Positions 1 to 64,000 of a stretch of DNA of 64,000 nt are shown here, piece after piece. Positions within the stretch are counted from its first letter, which is position 1, and every line of letters starts with the position of its first letter. Source of the stretch: Leucosporidium creatinivorum (lineage: Eukaryota > Basidiomycota > Microbotryomycetes > Leucosporidiales > Leucosporidiaceae); NCBI GenBank assembly GCA_001600635.1, contig BCKL01000003.1, positions 1,129,923 through 1,193,922 of the forward strand, given 5' to 3'. Made by a program: the position numbers and the translations under genes. Under the pieces are notes generated by a model, which saw only the letters and a program-made list of their open reading frames with translations, was not told the origin of the DNA and did no database searches.

Positions 1-434
1 CGCAACTCGTTACTCGTCTCGCTCGCTTCGACAGCTCTCGACTCGTAGGATCAAAGCTACAAAACTACAGCTCAGCTACACCTAAGCCTCGCCCCTCCTC
101 CCTCTCGCTCGCTCGCTCGCCGCTTTCGAAGCTTGGACAGACGGAACGCGTGCTGCTGCTGGAAGGAGTTGCTCAGAAATCGTTGCTGCTGCTTGGGTAT
201 TGAGGAAGATACCAAGGTGATCTATCTGCCCGTTGCTTCTGCTGTTGGCGAGTCGGAGTTGCGTGCCAGCGGCGGGAGAACTTGAGTCGGACTGGACGGA
301 GTAGCCAGTCGTCGAGCAAGCGCAAGCTGTTGCATCACAGCGACGAGACACGCAGAACATTGATGCGGCTAACAACCGCTCACGTCCACACTCGCTCCCC
401 CTGCTGACCTTCACCACCTCATGACCGAGCGCAG
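1..434 (+). promoter_or_regulatory. Part of the shared A/B spacer and 5' leader of F-box-like gene A1
   Basis: This is the A-proximal part of the divergent spacer that recurs at 16544-17262 (inverted) and 31787-32498. A shared block, TAGGATCAAAGCTACAA at 46-62, is also at 32114-32130 and, on the minus strand, at 16911-16927. Bases 217-434 look like a 5'-UTR intron: donor AAG|GTGATC, a CTGACC branch-point sequence near 400, and acceptor CGAGCGCAG directly against the start codon at 435. The expected divergent B partner would lie left of base 1. Confidence 0.7.
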
Positions 435-1918
435 ATGGCGCCAACCCTCCCCGCCGAGCTCATCAAGCTTATCCTCGAGCTCGTCTACGAGGACGTCCCA
501 CCCGTTCATGCCCTCACTCTCCTCGAAACCTGGGACAGCGCGGACGACGCCCCCTTCGTCTTCGCCTTCCGCCCCTTCCTCTCGGTCAGCAAAGCCTTCC
601 ACGCCCTCGCCCTTCCTTTCTTCGCTCGGGATCTCGCCACCTACAACTCAGCCAAACACTCGCCACAGTCATACGAACTGATCTCGAAGTACGACTTGGG
701 CGGTGCGGTGCAGATCCTTGCCCTCCCGAGTGGTCTCTCGACTCCGGAGCAGCAACAAATGCTGAACGCCTGCCGCAACGTCCACACTCTCTGCCTCAAA
801 TATACCCTCATCTCGACTGTACACCTTCCCTCCAACATAACCTCCCTTCACCTCAAGCACTTCCCGTACTTCGACCGATACGCCGCTTCCACCCTCGCCG
901 ACGCTCTCCCTCACCTCGCACGACTGATCCTTGTCGAGCTCGAGAACGTGCTCTACCGTTCCCCGCCAGTCCCGACCCGATGGAAACTGAAGGAGCTTGT
1001 GCTCCACGCTGTGCCTTTGACGCTGGAGGAACAAGCGTTGAGTTGGATCGCCGACTCCTCCGCCTCTTTGCAACTGCTCTCTATCACGAAGAAGTCAATC
1101 CTGAGCTGGCAGCCACCCTCAGACAGCGAGATCTCTCCCTCGTCAATTGTCAGCGGGATCTCCTGCATTCTCCCCTCGCTGCGCTGGCTCTCGCTGGGCG
1201 AGGGGGCGTCGCTGCCGGCGGGCTGCGAGGCTCTCGGCGAGAGGATGCTACCGTCGCTGGAAGTTCTCGAGCTCACTGTCGACGCCGAGTCGGCCGAGCA
1301 GCTCTTGGACCTGACTTTGAGCGTCAAACGAGTTTTCCTCACTATTACCAAGGAGGGAGTCGACGTCACAAAGGACTCGGCGATTGTTCAAGTCCTGCAA
1401 CACTTCGTGGAGACTCACCCGGCCCTTGAGATCTTCTCCATCGACGTGAACGATGGCGTGAGGCCTGAAACGCACTATGGCGACGACCATTCAGCCGACC
1501 CTGTAGAGCACGAATGGGCCGACGAGCTCAAATCGACCTGCACTCGCCTCGGCATCGTCTTCGCTTCGAACGATCCCGGCGCCTGGGGAACGGTGGGAGC
1601 CATATCGGAGGAGAGATCCGCCTCGTGTCTTGGATCCGAGAGAGCGTGCTTCTGCAATACGCTCGGAGGCTACCAGGATTGGGGGCACGGCCAGCCTCCA
1701 ATCTCGTTGAAGCCGTTCACGACGCGAGGCGGGAGATGTAGCTGAATTGGGCGGCCTGCCGTACATTTCGATGAGCTGATAAAAACTACAAGTTGATAAA
1801 ACTATACGGAGGGCCAGTGAAACCTGCCCCTGCAGGGAAACTGTCCGCCCCGTGGTCAACGAGAGTAGCCGAGACGAGAAGGGGAGCGAGACTGAGAAGG
1901 GGAGATGAGACCGAGCCA

Positions 1919-2138
1919 AGGGAGAGAGAGCCGAGAGGCGAAGGAAGTGTGAGATAAAGAGAGAAAAGAAGGGAAGGANNNNNNNNNNNNNNNNNNNNNN
2001 NNNNNNNNNNNNNNNNNNNNNNNNNNNNNNNNNNNNNNNNNNNNNNNNNNNNNNNNNNNNNNNNNNNNNNNNNNNNNNAGGGAGAGAGAGCCGAGAGGCG
2101 AAGGAAGTGTGAGATAAAGAGAGAAAAGAAGGGAAGGA
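1919..2138. repeat. 60-base direct repeat flanking the assembly gap
   Basis: Bases 1919-1978, immediately left of the gap, are identical to bases 2079-2138, immediately right of it. Both begin AGGGAGAGAGAGCCGAGAGG and end AAGGGAAGGA. Exact identity ending at the gap edges is what two overlapping contig ends would give if they were joined by a fixed spacer, although a real tandem repeat is possible. Confidence 0.85.
1979..2078. other. Assembly gap of 100 N
   Basis: Exactly 100 N, the conventional size for a gap of unknown length. Single N bases also occur at 2283 and 36753. Confidence 0.98.
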
Positions 2139-3346
2139 GGGTGGGAAGTCAAAAACCGGCTCGATCTGAGAGATGGCGAGCGATTAGAGACGGTACAACA
2201 GGCCTAGGAGAATGAGCTGCGCGCACCTGAGAGATGGCGAGCGAATACGAGTCCTTGATCAGGCTCGTGAGAGTCGACGGGCNACGATCTGCGACGAGGG
2301 AAAGGAAGTCGTGTGAGCTGGGCTCGGCTCGACTGAGAGGCTAGGAGCGCGCTGAAAGCTCACCTTTGCACTGTTGTGAAGGCGCGAAACAGGCAGAAAG
2401 AAAGTGCAGCGACCGAAACCAACGAGCGAGAGCTGTGGCGAAGGAGAGGGCGTCTAAGGTCAGCTCGAGCTCGCTCGGAGGCGGGCAAGAGGAGACGTAC
2501 CTTGTCAAGGCAACTAGACTAGCTGCAGGATCCGACGATGTCGACAAGAGGAGACGACGATGCGGACGGAGCTCAAAAGCTGTCGAGGGACGAGTTCGAC
2601 TTGAGCTCCTCAACCTTGGCTCTCGGAGAACAAAGAACTCACTCGACACAAAGGCGCCGGCCTTGCGAGGGAACTTGTCTGAGAGGGAAGGTGGCGATCA
2701 TGGCCGAGAGGCTGACTGATGTGATCGACTTGATGAGGTACAGGCTGCAAAGGCAATGGCGCTGTCTTAGCTCGGAAGCCGGATGCGAGACGGGCTCGGC
2801 GATGGGAGAAGAAAGGGAAAAACCCGCCGGACTCGGAAGTCTCGCGGCGCGGGGGGAGAGAGGATGTAGGAGAGTAAAGCTCACTGAGTGCGATTGAACT
2901 CCTGCGCCAATTCCCTCGTGCCTCCTCCAAAGGCGAAGCCGATCTCGCTACGACGTCCCTCTACAAGATCGGTGCATCTGCCGCGGCGATTACATGTGGC
3001 ACTCCGACGGCTCACACTCGGCAATCAGCACTGATGACTCGGATCCCCCCTTCGACTTCGACGCCGAGGACAGCGAGCAATGGGCGCACCTCTGGAGCGA
3101 GGAGAAGCGGATCGCGATGGGCCTCGGTGCGTCGACTTTGTCCGCTTCGAGTAGGTGGAGCTGCTGCTGACCTCTTGACTCAAACCATAGTCGCCAAGCT
3201 GGAGGAAGAGACTGCCGCCGACCGCGAGGAGAGTGTCGACGAACACGAGAAGACCACCGCCGAAACGACCGACTCGCTTTCGAGTACGCTCTTCTCGCTT
3301 CTCGCTTTGGGAACGCTTCGCTGACTCGAGGACCTTCGCAGCGTGA

Positions 3347-3686
3347 CAAGAAGCTATGAGAGATGCATAGGTGAGTCTCGCAATGCGCTCAGCCTCCTCT
3401 CAGGTTCGACTGACCGTCATTCTTGCGCAGTGAGGGCTCGGCGAGCAGAGACGAGTCGCTGTGGAGAGACGAGGAGGATACGTCGAGCTGCTTGTAGCTT
3501 AGCTGAGCCGTAAGAAACAACGATACGTGCACAGTAACACTCGAGCGACTGAGCTGGACCTGCGATAAGCGAGCTTGAACGAACGCCGAGCCTTGCCTCT
3601 CTCGTCTCTCCGCTCTCCACCCCAATCTACGAGTACACAAGAAATCGAAGCCCTCTTTCACATCACGATGAACGGCAGAGCTCTAC
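3347..3686. other. Duplicated 3' flank of gene A1
   Basis: Bases up to about 3500 match the inverted flank of A2 at about 14740-14898, including the shared GAGGATACGTCGAGCTGCTTGTA-like segment (read from 3472). The duplicated unit therefore includes sequence beyond the stop codon. No gene is supported, and the PUP1 stop follows at 3687. Confidence 0.55.
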
Positions 3687-5458
3687 TCAAGCATCGACCT
3701 CCATGGCGGCTCCCGCGCCCGTGCCCTCTGGCCCCGAGACCTTGCCGCCAGCGACGACGACCTCCTCGGCAACGACAAAGTGCTTGACCTCCTCCTTGGT
3801 CCAGGCGGTGACTCCCCTGTGTGTTCGTCGAGGTATAGGTCAGCTTCCAATCGACGCAAGAGATGCGGAAGGAAGGGGGGAGAGTAGAAACGCACCTCCT
3901 CCACTTGTAACTCTTCTCCTTCTTGACCTTCTCATTCGGCGTCCTATAATTCCTCAACATCTCGGTCCCCTTCTCCTCAATGACACACACATCGACATTA
4001 CTTCCCGACCCCAGATCGTTCCAAATTCCGGCCTCAATCGCCTCGCAGACAATGTCGATGGCGGCTTGCCTGCTCATTTTGGGCGTCCAGGAGGATTCGA
4101 ACACGGCCATGGCGGCGAGGGAACCGGAGCCCATGGTTACGTAGGGGAGCTTGTCGGTCGAGCCGTGGGGTGCGATGGTGTAGAGGTGGGGGCCTGAGGC
4201 GTCGATGCCGCCGAGGACGAGGGCCGCGCCGATTTGGCCTTGGTGTCTGGTGGTGGTGGTGGTGGTGGTGAGGAGGGTGGAAAAGGAATGAGGAGGATGT
4301 CGAGGAGAGGAGGAAGATTAAGCGAGGAGGGTGGATGGAGGGGGAGAGGGGAGAGGAGGAGGACGAGGATCAGCGACCGCCGATACCTCGATCTCTTCCA
4401 AGGAAGGAAGAAGCAAGACTCACTGGAAGAGCATCTGCTTCAGCATGGTCATGGCAGTGACGACCATGGGCTTCCTTCCCGTCGACAGGGCATGGAGGGC
4501 AATGTTGGAGCTGATGAGGGCGGTGGTGAACTCGGTGTCGGCCTGCGAGCGAGAGAACCGGGGTGAAGCGAGATGGAGGGGGTGAGGGGGTGGGAGAGGA
4601 CGGGCAGTAGAGAGGCGGCGAGGAGGGCGGTGTGGAGGATAGAGGATTGGGGAAGGGCGCGGAAGAGGAGCAGGTCGGAGGAGAGGTCAGCTCCAGCTCG
4701 CTCGAAATCGCCCAGCAGCGTGGTGAGACTGGTACGCACAGCAGTTCCAGCACCGGCGCAGCGGATTGACTCGGAGATGAAGTGGATCTGTTTGGAAGCA
4801 GCAGGGTCAGCCATCATCCCACCTCGGCGCTTCGCACGTCCTCAGCTCGCGCCGACTCGAAACGCACCTTCTCGCAGTTCTTGTCAGCGACGATGGGTCC
4901 CTCGGTGGCCTGTAGAGTCGTAGAATAGGTTGCGATCAGCCGACGGCCTTAGAGATTCGGCTACAGCTCTAGAGCCGAAGCAGAGCTACTCACACGCGTG
5001 TCTGCGCCAATGACGATTCCACCATCAAAGAGGCATCCTACGATAGTCGTTCCGGTCGAGGTGGCCTGTAGAATATAGTAGGAGATGGTCAGCGAGCTGC
5101 ACTGGTGCTGAGCGCTTAGTTGAGGTGCAGCCTGAGACGAGGACGTCGTAAGCCGCATACGCGTCCCCTCTGAGCTTGTGAAGAGGGTGCAGATGAGCAA
5201 CACCCGGAGCAGGGAGCAGCGTAGAGCGCTACAGAGTTACCCCGAGCTCCTCGACCAAGCTACAGCCCTTCACTGTCTTCGGCTGAGCTTGTAGCTCTAG
5301 TGAGGCCGCCTCATCCTCGTTGCTGCTGTGTCGCACCGGAGCTGTTATCCGGTATAGTAAGCGGTGCGAGAGCTCACCTTGGGTAGAGCGAGGTTACGCT
5401 GGCCGAGGGTGTTGTTGCGGAGGTTGTTGGAGAAGTCGAAGCCAGTTTGAGACGACAT
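3687..5458 (-). CDS. PUP1: Proteasome subunit beta type-7 (beta2), spliced
   Basis: Encodes the trypsin-like catalytic beta2 subunit of the 20S proteasome core. Joined exons give about 280 residues, close to yeast Pup1. The propeptide of about 32 residues ends ATSTG, and the mature enzyme begins at the catalytic threonine of TTIVG. Downstream come GADTR, the [11 protein letters not shown] segment, CAGAGTA and [12 protein letters not shown], all standard for beta2. The extended C-terminal arm, which in yeast wraps beta3, is present and ends EVDA. Introns are numerous, and several coding exons are only about 40-75 bases. An intron near 4249-4269 contains seven GGT units. The start at 5458 gives the N-terminus expected for the family. 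The gene is divergent from GVP36, sharing a promoter of about 420 bases. Confidence 0.95.
4249..4269. repeat. (GGT)7 microsatellite in a PUP1 intron
   Basis: Seven perfect GGT units on the plus strand (ACC in the transcript) inside an intron of PUP1, so no coding effect is expected. Confidence 0.9.
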
Positions 5459-5878
5459 GGCGGCGGCGGAGAGGTGAGAGGGAGAGCGAGTAGGCGATGG
5501 GCTGTAGGACGGTATGAGGCTGTCTGAGGATGTGTAGCCTTGTAGCTGTAGCGTGTGAGACGAGACGAGATGAACGAGAGAGAGAGAGAAGTGGGAAGCA
5601 GCGCCAAGTCTGTCGACGACGAGCTACGAGCTGCTACGAGCACCAAGCAAGCCAGCAGCTCTTCAACTCCCGCCTGTCACTCGCTACTCTTCAGCTTCTA
5701 CTTCTGTAGGTCTTTAGCTCTACCTTCCCTCTGCTGAGCTACAGCTGTATCAGACTCTACGCTGCTACCTCTTGCACCGGGTACCGCGGTGCTGACGCTC
5801 CCTCTCTCATCCAACCGTGTCCGTCCCTCCCTCTTCTCTCTTACATCTCACTCTGCAACAGCTCCCAACACCACCAAC
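5459..5878. promoter_or_regulatory. Divergent promoter between PUP1 and GVP36
   Basis: A 420-base spacer between two start codons on opposite strands. It is pyrimidine-rich on the plus strand just before the GVP36 ATG and contains short GAGA runs near 5578. No specific factor site could be assigned. Confidence 0.5.
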
Positions 5879-7420
5879 ATGAACTCGTGGAAAACCTTTC
5901 AAGCTTCCGTCACCCAAGCTGCCTCGCAAGCAGCCGGAGCAGCAGCAGGAGCCGCCGCGTCTGTCGACTTGAACTCGACGGGAACCAAGCTCTCGAGGGG
6001 GTTCGCTACTTTCCAACAGACCGTCAAGGAGAAGACGGGCGGCGTAGGCACCGACGACATCACCGAACTGCCCCAAGAGTACCTCGACTTGGAGCGCAGG
6101 GTCGACGGCCTCCGCACGGCCCATCTCAACTTGCTCAAGGTCGCCAAGTCTTACGAGGGCGCTTATGATTACCCTGTGCACATCAACGAATCGGTCGCCG
6201 AGATTGGGGGATCCCTCGCTCACAACTTGAGCTACTGGGCCGCTGCTGCTACCAAGGGCGAGTCCTCTCGTGAGGTGGGGGCTTGTTGAGCGATAAGCTG
6301 ATCTGTGGTCGAACTACAGGAACCAACCTCCCTCAACCCGCTGTCGCCGAGGTTTGCTCTTCCGTCCCTCCGACTGCTCGCAAGACAGTCCCGCTGACCC
6401 TCTCCTCCGAACGCCGAGCAGAAGCCCGTCGAGGTCCAAAAGACGCTCCCTCACGCCCTCTCGCGCGCTTCCGCCTCCGGAGCAGTTGAAGTCGGTCCTG
6501 GTCGTCTCGCCAACGTGCTCAAGACCTACGCCGTCGTGCAGGACAAGGTCGGAAGCGCTAGGTGAGCTCACTCGCCGGCCGATAAGGCTGCGCCGAGCTC
6601 GGGAGGGGAAGCTGATCGGTCTTCGGATGAGAATGCAGGACCATCCAGGATGAGGAGATTGCCAAGAACTTCCTGCAGCCCTGGTCGGCGACCCTCAACT
6701 CGTCGCTGCAGGCCGCCATCAAGTCGAGGCAGAACGTCAAGGCTGCGAGGTGGGTTCGGTCTGCGAAGCGCCTCCCTCAGAAACTTGAGCTGACAGATCG
6801 TTCGACTTGTAGGATCTCTCTCGATGCTCTGAGGGGAACTCTCAAGAGCGCTACTGGTGGACCCCGTCAGGAGCAAGCTAGGCTGGAGGGTGAGTGTCGG
6901 CGCTCGCTCCTCTGTTGCGTGTCCATTGCTGATCATCCTCTCTCTCCCCTTTACCACCCTCGCACATCTCCTTCTCGCCTTCCTCATCACGCACACTCCC
7001 TCGCCTCATCACTCCCATCATCGCCGCCCTCCCTCACTCCCGACAGTGGAAGCCGCCGAAGAGAAGCTCGTCAACGCCACCGAAGAGGCCATCAACCTCA
7101 TGCGCTCGGTGCTCGACAACCCCGAGCCCATCAGGAACATTGCCGCGTTGGTCAAGGCGCAGCAGCAGTTCTATGCTGAGGCGGCTGAGGTGAGTTCGGG
7201 GCTGAAGACCAAGAGGCTGAGATGGAGAGATGGAGAGCTGATCAGCGGATGTTTCGGATTGAACAGGCCCTCGCGAGCGTGCAGGGAGAGATTGAGGAGG
7301 CTAGTGTGCAGGCTGAGGCGGATTACCGGTTCGTCGTTGCTGCTTCTCGTCTCTCGGTCGGCGCCGATGCTGACCCCTTCGCTTCTCTCGTCCCTACACA
7401 GCAAGAGCAGAGCTCAGTAG
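5879..7420 (+). CDS. GVP36: BAR-domain protein, Gvp36 family
   Basis: A peripheral membrane protein of the BAR superfamily; Gvp36 of yeast acts at Golgi and endosomal membranes. Eight exons join to about 330 residues, against 326 in yeast. An Ala-rich amphipathic N-terminus is followed by the signature around ITELPQEYLDLERRVD and AYDYP, then long helices (for example TIQDEEIAKNFLQPW) expected to form the curved coiled-coil dimer. The last exon encodes only KSRAQ plus the stop, after an intron at about 7329-7401. The frame is open upstream to 5789, but the ATG at 5879 is preferred because it starts the conserved MNSWKTF helix. Membrane bending by the BAR dimer is family knowledge. Confidence 0.88.
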
Positions 7421-7834
7421 ATTCGACCTCTCGACGAATTGAAAACGAATGGACTCTCTTTCCCTTTTCTCTGCCTTCTGATCTAGCATACCCCCTCCTT
7501 GATCTCGAACTCGGCGCCGAGTCGGCGCTGCTTCCTCCTCCCCTTCTCTCTCCTCTGCCCTTAGACCTACTCCGGTTTCTCTCTCTCCTCTTTGCCCTTT
7601 TACTGCTATGCGCATTCGTTTCCTCTGTGCTGCACTGCAGCAAGAGCGAGAAACAAGCCTCGCGAATTACCCCGTTACAAATCAACTAAGAAACTCGGAA
7701 TTGACGATTAGCACGGCCGATTAGCACAACTTTGCTCGCCCGCCTCCCTCTCCGCTCCCCCAGCTTGGCCAATCGCCGCGCTGCCCTCCGATCGTTCGCT
7801 GTAGGGTAATCCCACGCCCTACTGCTCCCCTCTG
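7421..7834 (+). promoter_or_regulatory. Spacer between GVP36 and VID21
   Basis: This 414-base region must hold the GVP36 3' end and the VID21 promoter. It is pyrimidine-rich. The plus-strand frame running across it is a read-through of the last GVP36 intron and is not a gene. Confidence 0.5.
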
Positions 7835-10800
7835 ATGGATCCTCAAGCCCTCTCGAGCGCCGTAGCCGAGGTAAGCGAGCTTGAAGCGACGTGTTTGGCC
7901 GTCGAGGAGAGCGGGCAGCAGCTGACCCGCCTGTAACTTGATAGCTGCCGGATCCGTTGACGATGGAGGAGATTCAGGTGGAAGCGCTCAAGCCGCAAGA
8001 GTCCAAATTGGCGTACGTCTTGCTGTACCCCATCTCTCTCCCAGCCCGACTGGCCTCGCCCCTCGTCTGAGTGTTGTGATCCAGAGCGATCCTCGCGCTT
8101 ACACTCACTCTCTCTCTGCCCGTGCTTGTAGGACGGTGCAGGGCTCTCGAACAGAACAATTAACGAAGCTGTACTATGCTGTCAAGGACAAGGAGCAGGC
8201 CGCTAGGTTCGAAGCGGGGAGGGTGAGGAGCGGGTTGAGGAGCAGTGGGAGGAGAGCGGCCGCTGCTGCTGCTCAGAACAAGCAGGATGAGGGAGAGAGG
8301 ATGGAGGTGGACGATGAGGAAGGATTGAGGGAGTTTATTAGGCAGCATGATACCGCAGAGAGGTGAGTCTCCATAGCTCGGCTCGGCGGAGGAGGGACGC
8401 GACGACGCGACGGAGCTGATCTGTCTGTACTGCTACAGTCTCACCTCACTCGACCTCACTCTGCCACCACTCTCCCCCTCCCCACCGCCATCTCAGACCG
8501 CCTCGACTTCGGCCGCTGCCACCGCCGGCTCGAATCGCATGGACGTCGATTCCACCACCACCACCGACGCCGATGCCGACGCCGAGGGGGATGCAGATGC
8601 CGATGCAGAAGGAGAGACAGACGCTACTCCCTCGGGCACCACCGGCACCGTCACCCCCGCTCTACAGCCTCCGATTATGGTTGTCGAACCTCCCTCGGCG
8701 GCCAACTCGGACAGCGGAGGAGGGAGCCCCAAGGCTGTAGCTGCTACTCTACTCGGCACCGCTATTGCCAAAGCGGCAGGAGCACCAGAGGCGACCACTC
8801 CCCTTGCCTCCACCTCGGCCCTCCCCTACGGCGTCACTCCGGCTCCTCCTACTCCCTCTCCTGGGCTCGCTCCCCTCGCCACGACCCCGCAACCGCCCTC
8901 ACCAACGACCATCTCGCCCTCCCTCCTCGCCGGCGGCGGCGCATCACCTACCTCTCCCCTCCCCTTCAGCTCCATCATCCCCCCAACAGCACCCTACACC
9001 TCCCTCTTCGGCATCCCCGAGACTTCCTCTACTTACGCCGCCTCCCTCCCCGAACTACCGGCAGAGGTGCTGAGGAATAGGCTCAATAGCAGTGTGAGGA
9101 AGAAGGGCAAGGAGAAGGCGAATCAGCTGCCGCCGCCGGATCTTTACAAGATGCACTCCAAGGCGATGCATACGGGTGCGAAGAACTTTTTGGGGAGGGG
9201 CAAGAGGGTGCATAATGTGTTGAGTACGCATGACTGGTCGGTAAGTTGGTATACGCTTTCCTCTCTCCTCGAGGAGGGAGGAGCGCCGAGCCGAGCCGAG
9301 TCGACGAACGCCGAGCTGATTTGCTTCCTTCGTTTTGCGCTTGCTCGCAGGTTGGACTGGAGGAGCTGAGGGCGATCCGAGCGTTCGAGAAGATCGAGCA
9401 GCTCAAGGCGGAGAAGGCTTGGTCGTTCCGGCAGCCCAAGAAGCAGCGAGTAGGCCTCGTGCCGAAAGCGCACTGGGATCACCTGATGGACGAGATGGTG
9501 CGTCGAAGTTCTGATCTCTACTAGACGAGAACAGAGAGCTGACTTCGTCGCTTCCCTGCAGCGCTGGCTACAAACCGACTTCCGTCAAGAGCATCGCTGG
9601 AAAGTCGCCACAGCTTACAACCTCGCTCGTTCGGTCAAGGCCTGGCATCGCGCTTCGCCGGAAGAACGCCCCTCCCTCTGCGTCAAGACTTCACCACCAA
9701 ACCTCCTCCCCGAAACCAACGCCGAAGCTGGCTCCTCCAGCACTCTCGCTTCTCGCACCAATTCGTCGACGGGCGCCGAGATGGACCTCGATGCGGATGG
9801 ATCGGTAGATGCGGATGGAGAAGCAGAGACAGAGCAGGCGGTCGATGCCGACGGTGATGCAGATGCGGATGCGGATGGCGAGGCGGACGACCCTTCGAAC
9901 AGCGCATCGCGAGTTGGCACTCCCGCCAAGCCAGCGCCGCCGAAGGTCGATGGAGTCTCGACGCCCGCACGAGCAGCAGCACTGGCAGCAGGAGCTCGAC
10001 CAGCCACTCCCGGCTCTGCATCCCGCGCCAGCCAGCCGCAGACCGACGCGCAACGGCAAGCCTCTCACGCCGCCGCCGCCATGCACATCCAGAACCTCAT
10101 CGCCCTTCGCGCACCAGTCTTCGAGCTTGGCGTCGATGCTACTTTGGTTGACCCTCGAGCGCTCAGCAATGTCGACGACGCCAGCATCGCCCTCTCCCTC
10201 TCCGCTCTCTTCCCCGACCTGCCCGTCTACTCGGACTTCCTCCTCGCCAGCGATCCGCAGATGGACAAGCGGATTGAGGATTCGAGTGCGTGGAGTGGAA
10301 GGCTGAGTCATGTGACGAAGCTGTTGGAGAGCAAGCCGTTGCTTGTTAGTACGGTGCAGCCTGGACGGACGAGGACGACGAAGGGATGGGAGCCGGCGAC
10401 GAGCGTTTACTTGGACGACTCGAAGGAGATGGTTGACCCGAGGGAGATTGTACCCAATACGTCTTCCGGTGAGCTGCCTCTTCTGCTACAGCGGACCTCG
10501 AGGCATGCGCTGACGCCATCGTCTTTCGCAGTCCTCTTCGCCGGCCCCAAGCCCAAGCCCAAGGATGGCGCCGCCGAGCCTCTCATCAAGCCCGCCGAGA
10601 TCCCCAACCCTGACATTCGCGCCGCCTCGCTCCACTGGGCACCAGAGGAGGACGCGCGCATCCTCGCCCTCGTCAAGCAATACGGCTCGAATTGGACCCT
10701 CATCGCCGAGGTCTTCAACACCTCGATGGTCCGCCCCGCTTCCGACAACCGCCTCGGATGGGACATCTACGACCGCTGGGACAAAATCGCAGGCCCTGGA

Positions 10801-11717
10801 AGCAGAAAGGTCCTGCCTGACGGCACCGAGATCTCGGTCCCGCCACCCGAGTACGTCGCTCCGGCCGACAAGTCGGGCAAGGCGCCTCAGTTTGCCAACT
10901 TTGAGGGCAGCAAGAAGAGGCTGAGGCATCTTACCGTGTACGACGCGATGAGGAAGGTGCAAAAGAAGCGAGAAGCTACCGCCGCCAAGCAGCCTCGTGA
11001 GTTTTCACGCTTCGTCTCCTCCCTCGCTCTCGCTGACCCTTCCTTATCATCGCACAGCACCCGGTCTCCCTCGCCGCATCAACATGTCGATGCACGACTC
11101 GCACAACCTCCCTCCTCGACCGCTGTTCTCGCCGATGGAATGGCACGCCGTCAAGCTCGAGCAGGACGCCCAGAAGTCTCGTCATCGCGCGGCACAGCAG
11201 CAAGAGTATCTACAGCAGCAACAGAGGCTTCAACAGCAGCAGCAGGCCGCCCAGGCTCAGCAGCAGCAGCATGCTCAGCAGGTGAGTCTCGGCCCCGAAC
11301 TTCGGCGCTACCTGCCGTCGCCCTCGCCGATCCGCTGCTCTTCGTTCAAGCTCAGAACGCGAGCTGACGTTCCTTCTCCCGCAGAACGGCGGAGTTCGCT
11401 ACGCCCCGTCCCCAGCACAAGGCTTCCCTCCAGGCGCCCAACCTCGTCCCGGCCAGCCCGGCGCCCCGGGCGTCGTCCAACGCCCTTCCGCCTCCTCCTC
11501 TCCCGCTCCTGGAACCCCTCCCATCCCAGGACAATTCACCGGACCGAACGGCCAGCCGATGCAGCTCACGCCCGAGCAGTTGGCGTTTGTGACGAGGCAG
11601 AGGGAGCAGATGCAGCAGCAGCAGCAGGCAGCGATGCAGCAGGCTCAGGCTCAAGCTCAAGCGCGGGCTCAAGCTCAGGCTCAAGCGCAGGCGCAGGCGC
11701 AGGCTCAGCAGCAGTAG
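7835..11717 (+). CDS. VID21: NuA4 histone acetyltransferase subunit Vid21/Eaf1 (HSA and SANT domains)
   Basis: Scaffold subunit of the nuclear NuA4 acetyltransferase, which acetylates histones H4 and H2A. About nine exons join to roughly 1,050-1,100 residues. The middle carries an HSA domain (HWDHLMDEMRWLQTDFRQEH, then WKVATAYNLARSVKAWH, near 9470-9650), known to bind actin and Arp4. Further on is a SANT/Myb-like domain with HWAPEEDARILALVKQYGSN at about 10630-10690. Acidic Asp-Ala repeats lie on either side of the HSA segment (about 8560-8620 and 9781-9890). The C-terminus is a Gln and Ala-Gln tract. HSA followed by SANT without a helicase domain separates Eaf1/Vid21 from Swr1 and Ino80. Long Pro/Ser/Ala linkers look disordered. 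Confidence 0.9.
8560..8620 (+). repeat. Asp-Ala hexanucleotide repeat in VID21
   Basis: Irregular GACGCC/GATGCC repeats encoding DADADAEGDADADAEGE. A second, related tract encoding Asp-Ala-Asp-Gly repeats lies at about 9781-9890 in the same gene. Confidence 0.8.
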
Positions 11718-11966
11718 AAGGGTCGACGGCTTCGCAGGAGTGAGGGGGGAGGAGGGCGCTTGTCGAGGTTCGGGAGCTGTGCGAGTGATATATAGCTGTA
11801 GCGAAATAAAGAAGTGAATCGCCGTGACTTTTTGAGCTCTAGAGGAGATCCTTGTCGGCAGAGAAGCGAAGCGGGACACCTCTCGGCGGGCGAGTGATAG
11901 TTGCGACGAGCTGCTCCTCTTCATTACGACATCTGTACCCGACTAATGTCCTCCCGACTCTCTGCC
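11718..11966. terminator. Convergent 3' spacer between VID21 and the p24 gene
   Basis: A 249-base spacer between two stop codons. It contains the AT-rich segment GAAATAAAGAAG near 11800, a plausible polyadenylation region for VID21. Confidence 0.4.
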
Positions 11967-12938
11967 CTAGACTTGACGGCGACGAGATGGTCCCGAGAAG
12001 AACCTCTGCACGACTGTGGAGCGAAAGGAGGGTCAGCTCGGCGCGAGCTGGGCGAAGCTGAACCGCGGGGCCTACCCCAGACCTGGAAGGCGCTCATTCC
12101 GCACATCAGCAGACTCTCGCTGATGCTGAACGCGAAGATCCTCCATTGTGTGCTCTTGACTGTGCTGACCTGTAGGCGGGTGAGCGGGAAGAGGAGACTT
12201 AGCGGGAGCTCCGAGCTCGATTGACGAGGCCCAAGACGACTCACGTTACGGTTCTCCCTCGTCCTGAAGTACTTCTGCGTCCTCTGAATGCTACTCAGAC
12301 TTCCACTGAGCTTGTAGATGCTCTCCTCCAGGCTGCTCGTCTGCTCGGTCAAGGCGGTCGGCTTGGCGGGCGCAATGGGCCTCGGTTCCGACTCGACCAT
12401 GATGTCGAAATCGACGAGCTTCTCCGAGAAGGACGACATGTCGTTGGAGAAGCAGAAGGAGTATTCTCCGATGAGGTGGGCCGTGAAGATGTAGTCGCCT
12501 TGACGCTCCCGCTCGCCTTCGATGACTATGGTGTCTGAGGGGTCGGTGACAGTCCAGTCAATGTCGAAGGATCCTCCTGATTGAACCTGTAGGAATTCAG
12601 CCGGTCAGCTGCCTGTCGTTGACGGGCGAGCGGTTCCAAGGCGCGTGCGCTGTGAGCTCGCGTGTCGCTTGCTGAGACTTACAGCAAAGTAGAAGCCGAC
12701 CTGGGGAGCACGCGCATAATGTCAGCTCTCATGTAGTGCATAGCAATGCAGCAGAGCTCACCTTCTCGCCCGACTTGTCTACCAGCGCGAAGAAACACGT
12801 CCGCTCGTTGGCGGCAATGGTGGTAGTGAGAGCGCTTGCCTCTGCCGAGGGGACGAGGGCGGCAAAGAGTGCTAGTAGAAGGGTGCAGAGGAGGAGGCGG
12901 AGGGGCGAAGCGGCGCTTCTTGGTGCTGTTGAAGGCAT
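11967..12938 (-). CDS. p24 family (EMP24/GP25L, GOLD domain) cargo receptor
   Basis: A type I membrane protein cycling between ER and Golgi in COPII and COPI vesicles, where p24 complexes sort cargo such as GPI-anchored proteins. Five exons give about 220 residues: signal peptide (PLRLLLCTLLLALFAALVPS), GOLD domain with two expected cysteines (in ERTCFF and YSFCFSND), a coiled-coil stalk (SIQRTQKYFRTRENRN), a transmembrane helix (WRIFAFSISESLLMCGMSAF), and the short tail VVQRFFSGPSRRRQV. FF and the basic residues fit p24 tail signals. The stalk looks most like the gamma class (Erp2/3/4), which I cannot settle. Exon 2 is a micro-exon of 18 bases (12683-12700, VGFYFA). The ATG at 12938 directly precedes the signal peptide; an in-frame start at 12962 is less likely. 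Confidence 0.88.
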
Positions 12939-13329
12939 GGTCGAGAGCCGGGGAAGGGGCAAGGGGTGACGGGGCGAGAGCTGGAGGGGTGTAGCCTTGT
13001 AGAGTCGTGGCAGTCGTACAGAGTCGTAAACGAGCTAGAGAACGAGTCGGCGCGGGAGCCTCGGGCGGCGGCGAAGAGGACGAGCGAGGCGGCGGAAGGG
13101 AGAGAGCTGAGTCTGAGACGGAGAGCTCGAGGGTTGGCTCCGACCAGATCACAGCCTACTTTGCTACATCAGCAGCTCGCCCAAGGTGTACTCGTTTAGC
13201 CCAGCGCACCTCTTTCCCTTCGGCCACTCGTACTTCCCTACAGCAGCTCTCGCCCCTTGCTCCTCTGTCGCCCTTTCGGGGTCGCTGCCCCACTCATCGC
13301 TCCTCCATCTCGCTTTGCACCACCTACAG
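12939..13329. promoter_or_regulatory. Divergent region between the p24 gene and the orphan RecA-like gene
   Basis: Holds the p24 promoter and probably one or more 5' exons of the plus-strand gene. Acceptor-like CCCTACAG (near 13245) and CACCTACAG (near 13329) are present, but no in-frame ATG was found, so the upstream gene structure is unresolved. Confidence 0.4.
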
Positions 13330-14503
13330 GAGGAGCCAGCTGCTGCTACTCAGTCCACACCAGGAGGACACGCTGCTCCTGCTCATCAGCAGCTCGATGA
13401 AGCGAGGGAGCGACGCGTTCTAATCCTCACCTCGGACCAGGCGTTGCTGAGGGAGCAGCTGGCAGACGAGCGAGATGTTTCGCTATTAGGAAGCAGGAGG
13501 ACTGCTGATCAGGTGCGACTACTGGATCGAATCGATATCAAGTGAGTTCTCGGCGCTGCACTCGCTCGAGAGCCGAAGGGAGCTCACCCTCTCTCTGTAG
13601 GCATCTCCCGACCGCCGCACACCTCACCTTCTTCCTCACCACTCTCTACACTCACTCAAGCCCTGCCACTGCACGCAAGGCGTTCGTCGACAGCGGCGCA
13701 AAGATCTCGGTCGACCCTTCCTACCTCCCTTTCCCGCCGACGCTCGTCGTGCTGCACAATGCTTCCGAGTACTTGGCCGAAGATAGAGCGCAGAAGTAAG
13801 TACAGCTTCGAGGTGGTCGGGGGTTCTATCGCTGACCTGTCTTCGCTTGCTCAGAGCCGGCCTCGAAGCGTTCGGCTCGGCCCTCGCTCTCTTCTCTACG
13901 ACCTTCGCCTATCTCACTCCGTCGTAGGTCGAGTTCGTCGAAGAGAACTCCAGATCTGTCCTCCTCAAGACTGACCCCTCTCACCTACAGCTCACCGCCC
14001 CTCCTCGTTCTCCACGACCGTGCTGCTCTCTCGCTCTCCACTCCCATCATCGCCCCTCACCTCGCTCGACCAGGCAAGCGACGACGCAAGGGTGGATTTT
14101 CTTCAAATGATGACGATGAGCCTGCTGCACCGCGAGAGGCCGACAAGATCGCACTCGAGGAGGTCATCGCCTACTTCTTCGACTGGATGGGGCAGGTCGA
14201 GCGAGGTGAGCTTCCTGACCTCTCTGGTGGACTCCGAGGGGCTTTCCACTTCCTTTTTTTCCCACTGCCCCCCCCCCCCCCGCTCGAGCTCGGCTGACCC
14301 TCCCTCTCTCGCTCACAGTCCCTCACTCGCCCACCTCGGTGCTCGGCGATGCGCAAAAGACCTACGTCCTCACCCTCTCACCCTCAAAGCGACGACTACC
14401 GGCTTCAGTCGATGTGGTGCAAGCCGAATACTCCGTGACGCAGGTGGATGCTTTGGATGGAGCGGCTGAGCAGGATGGGGTGCAGATTGAGCTGACGGGA
14501 TGA
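13330..14503 (+). CDS. Orphan protein with a RecA/SWSAP1-like core, 5' end unresolved
   Basis: Five readable exons encode about 320 residues. The core begins RRVLILTSDQALLREQLADE, followed by HLPTAAHLTFFLTTLYTH, PTLVVLHNASEYLAED and PPLLVLHDRAALSLSTPIIA. The alternation of hydrophobic strands and helices, with two strands resembling a Walker B position, suggests a degenerate RecA fold such as the SWSAP1/Shu-type recombination factors; this is only a suspicion. No Walker A (GxxGxGKT) is visible, although the N-terminus is missing. A basic patch (GKRRRKGG) and an acidic loop follow. Exon joins keep frame at all four introns, so the gene looks real. The true start is upstream, possibly behind the CTACAG acceptor at about 13329. 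The ATG at 13396 is out of frame. Confidence 0.6.
14254..14281. repeat. T7 and C14 homopolymers in an intron
   Basis: Seven T (14254-14260) and, seven bases later, fourteen C (14268-14281) lie within the last intron of the orphan gene. The length of such tracts is often misassembled, and the coding frame is not affected. Confidence 0.9.
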
Positions 14504-14898
14504 GAGGGCGGCTGGAGGCGAGGTCGTCGGAGAGGATACTGTAGCGCTAGTGTTGTATGACTGATATCCTGACCACGATCCGATCGAGGACGCATTGCGA
14601 GCAGGACCGAGCAGGGTCGATTAGTTTCGGCGGCGTCAAGCGAAGGACTTCTCGGCGATCAATCGGACTGCTTGTCGCCTTTTCGCGGGTAAGGCTCGCT
14701 TGCTCGACTCCGACTGTATGCGTATCGCGCGTTGTTACGACTCAGCTAAGGTACAAGCAGCTCGACGTATCCTCCTCGATTCTCCAAGCGACTTGTCTCT
14801 GCTCGCCGAGCCCTCACCGCGCAAGAATGAGGGTCAGTCGAACCCGAGAGCAAGCTGAGACAACAATAGGCTCACATATGCATCTCTCACGACTGTTG
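14504..14898 (-). other. Duplicated 3' flank of gene A2
   Basis: The part from about 14740 to 14898 is an inverted copy of the A1 flank at about 3347-3500. The rest is the convergent spacer after the orphan gene. No gene is supported. Confidence 0.5.
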
Positions 14899-16543
14899 TC
14901 ACGCTACGAAGGTCTTCGAGTCAGCGAAGCGTTCCAAAAGCGAGAAGCGAGAAGAGCGTACTCGAAAGCGAGTCAGTGGTCTCGGCGGTGGTCTCCTCGT
15001 GCTCGTCGACACTCTCCTCGCGGTCGGCGGCAGTCTCTTCCTCCAGCTTGGCGACTATGGTTCGATTCCAAGGGGCCAGCAGCAGCTCGGCGCGCTAGAA
15101 GGGGCGGAGTCGACTCACCGAGGCCCATCGCGACCCGCTTCTCCTCGCTCCAGAGGTGCGCCCATTGCTCATCGTCCTCGGCGTCAAAGTCGAGAGACTG
15201 GCTATCCGACGATCCCGTGCTCGTGTTCGAGCTGGAAGAATCATCCTCGTTGCGCTCGCGGCAACGGCATGGGTCGCCAAAGTCGTCCATGGGCTCTGTG
15301 TCCTGCCAGCATTGGCAACCCCATCGATCGCACACGCCATCCCCGTCATCGTAACACTCTTCGGGGTGATAGCACTGACAGTTGTCCGGTCGGTGAACGT
15401 CCTGTCGGCCTTCGACTGTCCAGACCGAAGGATCGTTCGAGGCGAAGGTGACGTTGAAGCGGGAGCAGAGCGTCTTGAGATCCTCCGCCCACTCGTCCTT
15501 GGGAAGGAACAATCCACCGAAATCGACCGAAGAGAGCTCCAGAGCTGAGTGCGTCTCTACGATGCGTTGGAGGATCTGAACGAATGGCGAATCCTTTGAG
15601 ACGTCGACTCGTCGGTCGGAGACGGTGATGAGGAGGCGCTTGAGGGTGTACGAGATATCCAGGAGCTGGTCCACCGAGTCTCGGTTGACTGTGACCTCGA
15701 GACGCTCCAACGCCGGCAGCATCCTTTCGCCGAGCCCCTCACAGCCGGCGGGCAGCGTCGCTAGTGGGCCTTCGCCGAGCGAGAGCCAGCGTAGCGAGGG
15801 GAGGTCGGTGGCAATATTGGGAATGAGTGAGGAGGGGGTGATTTTGTCGTCATCGTCGTCAGCTTGATGCAATCGGGATGGGTTGGTCGTGATTGAGAGG
15901 AAGCGCAAGGAGGAGGAAGAGTCGGCGATCCAAGCTAAGACTCGTTCCTCCAGCGTCCAGGAAACTCCGTGAACTACAAGATCCTCCAGCTCCAGCGAGT
16001 CGTGACCGGCGAGAGATCCTCACCTATGTCCTCGAGGTCGACGAGCATCAGGCGGTTGAGATGAGGAAGCGAATCCGCGAGGATCGAGGCAGCGTCGTTG
16101 TTGAAGTTGGGGACTCCTCGAAGGTGCAGCGTGGTGACCCTCGCGAGAATCCCGACAGAGGAGGTCAGGGAGCTCTGGAGGCAGAGACTGCGAAGATTGA
16201 TGCAGCCTCGGAGCAAGTCCTCCTGCTCCGAAGTCAGGTGGGAGGCCCTCGGGAGCTCAAGGATTTGCACCGCGGCCTCCAAGTTGTACTTTGAGAGGGG
16301 GTTGTATGGCTTTGGTCTGTTGCCCTTCCGATCGCCAGTGGCGAGATCGCGGACGAAGAAGGGAAGGGCGAGGGCGTGGAAAGCTTTGCTGACGAGGAGG
16401 AAGGGACGGAAGGCGAAGAGGAAAGGGCCGTCGTCCGCGCGATGCCATGAACGAAGAAGATCGAGTGTGTGAACGGGTCTGACGTCCTCGTAAACGAGCT
16501 CGAGGATGAGCTTGACGAGCTCGGCGGGGAGGGTTGGCGCCAT
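14899..16543 (-). CDS. F-box-like/LRR protein A2, frame-disrupted or rescued by a short intron
   Basis: Second member of family A. The first exon encodes MAPTLPAELVKLILELVYED and the start of the leucine-rich region. Compared with A1, one base is missing near 15989-15995, which brings a TAG at 15974-15976. However, a GTGAGG donor at 16023 and a TTGTAG acceptor at 15974 would remove exactly 50 bases and restore the frame (DI joined to VHGVSWTLEE). The second exon continues the repeats, passes an unusual cysteine cluster (CQCYHPEECY, CDRWGCQCWQD, CRCRERNEDD) and ends in an acidic Ser-rich tail with QSLDFDAEDDEQWAHLWSEE. Two further short introns lead to TGA at 14901-14899. The ATG at 16543 lies directly behind a 5'-UTR intron acceptor. 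A role as SCF substrate adaptor is inferred from the F-box-like N-terminus. Confidence 0.6.
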
Positions 16544-17262
16544 CTGCGCTCGGCAATGAGGTGATGAAGGTCAGCAGGGGGAGCGAGTGTGGACGTGAGC
16601 TGTTATGGCACCTGTGGGCTCTATACCTCGCTTCCCCGCGAGCTGTAGCAGCTTGCGCCCACTCGACGACTCGCCCCGTCCCCCCGAGTCGCTTCCTCCT
16701 CGCTCCCAAGCACCTCCGACTCGCCAACAGCAGAAGCAACGGGCAGATAGCTCACCTTGGTAGCTTCTGCGATGCACAACTAGTAGCAGCAGCAACTTCT
16801 GAGCGACATCTCAAGCAGCAGCACGCGTTCCCGTCCGTCCAAGCTTCGAGGAGGGCGAGCGAGCAAGGAGGGAGAGGAGGGGCGAGGCAGTTGTAGCTGA
16901 GCTGTATTGTTGTAGCTTTGATCCTACGAGTCGAAAGCTGTCAAATCGAGCGAGACGAGAACGAGCAAATTGTGGGAAGAGAGCAACAGACGCTGGCCCC
17001 TTCTGAGCTCGGTCCCTTCTCCCCCGCTCGGCGCTCGAACCCTCTTCACTGCGCAAGAGGGGCTGTAGAGTGGCAGGGCGGTAGCTGTAGCGGTCTGAGG
17101 CTGAACTGATAGCTGCTCGAGCTCTGATCTACAACAGAACAGCTCTCAGTCCAACGCCGAGCTCTCCCTCTGCAAGGCCGAGTCTCGAGTCGATTCGCCT
17201 CTTGTCCTCCTACCACATTTTGTTCTCGCTGCTTCGCCTCTCACGTATCGTCTTGGACGACC
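16544..17262. promoter_or_regulatory. Shared divergent promoter of pair A2/B2
   Basis: A 719-base spacer between the A2 start (minus) and the B2 start (plus). It is collinear with 31787-32498 (inverted) and with 1-434. Bases 16755-16544 are the A2 5'-UTR intron (donor CCAAG|GTGAGC, branch CTGACC, acceptor abutting the ATG). The high likeness of this region among copies, greater than that of the encoded proteins, suggests shared regulation of both genes or recent sequence exchange. Confidence 0.75.
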
Positions 17263-18798
17263 ATGGAACAGCCAGCCGAAGCTACCCGCAAGAAGAGTAA
17301 CCGCTTTGGTGCAGCTCGCCGTCGCCTCAAGAGGGAGCGAGACCTCGCCGCCCAACTCGCCCAACTCGCCGTCCGCGACAACGAGCAGCCACATCTCCCC
17401 GCCGAGCTAGTCTACCGCATCCTCCGCATCGCAGCACCCGTTATCACGGACTTCAACGAGCTCAAAGGCCTTGCTGGCAAACGGCGCAACCGCTTCCTCA
17501 AGGCCGCCTCGCTCGTCTGCCGACTCTGGAGGGACGAGTCGCAAAAGCTGCTGTGGGAGTGCGTCGTAATCAGGAGCGACGAGGGTGCAAGGAGCTTCCT
17601 CTTGAGCAAGCACATGGGAAGGCAGGCCAATGTCCTAGTCGTATCGCCCCCCGAGGAGGAGACGGTCGAGGATTTGCTCGTGGGCGAGCTGCTGGCGACC
17701 TCAAACGGAGTCAAGGCGCTCGCTTTGGCGGGGGTAGCAACAGTTATAAGGAGGAAGCGCCCGAGAAACCAGGAGCACCTCACCTTCCCCGAGGTTCTCT
17801 GCTCCTCCGCCCTCCTCGGTGAGTCCCCTCTTTGACTTGATTGCTTCGCAAGCTCACAGTCCCGGCGCGCAGGCCTCAAGCATCTCGAGCTTCATCGCTC
17901 CATCCAATACTCCCCCGAGTGGGGTCCTCTCCTTCATCGCCGACTTCCCTCCCACCTCGATAAGCTCTCCGTCGAGGGCGACTGGCAAGAGCGCGAGGAT
18001 GGGATGCCTAAAACTCTCGTCGTTGGCCTGCTCAACAACACCGCCAAGGACGTAGCCCTTCATCTTCGAGCTGCTCGCAACCTCAACAGAGGTGGATACT
18101 ACTCCGTCCCCTTCACCTTCGACGTTGAGGACGACCGGGGAGCGGAGGGCGGCGCCGAGGCCGGTTCGGATCCCAATGCACGAGACGCCTTCCCATTCAC
18201 AAGGAACCTGGTCACTACTCTGCAGCTGCGCCTCAACGACGAGGATATCTATGAAGGGTTTGACGGTCCCAGCCTCACCAAATACCTTCGTCGCTGCGCC
18301 TCCCTCCAGCACTCAAGGTCGATCTCCCCTCTGAGAAGCTATTTGGCGCCCTCTCTCCTCCCTTGCAAACCCTTACACTCATCCATCCTCGCACCTCTGA
18401 CTGCTTTGAAGTCATTAATTGCCTTGAGGAGGGCTATACCAGCCTGGATCTGCTCAGCCTCGAGTCGCTCGAGGTCATCGTTCCCGCCTCGAGGACGATC
18501 ACGCTGGACGACGAGGGGGGTTGCTCGCCCGAGGAGCTTAGAGAAGAGTGCAGGAATCGTGGCATACGATGCTTCAGCACAGCAGGCGAGTCTCTCAGAC
18601 TTGAACACCTCGGCGATCCCAATCCTAACCCTGTCTCCCTCTATAGATTACACTGTCAACGAGAGCGAGGCGGAGAAGGATGATATATCGCGTTTCTTTG
18701 AGGAGGAGGTCGACCATGGGAGCGAGGGCTCCTACTCTGAGGACACGAGCTCGGGAACGGAGTCGGATGACGCCGAGGGACACTCTCCAGCTTAGCCT
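17263..18798 (+). pseudogene. F-box-like protein B2, probably frameshifted
   Basis: Family B member. The N-terminus MEQPAEATRKKSNRFGAARR is basic, followed by a helix (LAAQLAQLAV) and an F-box-like segment HLPAELVYRILRIAAPVITD, then SLVCRLWRDESQKLLWECV, the usual ending of an F-box plus linker. Exon 2 (from about 17874) is leucine-rich. Against intact B3, one base is missing near 18312 (CAC-TCAAG where CACCTCAAG is expected); the conserved stretch LQTLTLIHPRTSDCFEVI lies in another frame. The last intron begins with a GC donor (GCAG|GCGAGT) matched in B3. The final exon encodes an acidic Ser/Glu tail ending AEGHSPA and TAG's relative stop TAG/TGA context at 18793-18798 (TAG at 18793). Without correction the downstream frame would give a scrambled product. 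It may be a young pseudogene or an assembly error. Confidence 0.6.
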
Positions 18799-19397
18799 CC
18801 CCTGAATGATATGATTGCCTGCCTTCGCTCTACTTTTACAGCTGCACGAGAGCTTACAGACAATATCGGACGCGCTTGCTCAACAACGGGCAAGACGTGT
18901 TGTTGGGAAGTCGCTCCGGGACTGCCCTGCTTGCGCCGAGCCCGTTTCGAGGACAGTCAGGCTAGCAAATCGGGCGACCTCCGCGCTACTCACGAGCTGT
19001 TCTGTATGTAAGCAAGCGCGCGAGCCGTCTCTGCTCGGCCGCTACGAGCTCGGTCAAGCAGCTCAGTGAGCGCGAGCATCTCCGAACGCTCACCCCGCTC
19101 GCTCGAACGTTCGCGCGAAGCTCTCCCTTCCAGTCTCACTGAAGAGCACAAGTATCGAACTCTGTTTCAGAGGAAAAGAGACCACCTGCCCGAAAGTTTG
19201 TAGTAGAAAGCGAAGAGAGGAGAGCTGCGAGACGAGGGGGTATCGAGGAAAGCACGAGAGGGAAGATTGGGCGACAAGGAAGGGGGAAAGACAAGGGGGT
19301 ATGTGATTTTAGACTGGGAGGGGCTAAAGTGGTGAACGCGTCGTATGCGGGCAAGTCCGCTCGAACGTCTATGTTGTCGAGTAGACGAGAGCGGTCC
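18799..19397. other. Convergent spacer after B2 and MRN1
   Basis: No supported gene. The short plus-strand frames here have no recognisable content. It must hold the 3' UTRs of B2 and MRN1. Confidence 0.5.
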
Positions 19398-22369
19398 TTA
19401 GGCTTGCGAAGAGGTGGTCGCCGCAGCGGCCGCTGCTTCATCCAGCTCGAGCGCTCCAGGTCCAGCGACTCCAACGCCGAGTCCTAGTGGCATGGCCTCC
19501 TCGGGAGTAACGTCGCCGTTGATGTTGGGCGAAGCGAAGCCGTCGACGGCGATGGGGCTGAAAGCGGCGAGAGGGACGGGGCTGCCCATGTCGGGGAAAG
19601 GCATACCATCGGTGAAGGGAGAGCGAGCGCTGTTGGGGCCGTTGCTGTGGTCGCCTCGGCGGCTGCGACGCTCGCCGGTCTGCATGTCGAAGCCTCGGAA
19701 GGAGCGAGGTGCACCACCGCAGCTGAAAGGAGAGAAGAGATCAGCTTCTGAGCTAACTGGAGGAGCAGTGTAGATGCTCACCGATCCTTGCCGAAACTGA
19801 TCTTGAGGTGTGAGTACTCGGGGTTGGCCTTCATGCCCTCGATGGCCTTGATCTGCGAGCGAGGGAGGAGATGGGGTCAGCTAAGGCTCGAGAAAGAGGG
19901 GGCGCATCGACGCACCGAGTTGGCAATGTTGGTGAAGTTGATGAAGCAGCACTGCTTCTCGCGAAGAGCGTTGACCAGCTCGATCTCGCCATACTCGCCG
20001 AAGTCCTTGCGGAGCTTCTCCTCCGAGTAGACGTCGAAGTCTTCGATGTTGCCGACCTGTGGGGGAGCGGAAGAGTCAGCGACCGAGTCGCGAAGAAGCG
20101 TGAGATGCGCTCGGCTCACGTAGACGTTGCGCGAGCCTCCTGACTGCACGACCATGGCGATACCTGGCGATGTCGGGCCAGAGACCTTGCCCTGTGGAGT
20201 CGAGCGAGGTCAGTATGAGCGAGCAAAGACGAGCGCGCGTCCCAACTCACCCATCCAACCTTGAGGCGGCGGTTGTGGAGAGCAATGCCCTGGAAGGAAG
20301 CGGTCTGGTAGAAGGCGAGGGCGCAGTGAGGGTCGACAAAGGTAACGAAGCACTGTCGACATGGGGGAGAGGTCAGCGAGGCGTTGATGATGAGCCCGAG
20401 GTCGGGAACGAACGATGTGCTTGTCGGGGATGTAGCGGATCTGCTGGAGGATACCGCCGCGGATGGTGTTGCAGATCTCCTCGGTAGTCGTCTCGGGGTG
20501 GATGTTCTGCGAGCGATCATGTCAGCTTGGAGGGAAGAGCTCTACGACGGAAGGCGAGACTAACGCCGAGGTAGATGGTGCGGTTCCCTGGCTGAGCGTT
20601 GGGGTCCGTTCCTCCGGGCGATGCGAGTCCAGGCGAGCCTGTAGCGATGTAGAAGGGTCAGCTCGAGCTCGGAAGCCGATCCGATGAAGCCCCGACGTAC
20701 CAATCTCGCTTCCAAAGCCGCCCATTGTTGGCGAAGCAAAGCCGCCCATCGCGCCAAATCCACCAAAGCTAGCGGCCATCGATCCCATCGCAGCGGCGGC
20801 CATGTTGTGCTGCTGCTGTTGATGCTGGTTCTTGGGCACGTAGGCGGTGCGGTCCTTGCCGAAGGCGACGCGACGACCGGCGTACTCGGGCTCGTTAACG
20901 AGGGTCTGAGTGACCTTGATGGCGGTGGCGATGGAGAGGAAGTGAACGAAGCCGATGTTCTTGTCTGTAGATGGTGCGGAGAGGTTCAGCGCTGATCCGA
21001 GCAAAGCAGAGCGCCGAACAAAGCTTACCGCGGACGATCTTGACCTGGTCGATGGGGCCGAAGCGGCAGAGGTCGTCTCGTAGGGTCTGCTCGGTGACGG
21101 ACTCGTCGAGGTTGCCGAGGTAGACGTTGCGAGTCGCTCCCTGAGTCTGCACGGCCTGAAGGACGGCAGCGGGAACGGCGCTCGGTTTGCTGGAGGAGGG
21201 AGAATCAGCGACCGGCTCCCGCTGTACGTCTAAATAGTCAACCCACCCCCAACCGATCTTGAGGTCTTGGTCGTGCAGACGAATCTTGCGCATGAGGGCG
21301 TCCGAGTGGAAGGCGGCGGCGGTGGTGGGGTCGAGGAAAGAGATGAAGGCGCAACTCTTCTCGGGGAGGATCTTGATGCTCTCGATGGGGCCAAAGCGGA
21401 CCTGACTGAGGAGCTCGTCGACCGAAGCGTCAGAAGGGAGGTTGCCGACGTAGACGGTACGTCCCTTTGAAGCGCCGAAGCAAGTCAGTCTCCAGCGCCG
21501 AAGCTCGGTCGAAGCAAAAGAGAGCTCACCGTCTGTGTTGAAGCCGACATGCCAAAGTCAGGCGATCCCATCATGTTGTACTGCATGCCGTAGTTCTGCT
21601 GCATGTCCATCGAGCCCATCTGAGGCGATCCCATGCCCATCCCGAGCATCGGCGACATCAAGCCTCCCATGAAGGCCGAGTTGCCAAAGCCGAGGCCGCC
21701 GTAGTAAGGGTTGGCGTAAGGATTGGGCGAGGTAGGCATGGAAAGGGTGGGGTCGAACTCGTAGGGGGAGGTGGGGTAGCTGGCGTGCTGGGGGAGGGCA
21801 GCGCTCTGAGCTGAGGGGGAGCCGAAGGGCATGGCGTTGGGGTCGGGAGAGCCCTCGACGCTGATGTAAGGTGATCCAGAGTGCGAGTAGACAGCGTCGG
21901 GGCCAGCACCAGCTCCTTGGACTTGCAGTACGGCGTGTTGCTGTTGTTGCTGCGCGGCTGGCACGAAGGGCGCCGCTCCAGCTCCGTGACCACCGAGTCC
22001 AGCTCCATTCAGCTGTCCGAACGATCCCGCTCCCGCCGCCGCGTAGACATCTCCGTACCCGCCGAGCAGCGGCGATCCCGCCTGCAGCGAAGGGTAGACT
22101 TGAGGCTGTTGCCCAGCTCCGCCTCCTGACGAGCCTGCGCTAGGAAAGCGCTGCTTCGCGTCGCCTGTGCCGTTCGTCGTTACACCTGCAGCTGCAGCTG
22201 CACCACCGTTGGTGAGGGCGGTCGCTTCGAAGGTGCGCTTCATCGCGTCGAAGTCGGAGGTCGTCGAGGGGAGCGCTTCGGTCGAGGAGGATGCGGTGGC
22301 GCTAGGAATGAAAGAGGTGGAAGGTGTAGGGAATCCACTGTACAGGCGGGTGTCCTCGGCGGAAGGCAT
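19398..22369 (-). CDS. MRN1: Four-RRM RNA-binding protein of the Mrn1/Nrd1 (Msa2) family
   Basis: A cytoplasmic RNA-binding regulator related to yeast Mrn1 and fission yeast Nrd1, which bind mRNAs and, in fission yeast, restrain sexual differentiation. The N-terminal 290 or so residues are Gly/Ala/Gln/Ser-rich and look disordered. Four RRMs follow. Their RNP2 strands read [28 protein letters not shown] and NVYVGNIEDF, and matching RNP1-like strands include [24 protein letters not shown] and CCFINFTN. Each RRM ends in a conserved GWG or FGKDR strand. The C-terminal tail is Pro/Ser/Ala-rich and ends TTSSQA. Introns interrupt most RRMs. The ATG at 22369 is the first in the exon. About 1 kb of gene-free sequence lies upstream, so a long 5' UTR or a large regulatory region is likely. 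Confidence 0.88.
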
Positions 22370-23401
22370 GCTGGTTGAAAGGCGCGCTGGGAACTAGGCG
22401 AGACCGCGACGGGCGAGACTCTGGCTTCGAGAGTGGGTAGAAGAAGGTGTCGGAGAGGGCTGGGGCGCGTGTCGAGGTGGCTGCTGATACCCTTGCTACC
22501 AATGCGAGCTGGTGTCGAGCCTGTACGAGACGAGACTGGCCGAAGAACTGCTCGAGACACGAAGCGCGCCGCGCATTAGCTTTCTATTGTTTGGCAGCGC
22601 GAGAGCAGCACGAAGCGCTCACCTGCCTGTCCTGAAGTGAAAGAAAAGGGAAGCGCCTAACTCGGTGAAAGTCGAAGCAGCGAAGCGCTGAAGAGCTACT
22701 GAGCGAGAGCTAGCGCTGGCGTTGAGAAGGCGCTGGGCAAGAGGGCCAAAGGGAGGAAGAACTGTAGGCGATGGAAGGTGCATGTGATGGAGAGATGCAG
22801 CAGTATAGAGCGCAGAGCGGAGAAGGGGAGGAAAGCGATCAGCTGCAGGCTCTTGTCACGCTCACGCGAGGCCATCGTCCAACACTGCCTCCCTTCTCGA
22901 TGCGGAGTTACAGGCGAATGTAGAGACCTACAGAGTAGCCGCTGCACTTGCTGGCGGGTTGAAAGTCGAAAGAGACCAAGGAGAAAGCCGCGTGAAAGTC
23001 GAAGAGGGCGAGACGAATGAGGTGGGCGGAGGCAAGAGGAGCGAGGGCGGCTGGGGCTGCGTTTCGACCTTACCCCTAAAGACAATTGTTCGGCTTCGAT
23101 TTTACTTGACTACAGATCCTGCTGCTGCGAGCGCTTCTTGTTCGCGCTGTGAGTCGTTATTAGGCTGCAGCAAGTCCGACAGCTCGTTTGCGCTTCCTCA
23201 ACTCTCGGCGCCGAGCTCGAGCAAGCTCATGTCCTCTCGCAGCCTCCACACAAGCAGTGACCTCCCCCACATATGTCCGTATCCTTGTAATAGACTCTCT
23301 TCCATGTCACAGCTCCTCTAGAGTCTGCTAGCCCTCTCGTACTCCGTTCTACGCGGCCATCGCCGATCGCCCCCCTCCCGCTGCCGGCGAACACGATCCG
23401 C
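22370..23401. promoter_or_regulatory. Gene-free region upstream of MRN1
   Basis: About 1 kb between the MRN1 start and the DED81 stop. It probably contains the MRN1 promoter and a 5' UTR, perhaps with an intron. The minus-strand frames here are low-complexity and unsupported. Confidence 0.5.
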
Positions 23402-25797
23402 TTAGGGCCTGCACCGTCCAGTGTAGCTGCAGTAGGGTAACAAAGCGTCAGCTATGCTATCGCAGTGAGGAGGCGAGACGAGCTATCGCCTGTCTTCCGC
23501 GACCGGTGAAGGGGCTCGAGAGAGGAAGAAAGCGCACCGAGGGTAAAGTTGTGTCTCGCGAACGGTGTAGCGGTTGAGGAGCCACGCGAGGAGACGCTGT
23601 TGGGTAGAAAGCGGGTCAGCTTAGCTCTATGAAGGCGATGCAGCAGCAGATAGCTCACCTCGAGGCCGAGTCCGTAGCCTCCGTGGGGAGTGGTACCGTA
23701 CTTGCGCTGGTCGGTGTACCAGTAGCTGTAGCGGACGAGGATCAGCAAGTTCATCGAACGAAGGCGAAACAAGGTCGAAGCTCACTAAGGAGTAGGGTCG
23801 ATGCCCTCGGTCTTGTACGCCTCCATCAGCTCGTCGAGGCCGCTCATGCGCATCGAACCACCGACAATTTCTCCGACGTTAGGCATGAGAAGGTCGACCG
23901 ACTCGGTGAAGCCCTCATCTCCGGGAATGCGAGCCATGTAGAAGGATTTCTGCAAACGAGCGGCGAAGGAGAGGATCAGCTCGGCTCGGCTCGGCTCGGA
24001 CATAGCGAATCTTGGAAATGAGATAGAACTCACGATCTCCTTGGGGAAGTTGATGAGGAAGATGGGCTTGCCGATCTGGTCGGTCATCTTGCGCTCAGCA
24101 GCCTCGGCGATGTCGTCTCCAACAACGTGGGGTCCATCGACGCCGTCGGGGCCGGGGCGAGTGATGTTGTGGTCGATGCAGTACTGGATGGCGTCGCGGT
24201 AGTCCATGCGCATGAAGGGGCGGGAAGGGGGAGTGAAGGACTCTCCCTCGGGCCAGAGCGAGTCGATGAGAGCCTTGGTCTTGGGGTCGGCGAGAACTCC
24301 GTCGATAGTGCGGCAGATCTGGGCGGAGAGCAGGTCAGCGGTGCTCGCCGCTGGGACGGAGCGAAAGACTTACGACCTCCTCGAGGTGCTCAAGGAGCTC
24401 CTCGAAGGTGAGGAAGGCGAGCTCGGCCTCGACGTGAGTGTACTCGCTCAAGTGCCTCCTGGTGTGACTCTTCTCGGCGCGGAAAGACTCAGCAACGCAG
24501 AAGACATCTCCAAGGGCAGGAAGGCAGGTCTCGAGGTAGAGCTGGGAGCTCTGGGTGAGGTAGGCCTGCTCTCCGTAGTAGTCGAAGGCGAAGAGGGTGG
24601 ATCCTCCCTCGACCTGAGTTTGGACCATGCAAGGAGGGGTGACCTCGAGAAGGCCGAGGTCGGCGTAGGTGGCGCGGAAGGATTGGAGGAGGGCGGCGCG
24701 GACCTTGAGGGTGCTGGAGACGGTCTCTCCACGGATGACAAGGTGACGAGCGTCGGCGAGGAGGTCGGGGGCGCGGTCCTACGGATATGAGGGCGGTCAG
24801 CTCTGCTGGCTGCATCGACAATGATTTAACGCACCTCGGAGACCTTGTTGAGGAAGGCATCGTCTCCTCCGGGAGCCTTTCCAACGACCGAGAACCAGTC
24901 GGCCGAGAGCTCGTGGTTGTCGACGGCGGTCTTGCCCTCAGGAAGCTCGTTGATGGTTCCAGTGATCTGGATCGACGACTCGAGGGTGAGGGTGAGGGCG
25001 TCGAAGGTTTGGGGCTGTTCCGAAGGGGAGCGAGAGGTCAGCTTCCGCCGAGCTGTGTCCGAAGGCGCCGAGAACTCACGAGCTTGCCGGTGAGGACACA
25101 CTGGAGGAATCCAGTACCATCACGGAGGACAATGAAGATCATGGCACCCTGCTGCCTGAGCCTGTGGACCCATCCGAATATCCGCACGCGCTCGCCGCGC
25201 TTCTCGACGGCCTGCTTGATCTTGATCTTGGTAGCGGGCGCAGTAGGCTCCTCGATGACAACCGCCTTGGCATCCTCGAGCTTCTTGGCCTCCGCCGCAC
25301 GCTTGGCAGCTCCCTCGAGCTCGTCCTTCTTCTTGAGCTCCTCCTGGCGAGCGGCCTTGGTCTGGTGCTGAGCGTAGAGCTTTTTCGCCTTCTTGACAGC
25401 CGAGGCCGAAGCGGGCTCCCAGGACTCTCCGTCCTCCTTGGCTTGGCGAACGAGAGCGGTGATGGACTCGCCACGAGCGATGAAAGCGCCGGCGACCGTC
25501 TTGTAAGGCGACGAGGGCGAGCCGTCTCCAGTCGAGTCGTTTCCACTGGCCTCGTCGACGCAGTAGGTAGCGGGCTTGTCTGTAGGTAGTCATAGAATAG
25601 TAGAGTCAGCTATCTACCGCCTCAGAGCGAGCGCGAACGGGCGAGCCTTTCCCTAGGCTTCCCAGCTCAAGATACAAAACGCTCGGGAAAGCCTCAAGAG
25701 CTGTAGACTGACCGGCAGAGTCGAGCGAAACAGCGGCAGTAGCTTGCGAGAGGGCCTCGACGACCGACTCCTTGGTCTTGCTGAGCAGTTCTGCCAT
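23402..25797 (-). CDS. DED81: Asparaginyl-tRNA synthetase, cytosolic (class IIb)
   Basis: Charges tRNA-Asn with asparagine using ATP. The N-terminal extension of about 150 residues contains a Lys/Glu/Ala-rich helix ([20 protein letters not shown]), as in eukaryotic AsnRS. Next is the OB-fold anticodon-binding domain ([20 protein letters not shown]), then the class II core. Motif 2 is [20 protein letters not shown]. Motif 3 is GYGLGLE followed by [15 protein letters not shown]. The protein ends YTGRCRP, completed by a small final exon with TAA at 23404-23402. The AsnRS rather than AspRS identity rests on the overall match to NARS1-type enzymes (for example [14 protein letters not shown]). The start at 25797 is the only ATG before the conserved N-terminal helix. 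No mitochondrial targeting sequence is seen. Confidence 0.93.
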
Positions 25798-26232
25798 GGT
25801 GCGAATGAAGTAGGAAGGAGAGGAGCGGGAGATTGACTCGCCGTCCTTTGAGCTCCGAGCGGGTGTCGTTGGCTAGCCTCCGCTGACTCGAGGGAGCTCT
25901 GAATAGTAGTTCCAAAACCAACAGACCCTATCACAGCCCCCCCGAGCCTCACGATGCCTTACAGGCGCTGCTCTCTAGCTTGTGGCCCTTCGCGTGCCCG
26001 ACCGAGCGAACCGCGATCTTCTAGACGTTGCGCTGCTGCAGGTTCCCCAGTAGCGAGTCAAGAGACCACCGATGCTACCCAGCTCACCGTGCCTTCCTCC
26101 TCGACCGCCCAAGAAGCAGATCCTCGCCTTCTCCTTCCTCTCGGCGCCGACATCCGCGCAGCAGCCCATCGCAGTGCTGTGACTCTAAGCCTTTACATCG
26201 CCACCTGGATGAATGTCTATACCTACTCGCAC
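25798..26232. promoter_or_regulatory. DED81 promoter and SurE-like gene 3' flank
   Basis: A 435-base spacer between genes on the same (minus) strand. No supported gene or RNA. Confidence 0.45.
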
Positions 26233-27587
26233 CTATAGCCTCCACTTGAGTCCCTTCTCAGCGACGTTGGCGGACGCAGGAATCTCGGCGGCAGCGAAGG
26301 CCGATTTGATGGGAGTGATGGAGATGGCGCCGCCCTGTGAGTGTAGAGAGGTCAGCGGACGGAAGGATGAGACCGGATTGTGCTACTCACCAACAGAGCA
26401 TGAGTGTCGGTGCCCTCCTTCTGCCAGAGTGGAGAGAGACGTCAGTCGAGGGGCTCGGCGAAGACAGAATCGCTCGAGTCCCAGAGGAAACCACATACCA
26501 ACGAGCTCGGCGTAGGGTTGACCAGCGCTCCAATCTCGGGTGCGAAGACAAACTTGAGCGGTCGACTGAGGTGCTCCTCGTGCATCTTCAGGCAGTCCTC
26601 CTCGCCCTCCTTGACCGTCGCAGTCTCGTCCTCGTCTTGAGCGATGGCGGCGGGTCCACCCTCATCACCATGAGGTACAGGCGCTTCCGCGATGGATTTG
26701 AACAGGCGGTGGTAGGAGGTGGGAGCCATTGTCGTCCATTGGATCTCGGGCGAGGACTCGAGGATCGAGGGCATGAGCTGTGGAGGGCAGTAGGTCAGCT
26801 TCTTCCCTGCAGCTCGCCTTACAGGAGCTCACCGGCACGTTGACCGAGTAGACGTCGCACTTGTTCTCCCCCTCGCCAAAGCCGAGCTCCCACAGCCGCT
26901 TGACGACGTCGCAAGAGACCCGAGCAGCAGCATCGGTGATCTCCTTCCCTGGCGGCTTGTAGTGGGTCATGAGACCCCAGCTGAGAGCGATGGCGGGTAC
27001 GCCAGAGATGGCGGCTGACATGGCGGCGCCGATAGTTCCCCTGCGAGGAGGGAGGGTTAGCCGAAACTCGACCCGAGCATACGAAGAGAGGCTCACGATG
27101 AGAGAGCAAAGGCGGTAGAGGTGTTGCGGCCATAGTTGGGACCCGCGATGACCATGTCAAACGAGCCAGGAGGGTACAGCGAGTGCAAGGCGATGTTGGA
27201 GCAGGTAGCTGGTGACGCCAGAGGTCAGCGCGGGGGAAGGCTACTTCGAAGCACCGGCAGCAGCTCACCAGGAGTACCATTTAGCAAGATCCACTCTACA
27301 TGCTCTCCCTCCTTGAGCGGTCGAGGCAGATCAGTCCTCTCTCCTTGAGTGCCATCCGGTCCCTCAGGATAGTAATACGTCCCAGTCGTCTCTTGCGCGA
27401 TGAGGTAGGACTTGGACACCCACGAGCGCTGAGAAGAAGGTACAACGACCTTCACTTCCCAACCTGACCGAGCCAGCTCTTCGGCGAAAGGGTACACGAA
27501 GGGCGAGTGTCCGGGATCGGGAGGGCCATCGTCGTTGGTGATAAGTACCCGAGGCGGGCGGGCTGCTGAGGCTTGACGTGTCGACAT
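26233..27587 (-). CDS. SurE-type 5'/3'-nucleotidase or acid phosphatase
   Basis: A metal-dependent phosphomonoesterase of the SurE fold, related to Yarrowia Pho2 and to the N-terminal domain of yeast Pby1. About 345 residues from several exons. The metal-binding Asp pair is in VLITNDDGPPDPG near residue 15. The second metal site is in NGTPATCSN, and the conserved loop reads GPNYGRNTSTAFALSSGTIG, with AAMSAA after it. The protein ends KGLKWRL. There is no TTL (tubulin-tyrosine ligase) domain behind SurE, which distinguishes it from Pby1. No signal peptide is visible, so a cytosolic location is likely. The substrate (nucleoside monophosphate or other phosphoester) cannot be read from sequence. 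Confidence 0.88.
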
Positions 27588-27776
27588 GTCTCGATGAGCG
27601 CCGGTGCTGGGGTTGCCGATGAGATGAACAAGCGAGGATGAAGTAAGAGCGAGAGAGGTGGAGCCCGCAACGCGCGGCAGTCAAGGCCGGGTTGCAGTAG
27701 GTTGCAGTGGCCTCTCAGCTGTTCGAAGGCGCTATGGGAGCATCTGCGATAATCGATTACACTGCTAACAGCCTCG

Positions 27777-28646
27777 CTACTCCAAAGTGTGGTACCCTCC
27801 CCCCTCGGCGCCGTGCGAAGGTGCTTGGTAGGCCGGAGCGGGAGGGGCCGCCGAGACTGGAGGTGCGCTGGCTCGAGCAGACACAGGTCGAGGAGCATCG
27901 AACGAGTCGGAGCTCTGGTGGTAAGAGCTCTGCTGGGTGGGCGCCGACCAGACTGGAGAAAGCGAGCCGAGAAGCCATCGCCGAGGGGTCAGCTTCGGCC
28001 TTCTTACGGTCATCAAATGGCAACTTACGAGTCTCGTTGGGCCTCTGCTGTGATGGTGGGAATCCTCCTGAGCCTCCGCCGTTGGTACCAGGGATCGAGA
28101 AGCCGCCTGGCAGGTCGAAATGGTGTCCGCGCTCGCGAAGGTGGCCGAGGGCGGAGAGGAGGGTGACGGGCTACAGGAGAGCAGCATGGGTTAGCTGATG
28201 ATAGTAGGGTAGCTTGTAGCTAGTCTACGCACCTTCAACAGGAAGTTGAGGACGATCAAGAACCAAGCGAGAGTGCTGGGAGTATTGTCGCCGACGAGCC
28301 AGAAGAAGTCGAGCAACGCCGAGACGCCGAACAGCAGCGAGAACTGCGCATGTATCGTCAGCTCCAGCGCTCAAACTGTCTGGTAACTACGCCCAGAAGC
28401 ACTCACGTTCCGAATCGCCTCCCCTGCGTCAGCGCCATCCTCCTTGCTCGAGATCACCAGGCCGTACAGCGCCAAAGGCAGATTCCACACGGGCGCGGCC
28501 GACAGTGAGCTGACGAGCGACAGTCCAGCATGGGCGAGCAGCAGGCGCGAGATGTCGAGATGGCTTAGGACGTCGCTCTTCGTGGAGGAGCAGAGGGTCA
28601 GCGAGGGGTACAGAATGCAGCATTGCCAGCTGCTAGTACTCACCAT
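27777..28646 (-). CDS. AGTRAP-like multi-pass membrane protein
   Basis: About 200 residues with three to four hydrophobic helices: ISRLLLAHAGLSLVSSLSAA, WNLPLALYGLVIS, FSLLFGVSALLDFFWLV and LAWFLIVLNFLLK. This order, with a charged loop after the second helix, resembles the type-1 angiotensin receptor-associated protein family (AGTRAP), whose fungal members have no established role. The tail is Pro/Ser/Ala-rich (HHFDLPGGFSIPGTNGGGSG; APPAPAYQAPSHG) and ends YHTLE. The first coding exon is only the ATG (28646-28644), followed directly by a GTGAGT donor; the next exon starts SDVLSHLDIS. This fits the frame and the absence of any other suitable ATG. The gene is divergent from the dehydrogenase at 28906. 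Confidence 0.65.
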
Positions 28647-28905
28647 GCTAGTTGAAAGTGCCGAGAGGAGTTGCGCAGCGGAATGGCGAAGGGAGAGCGC
28701 CGTCTAGCGTAACTCGCTTCTTACGCTCCTACTTGTTCGAGCGTCTCGCTGCTTTCGTCTCTGCTTGCAGTACAGTCTCGAAAGCCCGATAGGTGCGTGC
28801 AGTGCTCTCTCGGACCTCTACACCCACTAACCTTTGCTCGGCGCCGGCAGCAGCAGCTCCCCCCACCTCGTCAGCTCTCCTCGGCTTTTACTCCGCTACA
28901 ACACC
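28647..28905. promoter_or_regulatory. Divergent promoter, AGTRAP-like gene and D-2-hydroxyacid dehydrogenase
   Basis: A 259-base spacer between opposite starts. It contains a pyrimidine-rich stretch ahead of the plus-strand ATG. Confidence 0.45.
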
Positions 28906-30007
28906 ATGTCGACTCCCTCGGGGCACTCGATCATCATCTTAGACGATTACCAAGATGCCAGCTCGACTCTTGCCGACTGGTCCAAGCTCTCGCACATCCC
29001 CCTCACCGTCAAGCGCGAAGCGATCCCCGCCGAGCAGCTCGTCGAGGTCCTACAGCCGTACACGATCATCCATGCGATGCGGGAAAGGACCAAGCTCACC
29101 AAGGAGCTTCTCGAGCAGCTGCCGAACTTGCGGCTCATCACGACAACGGGCATGAGGAAGTGAGTCGGCTCGGCGGAGACTGCTTCAATCGAATACTCGG
29201 CTCACGCTCCGCTTCCACAGCCGAGGCATCGACCTACACGCCGCTCGATCTCTGGGCATTACCGTCTCGGGCACCAGCGCCAACGGCAACGCCTCAACCG
29301 GCACCTGCGAGCAAACTTGGGCTCTCATCCTCGCCCTCTCCCGCCGCCTCATCCCCGAATACGACGCTCTTCGCTCTGAAGGATGGCAGACTGGCATGGC
29401 GACAGGTCTCGCTGGAAAGCAGCTCGGTCTGATTGGAGTAGGCAGACTGGGGAAGCAGGTCGCTGTCGTGGGAAAGGCGTTCGGGATGAAGGTTGTGGCT
29501 TGGAGCCCGAACTTGACGGATGAGAGGGCCGAAGAGGCAGGTTTGGAGCGCGCCAAGACGTTAGAAGAGCTTCTGAAGAGCTCGGACGTCGTCTCGGTCC
29601 ACATCGTCCACTCGGAGCGGACGACGGGCCTGCTCGGCGCTGAGCAGCTCGGCTGGCTCAAGCCGACTGCCTTCCTCGTCAACACCTCGCGAGGGCCCAT
29701 CATCGACGAGCAGGCGCTACTGGATGTCGCTGGCAAGATTGGTGGAGTAGGGCTCGATGTGTTCGACCAGGAGCCGCTGCCGAAGGAGCATCCGCTTCGC
29801 TCGGCGTCGAAAGTCGTTCTGTCGCCTCACATGGGTACGTGATCTCATTGCGCTCGCTGAAAGATCTCGAGCTAACCTTTATACCCCGCAGGCTACGTCG
29901 ACGACACCTCGTACATCCCTTGGTGGCAACAAACGCCCGAGAACATCCTCGCTTTCCTCGACGGCAAGCCCATCCGCGTCCTTGACCTCGATAATCCCGC
30001 CTTTTAA
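28906..30007 (+). CDS. D-isomer-specific 2-hydroxyacid dehydrogenase
   Basis: An NAD(P)-dependent reductase of the D-2-hydroxyacid dehydrogenase superfamily; substrates in the family include glyoxylate, hydroxypyruvate and other 2-oxoacids. Three exons give about 345 residues. The Rossmann fold is marked by GLIGVGRLGKQVAVVGKAFG. Catalytic residues are visible: Arg in NTSRGPIIDE, Glu in DVFDQEPLP and His in VLSPHMG. A conserved ITTTGMRNRGIDL stretch precedes the cofactor domain. The ATG at 28906 follows a short untranslated leader and begins STPSGHSIIILDDYQD, giving the expected first beta strand. No targeting signal is seen. The exact substrate remains open. Confidence 0.9.
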
Positions 30008-30209
30008 GCTGAAAGGCGCGGAATGAAACTTAGCTGGATGTTTGGGAGCAGCTTGGAAGGCTTTCTGTCGCTGTTCAGAGCCGAGAGCTAGGCTCGGCGA
30101 TGGCGCGCAGGGTTCGCGCTTTCGCGCCAAACAAGTCGAGCTCGGGCTCCTCATCACACGCCTTTCATAAGTGGTCACCTAAACATGACTCTGCAAGCTT
30201 GAGGCCTCC

Positions 30210-31786
30210 CTAGTAGTGGAACTCAATCGACACGTCCGAGAGTTCAGACTCGTCTGACGCCGAACTCGATGTCGACTCCCAGTCTGATCCATCCTCGTCA
30301 CCACCGCTGAAGCGCATCTCCCTGCGCTTCATCAACAGCTGATCCTCAAGTTCTTCCTGAATTGTATTGTACTCCTCCAGTGGTAGCTCTGTGGGAAAGC
30401 TGATCAGCCGGCGGCGCCGAAATGAGAGAGCGAACCAACTTGCCCATGGTGTCGAAGCAGTTGATGCCGCGACGACGACACTCCTGCCTAAGCATGTCTC
30501 GCTCCCTGCTCCAAGCTTCCTCACTCTCCCTTCTTGCACAGCCGTCTTTAGGCAAGGCCAACTCGATCGACTCGAGAGCGCCGACGCTGAAGAGCTTGGC
30601 CACGAGGCTCTGTATGACTTGAAAGCAGTCGGTGTCGCTCGGATCGATGAGGGTGAGGGTTTTCAGAGGTCGAGGGAGGAAGGAGAAGAGGGACGCGTAG
30701 TCGGGGGAGTTGGTCGTGAGGTGGTCGAGAGCGATGCACTGGCTGAGGAACCTTGGGAGGCCGAATCCCGGGTCGTCGTGGTAGATGTCTGAGTTGTTGA
30801 GGTGGAGACGTAGAGTGGTGATTGAGTTGTTGGTGAAGGGACGCCTGTTTAAAGCGTTGGTGTTGTCCTTCGCCTCGTCCTCCGAGTCCGAGCCCCAGTC
30901 GTCGTCATTGGCGAAGAGCCAGGGATAATCTTGCCCGCGCATCCCGTGAGGGTGTGTAGCCGCTCGTAAGCGAAGCGAGACGTGCTTGGCCCTGCCGTTG
31001 AGAAGGCCGACCAGGAGGTGCTTGATGTCGCCTCTGTCGTAGACCGAAGCGCCCCAAATCCCCTCAATCTTCAACTCGTCAAGAAGGAAGGGCAGTCGAC
31101 GGTGGAGGTAGAAGTCGGGATCGACGTATGGTACGGACCGGTGTACCTCGAGACGTTCGAGGCCTGCGCAACGAGGAATTCAGCTTCGGCGTGACCGTTC
31201 CCTTACGCCGACGGCCCCGCTCCGCCAACTGACCGACGAGCTTCTTCGACGCGAACACCTCGGGGAACGTCAACGGACCGGGCGTGGCCCAGCCCGTTCC
31301 CTTTGTCGCAATGATGCCCGACAGTGAGACTCCCTGATAGCCCGACGAGTTGACGAGCATCTTGGCAGCAAAGCTCATCAAGATGGGACGTCCCTCCGGC
31401 GGCGACACCACGAGTACCTCCGTAGTCCTTCCTGCACCCTTCCCCGACAGAAAGCTCTTGACTCCCTTCTCACTGCGAATCGTCACGCACTCCCATAGCA
31501 ATTTTTGCGCCTCGTCCTTCCAGAGTCGGCAAACGAGCGAGGCCGATTTGAGGAAGTGGTTGCGCTGCTGGCCAGCAGGTCCTTTGAGCTCGTCGAAATC
31601 GCTGATAACGGGTGCAGCGAGTCGGAGGATGCGGTAGACTAGCTCGGCGGGGAGGCGAGGCTGCTCGTTGTCGCTGACGGCGAGTTGAGCGAGTTGGGCG
31701 GCGAGGTCTCTCTCCTTCTTGAGGCGGCGGCGAGCTGCACCAGAACGGTTACTCTTCTTGCTGGTAGCTTCGGTTGGCTGCCCCAT
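30210..31786 (-). CDS. F-box-like protein B3, the only clean copy
   Basis: Three exons join in frame to about 480 residues. The N-terminus, MGQPTEATSKKSNRSGAARR, is almost the same as in B2. An F-box-like segment RLPAELVYRILRLAAPVISD and SLVCRLWKDEAQKLLWECV follow. The middle is leucine-rich (NNSITTLRLHLNNSDIY, PRPLKTLTLIDPSDTDC). The last intron uses a GC donor (ATGG|GCAAGT) at the same position and phase as B2. The tail is acidic and Ser-rich, ending VSIEFHY with TAG at 30212-30210. By family analogy it would recruit substrates to an SCF ubiquitin ligase; the F-box match is by pattern only, and the partner Skp1 contact cannot be shown here. It is divergent from A3 over the shared spacer. 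Confidence 0.75.
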
Positions 31787-32498
31787 GGCTGTGTGATTCG
31801 GAGTGGTGAAGCGACGAGACAAAAACGTGGCAGGAGGACAAGCAGCGAATCGATTCGAAGCTCGGCCTTGAGGGAGAGCTCGGTGTTGAACTGAGAGCTG
31901 TTCTGTTGTAGAGCAGAGCTCGGGCAGCTATCAGTTCAGCCTCAGACCGCTATAGCTACCGCGCTGCCACCCTACAACCCCTCTTGCGCAGTGAAGAGGG
32001 CTCGAGCGCCGAGTGGGGGAGAAGGGACCGTGCTCAGAAGGGGCGAGCGTCTGTTGCTCTCTTCCCACAATTTGCTCGTTCTCGTCTCGCTCGCTCCGAC
32101 AGCTCTCGACTTGTAGGATCAAAGCTACAAAGCTACAGCTCGGCTACACCTCACCCTCGCCCCTCCTCTCCCTCCTTGCTCGCTCGCCCTCCTCGAAGCT
32201 TGGACGGACGGGAACACGTGCTGCTGCTGGAGAAGTCGCTCAGAAGTCGCTGCTGCTACTTGTGAGTCAAAGAAGCTGACAAGGTGAGCTTTGTGACCGT
32301 TTCCTCTTGCTCTTGGCGTGTCGAAGATGCTCTTGAGCGGGGAGCAGGCGATGGAAGGGAGGACGGAGCCGTCGAGCCGGCGCTATTCGCTGCTGCATCA
32401 CAGCGAGGAGACGCACAGAGCATCGATGCAGCCTAATAACAGCTCAGCTGAACACTCGAACCACCTGCTGACCTTGCATCCTTCATCACCGAGCGCAG
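31787..32498. promoter_or_regulatory. Shared divergent promoter of pair B3/A3
   Basis: A 712-base spacer, collinear in inverted order with 16544-17262. Bases 32284-32498 are the A3 5'-UTR intron (donor AAG|GTGAGC, branch CTGACC, acceptor CGAGCGCAG abutting the ATG). The sequence near 32114-32130 is shared by all three copies. Confidence 0.75.
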
Positions 32499-34008
32499 AT
32501 GGCGCCAACCCTCCCCGCCGAGCTCGTCAAGCTCATCCTCGAGCTCGTCTACGAGGACCTGCAGCCGCTACATCGCCCCTTTCCATACACCGCCTGTGAC
32601 TTTGGCGATGACGCCGTCTTCACGCGCGTGTTCCGCCGCCTTACACTCGTCAGCAAAGCTTTCCACGTCCTCGCGCTTCCCTTCCTCTTTCGCGATCTCG
32701 CTGCTAGGCGGCGCCCTAGTCTCAGCAAGATCCACGCCGACAGCACACACGAGCTAATCAGACTTCTCTCGAAGTACGACATGGGTGGAGCGGTGCATGT
32801 GCTCTTCCTGCCAGGCGACGAGGAGCTCACAACTTGCGAGCAGGGAGAAGTGCTCCGCGCCTGCAGCAAGCTTCGTACTCTCTGCATCCAGGAGCCGCTT
32901 CCCTCTTCCATACAGCTCCTTTCCACGGTCACCACGCTCCACCTTCGTCAATTCCCCTGGTTCGACCGACACGCTGCCTTTGCTCTCGCCACCTCCCTCC
33001 TCACGTCAAACGCCTAGCCCTGCTCGAGTTAACGCAGGCAGTTCACCACCCCGCTACAATTCCAACCGGCTGGAGACTCGAAGAACTAGCGATCCAGAGG
33101 GTGCCCTTGGAGATGCAAGCGCAGGTGGGGGCGTGGATCGCCGAATCGTCCTCCTCCTTGAGGATTCTCTCGCTTACTACCCAGCCATTCAACTCTCGGG
33201 AGAACCCAGCTCTGGATGACGACGAGGTCCTTTATCCATATTCAGTCATCCCCCAGATCCGCTCCGCCCTCCCCAAGCTACGCTCGCTTCATCTCGCCGA
33301 AGACTCGTGCCTTCCGGTCGACTGTGAAATTCTCGGCGAGGAGACCTTCCCTTCCCTGGAAGTGCTCGACATCACTGTGAACGAGAACACGGTGGATCAG
33401 CTACTCGATCTCTCCACCTCAATCCGAAGGGTGTCCATCACCATCACCATCACGAGCGCCGAGTTCGAGTTCACTAGGACGTCGACCGCCGTCCGCACGC
33501 TCAAGGCCTTCGTCAAAGCTCATGCACGACTCGAGCTCTTCGCGGTCGACCTGGGAGACAGGACGACTTCCAAGGCTAGGTGGGCGCAGAAGCTCGCCGA
33601 CGCGTGCGAGAAGAGGGGCGTGGACTTCGCCTGCAACGACTCGGGAGCCATCGACTCGGTGGGAGACAGGGCTTACGACGGCAAGGCTGCGATGAAAGAC
33701 GAGGAAAGCGACGGAGTGTATGACACCGACTCGGAGGAAGAGGACTTCGACTACGATGACGAGGAAGATGAGCTCTGGACAAACCTTTGGAGTGACGAGA
33801 AGCGCTTTGAGATAGCTCTCGGTGAGGTTTTGTCCACTTCGTGCTCTGATCCGCGGCTCAACCGCCCACCCTCAACAGCTGCTAGTATCGAGGATGCGCT
33901 GGTAAAATCTCAGGATGTTTCGGCTGACGAAGCGGGCTCGTCGACCTCGAGTAAATTGCCTCTCACGCTGCTCGGCGCCAAGCTGACGCCGTTGCCTCCG
34001 CAGACTAG
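32499..34008 (+). pseudogene. F-box-like/LRR protein A3, probably frameshifted
   Basis: The N-terminus MAPTLPAELVKLILELVYED is identical to A2 over twenty residues. The first frame ends at 33017 (LATSLLTSNA) because one base is missing near 33000: the conserved PHVKRLALLELTQA lies in the next frame, which then runs through the leucine-rich region (LPKLRSLHLAEDS, FPSLEVLDITVNE) to the acidic tail (DGVYDTDSEEEDFDYDDEED, then ELWTNLWSDEKRFEIALG). Two introns follow at the same places as in A1 and A2, and a TAG at 34006-34008 ends the gene. No intron that would rescue the frame was found. Pseudogene or consensus error cannot be separated from this sequence alone. Confidence 0.6.
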
Positions 34009-34371
34009 TTTGAACGGTTCCCCGAATGCTTCGCTTGACTCGCAGCTTCTCCTTACCAAGGGACTGTACCCCTTCATCGCACATAGCCCTCGTCCGCTTC
34101 CTTCCCTTCGCCGAGCTGTAATATCAATTCGCTTCGCCTCACTGCTAGCCTACAAGTCAAGACATTCGGTTTGCTGATTACAAGGAAAGAGACACGAGAG
34201 ACGAGAGAAAGCTACGGTTTGTGTCTTATGAGAGGGACGAGAGTTCGGGGGAGAATGGGATATCGGCGAGAAAGGCGAAGCGGGCGGGTGCAAGCTGCAG
34301 GTACAACAGCAGGGCGAAGAAGAAGGGAGCTAAGAGCGAAGCGTCCGTGTATCTTGAAGCATCCGTAACCT
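34009..34371. other. Convergent spacer between A3 and the subtilisin-like protease
   Basis: No gene is supported. Purine-rich GAGACGAGAGAAAG-type sequence lies near 34190-34215. Confidence 0.45.
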
Positions 34372-36686
34372 CTACTGCTCGAGCTCAATCTCGGCGACCG
34401 AGGTGTGGAGCGCCTCGAGGATCGAGGACGAGGTGTAGTTGTTGTAGATGAGGAGGTTGGGGGTCTGGGCGGGGACGTCCTGTGAGTAGTGAGAGTGTCA
34501 GTGATAGCGTAGGGAGAAGCGAATGAGGGAGACGGACGGTGAGAGCGCCCATGGTCGAAAGGCGAAGGAGCGCCTTCTTGAGCGCCTTGGGGGAGAGGGG
34601 CTTGTCACCGCCGGTGGTAGCGGGGCGACCTCCAGTGAGCTGTTGAACCTTGCCCATCACGAACTGCGAGCCCTGGCGGAGGTAGGAGGAGGAGGCGCCG
34701 AGGATCTCCTCGTACGAAGCCCCCGAGAAGTCCTCGCTCTCGGCGCTGAACCCGGCGGGATAAAGCGAAAGGAAGTACGCAGCTAGGCCTGCGACGTGCG
34801 GTGAGGCTTTTTGCCGCGAAAAGAGGAATCAGTTGAGGCTCTGAGGCGAAGCGAGAAGCCGAAGCTTCCGCAACGAAGTTCGGGCGACGACGAGAGCGAG
34901 AAAGACGGCGAGACAGCTACTCACCCATGGAAGTTCCCGAGATGGTGTTGATGCTGTAGTTTCCGGTGTTCCAGGTCGAGAGGATGTTGAGTCCGGGAGC
35001 GAACTGTGCGAAGGGAAAGGCGAGTCAGCGCCGAGCGACGACGTCGACGGAAATGAAGAAGACTCACGACGTCAGTGCACTTGCCCCAGTTCTGTAGCAA
35101 TACAACAAGATGGCGCGTCAGCTAAGGTGTGCCACAGGCCAGGCTGTAGCTGAGCGAGCTCACGGAGAAGTAAGCCCTCTCGTCGGCGATGGTCGAGGCG
35201 GCGACGGTGATGGCGTTCTCAGCCGAAGCGGGAGAGTAGCCGCAGGCGTCTGTAGTGGAGTAGCTATGTCAGCGAGCCTGCTTTCGAGCAGCGAAGCCAC
35301 GTCTCGCGGAGCTCGGCGACCGAGAGCCGACAAGCTCGGAGCTGGACTCACCCTTGTTGTCGTTTCCGGCCTGTAAAGAAAGCAAAAGTCAGCGAACAGC
35401 TTGAGTGAAGATGTGATGAGTGTGAAGACCTACAGCAACGGCAAAATGAAGTCCATCATCGACGGCCGAGTTGACGGCATCGTCGAGAGCCTGACTCTTT
35501 CCTCCTCCGAGCGACATGTTGGCGACGGAACCCTTGTGCTTGGGAGCCTTGCCCTGAGCCTTGAGCTCGGCCTTCTCGTAGGCAGCATCAGCAGCCCATG
35601 CGACACCGGCGACGACGTCGGACATGGTGCCCGATCCTCCAGCGCCGAGGACCTTGACGGCGATGAGGGTGGCCTTCTTGGCGACTCCATACTTGGCCGA
35701 ACCGATGGTTCCCTGCAAGATCGCGAGGGTCAGCTGATGCGAAAAGCGAGAGTGGGGCGCCCGACGAGCAGGAGCCCAGGGTCGAAGGAACGTACGGCGA
35801 CGTGAGATCCGTGACCGTTCAAGTCCTGATCTGGGTCCTTGGGGATGGTCTTGCCCCACTTGGCCCTGCCCTCGAACTCAACGTGGTCGATGTTGACTCC
35901 GCTAGAGGAGGGGAGGCGAGCAAGAGGATGGGGCCAGACGAAAGCGAGTCAGCGCCACCGCTCTAGAAGGCTGAAGAGCAAAGAAGATCGGAGCTCACGT
36001 ATCAATGATGTAGGCATCGACGCCCTCGCCACCCTGCGAGTCGTAGTCGTAGCGATTGAAAGTGCCGAACCCGAGAGGCTTGCGGTGCGAGATCCTGGCG
36101 AGTCCCTGCAAGCGATTCGACGGGGTCAGCGAGCAGTCCTACAGCACTGTTGAATCACTCTACCGCCCGAACATACCCAAGGAGCGCCACGCTCAATCTC
36201 GGAGGCCCAAACGAGCGAGTCCCTCTCGACGTACTTGACGTCCTTCATGGCGCGGATGCGGTCGAGGGTGGCGGCGCTGAACTTGCCCGAGTAGCCCTTG
36301 AGGGCCTTGCGAGCGGCCTTGTTGGCCTTGCGACCAATGTTGAACTTGTGCACGAGGCCCTCGAGGGGGCTGACCTCGGGGGTGTTGGTCGCCTGGCTCG
36401 TCATGAGGCGGACCTTCTCGTGGTGCTGGTGCAGAGCGTGGACATGGGCGTGGTGACGGTCAATCTCGTGGTCCTCCAAGTGATCCTGTAGGACGATCAA
36501 GTACGAGTCGGAGATGATGTGCGATTCCGTTGCGACGACTCCGGCGGGCGCGGGAGGTGGGGGAGGCGTGTGAATGGGAGCGAGGACAAAGTTGGAAGGG
36601 ATGTCGGCAGTCGAGAGGGGACTCGCTACAGAGCAGGCCGTGAAGAGGGCCACGTAGAGGAAGGCGGGCAGAGCGACGACCTTCAT
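34372..36686 (-). CDS. Subtilisin-like serine protease (S8A, cerevisin/proteinase K type)
   Basis: A secreted or vacuolar endopeptidase made as a preproprotein. A signal peptide (VVALPAFLYVALFTACSVAS) is followed by an I9 inhibitor propeptide (DSYLIVLQDHLEDHEIDRHH; IRAMKDVKYVERDSLV). The catalytic triad is complete: Asp in AYIIDTGVNIDHVEF, His in LNGHGSHVAGTIGS and Ser in GTSMASPHVAGLAAYF. The oxyanion Asn lies in AVAAGNDNKDACGYSPASA. Numerous introns separate about 580 residues. Yeast Prb1 is the closest functional analogue, but this protein could equally be an extracellular protease. The C-terminal part (about 100 residues after the Ser motif, ending AEIELEQ) is longer than in proteinase K. 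The start at 36686 gives a clean signal peptide. Confidence 0.9.
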
Positions 36687-37307
36687 GTTGAGCGGGGGAT
36701 GAGGTGCTTGGGGCGGGGAGATAAGACGAGTCGAGCGAGGGGACTGTAGGGGNACAGAGGGTCAGTACAGCCTTGTACGTCTCTGTACCGTATCACTTAC
36801 GCTGATAGAAGGGGAGCGGAGTGCTGAGTCGAGTCGGGGAAGACTCGATGTGGCGGGAGGGAGAAGAGCGGAGGGAGCAGCGAGCGACTCGTCAGCTGGT
36901 TCGAGCAGCGGGGTGCCATCACCTACAAGATGATTCAGGGCCTCAGTTCGACACCTCCCGAGGGGCAGAGCTCTCCTACCTTGCTCTAGTGACCTACAGA
37001 ACTCGGGATTGACCCCTTAACGAGCCTCTCGGCCATCGCCTGCTCGGCATCGCCGTTCGATTCTTATGAGGAGCCGGAGTCGAGTTGAAAGACTACAAAC
37101 TACTTCCGAGAGTAGACCGAGGAGTGCTTGAGCCTCTATCGAGCCTGCTTTTTGCTGCAAGCGACGTTTCGGCTCTCGGCGTTCGCCTTCCTGCTCTCTC
37201 TGCGCCTTTAAAGTACCGGAACCGTATTGATGTCAACAGCTATGTACTACCGTATCTTACAGACCTATCCCGAGCCTTCTCCATTCTCAAGCAGACAGCT
37301 TTCCTCT
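36687..37307. promoter_or_regulatory. Protease promoter region, with one N
   Basis: About 620 bases with a single N at 36753. The first 400 or so bases serve the protease gene. No tRNA or supported coding sequence was found. Confidence 0.45.
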
Positions 37308-38089
37308 TCAAACGGCGACGAAGGTGACGAAGATGGAGCCGAGACCTGCGAGAGAACAGGGATGTGAGCGGAGCGAGAGATACAGAAAGCGTACGAGAGA
37401 CTCACCATTGCTCCCCGAGTGGAACTGCCAACCCTGACCGCACGTCTTCCATCTCGTCTGCTCGCCGTTGAACTTCGGCGCCTGCTTCGTGAGGACTTGA
37501 GCGCGAACGAGGTCTGTTCGGTCGGGGGACCCGCTCGGTCAGCTCGGTATCTCATCAGAAGAGCAGTGAAGCTACTACTCACATCCATGCGTCAATCCCA
37601 AGGCAGCTCCCTCCTCCAGCGCTACGCCGACCTCGGTCTCCTCGTCGAGCTCGAGATCCTCGCAGAGGGATTCTCTGAGCCCACTGATAGCGACGAGATG
37701 AGCGGCCTGCTCTACAGCAGCGTTGAGATGCCCCCTAGCTCCATAGTAGGCTGTTCAAGCACGTCGAAGTCACAATTAGCGGATGACTAACGAGACCCTT
37801 CGAGCCTGTCGAGCCTGGCGCTCGCCTGCCTCGGCTCGGCGACGCAAAAGAACAGCGAGGAAAGCAACCTACAGAGCATGGAAGGGTCGTAGGCAGCGTG
37901 AGCAGGGGGTTGGTGGTTGGCGTAAGGCGGTCGGTAGCAGAAGTCGGGAGGGAGGAGCGAGGGAGCTAGCACGGGAAGAAAGAGGAGAAGGCGCGAGTCG
38001 TCCTCGATGGGCTGAGGGTCGTGATGCTTGCCAGTGAAGACGTTCTCCAGTACAGCAGGGAGCTGAAGACGTCGCCTGAAGCCGAGCAT
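37308..38089 (-). CDS. Orphan small spliced protein
   Basis: Not recognised. Four exons join in frame to about 190 residues. Exon 1 starts MLGFRRRLQLPAVLENVFTG and may contain a further intron. Exon 2 contributes YYGARGHLNAAVEQAAHLVA and the acidic LCEDLELDEETEVGVALEEG. Exon 3 adds LVRAQVLTKQAPKFNGEQTR, with WKTCGQGWQFHSG after it, and the last exon ends GLGSIFVTFVAV with TGA at 37310-37308. Two introns are strongly supported: donors GTGAGTAG and GTGAGTCT, a GCTGACC branch point in one of them, and acceptors GAACAG and TCGCAG. No signal peptide or transmembrane helix is evident. The gene lies between the protease and a putative glycosyltransferase and shares the minus strand with both. Confidence 0.5.
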
Positions 38090-38587
38090 GCTGGCTGCTG
38101 CTGTCGAAGAACGAACGAGTGAAGAGCGAGAGAGTAAGAAGCGTCGCCTCGGTCGATCCCTCCTCGCCTCGGACGCCCGCTCGGTCTGAACCAGATATAC
38201 CTCGGCTTCGCTGCTCTTTTGCTGCCTCGCCAGTACCGAGCTACATCCTTTTCGAAAGCAATCTTTCCGAGTCCAATTCTACACAACACCAAAGACTAAC
38301 AAACGGCCGTCCCCGCCCTACTGAGAATGAGAAAGAGTCCTAAGCTGAAATGAGTGTGAAAGGGCGGCGGCGGTGAGGGCGGGATGTGCTATCGAGGTGT
38401 TGCGAAGATGGGGAAGATGCCAGAGTGTCCGAGTAGTAGACTGTAAGCGAATGTCGAAGGGTGGGGAAGGGCTCGAGTGGACGGCGGCTCTCGGAGCATA
38501 AGAATGTGTGGTGTGGTGTGAAGGGAGATGAAGCCGGGAAGAATGTCTGTCGATGGAGATAGATACGATGGTCGCGTGTGTATGTGA
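38090..38587. other. Spacer between the orphan gene and the glycosyltransferase-like gene
   Basis: About 500 bases with no supported gene. It contains the promoter of the orphan and the 3' end of the next gene. Confidence 0.45.
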
Positions 38588-41324
38588 TTAGACGGTCAGG
38601 ACGTCGGGCTCGCCGTTCTGTGCGAAATGGGAGAAGGTCAGCGACTGCGCCGAGCACCGAGAAGGCGGCGAGAAACTCACGAAAGGCTGCCTCCATCCAC
38701 AAGCCCACTCCTCCTTGCCATACTTCCTCCCCGGCAGCGTACTGGCATTATAGCCCAAATGATGCTGCATGAGCCTCTCGGTCCCAGCCAAGCCGCTCTT
38801 GCCCCAGCGATCCCCCTTCACTCCTCCCGGATTCCTCGCCGACCCGTTCGGGAACTTCCTCGCCCTCTTCAAATCCCATACGCTCTCCTGCCTTGGCGCC
38901 TCGCAGACGCGGCACTCGGGTAACCTCCCGCGCAGGCAATCCTGGATGACCAAGTCGGGCGTATCGGCTCCCTCGTCCTCGTGCTTGACGGAGAACTCGC
39001 CCCTCGAGGCTCGCTCGTCGCGGTCGGTGCCATGCGGGTCGTGCTCCCCTAGAAGGAGGGCAGGGAGCTTGGCGGCGATGAAGCCGCGCATGGCGAGACC
39101 GGATCCGCCGGTCGCGACGAAGAGGCCGCAGTGGCCTGCTGTGGATTCTTGCTCGAGGAGGGACATGGGTGCTGATGAGGAGAGGGAGGGGAAATCGGGC
39201 ATGGCGGTGTTGGTCGCGAGGAGGACTCGTTGCAGCTCCTCCCAGGTCGACGACCATTGCCCTCGCTTCGGCCGCCGATCCTCCCCGCTATCAGGACACA
39301 GCGGGAAGTCGTCCTCGGCGAGCATGACATATGCCGAGTTTCCTCCACTCGTGGCGGCGTACTCCAAACCCCTCGCAACGTGCAAGCGCTGGTCGAGTCG
39401 GTTGGCGCCTCGGGGATCGCGATGCCATTCGATGTACTGCGCCGACTTGGCTGCGTAGGTAGGGTGAGTGGTGAAGAGGGAGCGAGCGGTGTCGAAGATC
39501 TCGTGTGTGAGGAAGTGGGTGTAGACGATGAGGCGCACTCGGTCGATGGACGACGAGTTTGAGCTGCCGAGGAGGGAGGGTTCGGGGAGGGCGTCGAGCC
39601 AGGATTCGATTGTTTGGACGAGGTAGTCGGGGTTGCCGGGTCGAGGAGCGGTCATGAGGAGGACGGTGAGGAGGTGGGGTTGGCGCGGGTGGAGTTCGGC
39701 GAAGGAGGCGTCGAGGGCGGAGGGGGACAGGGAAGGAGTGACGGGTGCGAAGGCGGCGAGGAGGGGCAGGAGGAGGAAGGCGAGTAATGGGCCGAGGTAG
39801 AGAGGCGAGCTTCGTGTGAGGGACTGCGATCGCTTGCTGGGTCGCGAGGAGGAAGGTCGTGATGGGCCGACGACCTGCTCGACGGCGAAGAGAGCGGCGC
39901 AGACGGTGAGGCCGACTACGACTCCGCTGAGAGCGAACCATGCGCCCGAGCCGCCTTGCTCGACGGGCGTGCAGAAGTTGGCGGCGAGGAGGGCGAGTTG
40001 AAGGAGTGAGGGGGAGGAGGTCGAGTCGTTGACCGAGTAGGCTCGAACGATCGAGATGGCGAGTAGAAGTGGCGCGAGACCTATTGGACGGCAAGATTAG
40101 CGAGCGGTCTCGAGTGAAGAGGAAACAGAACGCACCAGAGCCGACCTCATGAATCGCAGAGGTAGCAAACCACCCAGGATGCGCCCAGCCGAGCACCCTC
40201 CCGAACACCCAGCTCAACAGCACCCTCAGCGCAACAATCGCGACCCACACCCCACTCGCCATCACCGCCTTGACACTCGTACTTCTCCGTGTAAATGACT
40301 CCTCCTCGATGCTCTTCAAGCTGGCGAGGTTGGCCGCTGCGAGGGCGAGCGCCGAGGTCGATCCGTGGACGAGGAAGGGCGAGAGGAAGGCGTTGGTGTA
40401 CTCGAGGAGGGCGTGGTTGCGCGTGTGGAGGAGATGGACTGGTGATGCGGGGAGTAATGGGATGGGCGAGAGTTGGGAAAAGAGGGATAGGGTGAGGGAG
40501 AGAGTCGCGGCCGCTAGTGTCAGCGGTGGGAGAGAAGGCAGGGCTCTGAGCGGTGAGGAGGAGGATGGCGAGGCTTCGGTCCGCTGAGGAAGGGAGACGT
40601 CGAGGGAAGGCGAGACGATGGATATGGAGATGGAGGTGGAGCGCAGCTTGTGCCGCCGTCTCGGGACGGTATGTCGCCTCGAGAGCGCTGGGAAGGCCGT
40701 AAAGTCGTCCAGGTCGAGGCTGCGATGCATCAACCGTTTCCGCTTCTCCTTCCTCGAGGCGTTGGAGAGCTCGAAATCGCACTCGCTCGGTTCTGGCGAC
40801 GAGCGAACGCTCGACTCGGCCGTGGTGGAAGCGAACGATTCTACGCTGTCAAAGGACGTGTCGGCGTCGTAGTCGATGTCGAGCTGCACGGGAAAGACGG
40901 GGGTCCCTCCTGATGACGACTGCACCTCCAATGCTGCTGGCACGACGGGCCAGTGGAAGATCTGGTCCCCGACGCTCCGCGAGCGCGTCCCCCTCTTGCG
41001 CAACCTGCTGTGTCCTCCCGCCGCCGCTCCTGTAGCCTTCCACCCTCCGCACTCTGCTCCTCCCTGATCCGAATCTGCCTCATCCAATGTCCCATACGCC
41101 GAATCGCTCCCACTAGCGCTCTCGCTGGAAGACGTAGATCCGCCGTTGCCGAATCCTGACCAGCCTTCGTCGCCTGCGAAGAGTCCTGAGGCTGCTCTGC
41201 CTCTACGCCATTCGACCAAGTCAGAGAGGGTGCCCGAACGTTGTCTCGGTGTTGGTCTTGTAGTGGATTGTGCTGAAGAGGCGTTGGTAGCTGGTGGAGG
41301 GGAGCAGGAGCGGGAGGCTGTCAT
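38588..41324 (-). CDS. Membrane protein with a C-terminal glycosyltransferase-like domain (PGAP4/MGAT4-like)
   Basis: About 860 residues in three exons. The first 230 are Ser/Thr-rich and look cytosolic. Five or more hydrophobic segments follow (for example VMASGVWVAIVALRVLLSWV; WFALSGVVVGLTVCAALFAV; LYLGPLLAFLLLPLLAAF). The C-terminal 330 residues look like a lumenal catalytic domain: TAPRPGNPDYLVQTIESWLD, IDRVRLIVYTHFLTHE, then YVMLAEDDFPLC, whose EDD could be a metal-binding DxD-type site, and a cysteine-containing end (CLRGRLPECRVCEAPRQES; EWACGWRQPF). This resembles fungal proteins related to PGAP4/TMEM246, a Golgi GalNAc transferase acting on GPI anchors; the donor and acceptor are unknown. 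The stop TAA is at 38590-38588. The long Ser-rich N-terminus before a polytopic region is unusual for a glycosyltransferase. Confidence 0.55.
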
Positions 41325-42213
41325 TGATTGTTGTTTGAGACAAGCGACGGCTTGGGGAGGCGGTGAAGGGAATGCAAGGGAGCGGCGAGCGCTGTAGGAC
41401 GGTAGGATAGGGCGGAAAGACGGAGGGGAGAGGAAGGAGAGCTGTAGTGCGAAGAACGGAGTTAGCTTGGCTGACAGCGAGGGCCTCTCTCTCGCGCGCA
41501 GTCACCGACTTGAAGAGCTGCTCACTTACAGAGAGGGAGGAGGGAGAAGGAGAAGGGGGAGAGGCCGAGATTAACGAGGAGTAATCTGTAGCCCTCTCTC
41601 TCTGTATTGGCGGATTAGAGTCAAGTAAAAGCGAGGTGAAGGGGGGAGAGGGCAAACACAGAGAAGGCTTCGCCGTCGCGACAGAGTTGCCTCCTTGGGA
41701 AGGTTCAAAGCCCGACTGCAACTCCCGCGTCACAAGGCTATAAGGGTACATCTCGTCAATTCACTTTTCTCCCTGCTCGGCTGCACCCTCCTCCTCCCAT
41801 CCTCCCACCTCCCTCCCCAGTCACGCGTCGGCCTGGCAATCGCCTGTCCCCGCGCGCCCCCTCCCATGCCGAACCGTTGAGCCCCAGTGGGTGGGCGAGA
41901 GGCGAGATTCAGAAAGGGTTGGCAAAATGTTGTAGTGCGTTCTAAGCGTATGAGTATGAGCTAGTTTCCGGGTCATGAAGCTTTACAGCGAGCGTGCAAC
42001 CCTGCAACTGAACGAAGACCGCCTTCGCCGAGCCGTGGAATTCTGGTCGGATCTACTCTCAAGGTCAGACACTGTAGCGGGAATTAGTAGCAGAGTCTAT
42101 AGCAGCACAGTCTGACTGCAGGTGGTATCACAAATGGGAGTCTAAAGTGGTAGAGGCTGGGCAAGTCGTCTCGTCTCGGTCGGTTCGTGTCGAGGCGGGC
42201 GAGGGAGGGGGAA
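41325..42213. promoter_or_regulatory. Upstream region of the glycosyltransferase-like gene
   Basis: About 890 bases. A pyrimidine-rich (minus strand) leader lies near 41520-41660. No gene is supported; frames here are short and of low complexity. Confidence 0.45.
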
Positions 42214-43988
42214 TCATGCGCGAACCGTGGCATTGTAGCTGGAGTTCCAAGCGGAGAGCATCATGCCCTTCGACTTCAGGGTCTTTGCCAGGAAAGCCTG
42301 TGAGGGAGCGAGGTAGAAAGTCAGCTCGGCGCTCTCCCCAAGTCAGGGCGAGAGAGAAGGAAGCGCACCCCGATGTACCACCCGAAAAGCTGACCAGCGC
42401 CTCCATCGGGACCAGCAGTGACGAGCACCATCGGCGAAGCGGCCTTGTACTCCTTGGTCGCCTTTTTGCCCTTTACCAAGCTGAGAATGTTGGTCGCGAC
42501 GACGGCGGCTTGGAAGTTGGCGAAGGCGGCTTGCTTGAGTTCCTATGGGCAAAGAAATGGAGCAGATTAGTGTTGCTTCTATTGTGGAGACTGAAGGCGG
42601 CTCGAGGGCTCAAAGAGCGAAGTAGAGGTTAGAGGGAAGCGGAGAGCTCGGCGATGCTGACGCCGACCTCGAGACGGGACGGCAAGACTCACCTTCACAT
42701 CGTTAACGTCTCCAGCAGCAAAGATGTGGTCGTAGGCTCCAGTCGATGACTTGAGCTGTAGAGTAGGAGTGACCCGAGCGAAGCCAGCTTCGTTGATGAG
42801 CGACGGGTCGAGCGTGGCAACGATCTCAGAGTTCGGCTTCCACCCGTGGCCGATGAAGATGAAGTCGGCTATGTAATTGAAGCTCTAGGTCAGCTTGAGG
42901 TGGAGAGAGAGCAGAGAGCAGAAAACGACTCACCCTCGACCGAGGACCCATCGGAAAGCTGGAAGCTCTGCTTGGGGATCTTTCCCGTTGCGAGACCTTT
43001 GGTGTCGACCTTGGAATTGTAGACAATTTTGACGCCCTTCTTGGTGAGTTGAAAAGCGAGGTTGGAGCCAAGCGAAGTCTTGAAGTCGTTGCCAGCGAAG
43101 AGACGGTCCGCCGAGTGGACGAGCTGTGGGGGGCAGAGGGTTAGCGGGTGCGTGAGAGGCAAAGAAGCGGGAAGCTACCTACAGTCACCTTCTTTCCCTT
43201 GTACTCGGAGGCAACCTCACCCGCAAACTCGGTACCGGTGGCTCCTCCGCCGACCACCAGGATGTTCTGAGAATCCTTGACCTGAGCTTGGAAGTCCTTG
43301 AGGGTGTTCCAGACGTCTGACTCGGTCTCGGATCCAGCAGCGATACGAGTAGGGACGGCGTAGGTGGACCCCTGTGAGTGACGAGAAGAGCGAGCGGAAG
43401 AGGGGAGGAGCGACTCGGAGTCAGCGCCGAAGTCGACGGAGGGAGACCAGCCACCACTCGAGACTCACAGTAGCGATCACAGCATACTCAAATGGGATCT
43501 CAGTACCAAAGCCTTCGACGGCGTGCTCAAGCTGGACGCTCTTTGCGCCGAGAGAAGCAACCTTGACACCGCCGAGCACGACGTGCCGGCTGCCCTTGGG
43601 GAAGACGCCAGCGATTGGGACAGTGGCCTTATTCTCCCATCCAGCAACAGTGGCGGCGCGGAGCGAGACGGGTGGGTTGTACTGTTGTAGCGATGGGGAA
43701 GATTAGCGACGGTCCGCTGAGGACGCCTGGGCGATGCTGAGCAGCGGGTGGCGCTCAGCAGAGCAGGAGTGGGAAGAGACCTACAGCGAAATTGTACTCG
43801 TTGATGACGACGACGCGATGGGTAGCAGGGAGACCAGCCGCGATGGCTTTCGCAGAGGTCACGCTGTTGTTGGGCGAAGGAGAGGTAGAGGTGAGCGGTG
43901 AGCGGCGAGCTTCTGCAGCTCTGCAGCAGGTGCGAGCTCACCCAGCGTATCCGAGTCCTACGACGACGATGTTCTTGAGGTCAGACAT
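42214..43988 (-). CDS. FSP1/AIFM2-like FAD-dependent NAD(P)H oxidoreductase
   Basis: A flavoprotein of the pyridine nucleotide-disulphide oxidoreductase fold, in the AIF-like branch (AMID/FSP1), some members of which reduce quinones. About 385 residues in seven exons. The FAD-binding Rossmann motif is NIVVVGLGYAGVTSAKAI at the N-terminus; the NAD(P)-binding motif is ILVVGGGATGTEFAGEVA in the middle. The ATG loop (FEYAVIATGS) and a late GD motif (HIFAAGDVND) contacting FAD are present. There is no redox CxxC, as expected for this branch. No mitochondrial presequence or transmembrane helix is seen. The start at 43988 places the first beta strand at residue 5; the stop TGA is at 42216-42214. Confidence 0.88.
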
Positions 43989-44969
43989 GAGTGAGATGAG
44001 GCGAAGGGAGAGGCGCGAAGTGGGTTCGAAGGTGGATAGAGGGGCGAGAGGGGTCCAGTGTCCGTAAGAGAAAGAGAGAGGCTGCCAGAAAGGTCTTATG
44101 ATAGTCCGAGCTGTGTAAGCAACTCTGTCACCCTTTAGGCAGCAGAAGTGGGCGAGAACAAGTCCTTCTCAGCACGGCCTGGCAGCGCCGAAGCTCGTTA
44201 CGAGAAAGAGGGCATGGCAGCCTGCCGCCCTTAGGGCGTTGAGCAGCTGTAGGCTCGTCGTGCTCTTACTTCTCAGTCGCTTGAGCCTATTCGGCCGGAT
44301 AGAAAGCCTTCCAACGCAGCAGATCGCCCTTCGAAGCCAAGTCCGAACCGAAGCTCGAGCGGGCAGATCTGACTGCAGACACCACCCGATGGCCTCGCCA
44401 CAGCTTGCAGGCCGTTGATCTATGCTTCTCCTTTCAAATAGCAGCAACATGTGAAGCACCGACACCACCACGCCGGTCCCGAAACCCTCGACCCTCCAGC
44501 GCCGAGCCGAGCGCTTTGCTCTTCATCCCTTCGCCAAGCTCCCGTTTTGAGCGGAAGAGATAGATACTGAGATGTCTGCCGACCCTTGCTGAAGCTGTAC
44601 TGTTGTAAAGAGCCTTCACGGCCGCCGCAGACCGGACGAGGCGAGAGGTGGAAGGCGGGAGGGGTACTACGCCGAGATGGCCTAGCCGAGCTCGGCAAGC
44701 AGCATGAAGGGCTGTAGGGTGAGAGCTTTACGCTGCTGGTAGCGCTGACCGAAGTAGACTACCGCAAAGCTTGAACGAGAGAGCTTCGCAATGAGCTCGC
44801 CTCTTCGCTGTCCGCTCGTCTTGTCGATGTTGCACTACATTTGTTTCCTTTCAACTATGCTGAGCGTCACCGCCCACTAATGCGCTTCGAGGCGCTCGGG
44901 GCTCTGTCCAGGCGTTGGGTACTGGGTATGCGGGAGAGGTCGAGACGAGGTGACGACGGGAAGGGTAGC
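43989..44969. other. Gene-free region upstream of the FSP1-like gene
   Basis: About 980 bases holding the FSP1-like promoter and the 3' end of the RTC3-like gene. Minus-strand frames here have no recognisable content. Confidence 0.45.
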
Positions 44970-45615
44970 TTAGCGACCTCCGGAGACGGATCCTCGCGAA
45001 GTCTGCTGTCCCGAGCTGTAAAGGGTTACGAGTCAGCTCTACTGGGTCTCAACGGACAGGGAGCGAGCGACGACTAACGTGTTCTTGTTGGACTGTCCGA
45101 GCGAATCGATGCTCTTGCCGGTCTGGAACTTGCCCTTGGTGAGGATCTGCTCTACAATCTCAGTCTCGTTGTGGGTGCCGAAGACGGTCTCGAGCTCCTG
45201 CTTCGAGGGGCGCTGGAGGATGCCTTGCGAGCCTGGAGGAAAGGACAAAGCTGGGTCAGCGGGAGTGACGACGACGCCAGACTAACGAACAACGCACCCT
45301 GTCCCGAGTGGAAGACATCAAACGAGTCGACAATGTTGACGAGAGGGATGGTCTTGTCGCCGCCGAGCCATTGCTGAGCGGCTGAGGAGGTCACGAGAGC
45401 GGGGGGTCAGCTCGCGTGCTCGCTGTAGCTGCACCAGAGCAAGGACTACTCACCAGTCTCGTCCTGGATGATGATGACAAACTCGTCGGTAGACTGCGAG
45501 TCGGGCTTGTAGACAGCCTGTACAGAGAAGAGCAAGAGGTGAGCTTCGAGGTGATGACGACGAGGTGGGGGGAGCGGCAAGGCTGGCGCACCTTGGTAGT
45601 GAGGTTGGAGACCAT
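44970..45615 (-). CDS. RTC3: RTC3-like protein (SBDS N-terminal fold)
   Basis: Five exons join to about 124 residues, near the 111 of yeast Rtc3 (YHR087W). The order matches: MVSNLTTKAVYKPDSQSTDE, then FVIIIQDET, TIPLVNIVDSFDVFHSGQG, then QGILQRPSKQELETVFGTHN and EIVEQILTKGKFQTGKSI. This is the FYSH domain seen at the N-terminus of SBDS, here alone. A Ser/Gly tail ends GSVSGGR. In yeast Rtc3 has a poorly defined role touching RNA metabolism and telomere capping. Exons are short (24 bases for the first). The full SBDS ribosome-maturation domains are absent. Confidence 0.8.
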
Positions 45616-47193
45616 CTGTAGGAGAGCACGAGGGTCAACAGGCGCCTACAGCTGTAGTCTATCAGGCGACTCACGATGTAAAACCGAGAGCTGGTTTCGT
45701 TCGAAGTGAATGGGAGGAGAGAGAGAGTCGTGGAAGCTGAGCGCCTTCGAAGGCAAGCCTGGAAAATGCGTCATAGCAGCAGCCTGTACGAAGCTTTTCT
45801 AGCCCTAAGGCTTGGACATTTCGTCGAGTCAAGCACTGCTCGGCATCCAGTATAACACTGAACATTCTCACCTCCTCTTGGCTCGGCGCTGGACTTCTGC
45901 AGTCTTCTTGACCATGTACGAGACCAGGGAGGGTCTGCGAGGGCGCAGCCTCGACTCGGGTCTTACGCGTTAGTACATCTCTGTCCACAGCTCCCGCGCG
46001 CGGTCTCCTTGCCCTTCGCCGAGCAGGTCCACCGGCGCCGAATCGCGCGGGTAGCCTGTAGGTCGACTCATTCTGGTCAGGCGAGGAGCATTCGAGTCAT
46101 CTGAGCTGGAGTATGATTCCGATGGGCAAGTCGTTATGTAGGTATGCTTGCTTAGCCGGGAGGAGGAGAGCTCGGTGCGGCGACAGGCGCCGAGGATGCT
46201 TGGAACTTGGCCTGGAAGGAAGGCCGAGGGTGTTGGATTACCGGGGATATGACTCGAAGACTGTATAAAGCCTGCTCAGCGAAGTAGCCTGTACAGTCCC
46301 CGCTGGCATCCACCGCCGAAGGAAGAATCTTGAAGCTTGAACGCGAGAAGGTTGCTTGCCATAGCATGAACCACACTCACCTCGAAGCTGGATGAATCTT
46401 GAAACGACTCGCACAATTGCAGAGCTCCTGCTGTGAGCACGAACGAGCTGCAGGCCTCCCGCTCGACCTCGGCGCTTCCAACTCGCCGAGAAGCCTCCGA
46501 GGTTGGCGGGCGAAGCTGAACCACAAGAGTGGATCAGAGAACATTCCACATTCACAGACTTCGATTCTGGACTGAATAGAAAGAACGGCGTACAACAATG
46601 GGGACTGGCAAGCGACGATTTTGGTCGAGCCCAGGCCAGCGCCGAAGGTCGTCGTCCGCCCGCTTTCGCTGCAGATTGGGGTCGGAAGGGCACACCGAAG
46701 CTGGCAGATTGTTCGGAAGTATAATAGACTTCGTTCGGTGGCAGAAGGCGGCCAGGCCAGCCGCTTCGAAACCAGAAGAAAAAACGCCGAAGAGGGGGCT
46801 CGCCGGACAGCAAACTGTTAGCCTCTATGAGCCGGGAGGGCAAGTGGCTTCAATTGCGAGCTACATACTAGGAGCTCAACTGATCTCCTCCTACTGAACC
46901 GCAACGCGAGGCGCACCTTTCGAACGGCCATGGAGATGGCGAGCCCATCGCCGAGAAAGGCAGGTGCTCCTTCGGCGCGATCTCAAGCCTTAGGGTATGC
47001 TCCAGAACGCCTCTGTGGGGCCTGCAGGAAGGCTCCGATTGCTCTCTCGCATTAACCTGTACACAGCCAGCCCGCCAGCTCATCGCCAACCTCGCCTCTC
47101 TGCTCGCTTGCCTTTCCTCTTCGTCGTCTTCCCTCGCTCCTCTCATCTCAACCGCCAGAGCAGCGCCGCTCAGACACCTCTCTCACAATCAAC
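45616..47193. promoter_or_regulatory. Divergent intergenic region, RTC3-like gene and GAF gene
   Basis: The largest gene-free stretch in the window at about 1.6 kb. A minus-strand frame at 46238-46843 has two splice-like signals (GTGAGTGTGG near 46378; CTGTACAG near 46293) but no recognisable content. No tRNA or repeat was found. Confidence 0.4.
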
Positions 47194-49627
47194 ATGGCTC
47201 CAACTTCCCCCAAGCCTGAGCAAGACCGGAGGGGGAGCGGTGGAAGCATCAAGACCTTCGTCCGGCGCTTTTCGTTGCCTCGTCGGGAGTCGTACGACAA
47301 GAAGGCAGCAGCAGCAGCTGCAGAAGCAGGTCGACGAGGCAGCAAGTCGCCCGCGTCGCCACTTTCGCCCGTCTTGGACGAGATGGACTCAACGGCCGCG
47401 CCTCTCTCTCCCGTCACGAGCCTGTCCGAGGTCTCCTCCTGGGGTGCTCCCGTACAGAAACTCAACTCTTTTAGGTGCGTCCTGCAGCAGCGGATTCCCC
47501 CCCGCATCGCATCAGGGAACCTCGACCGGGGAGATGGAGCGCCGCGAACCCGAGCTAACACTTCGCTCTTCATACAGCCCTGCCAGTGAGCTACCGACGA
47601 CCTGGGCGGAATGGAACGATATGTATGCGAGAGGCTTGATCGGTAGGTGGTCTTCCCAGCGCTTCTTCCGGCGTTGAAGCTGACCTCCGCACTCGTTGGG
47701 CAGACTTCAACGACCCTCCTCCGCCTCCTCAGACCCTCGGGAACTCTCCCGGAGAGTATACTTCTACTGGCCAATACCGAGCGCCTACCCCGCTCAACGA
47801 AGCCGCCCGCCAACGGTCCATCGACGCCATCGCCCTTCTCAATCACTCGAGGAAGCGCCGAGCTTCGGGCGAAGCACCTCACACCATCCACTCCGCCCTC
47901 TCCGACGCCGAATCCATCAGCTCTAACGATACACAATCGACCGTCTCTACTGCCGCCACCTCGGTCGCGTCAGAACCCTCCGCCAAGCCCACCGATGCTG
48001 GCCTTCTCCCACCGTACCCCAAAGATCTCTCGAGCCATCCGGTGCTGCTCAAGTTGGCGCAGGACGCTAAGCGGAGGTTCAGCACCAACGGATCCACCGT
48101 CTCGTTGATGGACGGCGGCTACCAGGTCTTTTTGGCCGAGGAGGGCTTCGGCGTTGATGAGCTACCACGAGAGTGTGAGCCGGTGATGCCCCCGGGTTCG
48201 CTTATTCGCAACGTGTGCTGACCCATAAACATCCACAGCGACTGTGTGCTCGCACACGCAGCTCAAGGCCTCAGCAACAGGCGAGAAGGATCCCCTCGTC
48301 GTGCTCGACCTCGCCAAGGATTGGCGATTCACCAACAACAACTTTGGCCAGTACACCGGGGGCTTCTACGTACGTTGAGTTTGTGTGGAAGGTCGACGCT
48401 CTCCGCTGACGCGTCCATCAACCCTTCAGGCCGCTGCTCCCATCATGCTTCCGGCGCCGCTCGGCGATGACTCTGGATCTTACCCCGCTGGAATCTTCTG
48501 GTGAGTGGCCGAGTGTCAGCACTACTCTCATGTTCTCTCGTTGACTTTCGCCACGATATACAGCATTATCGACGACAAGCCACGGCCCTCGTTCTCGGCT
48601 GAGGACCGCGCTCACCTCGAGGAGATGGCCGACCTCGCCGGCGCTGAGATCCTTCGCGCGGCATCCGAGCAGCAAGAACAAAAGAAGGTCGAACTCAGGA
48701 AGACGCGCGAGGCGTGGAAGAAGTCCAAGCTCGTCCGCCGAGTCTCCGAGAAGAGCGCACTCGAGACGGTCGATGAAGTCAGCACTCCCCCAGCTTCGCC
48801 CGCTCTCATCGGCCTCGAGGATGGCATGCGCAGCCTGGGCACGGCAGTCGACGAGGACGACGAGAATCTCGGCGTTTACAAGATGGACCAGGCCGCCTCT
48901 TCCGCTGGCAGCGCCAGCACCCACGACTACAGCGAGGAGCGCCGCGGCTCGTTGCCAGAGTCGCTACCCGATACCGTCTCCGAGGCGGGCTCGCAGGAAC
49001 TGGGAGTCACCGAGGTACCTCCCACCACCGACAAGAAGAAGGGACGGAACGGTGTGCACGCTGGCTCGCATCGTCTCTCGCCCGAGATGAAGAGCATGCT
49101 CGACCTTTCGACTCAGCTTGTCGGCGAGTCGCTCGACCTGGACTTCTGTTGTACGTCTTATCCCTCCTGATCTTCCATTTGACTTGCCTGCTCACTCCTC
49201 TTGCTTCCGTAGACGTCGTCGCCATCGAGCTGCCTTCGACAGCCAGTCCTCGTACCACTTCGGACAAGGTTAGCTGACTCGGCTCCTCTTCTGCGCCTCG
49301 AAGGGCTCGCTGACTCGTTCTTTCTCTCAGCCCATCACCCTCCTGTCCGGACATAACGTTCCCATGCCCGCTCCCCTCTTTGACATCGACCTACACATGG
49401 AGACACTCACCTCCTCGCACAACGCCATCCTCTTCACCAACCCCGACTTCACCGGCGCCGAAGGCGAGTTTTCCTGCGGTCTCCTCGTCAAGATTGCCAT
49501 CGCCGATGGAGTGGGATACGTCCTCGCTGCTTACAGTGAGAACGAGCGGAGGGTGCTCTCCGACGCCGACTACTCGTTCATGAAGTCTTTCGCACGGGAT
49601 CTGAGCCAATGGGTCAAGAAGCTGTAG
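47194..49627 (+). CDS. GAF-domain protein without a histidine kinase
   Basis: About 660 residues in nine or so exons. The N-terminus is basic and Ser-rich (KTFVRRFSLPRRESYDKK) and resembles kinase target sites. A central GAF-type segment is marked by WRFTNNNFGQYTGGFYAAAP, then PAGIFCIIDDKPRPSFSAED, the layout seen at the front of fungal hybrid histidine kinases. The split second part ends with PLFDIDLHMETLTSSHNAIL and SCGLLVKIAIADGVGYVLAA, typical of a GAF beta sheet. A Glu/Lys coiled-coil-like helix and a 120-residue Ser/Glu-rich linker lie between. No HisKA, HATPase or receiver domain follows; TAG at 49625-49627 ends the protein just after DLSQWVKKL. It could be a ligand-sensing adaptor, but no ligand can be named. 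Confidence 0.7.
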
Positions 49628-50085
49628 CGGAGCGAGCGAGTGGGTGGAGTCGGGCTTCGACTCAAAGTCAGTGGGATGAGAAGCTGTAGTGGAGTGAGTG
49701 ACGTGAGGTAAAGCTTCGTTTGGAAGCGATGCGGAGGAAGGAAGAGCTCGGAGGAGGGAACGCCGAGGGTTAGCCTCGAGCGTCAGTGTCTGATCATCAG
49801 TAGCCTGTCTTTCTACATGTGTGCTTGCTATTATTTTATTATCAGTAGGAGTCTCGGCTGGCCTGTAGCGAGATACGAGCGAGCACTTGATCTCTTTCGC
49901 AACAAGGAGGGCCCGCCTCGACGAGAAGCCAGGTCGCGCTCCCACCAGCTTGGCTTTCTCCTAACCCTCGCCTCGTCTCAACCTCATTCGCCAGGCGCTC
50001 CTCTCGGCTTCTCTTCGGTCCTCCTCCTGCACCTCTCCCTCGTCTCCTTCCTCTTACCGCCTTTCGACGCCCGAGGAAAGCCACG
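49628..50085 (+). promoter_or_regulatory. Spacer before the L-type lectin gene
   Basis: A 458-base spacer with an AT-rich TATTATTTTATTATC near 49828-49842, probably part of a 3' end or promoter. No gene is supported. Confidence 0.4.
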
Positions 50086-51475
50086 ATGCTGGGACACGCG
50101 CTGGTCACAGCTCTCGCTCTCTTTGCCGCCGTCGCATCGCCCGCCGAAGCCAAGGGAGCACCACCAACATCAGGAAAGGGAGCTCAGGCGGGCGGAGCGC
50201 CAGTGAGCTTGCGCGCAGGGACAGAGAAGACGGTGCCGCTGAGGACTCATTCGCTCTACGCTCGTGAGCTCCGCTCTTCGCTCTTCGCAGCCAATTTCTA
50301 GCTGACGCGCTGTAAACCTACAGCTTATGTCGACTCGGACCTGCAAAACCGGTGGTTCGACTTTGGTGGCAGCACCATCATCAACACCAACAAGCACGTC
50401 CGCCTCACGCAGGACCGCGCTTCCCAAGCCGGCTGGCTCTGGTCTCGCCTAGCATTGGCGCCCAATACGTTTGAGATCGAGTTCGAGTTTCGCGTGGATG
50501 GCAAGAGTAGCACGCTGTACGGAGATGGCTTCGCAATGTGGCTCACCAAGTCGCGAGCTGGGATGGGGCCCGTGTTCGGCAGCACGGATTACTGGGATGG
50601 ACTGGGCATCTTCTTCGATACCTAGTGAGCTTAGGGCTCTCATCCTTTCGGCGATGCTGGACATCGCCGGAGAAGCTGACCGCCTTGCGCCCGCGCGTGT
50701 TCCTCCTCCAACCCCTTCAGCGCCAACTCGCGACACTCTTACTCGTTCCCTCGCATCTACGGCATCATGAACGATGGCAAGAAGTCGTACGATATCGGCA
50801 AGGATGGCCAGGGGCAAGAGATTGGCAGCTGCTCGGTGCGTCGATGGCTACAAAGGGGGAAGCTAGCCGAGGACGCGAAGCTGACCTCATTACACCCTAC
50901 AGCTCGACTTCCGGAGGACTGATGTGACTGCCAAGGCTCGCTTGACCTACTTCAAGGGCAAGTTCACCGAGGTGAGCTCACTTTCGCTCTTCCTCGAGCT
51001 GTTCGGCGCTGACCCTTCGCCTCCTCAGCTCGCCATCCACCACGACAAGTGGGACGAGTGGACAACTTGCTTCACCTTCGAGGGCCTCGAGCTTCCTTCC
51101 AACCCCTTCCTGGGCTTCTCTGCCCACACTGGAGACGTTCACGGTGCGCCGGCTTGGTCCTCACATGCCTCCGACGAGCTGACCTCTCATCTTCTCGATC
51201 TCAGACAACCACGACATCATCTCGATCACCACGTCGAATGGTGCGCTCACCTCTCTCCCTTCTGCGGATCTTAGCTGACCATTAACACCCTCACAGTCGC
51301 CTACCACGCCCCCGCTCCCGGCTCGACCAAGCCTCCACCAAGGCAAATCCCCGGCATCGCCTTCTTCTCCTTCCTGGCGAGCCTTCTCAAGTGGGTCGTA
51401 CTAGTGGTGATTGTCGTCGTCGGAGTGATGGCCTACAGGGCTTGGAAGGTCAAGAAGGACCACAAGAGGTTCTGA
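50086..51475 (+). CDS. L-type (legume-like) lectin of the early secretory pathway, VIP36/Emp47 type
   Basis: A type I membrane lectin that binds high-mannose glycoproteins and helps move them between ER and Golgi. About 335 residues in seven or so exons. A signal peptide (LVTALALFAAVASPAEA) precedes the beta-sandwich lectin domain. Sugar- and metal-site motifs are STLYGDGFAMWLTKSRAGMG, with GLGIFFDTYAN behind it, and a late FLGFSAHTGDVHDNHDIIS strand. A single transmembrane helix (LLKWVVLVVIVVVGVMAYRA) is followed by a short basic cytosolic tail (WKVKKDHKRF). There is no long coiled coil before the membrane, so it resembles VIP36 more than ERGIC-53. The tail carries lysines but not a strict KKxx ending. 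The start at 50086 begins the signal peptide. Confidence 0.9.
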
Positions 51476-51574
51476 GCCTTCGCCGAGTAGGAGCGGGCGA
51501 GACGAGACGGGCGGGACGCTGCAAATACACTAAAAACCGCTACCGATGTTGCATGCGAGTCCATAGAGAGAGAC

Positions 51575-53040
51575 CTATGCGGCCCAGACGTGCACCGTGT
51601 GGTCGTAGAACGAGCAACTAGCGATCACGTCCTTCCCCTCATCGCCCTGTCCTCCGCTCCAATCGACACCATAAGCGAGCGAGGTATGCCCGTCAAACCT
51701 CGTGTGCAGCTTTCCTCCATTCTCCACCGATCCCTGACTCAGGCCGTCGAAGTCGACCACCTTGAAGCCGTCGTGCATGCCGGCGACGAGAAGGCGCTCG
51801 GCGTTCGTGGCGTGCCATTTGACTCGCCAGATTCCACCGCCCGCGTCAAACTCGGTGAGAGGGATCTGAGGTTTCCGACGGTCGAAGAGGCGGACGTTGG
51901 CGTCGTAGCTATAGGCGAGAAGGAGTGAGCGAAACCGCGTTTTAACGATGACGGACGAAAGGCTTACCTGCCGACGGCGAAGATGTTCTCGAGTAGAGGA
52001 TGGCTCTGGATCGTAGTCACTCCTCCTTCAAAGCTCCGTTTGTTCACGAATGTCGGTTGATCACAGCCTTGCCGCAGATCCCAGCCCTTGAGCTTGAGGT
52101 CGTCTCCTCCTGCGCGCCGAGGAGGGTCAGCAAGGCGCTCTCCCAGGCGGGAAGTCAGCGTCACTTACCCGTCCAGACGGTGTTGGGGTCCCAACAGTCG
52201 AACGCCGCGATCCAAGGCTCGAAGTCGTGAGCATGCCAGCTTTCGGTCACCGCCAGCTCGCTCTCCCCACCGAGAGTGCAGATGGTGCCGTCTGAGAGGG
52301 AGACAACGATGGACGCGGGGCTGCAGTGGAGTTGGTTAGCCATGATGAGCCACGACAACTCGAGTCCAAAGCTCACTCTGCTGTTGGCCGCCGAGTCGAC
52401 CAGTCGAGGGAGAGGCAGAGGGTCTTCTCGTCGGCGCAGGTGACGGTCTGGCGAGGCGAGAGCTTGTTCTACGGTAGGAGGGAGACAGCATGAGCTCGGA
52501 GAAGAGCTTCGGGGTGCAGGAACGACGTACCGTCTCCTCATCCATGCCGTGCAGCTGGACATGTCCCTTCGCATCGGCGATAGCGAGCGTAGTCTGTCCT
52601 TGCCAGGGTCGCGGTGACCTGCCAGGCGAAGCGAATCAGTCTCACCGCTCTCAGAATACCTCACCCCTACTCACCACTTCATGTCTAGGATAGCCGGGCC
52701 ATCAAAGCGTTGAGCTTCTCGCCTGCGGGAAATGAGCCGTCAGCTGGCGTGTAGGGCTTGTAGTAGACTGTGGAAGCACGTACAGGTTCCTCCCATCCTC
52801 ATCAATCTCATACATCAAGCAACGCCCGTAGCGAGTGACCACCGGCTCAACAGCAGGTGCTCCTCCATCCTCTCCCTCCTCATCGCTGTCTACTTCCTCC
52901 GGAGGTGGTGCAGGTACGGCCGACTCGTCCTTCTCGATCTGATATGTTCCACAAGCGAAGAGTCGAGGATTGTTGGGGCAGAATTCAATGGCGTCTGCAG
53001 AGTAAAGGGTGTCGACCGTCGAGAGGGAAACGGCCTGCAT
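51575..53040 (-). CDS. DPH7: Diphthine methyltransferase, WD-repeat protein
   Basis: Removes the methyl ester from methylated diphthine on eEF2, before the last amidation step of diphthamide synthesis. A WD40 propeller of about 390 residues. Diagnostic features are TVWTGGDDLKLKGWDLRQ, with the GGDD loop, TIQSHPLLENIFAVGSYDAN and GHTSLAYGVDWSGG, ending DHTVHVWAA. The N-terminal part has TVDTLYSADAIEFCPNNPRL and an acidic insert (EEVDSDEEGED). Yeast Rrt2/Dph7 has the same order. Several short introns are present. The stop lies only about 100 bases from the lectin stop on the other strand. Confidence 0.85.
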
Positions 53041-53323
53041 ACTTGTTGGAGAGCACTGGGGGCTCTAGTGTAGCTCGAGCAGCAGCAGAGAGGTGCGGTT
53101 TGAGTGACTGTGAAGCAGCGAGTTGAAGAGAGCGAGACGAGAAGATGAGGCGGGAGAGCAAGCTGCGGAGGCCTACCTGCTCGCTCTTCGACTTCCAAGC
53201 CGCGTTTCGCAGAGGTCTCGCATAGATCAAGAGCGAGTGCAAGGTGAGACTCTATTTGCGAGCAAAACAACCGCTCCCGAGAAGACACTAAAACCCCGAC
53301 CGAACGTCCTTTTGAGGGAGAAA
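53041..53323. promoter_or_regulatory. DPH7 promoter and YHM2 3' flank
   Basis: A 283-base spacer between genes on the minus strand. No supported feature. Confidence 0.4.
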
Positions 53324-55000
53324 CTAAGCGCGGCCGGCGAACCACTCCTGGACCTGTGTAGGAGGGTGAAAATCAGCGGCAGATTGACAGAGTCGAGTCT
53401 AGACGATGAACGTACGTAACCAGCGAACGAGACCATCTGCAGGTGGAAGAAGCAAGAGCGAAAGGTCAGCTCGGCGCTGACCAGGAGGAGGAGGACGAGC
53501 GCTCGACGTACGCAGATAGTCTGCCAGATACCGAGACCAATGCGAGGGGTAACTCCACGGTAGAGACCCTTGATGCCGTTCTCCTTGTAGATGTATCCGA
53601 GAGTGTTGAACACGGTAAGCTTGGCGGGGCGGCCGGCGACGGCCTTGGCCATAGATTGCATCTGCAGGAGAAGCGAGGTTAGCACTCGCTTCGCTTCCAT
53701 CTGTCGACATAATATAGCTCACCTCGACACGGACGACCTCGATGGGCTATGAGAGAAGAGAGAGGGTCAGCAATGAAGCGAGGCGCGGGAGTAGATCGCC
53801 GAAGCGCAAGAGCGCACCTGGTTCCAGCATCCGAGGGCTCCACCGATGGTCGAGGAAGCGATGCGATCCAGCGCACCGAGCTTCTCGCCCTCGGGAACTC
53901 CACGAGCCTTGCGAATGCCCTGCTCAGCGAGACGAGCGAATCCGAGACTGGAGGAGGCGCCGAATGAAGGGTCAGCGGGTGCGTTTAAGAGCGACCGAGG
54001 GATCATCTCGGCTGTATGAGGAAGACAAAGCACGCACCGGGATCCCCAGTTGGTCATCTGGCGGAGAGCAACAGCGTTGACTCCCTTGTTGATGCCGGCG
54101 ATTCCTCCCTTCTTGTACATGTCGGCGAAGAGGGTCCAGCTGTTCGGCAGGGGCAGGCAGGTCAAACACACGATCAGCTGTCTACTTGGCCTCCTCAACC
54201 CTCGTGGAGCTTCACTCACGTCGAAGGAGGCTTGATACCGTCAGCCGCGAGCTTGCTCCTCGTGATTTCGGCCGTCTTCATGCAAGTGCAGACACCTGCA
54301 GCAGTAGCGGGATCAGCGGGTGTATATTGTGACGAGAGCATTAGACATGACTTGCCCATGGTAGCGTAAGCCTGAGCGACTCCTCCTCCCATACCGCCGA
54401 GAAGTCCGGCAAGAGCGGGCGAGACACCAGCACGACTCGAGTAACCCTCAATCTCGGCAGCAGCGAAAAGGAGAACAGCTCCCTTGGTCGAAGCCTCAAT
54501 CCACGCCCACGGGATCAATCCCTGGTAGACTGCAGGTCGCGGACGAAAGTCAGCTTTCCGCGTCGCGCCCCAGTCTCCGCGATTGCGAGCAGCCCGACGT
54601 ACATCCAGCAACTCCACCACGTCCCCAGACCTTCTTGAGAGCGACGCCCATGGTATCCTGACGCTGCGAAGCCATCTGGGTCTTGATGACCTCGAGGGGC
54701 TGACCGAGAGTGGTGACCTGTGCTTGCCGAATCAGCTGGAGCTCCGCAGAATCAAGTTCAAGTTGCAGCTTACCTCGAAGAAGCTGTAGCAGTACAGTGA
54801 TAGTGCGGTGAAGGGGCGAACAGGAAGCAAATCGGTCAGCGGTGCTCTGTACAGGGCGCGCTCGTCGGTTGAGCTCACTTCATCGTAGCGCCTGCAGGGG
54901 ATTGAGGGTCAGCTTTGAATGTAGGGCGCGTCATAGAAAGTAAGCACTCACCGATGGCGATGTTCTCGTAAGAAGCGCCTTTCCTGCCGGAGGGAGCCAT
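53324..55000 (-). CDS. YHM2: Mitochondrial citrate/2-oxoglutarate carrier Yhm2
   Basis: An inner-membrane carrier exchanging citrate for 2-oxoglutarate, which in oleaginous yeasts can feed cytosolic citrate and NADPH supply. About 300 residues across many small exons. Family signatures match Yhm2 closely: [88 protein letters not shown] and [20 protein letters not shown]. The usual P-x-D/E-x-x-K/R carrier motifs appear as QPLEVIK and QPIEVVR. The start at 55000 gives [17 protein letters not shown]. The protein ends QEWFAGRA with TAG at 53326-53324. Confidence 0.93.
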
Positions 55001-55827
55001 TGTGCTGAAAGAGAGGTCTAAAGGAGGAGCGCGCACGAGTCAGCCAGCTGTCTGAGCTCTGCAGGCCGCTCAATGACCCAAGTCGCGTCCCAGTGGACTT
55101 CTGTAGCCATGCGAAAGCTTGCGCTAGCCGTGCCGAAGCGTTAGAGCTCACGGTAAGAGGTGAAGGGAGGATTGGGTTGGCGAGGCGGAGCTGGCGGCTT
55201 AACGAGGCGGGCTGGTCGTGTGAGGACGAGGGCTGCTGTACTGTAGAAGAGCGAAGCGAGAAGGAGAACGGTGGACAAGCGACGAGTCCTGGTATCCGAG
55301 TAGAGAAACGAGCGAGAGTAGAGGGAGAGAAGGGAAGGAGAAAGGGAGGACGGCGCGCTTCGTTGGGAATTGGGCAAGCTGAGCCCCAAGTCCGGCGATA
55401 TCGCTCAGATCTGTACTGGAGTACAGTCGAGTACTGCTGCAATACACAGCTAGATCTGATCTACATGCTACTGCTTTCGCCGAACCGGAGGCCCCTTTTC
55501 CTCCTTTCTCGGTTGTCTCTCATTGGAAGGCGAGCTGGAGCACCGAGATCATGCCGTTGCGCTACAGCCTTTGTAGGCTACAAGTAGGTGTTCTCTCCTC
55601 AACAACCAGCCCCTCCGAGCGAGTCAACTCCTCGTACGGCCAGAGAGAGCAGCTCCGAGGTTTACCGCCGAAGCGCCGTTGCTCACTCAGTTGATGCGAT
55701 ATGTACTCGAGTTGTTGCAAGTGCTAATATTTTACTCGTGCAGACAGAGACCTGCCCTCTGCTGGCCTGAGAAAAGGCCACGAACGACCTTACCCTCTGC
55801 TGCGCCCGCACGGAGGTCGGCGAAGGC
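55001..55827. promoter_or_regulatory. YHM2 upstream region
   Basis: About 830 bases, probably the YHM2 promoter plus 5' UTR and the 3' end of the MDR gene. No supported coding sequence. Confidence 0.45.
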
Positions 55828-57233
55828 TTACTCCATGCTGATGACAACCTTGCCTTCCGCTTTGCCTGATAGGAGATCGGCGAAGGCCTCGCCGTTGTCA
55901 ATGCCCTTATAGACGGCCTCGCGAACCCTGGAGGAGAGAGAGAGGTCAGCACGGGTCGGAGATGAACAGTCGAGTAGCTACGCACTTGATCTTGCCGGAA
56001 GCGATGAGGTCGGGCATCTAGTAAAAAGGAGGATCGTCAGCAATGGTCCAGCTCAAGTCCAGCTCAAGTCCAGCTCGAGTTGGGCGAAGGCTCTCTCACC
56101 TGGGCGTGGAAGTCGGTGAGATCCTTCTCGGCATCCATGATGAATCCGCGCATGGTGAGCTGCTTGGCGACAATCTGCATGCTGTTCTTGATGCCGTAGC
56201 GCTCATCGGCGGTCTTGTTGTACTCTGCGCACACGACACGAGAAGGTCAGCGAGTCGTCCTCGGCGGGAGCGGCGCATGAACGACGAACGGGAAACGGCT
56301 CCGCAAGCGATGATACGTCCGTGGAAGTTGATGTGCATGAAGGCCTCGTCGAGAGTCTCGCCACCGACGTTGTCGTAGTAGATGTCGAAGGGGTGGTCCT
56401 TGAGGATCTCGGCGGTCGACTCCGTCTTGTCTGTTGAGTAGCAAGAGGTCAGCGGTAAGCCAGGGAGGAGACAACCCCCATTATCACGCACAGTTGAAGG
56501 CAACATCGAACCCGAGCTCCTCCTTGAGGAACTTGACCTTGTCGTCGGATCCAGCCGAGCCGATGACCTTGAGGCCGTCCTGCTTGGCGAGCTGACCGAC
56601 GATCTGACCGACGGCTCCAGCAGCGGCGGAGATGAAGATGGCCTCGCCCTTCTTGGGGAGTCCGATGTTCTTGTACGACCACCAGGCCTGTAGTTTCGAA
56701 AGAGAGCGTCAGCGAAACGAACGCCGAGAACGAGATCAGGCCCAGGAGAGCACCAAAGGGCGTAGGAGACATCGACGCGGGGCATACGAGAGTAAAGAGG
56801 TACTCACAGTGTATCCGGGCATTCCAGCGGCTCCAACCATGGTGGTCGAGGGAAGGCCAGCCTTGTTCTCGATGACCTTGACGCCCGCAAGCGCCGCAGC
56901 GGGGAGCACAACATACTCGCTCATGACCATGAATCCCCTGACGAAATCCCCAGCCTTGTATCCCTCCACCTCACTCCTGAGGACCTTTCCGTACGCGAGA
57001 GTCTGCACCGGCTGGTTGAGGGGCATAGGAGGGCTGTAGGACTTGATGGAGGGGTCGCGCATGCGGCCACGCATGTAAGGGGAAAGGTCGAGGGCAAGCG
57101 TCTTGACGAGGACGCCGCCGTTGAGGGCGACGGTCTCGGCGTCGAAGGACTCGTCGACGACCTTTTTGGTGGTCACTCCCGGGATGGGGGCGCCGGTGGG
57201 GACCTGAAGGTACATGAGAGAGGTGTTGGGCAT
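55828..57233 (-). CDS. Medium-chain NADP-dependent oxidoreductase (PTGR/alkenal reductase type)
   Basis: A zinc-free medium-chain dehydrogenase/reductase of the leukotriene B4 12-hydroxydehydrogenase group, which reduces alpha,beta-unsaturated carbonyls. About 345 residues in seven exons. The catalytic domain starts MPNTSLMYLQVPTGAPIPG and contains LDLSPYMRGRMRDP. The cofactor fold is AIFISAAAGAVGQIVGQLAK, and VIGSAGSDDKVKFLKEELGF gives the NADP-binding turn. DIYYDNVGGETLDEAF is diagnostic for this group. The last residues are KVVISME with TAA at 55830-55828. No zinc-ligand cysteines are present. The substrate in this organism is unknown. Confidence 0.9.
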
Positions 57234-58241
57234 GTTGGGCGGAGAGCTGGAGGGGCGTAGAGAGGTGCAGGAGCGGGAGGGTCAGAGAACGCTTGGCGAT
57301 GTGGAGCGCGTCGGGCGAGACGTACAGAGGTGGAAGAGTGGAAGACTGTACAGAAGCAATCAGCTCCCAGTGTTCGACTAAAGGACACCAAGGAGTACTC
57401 ACAAAGAAGTTGAACGACGAAGCAAGTGAAGCGGAGGAGAGAGAGAGAGAGGGGGATCGCTCGCTTTGCTCCTCGTCAGCCCTCGAAGGTCGGAGAACGG
57501 TCCCTCGACGCAAGTGCTGCGTTCCGAGTCTCTGTAAGCATCAGTAAACCGGTCTCTTCTCGCAACCGAACCGCCGAGCTTCGCAAGTTGAGGCAAGCGC
57601 GGGTCTGATGGAGCCGAGGCCGAAGGTCCGAAATCGGCGAAAGGCCGGTGAGGGGAGGGAGAGGTCGAAATGAAGCGAGTGGGAGTAGTTGTAGATTGGT
57701 AGAAGGAGTGAGGATCGAGTAGGCTTGAAAAAGGGGGGACCGCCGAGTTTGATGGCCAGCAGCTGAGTGCGAAGCTTCGAAGCGAAAGCCGAGAGAGCTC
57801 GGCGGACAGTCTGGCGAGTTGGTCCACATCCCAGGCAGACGAGCGACACCGTAGCAAGTCCGCTCGTATGCGAGGCAGTACGCTCGAGATGGTTGTGTCC
57901 GTGACGAGAGCGAGGCTCAAAGGTGGGAGCCACGACGTCCGAGACGAGAGCAGGCGAGCGGTCCCTCGTCGGCCGTTTGTACGTCGACAGTGTCGCCAAA
58001 GTCCGAGCTCCTTCGTCATCTCGCACGTCGCGTCACACCGCCGCCCACTCCACAGCACGAAGCCCACATCGCGGAAAAGCTAGCCCCTGCCATCGCCGAA
58101 TCGGAGCGCCGTTGCGGGCTCGAGCAGTCGAAGTAAGGGCCATTTCAAAGCATCGCATTGGACCAGTAGTGTTTTGTAGCTAGGTGTGGTCCACCGTTAT
58201 CTAAATACGCAGGGAGGGAGGGAAGGAGCCAGTGGAGGAGA
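57234..58241. promoter_or_regulatory. Region between MDR promoter and RER1 3' end
   Basis: About 1 kb without a supported gene. Minus-strand frames of up to 220 residues cross it, but they are basic, Ser/Arg/Leu-rich, overlap each other and show no family signature. Confidence 0.45.
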
Positions 58242-59415
58242 CTAGCGGTTCGCCGAGGATCCTGTTCCGAGGCCACCGAGTCCACCGTTGGCATATCCCT
58301 TCTTGCCGATGTCGAAGGGGAGGTATCTATAGTCATGGCGATTGAGAAAGCGGTGGCAGGGCGTAGGAGGGATGAGAGCAAGCGAGGCGAGGGGAGAATG
58401 GCGAGCGGAAGGGAAAGAGTAGGAAGTAGGAGTGGTCAGCGGTGGACACAGAGAGGTGAAGGAGAGAAGGCGACGTACTTGTACTTGCGCATGTGGCCGA
58501 TTTGACGTCGCATGGTGATGACGAACAGGACGATGAAGTACACGAGGAGGATGGGCCAGAAGACGGGGATATCGAAGAAGGGGAAAGCGGTGGCGACGGT
58601 AGAGAGGACGATGGCCTTGGTGGCGGCGTACCTGTGAGCAGCGAAGCGAGTTAGCGACGACCCTCGGCGCAGACTTCCAACCGCCGAGACGACCGCCACC
58701 GACTCACCAGAACTTGAACTCGGGCAACCGACGGATGAAGGGGCGGAACTCGCCATCCTGCATCTCGCCGTAGTTGCTGCCGGATGCTCCAGGGCCAGGC
58801 GAGGAGGAGGAGGGCATGGAAGTGGGGAGCCCAGGAGCGCCTTCCTCGACTTCGGCCTCTGCGAGGTCGGCGGCGAGGGATGGGTCAAACTTGGGTTGGA
58901 GGAAGCTGTGGGTGTGCAGTTCGATTAGCTATACTCTTCCTGTGATACAGCAGCGAGTGGACGAACGCGAGGAAGAGGTTCAAGAGGTAGATGCTGAGGA
59001 ACGCGCGTCGAGGTGAAGAGAGGTCAGTTTCGACGTGTCTCCAGAACGGCGAGAGCAGGGACGACTCACCCCAACGCGTAGCAGACGATGTAGTAGGCCT
59101 GGGCCCAGAGGATCCGGATGAAGAAGAGCACAAAGAGTCCCGCCGTCGCGCCCCATCGTCGCAACGTGTGAGGAGTTGTCCGGTCTGCAGCAGAGTACGC
59201 GAGGTCAGCTATATGATAGGATGGTACAGAAGACTGAGATGAGCGTACCGAGCATGACTTGGAAGCGCTGCCAGAGAGCGACGAGGATAGGTGAGCGAGC
59301 ATCTTTTGGAGGAGGAGAGACGGGAGACGGGACGAAGGAAAGAGAGCCTTACCCTGTTGTACTGCTTTACTGCCTCGAATCCTGCTCCCATCCCTTGCGG
59401 TTCTGGTACATCCAT
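58242..59415 (-). CDS. RER1: ER retrieval receptor Rer1
   Basis: A four-helix membrane protein of the cis-Golgi that returns escaped ER membrane proteins and unassembled subunits in COPI vesicles. About 220 residues in six exons. Typical segments are [60 protein letters not shown] and [20 protein letters not shown], with [17 protein letters not shown] near the C-terminus, a Rer1 hallmark. A Ser/Pro/Gly insert of about 30 residues ([19 protein letters not shown]) lies in the central cytosolic loop. The ATG at 59415 begins [18 protein letters not shown]. It is divergent from HRD3, 127 bases away. Confidence 0.93.
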
Positions 59416-59542
59416 GGCTGAGTTCGGTCTGTTCGGTCGAGAGGGAGTCGAAGCGAGAGAGTCGTGGCTGCTCTTCGCCTTCGACGTCTCGCTTCTCGGA
59501 TCAGGCTCGGAAGAGAAGTAGCTACAAAGCAGAGGGAAGATT
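59416..59542. promoter_or_regulatory. Short divergent promoter, RER1 and HRD3
   Basis: Only 127 bases separate the two start codons. Both products act in ER protein quality control, so shared regulation (for example by the unfolded protein response) is plausible but not shown. No UPRE-like site could be assigned with confidence. Confidence 0.6.
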
Positions 59543-59680
59543 ATGAGGGTCAGCTGGAGCTTACTGCTATTATGTATAGCTACAGGTGAGTGCACGTATC
59601 TCCCCCTCTCCCCTCGCTTGCTAACCACGCATCATCTCCCCGGCCGACCTGTCGTCAGCTCGTGCGCAAGCCGAAGAGCT

Positions 59681-59711
<31 letters not shown>

Positions 59712-62700
59712 ATCACCTTCGGCGTATCACAAGGAGCTCGTCTCTCCAACCCAGACGGCTCAAGACAGCAGCCACCTACAGCCGGCGACGACGAGGTGAG
59801 CCCGCGCGTCGACAGCTGCCTGAGCTCGGCGTGCTAATCTCCTACATCTCGGCACAGCCCGTCAAGCCGCTAGTATTCACTACTACTTCCTCGAAAGCCC
59901 AGCCCTCCCCCTCCGACCTCTACCACCTCTCCCTCTCGCTCCTCACCTCGCTCACCGCTCACGCCGCTCCTCCACCACCAACCAGCTTCACACCTTTCCT
60001 CGAGCCCTCCTCTTCCACCCCATTACTCGACCTACTCGAAAGCAAGCTCGGCCCAACAGGAAGCTCGGCCGTCCGAGCAGTCAAGACCACCGTCGGCTAC
60101 CTCTACGGCGGAGCGAGTGCTCGTGGATCGGCGCAGGGAGGGAGGGACTGGAGTGTCAAAGGAGTAGTGACTGGGTTGACGAGCGTGGTGGTGGATTATG
60201 TGACGCCGTCGACGAAGAGTAGGAAGGCCGCTTCGGGCGCCGAGGGGTGGAGGGCCAAGTTGGAGGCGCTCGGTGGATTGAAGGGAGGGAATGGGCTGCT
60301 CGATGATGAGGAGGTTGCGGAGGGGATGACGGAGGTTGTAAGATTAGCGCAGCAGGCGGCGGATGCGGGGAGTGCAGAAGCTTGGATCCTTTTAGGAAAC
60401 CTCCAACTGGTGAGTTTGGGCTCCTCGGCGCAACCTCGGCATCGAGCTGAGCTCTGGTGCGCGTCACAGACCGGACACTTCAGCCTCCAACCCAATACCG
60501 CCGCCGCCGTCGAGTGCTACACCAAGGCGTCCGAGGGATGGGGCTCGCCCGAAGCTCAGTACCAGCTCGGCTTCCTCTACGGCAGCAACTTTGGCGGCGC
60601 GTTCGACGGTTTAGAGGGCACTGGGAAGCAAGGAAGCGTGGGTTTGGGGCTCTCCGAGTAGCCATGCTTCGCTCGCTTACCCTCTCCTCACCCACAGGCC
60701 CTCCTCCACTACACCTTCGCCGCTCTCTCGGGGCACGTCCCCTCCTCCATGACTGTCGGCTATCGTCACTGGGTCGGCATCGGCACTAAGCAATCATGCA
60801 AAGATGCTCTCGGCTGGTACAAGTCGGCCGCAGACGAAGGTACGCCCTGCCTTCTCGTCCTCGCTTTTCGGCGTTCGCTGACCTTTCTCGCCCCTTTCCC
60901 AGCCATGCGCACCTTCAACGCCGGCCCACCTGGCGGTCGACACCTTCCACCACCCAAACTCCGCCTCTCCGACCTCAAAGGCGGCGCCTACGGTCCCGGC
61001 GCATCCTCCTCCTACCGCCCCCAAGTCACCGGCGGCTCGACCTCCTCCACTCAGCAAGAATGGGACGACCTACTCGAGTTCCACCACTTCCATGCCGAGC
61101 GGAATGATGTTTCGTACATGTTCCGACTGGGGAGGCTCTACTACCAAGGGTTCGGAGGGAATGGGCTCGGTGGCGTGAGGGGTGGGAAGGGTCGGTTGAA
61201 CGTCGCGCTGCCGGGGCTGCAGGATCGATTGGCTGAGGGAGGGAGGGATTTCAATCGGGCGAGCAAGTGGTTCATGGCGGTGGCGACCAAGGTGTGGAAG
61301 AAGGAGGCGCCGAGAGAGGCGACGGCGCAAGGAGGGGTGGTCAAGAGGGTCAAGGGGGAGGCGCCTAAACTCTTCTACGATGGGACCAAGGATCTCAAGC
61401 TTACCAAGGACGAGAGGACGATCATGGTCGCCGGACTCGCCGCGGGATACTTGGGCAAGATGTACCTTCGGGGAGAAGGAGCGACGGCCAACTACGCCAA
61501 GGCCTTTCTCTGGTTTCAGAGAGGTGTGGGACAGGTGAGCTCGTTCTTCTCTCGCTGGAGGCTTTCCTTCTCTCGCTGACATCTCACGTCCCTCCTACAG
61601 GGCGACCGCGAGTCCAACAACGGCCTCGGCATCATGTACCGCGACGGTCTCGGCGTCGAGCGCGACGTCAAGAAGGCCAACCTCTACTTCCACGGCGCCG
61701 CTCAAGCAGATCTCGCCGAGGCGCAAGTCAACCTCGGCAAGTACCACTTTGGTAAGCCTGCTCCTTCTCCTCCTCGCTCCCCGCTGTCCCCTCGCTGACC
61801 TCGGCTTCCTCCCTCCTACAGGCATGGGCGACTTTGCTCTGGCGACGACCTACTTCGAGCACGCGATCCGACAAGACGGCACGCGCCAACCCGACACCTT
61901 CCAATCCTACTACTACCTCGCCGAACTGAACGCCCGCGCGCTCAACCGCGATGACCAGTGCCCCTTCACCGTTGCGTTCTATAAGATGGTCGCTGAGAAG
62001 GGCGATTGGGAGACGGAGGTTTGGTGGGAGGCGGAGAGGGCGTTGGGGAGGGGAGACGAGAGGATGGCGCTGTTGGGGTATTGGATCATGGCGGAAAGAG
62101 GGTACGAGCAGGCGCAGAATAATGTGGCTTGGATCTTGGATCGAGGTGAGTTGTGTCGACTTGCTTCCAGCTTACGATCGCTGATCTGGTCTTCTCGACT
62201 CGTCGATACCACGCTACAACACAGACAAGCAACGTCTCCGTCTCCCCCTCGTCGACTCGGATCCCCTCCCAAACCAAACCGACCGCCTCGCCCTCGCCTA
62301 CTGGACCCGTTCCGCCGCACAAGACAACGTCGACGCCCTCGTCAAGATGGGCGATTACTACTTTGCTGGCGTCGGCGGAGAAGGCGAGACGGCGGGAGAG
62401 CCTCAGTGGGAGAAGGCTGCCGCTTGCTATCAGAGTGCAGCGACGACGAGGATTAGTGCGATGGCGATGTGGAACTTGGGGTGGATGCATGAGAATGGGA
62501 AGGGAGTGGCTAAGGTGCGTTCGCCGTCTAGGTGCTTTCTCTCCGGCTCGGCGCTTGCTCGACTCGCGGTTTCCGCGTCCGGCGCTTTCCCGAGCACTGC
62601 TGACTCTTTTCATTGTCCTTAGGACTACCACATGGCCAAACGCTACTACGACCAAGCGCTCGAAACCTCGGTCGACGCCTACTTCCCCGTCACCCTCTCC

Positions 62701-63344
62701 CTCATCTCCCTCTACGCCCGCGCCGCCTATCACGCCATCTTCACCTCCCCAGACGACGAACTCAAAGCCCTCTCTCTCTTCGGCAACGCCGTCGGCGTCG
62801 GCGGCGGCGCAGGAGGTGTAGAGGAGCTCGGCGCTAGTTGGAGCTTCGGTCGCGCGTGGAGGGAGATCCAGCGGAGGTGGGGAGTTGACGTACCCCCTGA
62901 GCAGGTCAATCAGATGCCGGTGGTGGATAATCGGGATCAGGCGGGCGAGGAGTGGGCGCCGGAGGACTTGCATGAGGCGCAGAGGCAGCTGGAGGGCAAC
63001 GACGAAGGGATGGACTGGGCGGGGAGGAAAGCGGGGGGCAGGTTCGATGATGATGATGAAGACTTTTATCTTGATGGAGAGGGAGATCTGGGTGGAACGG
63101 TCGCGATTGTAGCGCTCTGTGTGATCCTAGGGTGAGTCGCTCTTGAGCTCGGTGGACGCTCTCCAGTCGCTAACTTCATCCTTTCGCATTTCGCAGATGG
63201 CTGCTCTACTTCCGACAAGGTCGACTACCACCAGAGCAGCCTCACCAGGTCGGAGAAGCTGCGGCTGGACCAGCAGCAGCACCAGGGGCCGAACCGCCGA
63301 GACGACCAGAGGAGGGGCGACCAGAAGAGCAACGGCTAGTTTGA
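59543..63344 (+). CDS. HRD3: ERAD adaptor Hrd3/SEL1L (Sel1 repeats)
   Basis: The lumenal partner of the Hrd1 ubiquitin ligase, it receives misfolded glycoproteins for ER-associated degradation. About 1,000 residues in eleven or more exons. Exon 1 encodes a signal peptide (MRVSWSLLLLCIATA, then RAQA). A polyQ run of ten follows (59682-59711). Many Sel1-like TPR repeats follow, for example AAADAGSAEAWILLGNLQL-like, AQYQLGFLYGSNFGG, AAGYLGKMYLRGEGATANYA, SNNGLGIMYRDGLGVERDVK, AMAMWNLGWMHENGKGVAKD. A single transmembrane helix (GGTVAIVALCVILGWLLYF) sits near the C-terminus, followed by a Pro/Glu-rich cytosolic tail ending EEQRLV. Stop TGA is at 63342-63344. The order and length match Hrd3. Confidence 0.92.
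59682..59711 (+). repeat. CAG repeat encoding a run of ten glutamines in HRD3
   Basis: Six CAG, one CAA and three CAG codons, just after the predicted signal peptide cleavage site of HRD3. Confidence 0.85.
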
Positions 63345-63504
63345 TAGTACCTCGCAAATCTGCACATGATACACTTTTCGTTTCTAATCATCTACAGAGC
63401 AAGGGAATGACGGGAAGAAGAAGGTTTGGCACGTCGGCGTTGCGAACGAGGCCACGCTCGAGAGCTCGAGCAGCTTGAGCTCCCGCCGTTATCCCTCGTT
63501 CGAC
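63345..63504. promoter_or_regulatory. Short spacer after HRD3
   Basis: A 160-base spacer. No feature is visible beyond an AT-rich GATACACTTTTCG stretch near 63370. Confidence 0.3.
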
Positions 63505-64000
63505 ATGGCGACCTCGGCAGCAGAGCCGGCAGATTCCAGCTCGCTGTTTGTCGAGACTGCGATCCTCAGCGCCATCCGCTGCATCTTCATCCTCGTCTCG
63601 CGGCGCTATGTCAACAGGTTCCTCTTCGCCGACCTGCGCTCCGTGACCGAGGAAGCGTATCCCGAGGGCGGCGTGCTGGAATCGCCTACACGAGCCAATA
63701 TTGCGCTGGAGGAGGTCACCACCGAAGTAGGAGTGGGAGGAAGTTACAGCGGCGGAGGGAGCGCAGCAGCGGGAGGCAAGGATGGGGCAGGATTCTCGGC
63801 GCCGTTGCTCAAGAGGAGTAACAGCGGCGGTGGTTCGAGTAAAAGGGAAGCTAGTACATCCTCACCTATCGGCGGGAAAGGCCTGGGAGCGTCCCAGCAG
63901 CAGGTCTACACCAAGCTCTCCACCACCCTCTTCTGCTTGAGCTTCTCCGAGTCGTGCATGCTCTTCACTTTGCTCTTGTTCGGTGATGCAATAACAGATC
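63505..64000 (+). CDS. Unknown membrane protein, 5' part, cut by the window end
   Basis: The frame is open from the ATG at 63505 to the end of the window (165 residues so far). It begins MATSAAEPADSSSLFVETAI, continues into a hydrophobic-basic helix (LSAIRCIFILVSRRYVNRFL) and FADLRSVTEEAYPEG, then a Gly/Ser-rich linker of about 70 residues, and reaches another hydrophobic segment (LSTTLFCLSFSESCMLFTLL). The second helix may be the first of a transmembrane bundle. Not recognised. Confidence 0.6.
   Translation, partial: MATSAAEPADSSSLFVETAILSAIRCIFILVSRRYVNRFLFADLRSVTEEAYPEGGVLESPTRANIALEEVTTEVGVGGSYSGGGSAAAGGKDGAGFSAPLLKRSNSGGGSSKREASTSSPIGGKGLGASQQQVYTKLSTTLFCLSFSESCMLFTLLLFGDAITD

Follow-up and report, generated by a model that had tools for sequence, protein, structure and literature searches.

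Why is the spacer between two head-to-head genes more alike among duplicated copies than the proteins encoded on either side of it? This question arises from three head-to-head gene pairs of two families, A and B, located within ~34 kb of contig C3 and largely covered by the window, i.e., the whole stretch of 64,000 nucleotides analyzed here. We consider it probable that these are two-part genes, with 5' parts kept alike by recombination and 3' recognition parts that drift and are re-joined.

Layout, spacers, and lesions of the A/B pairs on contig C3

The initial annotation had described three copies of a back-to-back A/B layout, with pair 3 inverted and pair 1 split at base 1, and all of them lie where it had placed them (Table 1). 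Its claim that the A/B pair duplicated as one unit was likewise borne out by the three copies, whose spacers measure 713 (pair 1), 719 (pair 2), and 712 bases (pair 3). B1 lies wholly left of window base 1 and was read in the adjoining locus L004. Short introns, the density of genes, and a G+C content of ~60% suggest a fungal genome.

Table 1. Positions of the A/B pair features on contig C3 (window coordinates unless marked C3).
Feature	Position	Strand	Remarks
Pair 1 spacer, portion in window	1..434	.	
Pair 1 spacer, remaining 279 bases left of window	C3:1129644-1129922		
A1, F-box/LRR-like reading frame	435..1745	+	436 aa; usual 3' end displaced
Additional sequence, from A1 frame to its usual 3' end	1746..3051	.	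N run 1979-2078
A1 3' end	3052..3569	+	85.7% identity over 519 columns to A2 3' end (window 14679-15193)
A2	14679..16543	-	Frame lost by one base at ~codon 186
Pair 2 spacer	16544..17262	.	719 bases
B2	17263..18795	+	Exon 1 F-box-like and exon 2 LRR-like, split by an intron; one-base frame loss in exon 2 at ~codon 330
B3	30211..31786	-	No lesion visible, unlike the other five C3 genes; 3' end set by eye
Pair 3 spacer	31787..32498	.	712 bases
A3	32499..34177	+	One-base frame loss at ~codon 168; end is second-frame stop, not mapped exon end

Pairwise comparison of the three spacers revealed identities of 84.6, 83.5, and 83.6%, with 108/701, 116/703, and 115/703 differences for pairs 1-2, 1-3, and 2-3, respectively. 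The motif TAGGATCAAAGCTACAA, noted earlier as common to all three, was confirmed as such by a pattern search of the whole 27.7 Mb assembly, which returned three sites, namely the three C3 spacers, and none for the reversed-pattern control. In blocks of 75 columns, identity ranges from 83 to 95% in the B-side two thirds, falls to 57-85% in the third next to A, where the presumed 5'-UTR intron lies, and climbs again to 91-92% at the start of A. "Close to identical", as the spacer and the intron had been called, is thus an overstatement. The greater likeness of the spacer than of the proteins has an exception in codons 110-185 of B1 and B2 (dS 0.07, amino-acid identity 92%).

Lesions are apparent in five of the six pair genes. 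B1 carries AAG at the position of the start ATG of B2 and B3; B2, A2, and A3 each lose their frame by one base; and the 3' match between A1 and A2 resumes only after an additional ~1.3 kb containing an assembly gap. The initial annotation had missed these lesions. In A2, a 50-base stretch with GT..AG ends, spotted by eye, is a candidate intron whose splicing could restore the frame. As one assembly was examined, with no other strains or relatives, the single-base lesions and the near-identical loci L034 and L035 could be assembly artefacts. The frequency of lesions, compared with 6 of 24 B genes outside C3 that are shortened or without a model (under a simple one-intron model), together with the N gap in A1, makes it a possibility worth weighing, though not the one we favor, that the C3 cluster consists mainly of decaying duplicates, possibly including assembly errors, whose pairs have no function. 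However, dN/dS well below 1 in every C3 segment suggests that the genes were functional through most of their past, B3 reads clean, the candidate intron could mend A2, and the related arrangements on contigs C14, C4, and C7 would be left unexplained. Decay of the C3 genes is compatible with recombination of their 5' parts.

Silent-site divergence and mosaics around the spacers

Four-fold degenerate sites were counted for the C3 pairs in the order 1-2, 1-3, 2-3. In B, codons 1-110 (8/52, 6/52, and 11/47 differences) are less diverged than the rest of the gene (32/105, 39/75, and 43/76; P 0.030, 1.4e-6, and 2.6e-4) and on a par with the spacer (P 1.00, 0.44, and 0.23). In A, codons 1-70 (10/34, 7/23, and 5/24) are again less diverged than the remainder (45/96, 48/80, and 45/87; P 0.057, 0.011, and 0.006); compared with the spacer, their divergence is slightly higher (P 0.05, 0.09, and 0.57), which counts against our explanation. 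Silent divergence increases away from the spacer on both sides. Furthermore, the pairing patterns of the three copies are clustered along the alignment (558 runs versus 702.6 expected; P 2e-4, the floor of the test), and this mosaic signal is found in each of the three segments taken separately (B, P 3e-4; spacer, P 0.001; A, P 0.008). Gene conversion limited to the spacer had been suggested earlier. Conversion fits these data; the limit does not, because low silent divergence reaches into the genes from their starts, over about 70 codons in A and 110-185 in B. Judged from these alignments, recombination of the 5' part, rather than conserved control or diversifying selection, looks like the cause of the alike spacers.

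Diversifying selection on the LRR parts, also proposed earlier, would let the proteins change more rapidly than the spacer. dN is indeed highest in the LRR parts, and among the seven pairs on contig C14 (segment medians of dN/dS 0.15-0.74) one alpha segment, codons 130-210, reaches the highest median of 0.74. On C3, however, dN/dS was 0.26-0.68 in 30 of 30 segment-by-pair comparisons and never above 1, these values being pairwise averages with dS near saturation outside the core, so that selection at single sites could escape. In addition, silent sites rise along with replacement sites, which selection at the protein level would not bring about, and we therefore regard this explanation as improbable.

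Under the recombination model, the 5' module would comprise the promoter (or the shared spacer) and the opening 35-110 codons or so, the 3' module would be the recognition part, and the two would have separate histories. Copies would recombine, in the simplest case by gene conversion, and this would keep the 5' parts alike inside a cluster, acting most strongly near the promoter and weakening into both genes. With weak purifying selection, the 3' parts would drift apart at the ordinary silent rate, and may occasionally acquire a different promoter or partner. The three C3 copies of one A/B pair would follow this scheme, with most of their genes decaying. The spacer is a putative working two-way promoter, and conversion may begin there, e.g., at meiotic breaks. 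Since silent divergence rises on both sides of the spacer, these loci could serve to test whether conversion starts at divergent promoters.

Related arrangements on contigs C14, C4, and C7

Contig C14 carries seven head-to-head B/B pairs (alpha/beta) with 815-896 bases between matched coding. Some blocks are invariant in all seven spacers, and a PHI test across them (n = 7) gave P 0.001 (floor). The 25 N-terminal codons separate alpha from beta by one clean split (support 97/97). In the rest of the protein this label is lost: alpha and beta are scattered, either group is intact in 0 of 200 bootstrap trees, and AU tests gave P 0.034 and 0.017, although this 3' test was done after quick trees had been inspected, no starred branch of the tree forces mixing, and one row is long-branched. 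5' homogenization was seen in 14 of 14 pairs for alpha and 12 of 14 for beta, where it is weak, a point against the recombination model.

The gradient also appears when groups of B genes are compared. For codons 1-34, silent differences within a group are 0.12-0.18 (C3, alpha, and tandem) or 0.43 (beta), and those among groups are 0.38-0.76. For codons 41-111, they are 0.51-0.57 within the tandem, alpha, and beta groups (C3 0.22), similar to the 0.54-0.65 among groups. A shared constraint on the silent sites of the first codons was rejected, since groups with nearly the same protein differ widely at exactly these sites. Six B genes outside divergent pairs have the same 5' homogenization; the head-to-head layout with its shared spacer is therefore not the reason for it, and was rejected as a required cause.

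All seven C14 spacers are flanked by inverted matches between the alpha and beta starts (85-277 bases, 69-80% identity). Recombination between these could flip the promoter and swap the sides of the recognition halves, which would also account for the lost label in the 3' parts. We hold such inversion to be unlikely: no pair of C14 loci displays a clean flip, the repeats as they now stand are rather dissimilar to recombine, and alpha-beta conversion of the 3' parts would yield the same tree, the divergence of these parts being too great to separate flips from conversion.

Family A is represented by eleven loci in the assembly (16 matches). Three of them face B, and no A/B pairs beyond those on C3 were found among the eleven. 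Four A loci on contig C4 face a third family, C, as does one on contig C7 (weak match, E 0.004), where three further A loci have no identified partner. One C7 gene, A_669, resembles A_657 in its upstream region (83-94% identity from -644 to about -91) and A_623 in its coding region (73-94%), while the other comparisons gave 34-58% upstream and 48-70% in coding. By these alignments, A_669 is a clear hybrid between the upstream region of one gene and the coding region of another. Purifying selection acting on a common two-way promoter, which would preserve the spacer without any recombination, agrees with the 84-85% identity of the C3 spacers beside dissimilar LRR parts and with the invariant C14 blocks, but is highly unlikely as the main cause, given that the adjoining silent sites of B are as alike as the spacer, that mosaics within B, spacer, A, and the C14 spacers would be unexpected, and that upstream regions moved among coding regions on C7.

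F-box/LRR-likeness and known paired families

The structure models of A and B are F-box/LRR-like; that of A is good outside the F-box region, where confidence is low, and that of B is good in its N-terminal part only. The best solved-structure matches of both are the FBXL-type proteins FBXL2, FBXL17, and TIR1, from which A and B differ in the F-box rows (10-16% sequence identity). Against the PF12937 (F-box-like) cut-off of 24.3 bits, B1 scored 18.8, B2 exon 1 16.8, B3 19.5, L020 14.3, and L022 24.7, and L041R had no match, so that one of six scanned B sequences (L022) exceeded it. For A, neither the window pieces nor four paralogues gave a Pfam F-box match at E up to 1; family C had no Pfam match above cut-off. 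Profile searches against the PDB found SKP2 for A (E 0.027) and nothing firm for B (best E 0.11). The earlier reading of A and B as F-box-like with leucine-rich middles is supported by the resemblance of the models to F-box/LRR proteins, and is weakened by the low-confidence F-box region of A and the poor model of B beyond its N-terminal part. A and B are probably expanded, fast-turning-over families of F-box/LRR-like adaptors, with a putative role in SCF ligases.

If so, the promoter and signalling end of likely ubiquitin-ligase adaptors and their recognition end would be separable evolving modules in a fungal genome. If the genes are expressed as their spacer dictates, whole groups of fast-changing recognition domains would be under one control. 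A promoter that is more alike than the proteins need not imply regulatory constraint. It is conceivable, though rather doubtful, that the spacers are recombination joints of a repertoire system, perhaps for non-self recognition, which re-pairs recognition halves with promoters or partners, either by breaks at promoters or by C14 spacer inversion between the flanking inverted N-terminal repeats; the genome would then continually build new co-regulated F-box adaptor pairs.

Divergent plant NLR pairs are likewise head-to-head LRR genes, thought to be co-regulated, but encode different proteins, i.e., NLR immune receptors. The A/B arrangement had been called undescribed, which applies at most to F-box genes: in the literature searched, none were found in divergent pairs with conversion, but the layout with conversion is known elsewhere. 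Passages on silkmoth chorion genes describe two families, A and B, in strict head-to-head pairs with a short common promoter; the second exon is less alike than the first exon and the promoter, and both pseudogenes and gene conversion occur (PMC4639761). In these respects the systems resemble each other; as portrayed there, however, chorion genes encode insect eggshell proteins in dense tandem arrays, whereas the F-box/LRR-like genes studied here are in dispersed copies and have partly been re-paired with a third family. In Babesia bovis, according to passages of two reports, about half of the ves1alpha and ves1beta genes lie in divergent alpha/beta or alpha/alpha pairs with two-way promoters, the rest being single, and coding regions are mosaic through segmental conversion (PMC7485966, PMC4413850). 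Divergent pairs beside single genes and conversion mosaics are common to both systems. Unlike these parasite surface antigens with single-locus expression, as the passages present them, the genes studied here would encode intracellular adaptor-like proteins and are homogenized most strongly at the 5' end. Nematode F-box expansions are similar as large, clustered, species-specific families with many pseudogenes, and the passages concerned describe no head-to-head paired units (PMC5041008). As in the chorion and ves families, sequence exchange among copies was found on C3, C14, and C7, and head-to-head pairs recur with a spacer of constant size on both C3 (712-719 bases) and C14.

Layout and condition of the C3 pairs

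The initial annotation had described three copies of a head-to-head pair of F-box-like genes from two families, A and B, two of them around spacers of 712–719 bases and the third cut in half by the window edge. Our search of the assembly (27.7 Mb, 63 contigs) bears this out: three such pairs are spread over ~34 kb of contig C3, to which the window belongs, with spacers of 713, 719, and 712 bases that are 84.6, 83.5, and 83.6% identical between copies, and the 17-base motif quoted for all three occurs at those three places only in the 27.7 Mb. B3 is the only one of the six genes without visible damage. B1, severed by the window edge and therefore taken from the extracted locus L004, carries AAG at the position of the start ATG in B2 and B3, with no in-frame ATG between this AAG and the upstream stop. 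The frame is lost by one base in each of B2, A2, and A3, and the normal 3' end of A1 is displaced past ~1.3 kb of extra sequence containing an N gap. Some of this damage may be sequencing error; judged by eye, the lesion sites are not homopolymers. Outside C3, 6 of 24 B genes are cut short or lack a model (simple one-intron model), and two of six A frames, L014 and L030, are shifted by eye. In A2, a GT..AG stretch found by eye spans the frame loss and would restore the frame if spliced, and inspection by eye found no clear branch-point motif in it. The string flanking the N run is either a repeat lying at the gap or a sign that overlapping contig ends were left unmerged.

Positions of features on C3 (window coordinates), C4, and C7
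Feature	Contig	Position	Remark
A1 start	C3	435	
A2 start	C3	16543	minus strand
A3 start	C3	32499	
N run	C3	1979-2078	
54-base string	C3	starts 1924 and 2084	same string on either side of N run (region 1919-2138)
GT..AG stretch in A2	C3	within 15940-16030	50 bases
A genes with upstream region in common	C4	1313, 1341, 1272 kb	
Pair of A genes	C7	within 651-670 kb	head to head, ~5 kb between

Silent-site divergence along the C3 genes

Spacer differences per site were 0.15, 0.17, and 0.16 for copies 1–2, 1–3, and 2–3. In the same order, four-fold sites of B differed at 8/52, 6/52, and 11/47 in codons 1–110 and at 32/105, 39/75, and 43/76 past codon 110; those of A differed at 10/34, 7/23, and 5/24 in codons 1–70 and at 45/96, 48/80, and 45/87 past codon 70. 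With the three comparisons pooled, four-fold divergence climbs stepwise outward through 0.12, 0.16, 0.22, and 0.46 in B and 0.19, 0.36, and 0.54 in A. Constraint on the promoter alone predicts even silent divergence along the coding region; the divergence observed is uneven, which speaks against such constraint and points to recombination. B1 and B2 are 91–99% identical in the blocks that lie ~620 to 110 bases inside B, a stretch including the intron, and copy 3 drops to ~50–60% identity past ~410 bases; in codons 110–185, dS is 0.07 for B1–B2 versus 1.34 and 1.55 for the comparisons with copy 3. Patterns of which two copies agree are clustered along the alignment (P = 2e-4, the floor of the test) and inside single parts (P = 3e-4 in B, 0.001 in the spacer, and 0.008 in A). 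Diversifying selection, one of two explanations offered earlier and expected to give dN/dS above 1 in the repeats, is not supported: all 30 values lie at 0.26–0.68, and are rough because dS is near saturation outside the core. We conclude that the feature is real and best explained by recombination centred on the 5' parts of F-box/LRR-like genes whose family evolves by birth and death.

Systems of this kind are already known. Silkmoth chorion genes are arranged strictly as head-to-head A/B pairs whose common promoter is conserved and whose first exons are the more conserved ones; conversion and pseudogenes occur among them (PMC4639761). About half of the Babesia ves family consists of divergent pairs around two-way promoters, its genes undergoing segmental conversion (PMC7485966, PMC4413850). 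The arrangement is not new as a kind of system, and the earlier proposal that a pair of SCF adaptors duplicating as a unit was undescribed holds at most for F-box genes within the literature covered: no such case is among the 10 to 15 titles listed from 50, 22, and 32 open-access papers that link F-box genes to conversion, head-to-head layout, bidirectional promoters, or concerted evolution.

Both families across the genome

A six-frame search of the 27.7 Mb assembly for B gave 105 matches with E no higher than 10. The 67 ordered by position (66 at E 2.9e-5 or better) concentrate on C14, C35, C40, and C1; near neighbours on the last three are tandem. The ends of C35 and C40 (L023/L024) share 3444 identical bases, and three B matches have the same spacing on both; they overlap or are duplicated, so that B counts there are about three too high. 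On C14, 18 matches yield seven adjacent head-to-head pairs, 815–896 bases apart, and three unpaired genes, one of which (L037) retains a recognisable spacer and alpha-like start upstream. An alpha start (MEAQ or MEA) faces a beta start in six of the pairs; the beta gene of the seventh pair, L040, lacks a model. All seven spacers show 79–92% mutual identity. Six B genes outside divergent pairs have silent divergence of 0.13–0.21 in codons 1–35 versus 0.51–0.75 farther on, which rules out the divergent layout as the cause of the 5' pattern.

The 16 A matches comprise eleven loci. Outside C3, A faces a third family, C, at four loci on C4 and, weakly, at one on C7, head to head at ~450–480 bases and with more C copies close by. 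Family C (ten matches in the search, nine on C4 and one on C7) is marked by MSS..EALxxLVKAVQQRDVLFVLYHL and has no Pfam match above the cut-off.

Exchange of modules between loci

The C7 gene A_669 has an upstream region as in A_657, conserved between the two, and a coding region as in A_623. Three A genes on C4 have 650–780 upstream bases in common (66–99% per block); from ~+58, the coding region of A_1341 falls to 43–63% identity while the other two keep 77–93%. Eight alpha and seven beta genes of C14 are separated by a 25-codon segment running from the PTAHG motif (support 97/97). The tree of the remaining protein took in four alpha and six beta genes, leaving out near-copy, broken, or truncated ones (alpha L038L, L040R, L042, and L034L, the last a near-copy of L035R; beta L034R and L040L). 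There, each label requires three changes, a count that roughly every second of 500 shuffles also gave (252 and 262); neither group is kept together in any of 200 bootstrap trees, and AU P-values are 0.034 and 0.017. No strongly supported branch of this ten-gene tree forces mixing, and quick trees had been inspected before the label test was run.

Silent differences in codons 1–34 are 0.18 inside the alpha group, 0.15 in tandem genes, 0.12 on C3, and 0.43 in the weakly homogenised beta genes. Cluster-specific silent constraint could still act on these first codons; across groups the differences are 0.38–0.76 with nearly identical protein, which speaks against one common silent constraint. L034 and L035 are 97–100% identical across most of an alpha gene and ~480 bases of spacer, then 74–87%, and ~50% in beta coding, which would represent one alpha gene with two partners. 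Undetermined bases fall at identical codons in both, and their likeness may instead be an assembly effect. L039/L040 behave similarly on the beta side, though less markedly (93–98% from ~+500 to +900 versus 77–90% in the remaining spacer). Ahead of the F-box, the basic N-terminal stretch PTAHGKRSGAARRKLKKE, possibly a localisation or docking signal, is nearly invariant as protein in the C14 and C35 B genes examined (L019–L023, L034–L043).
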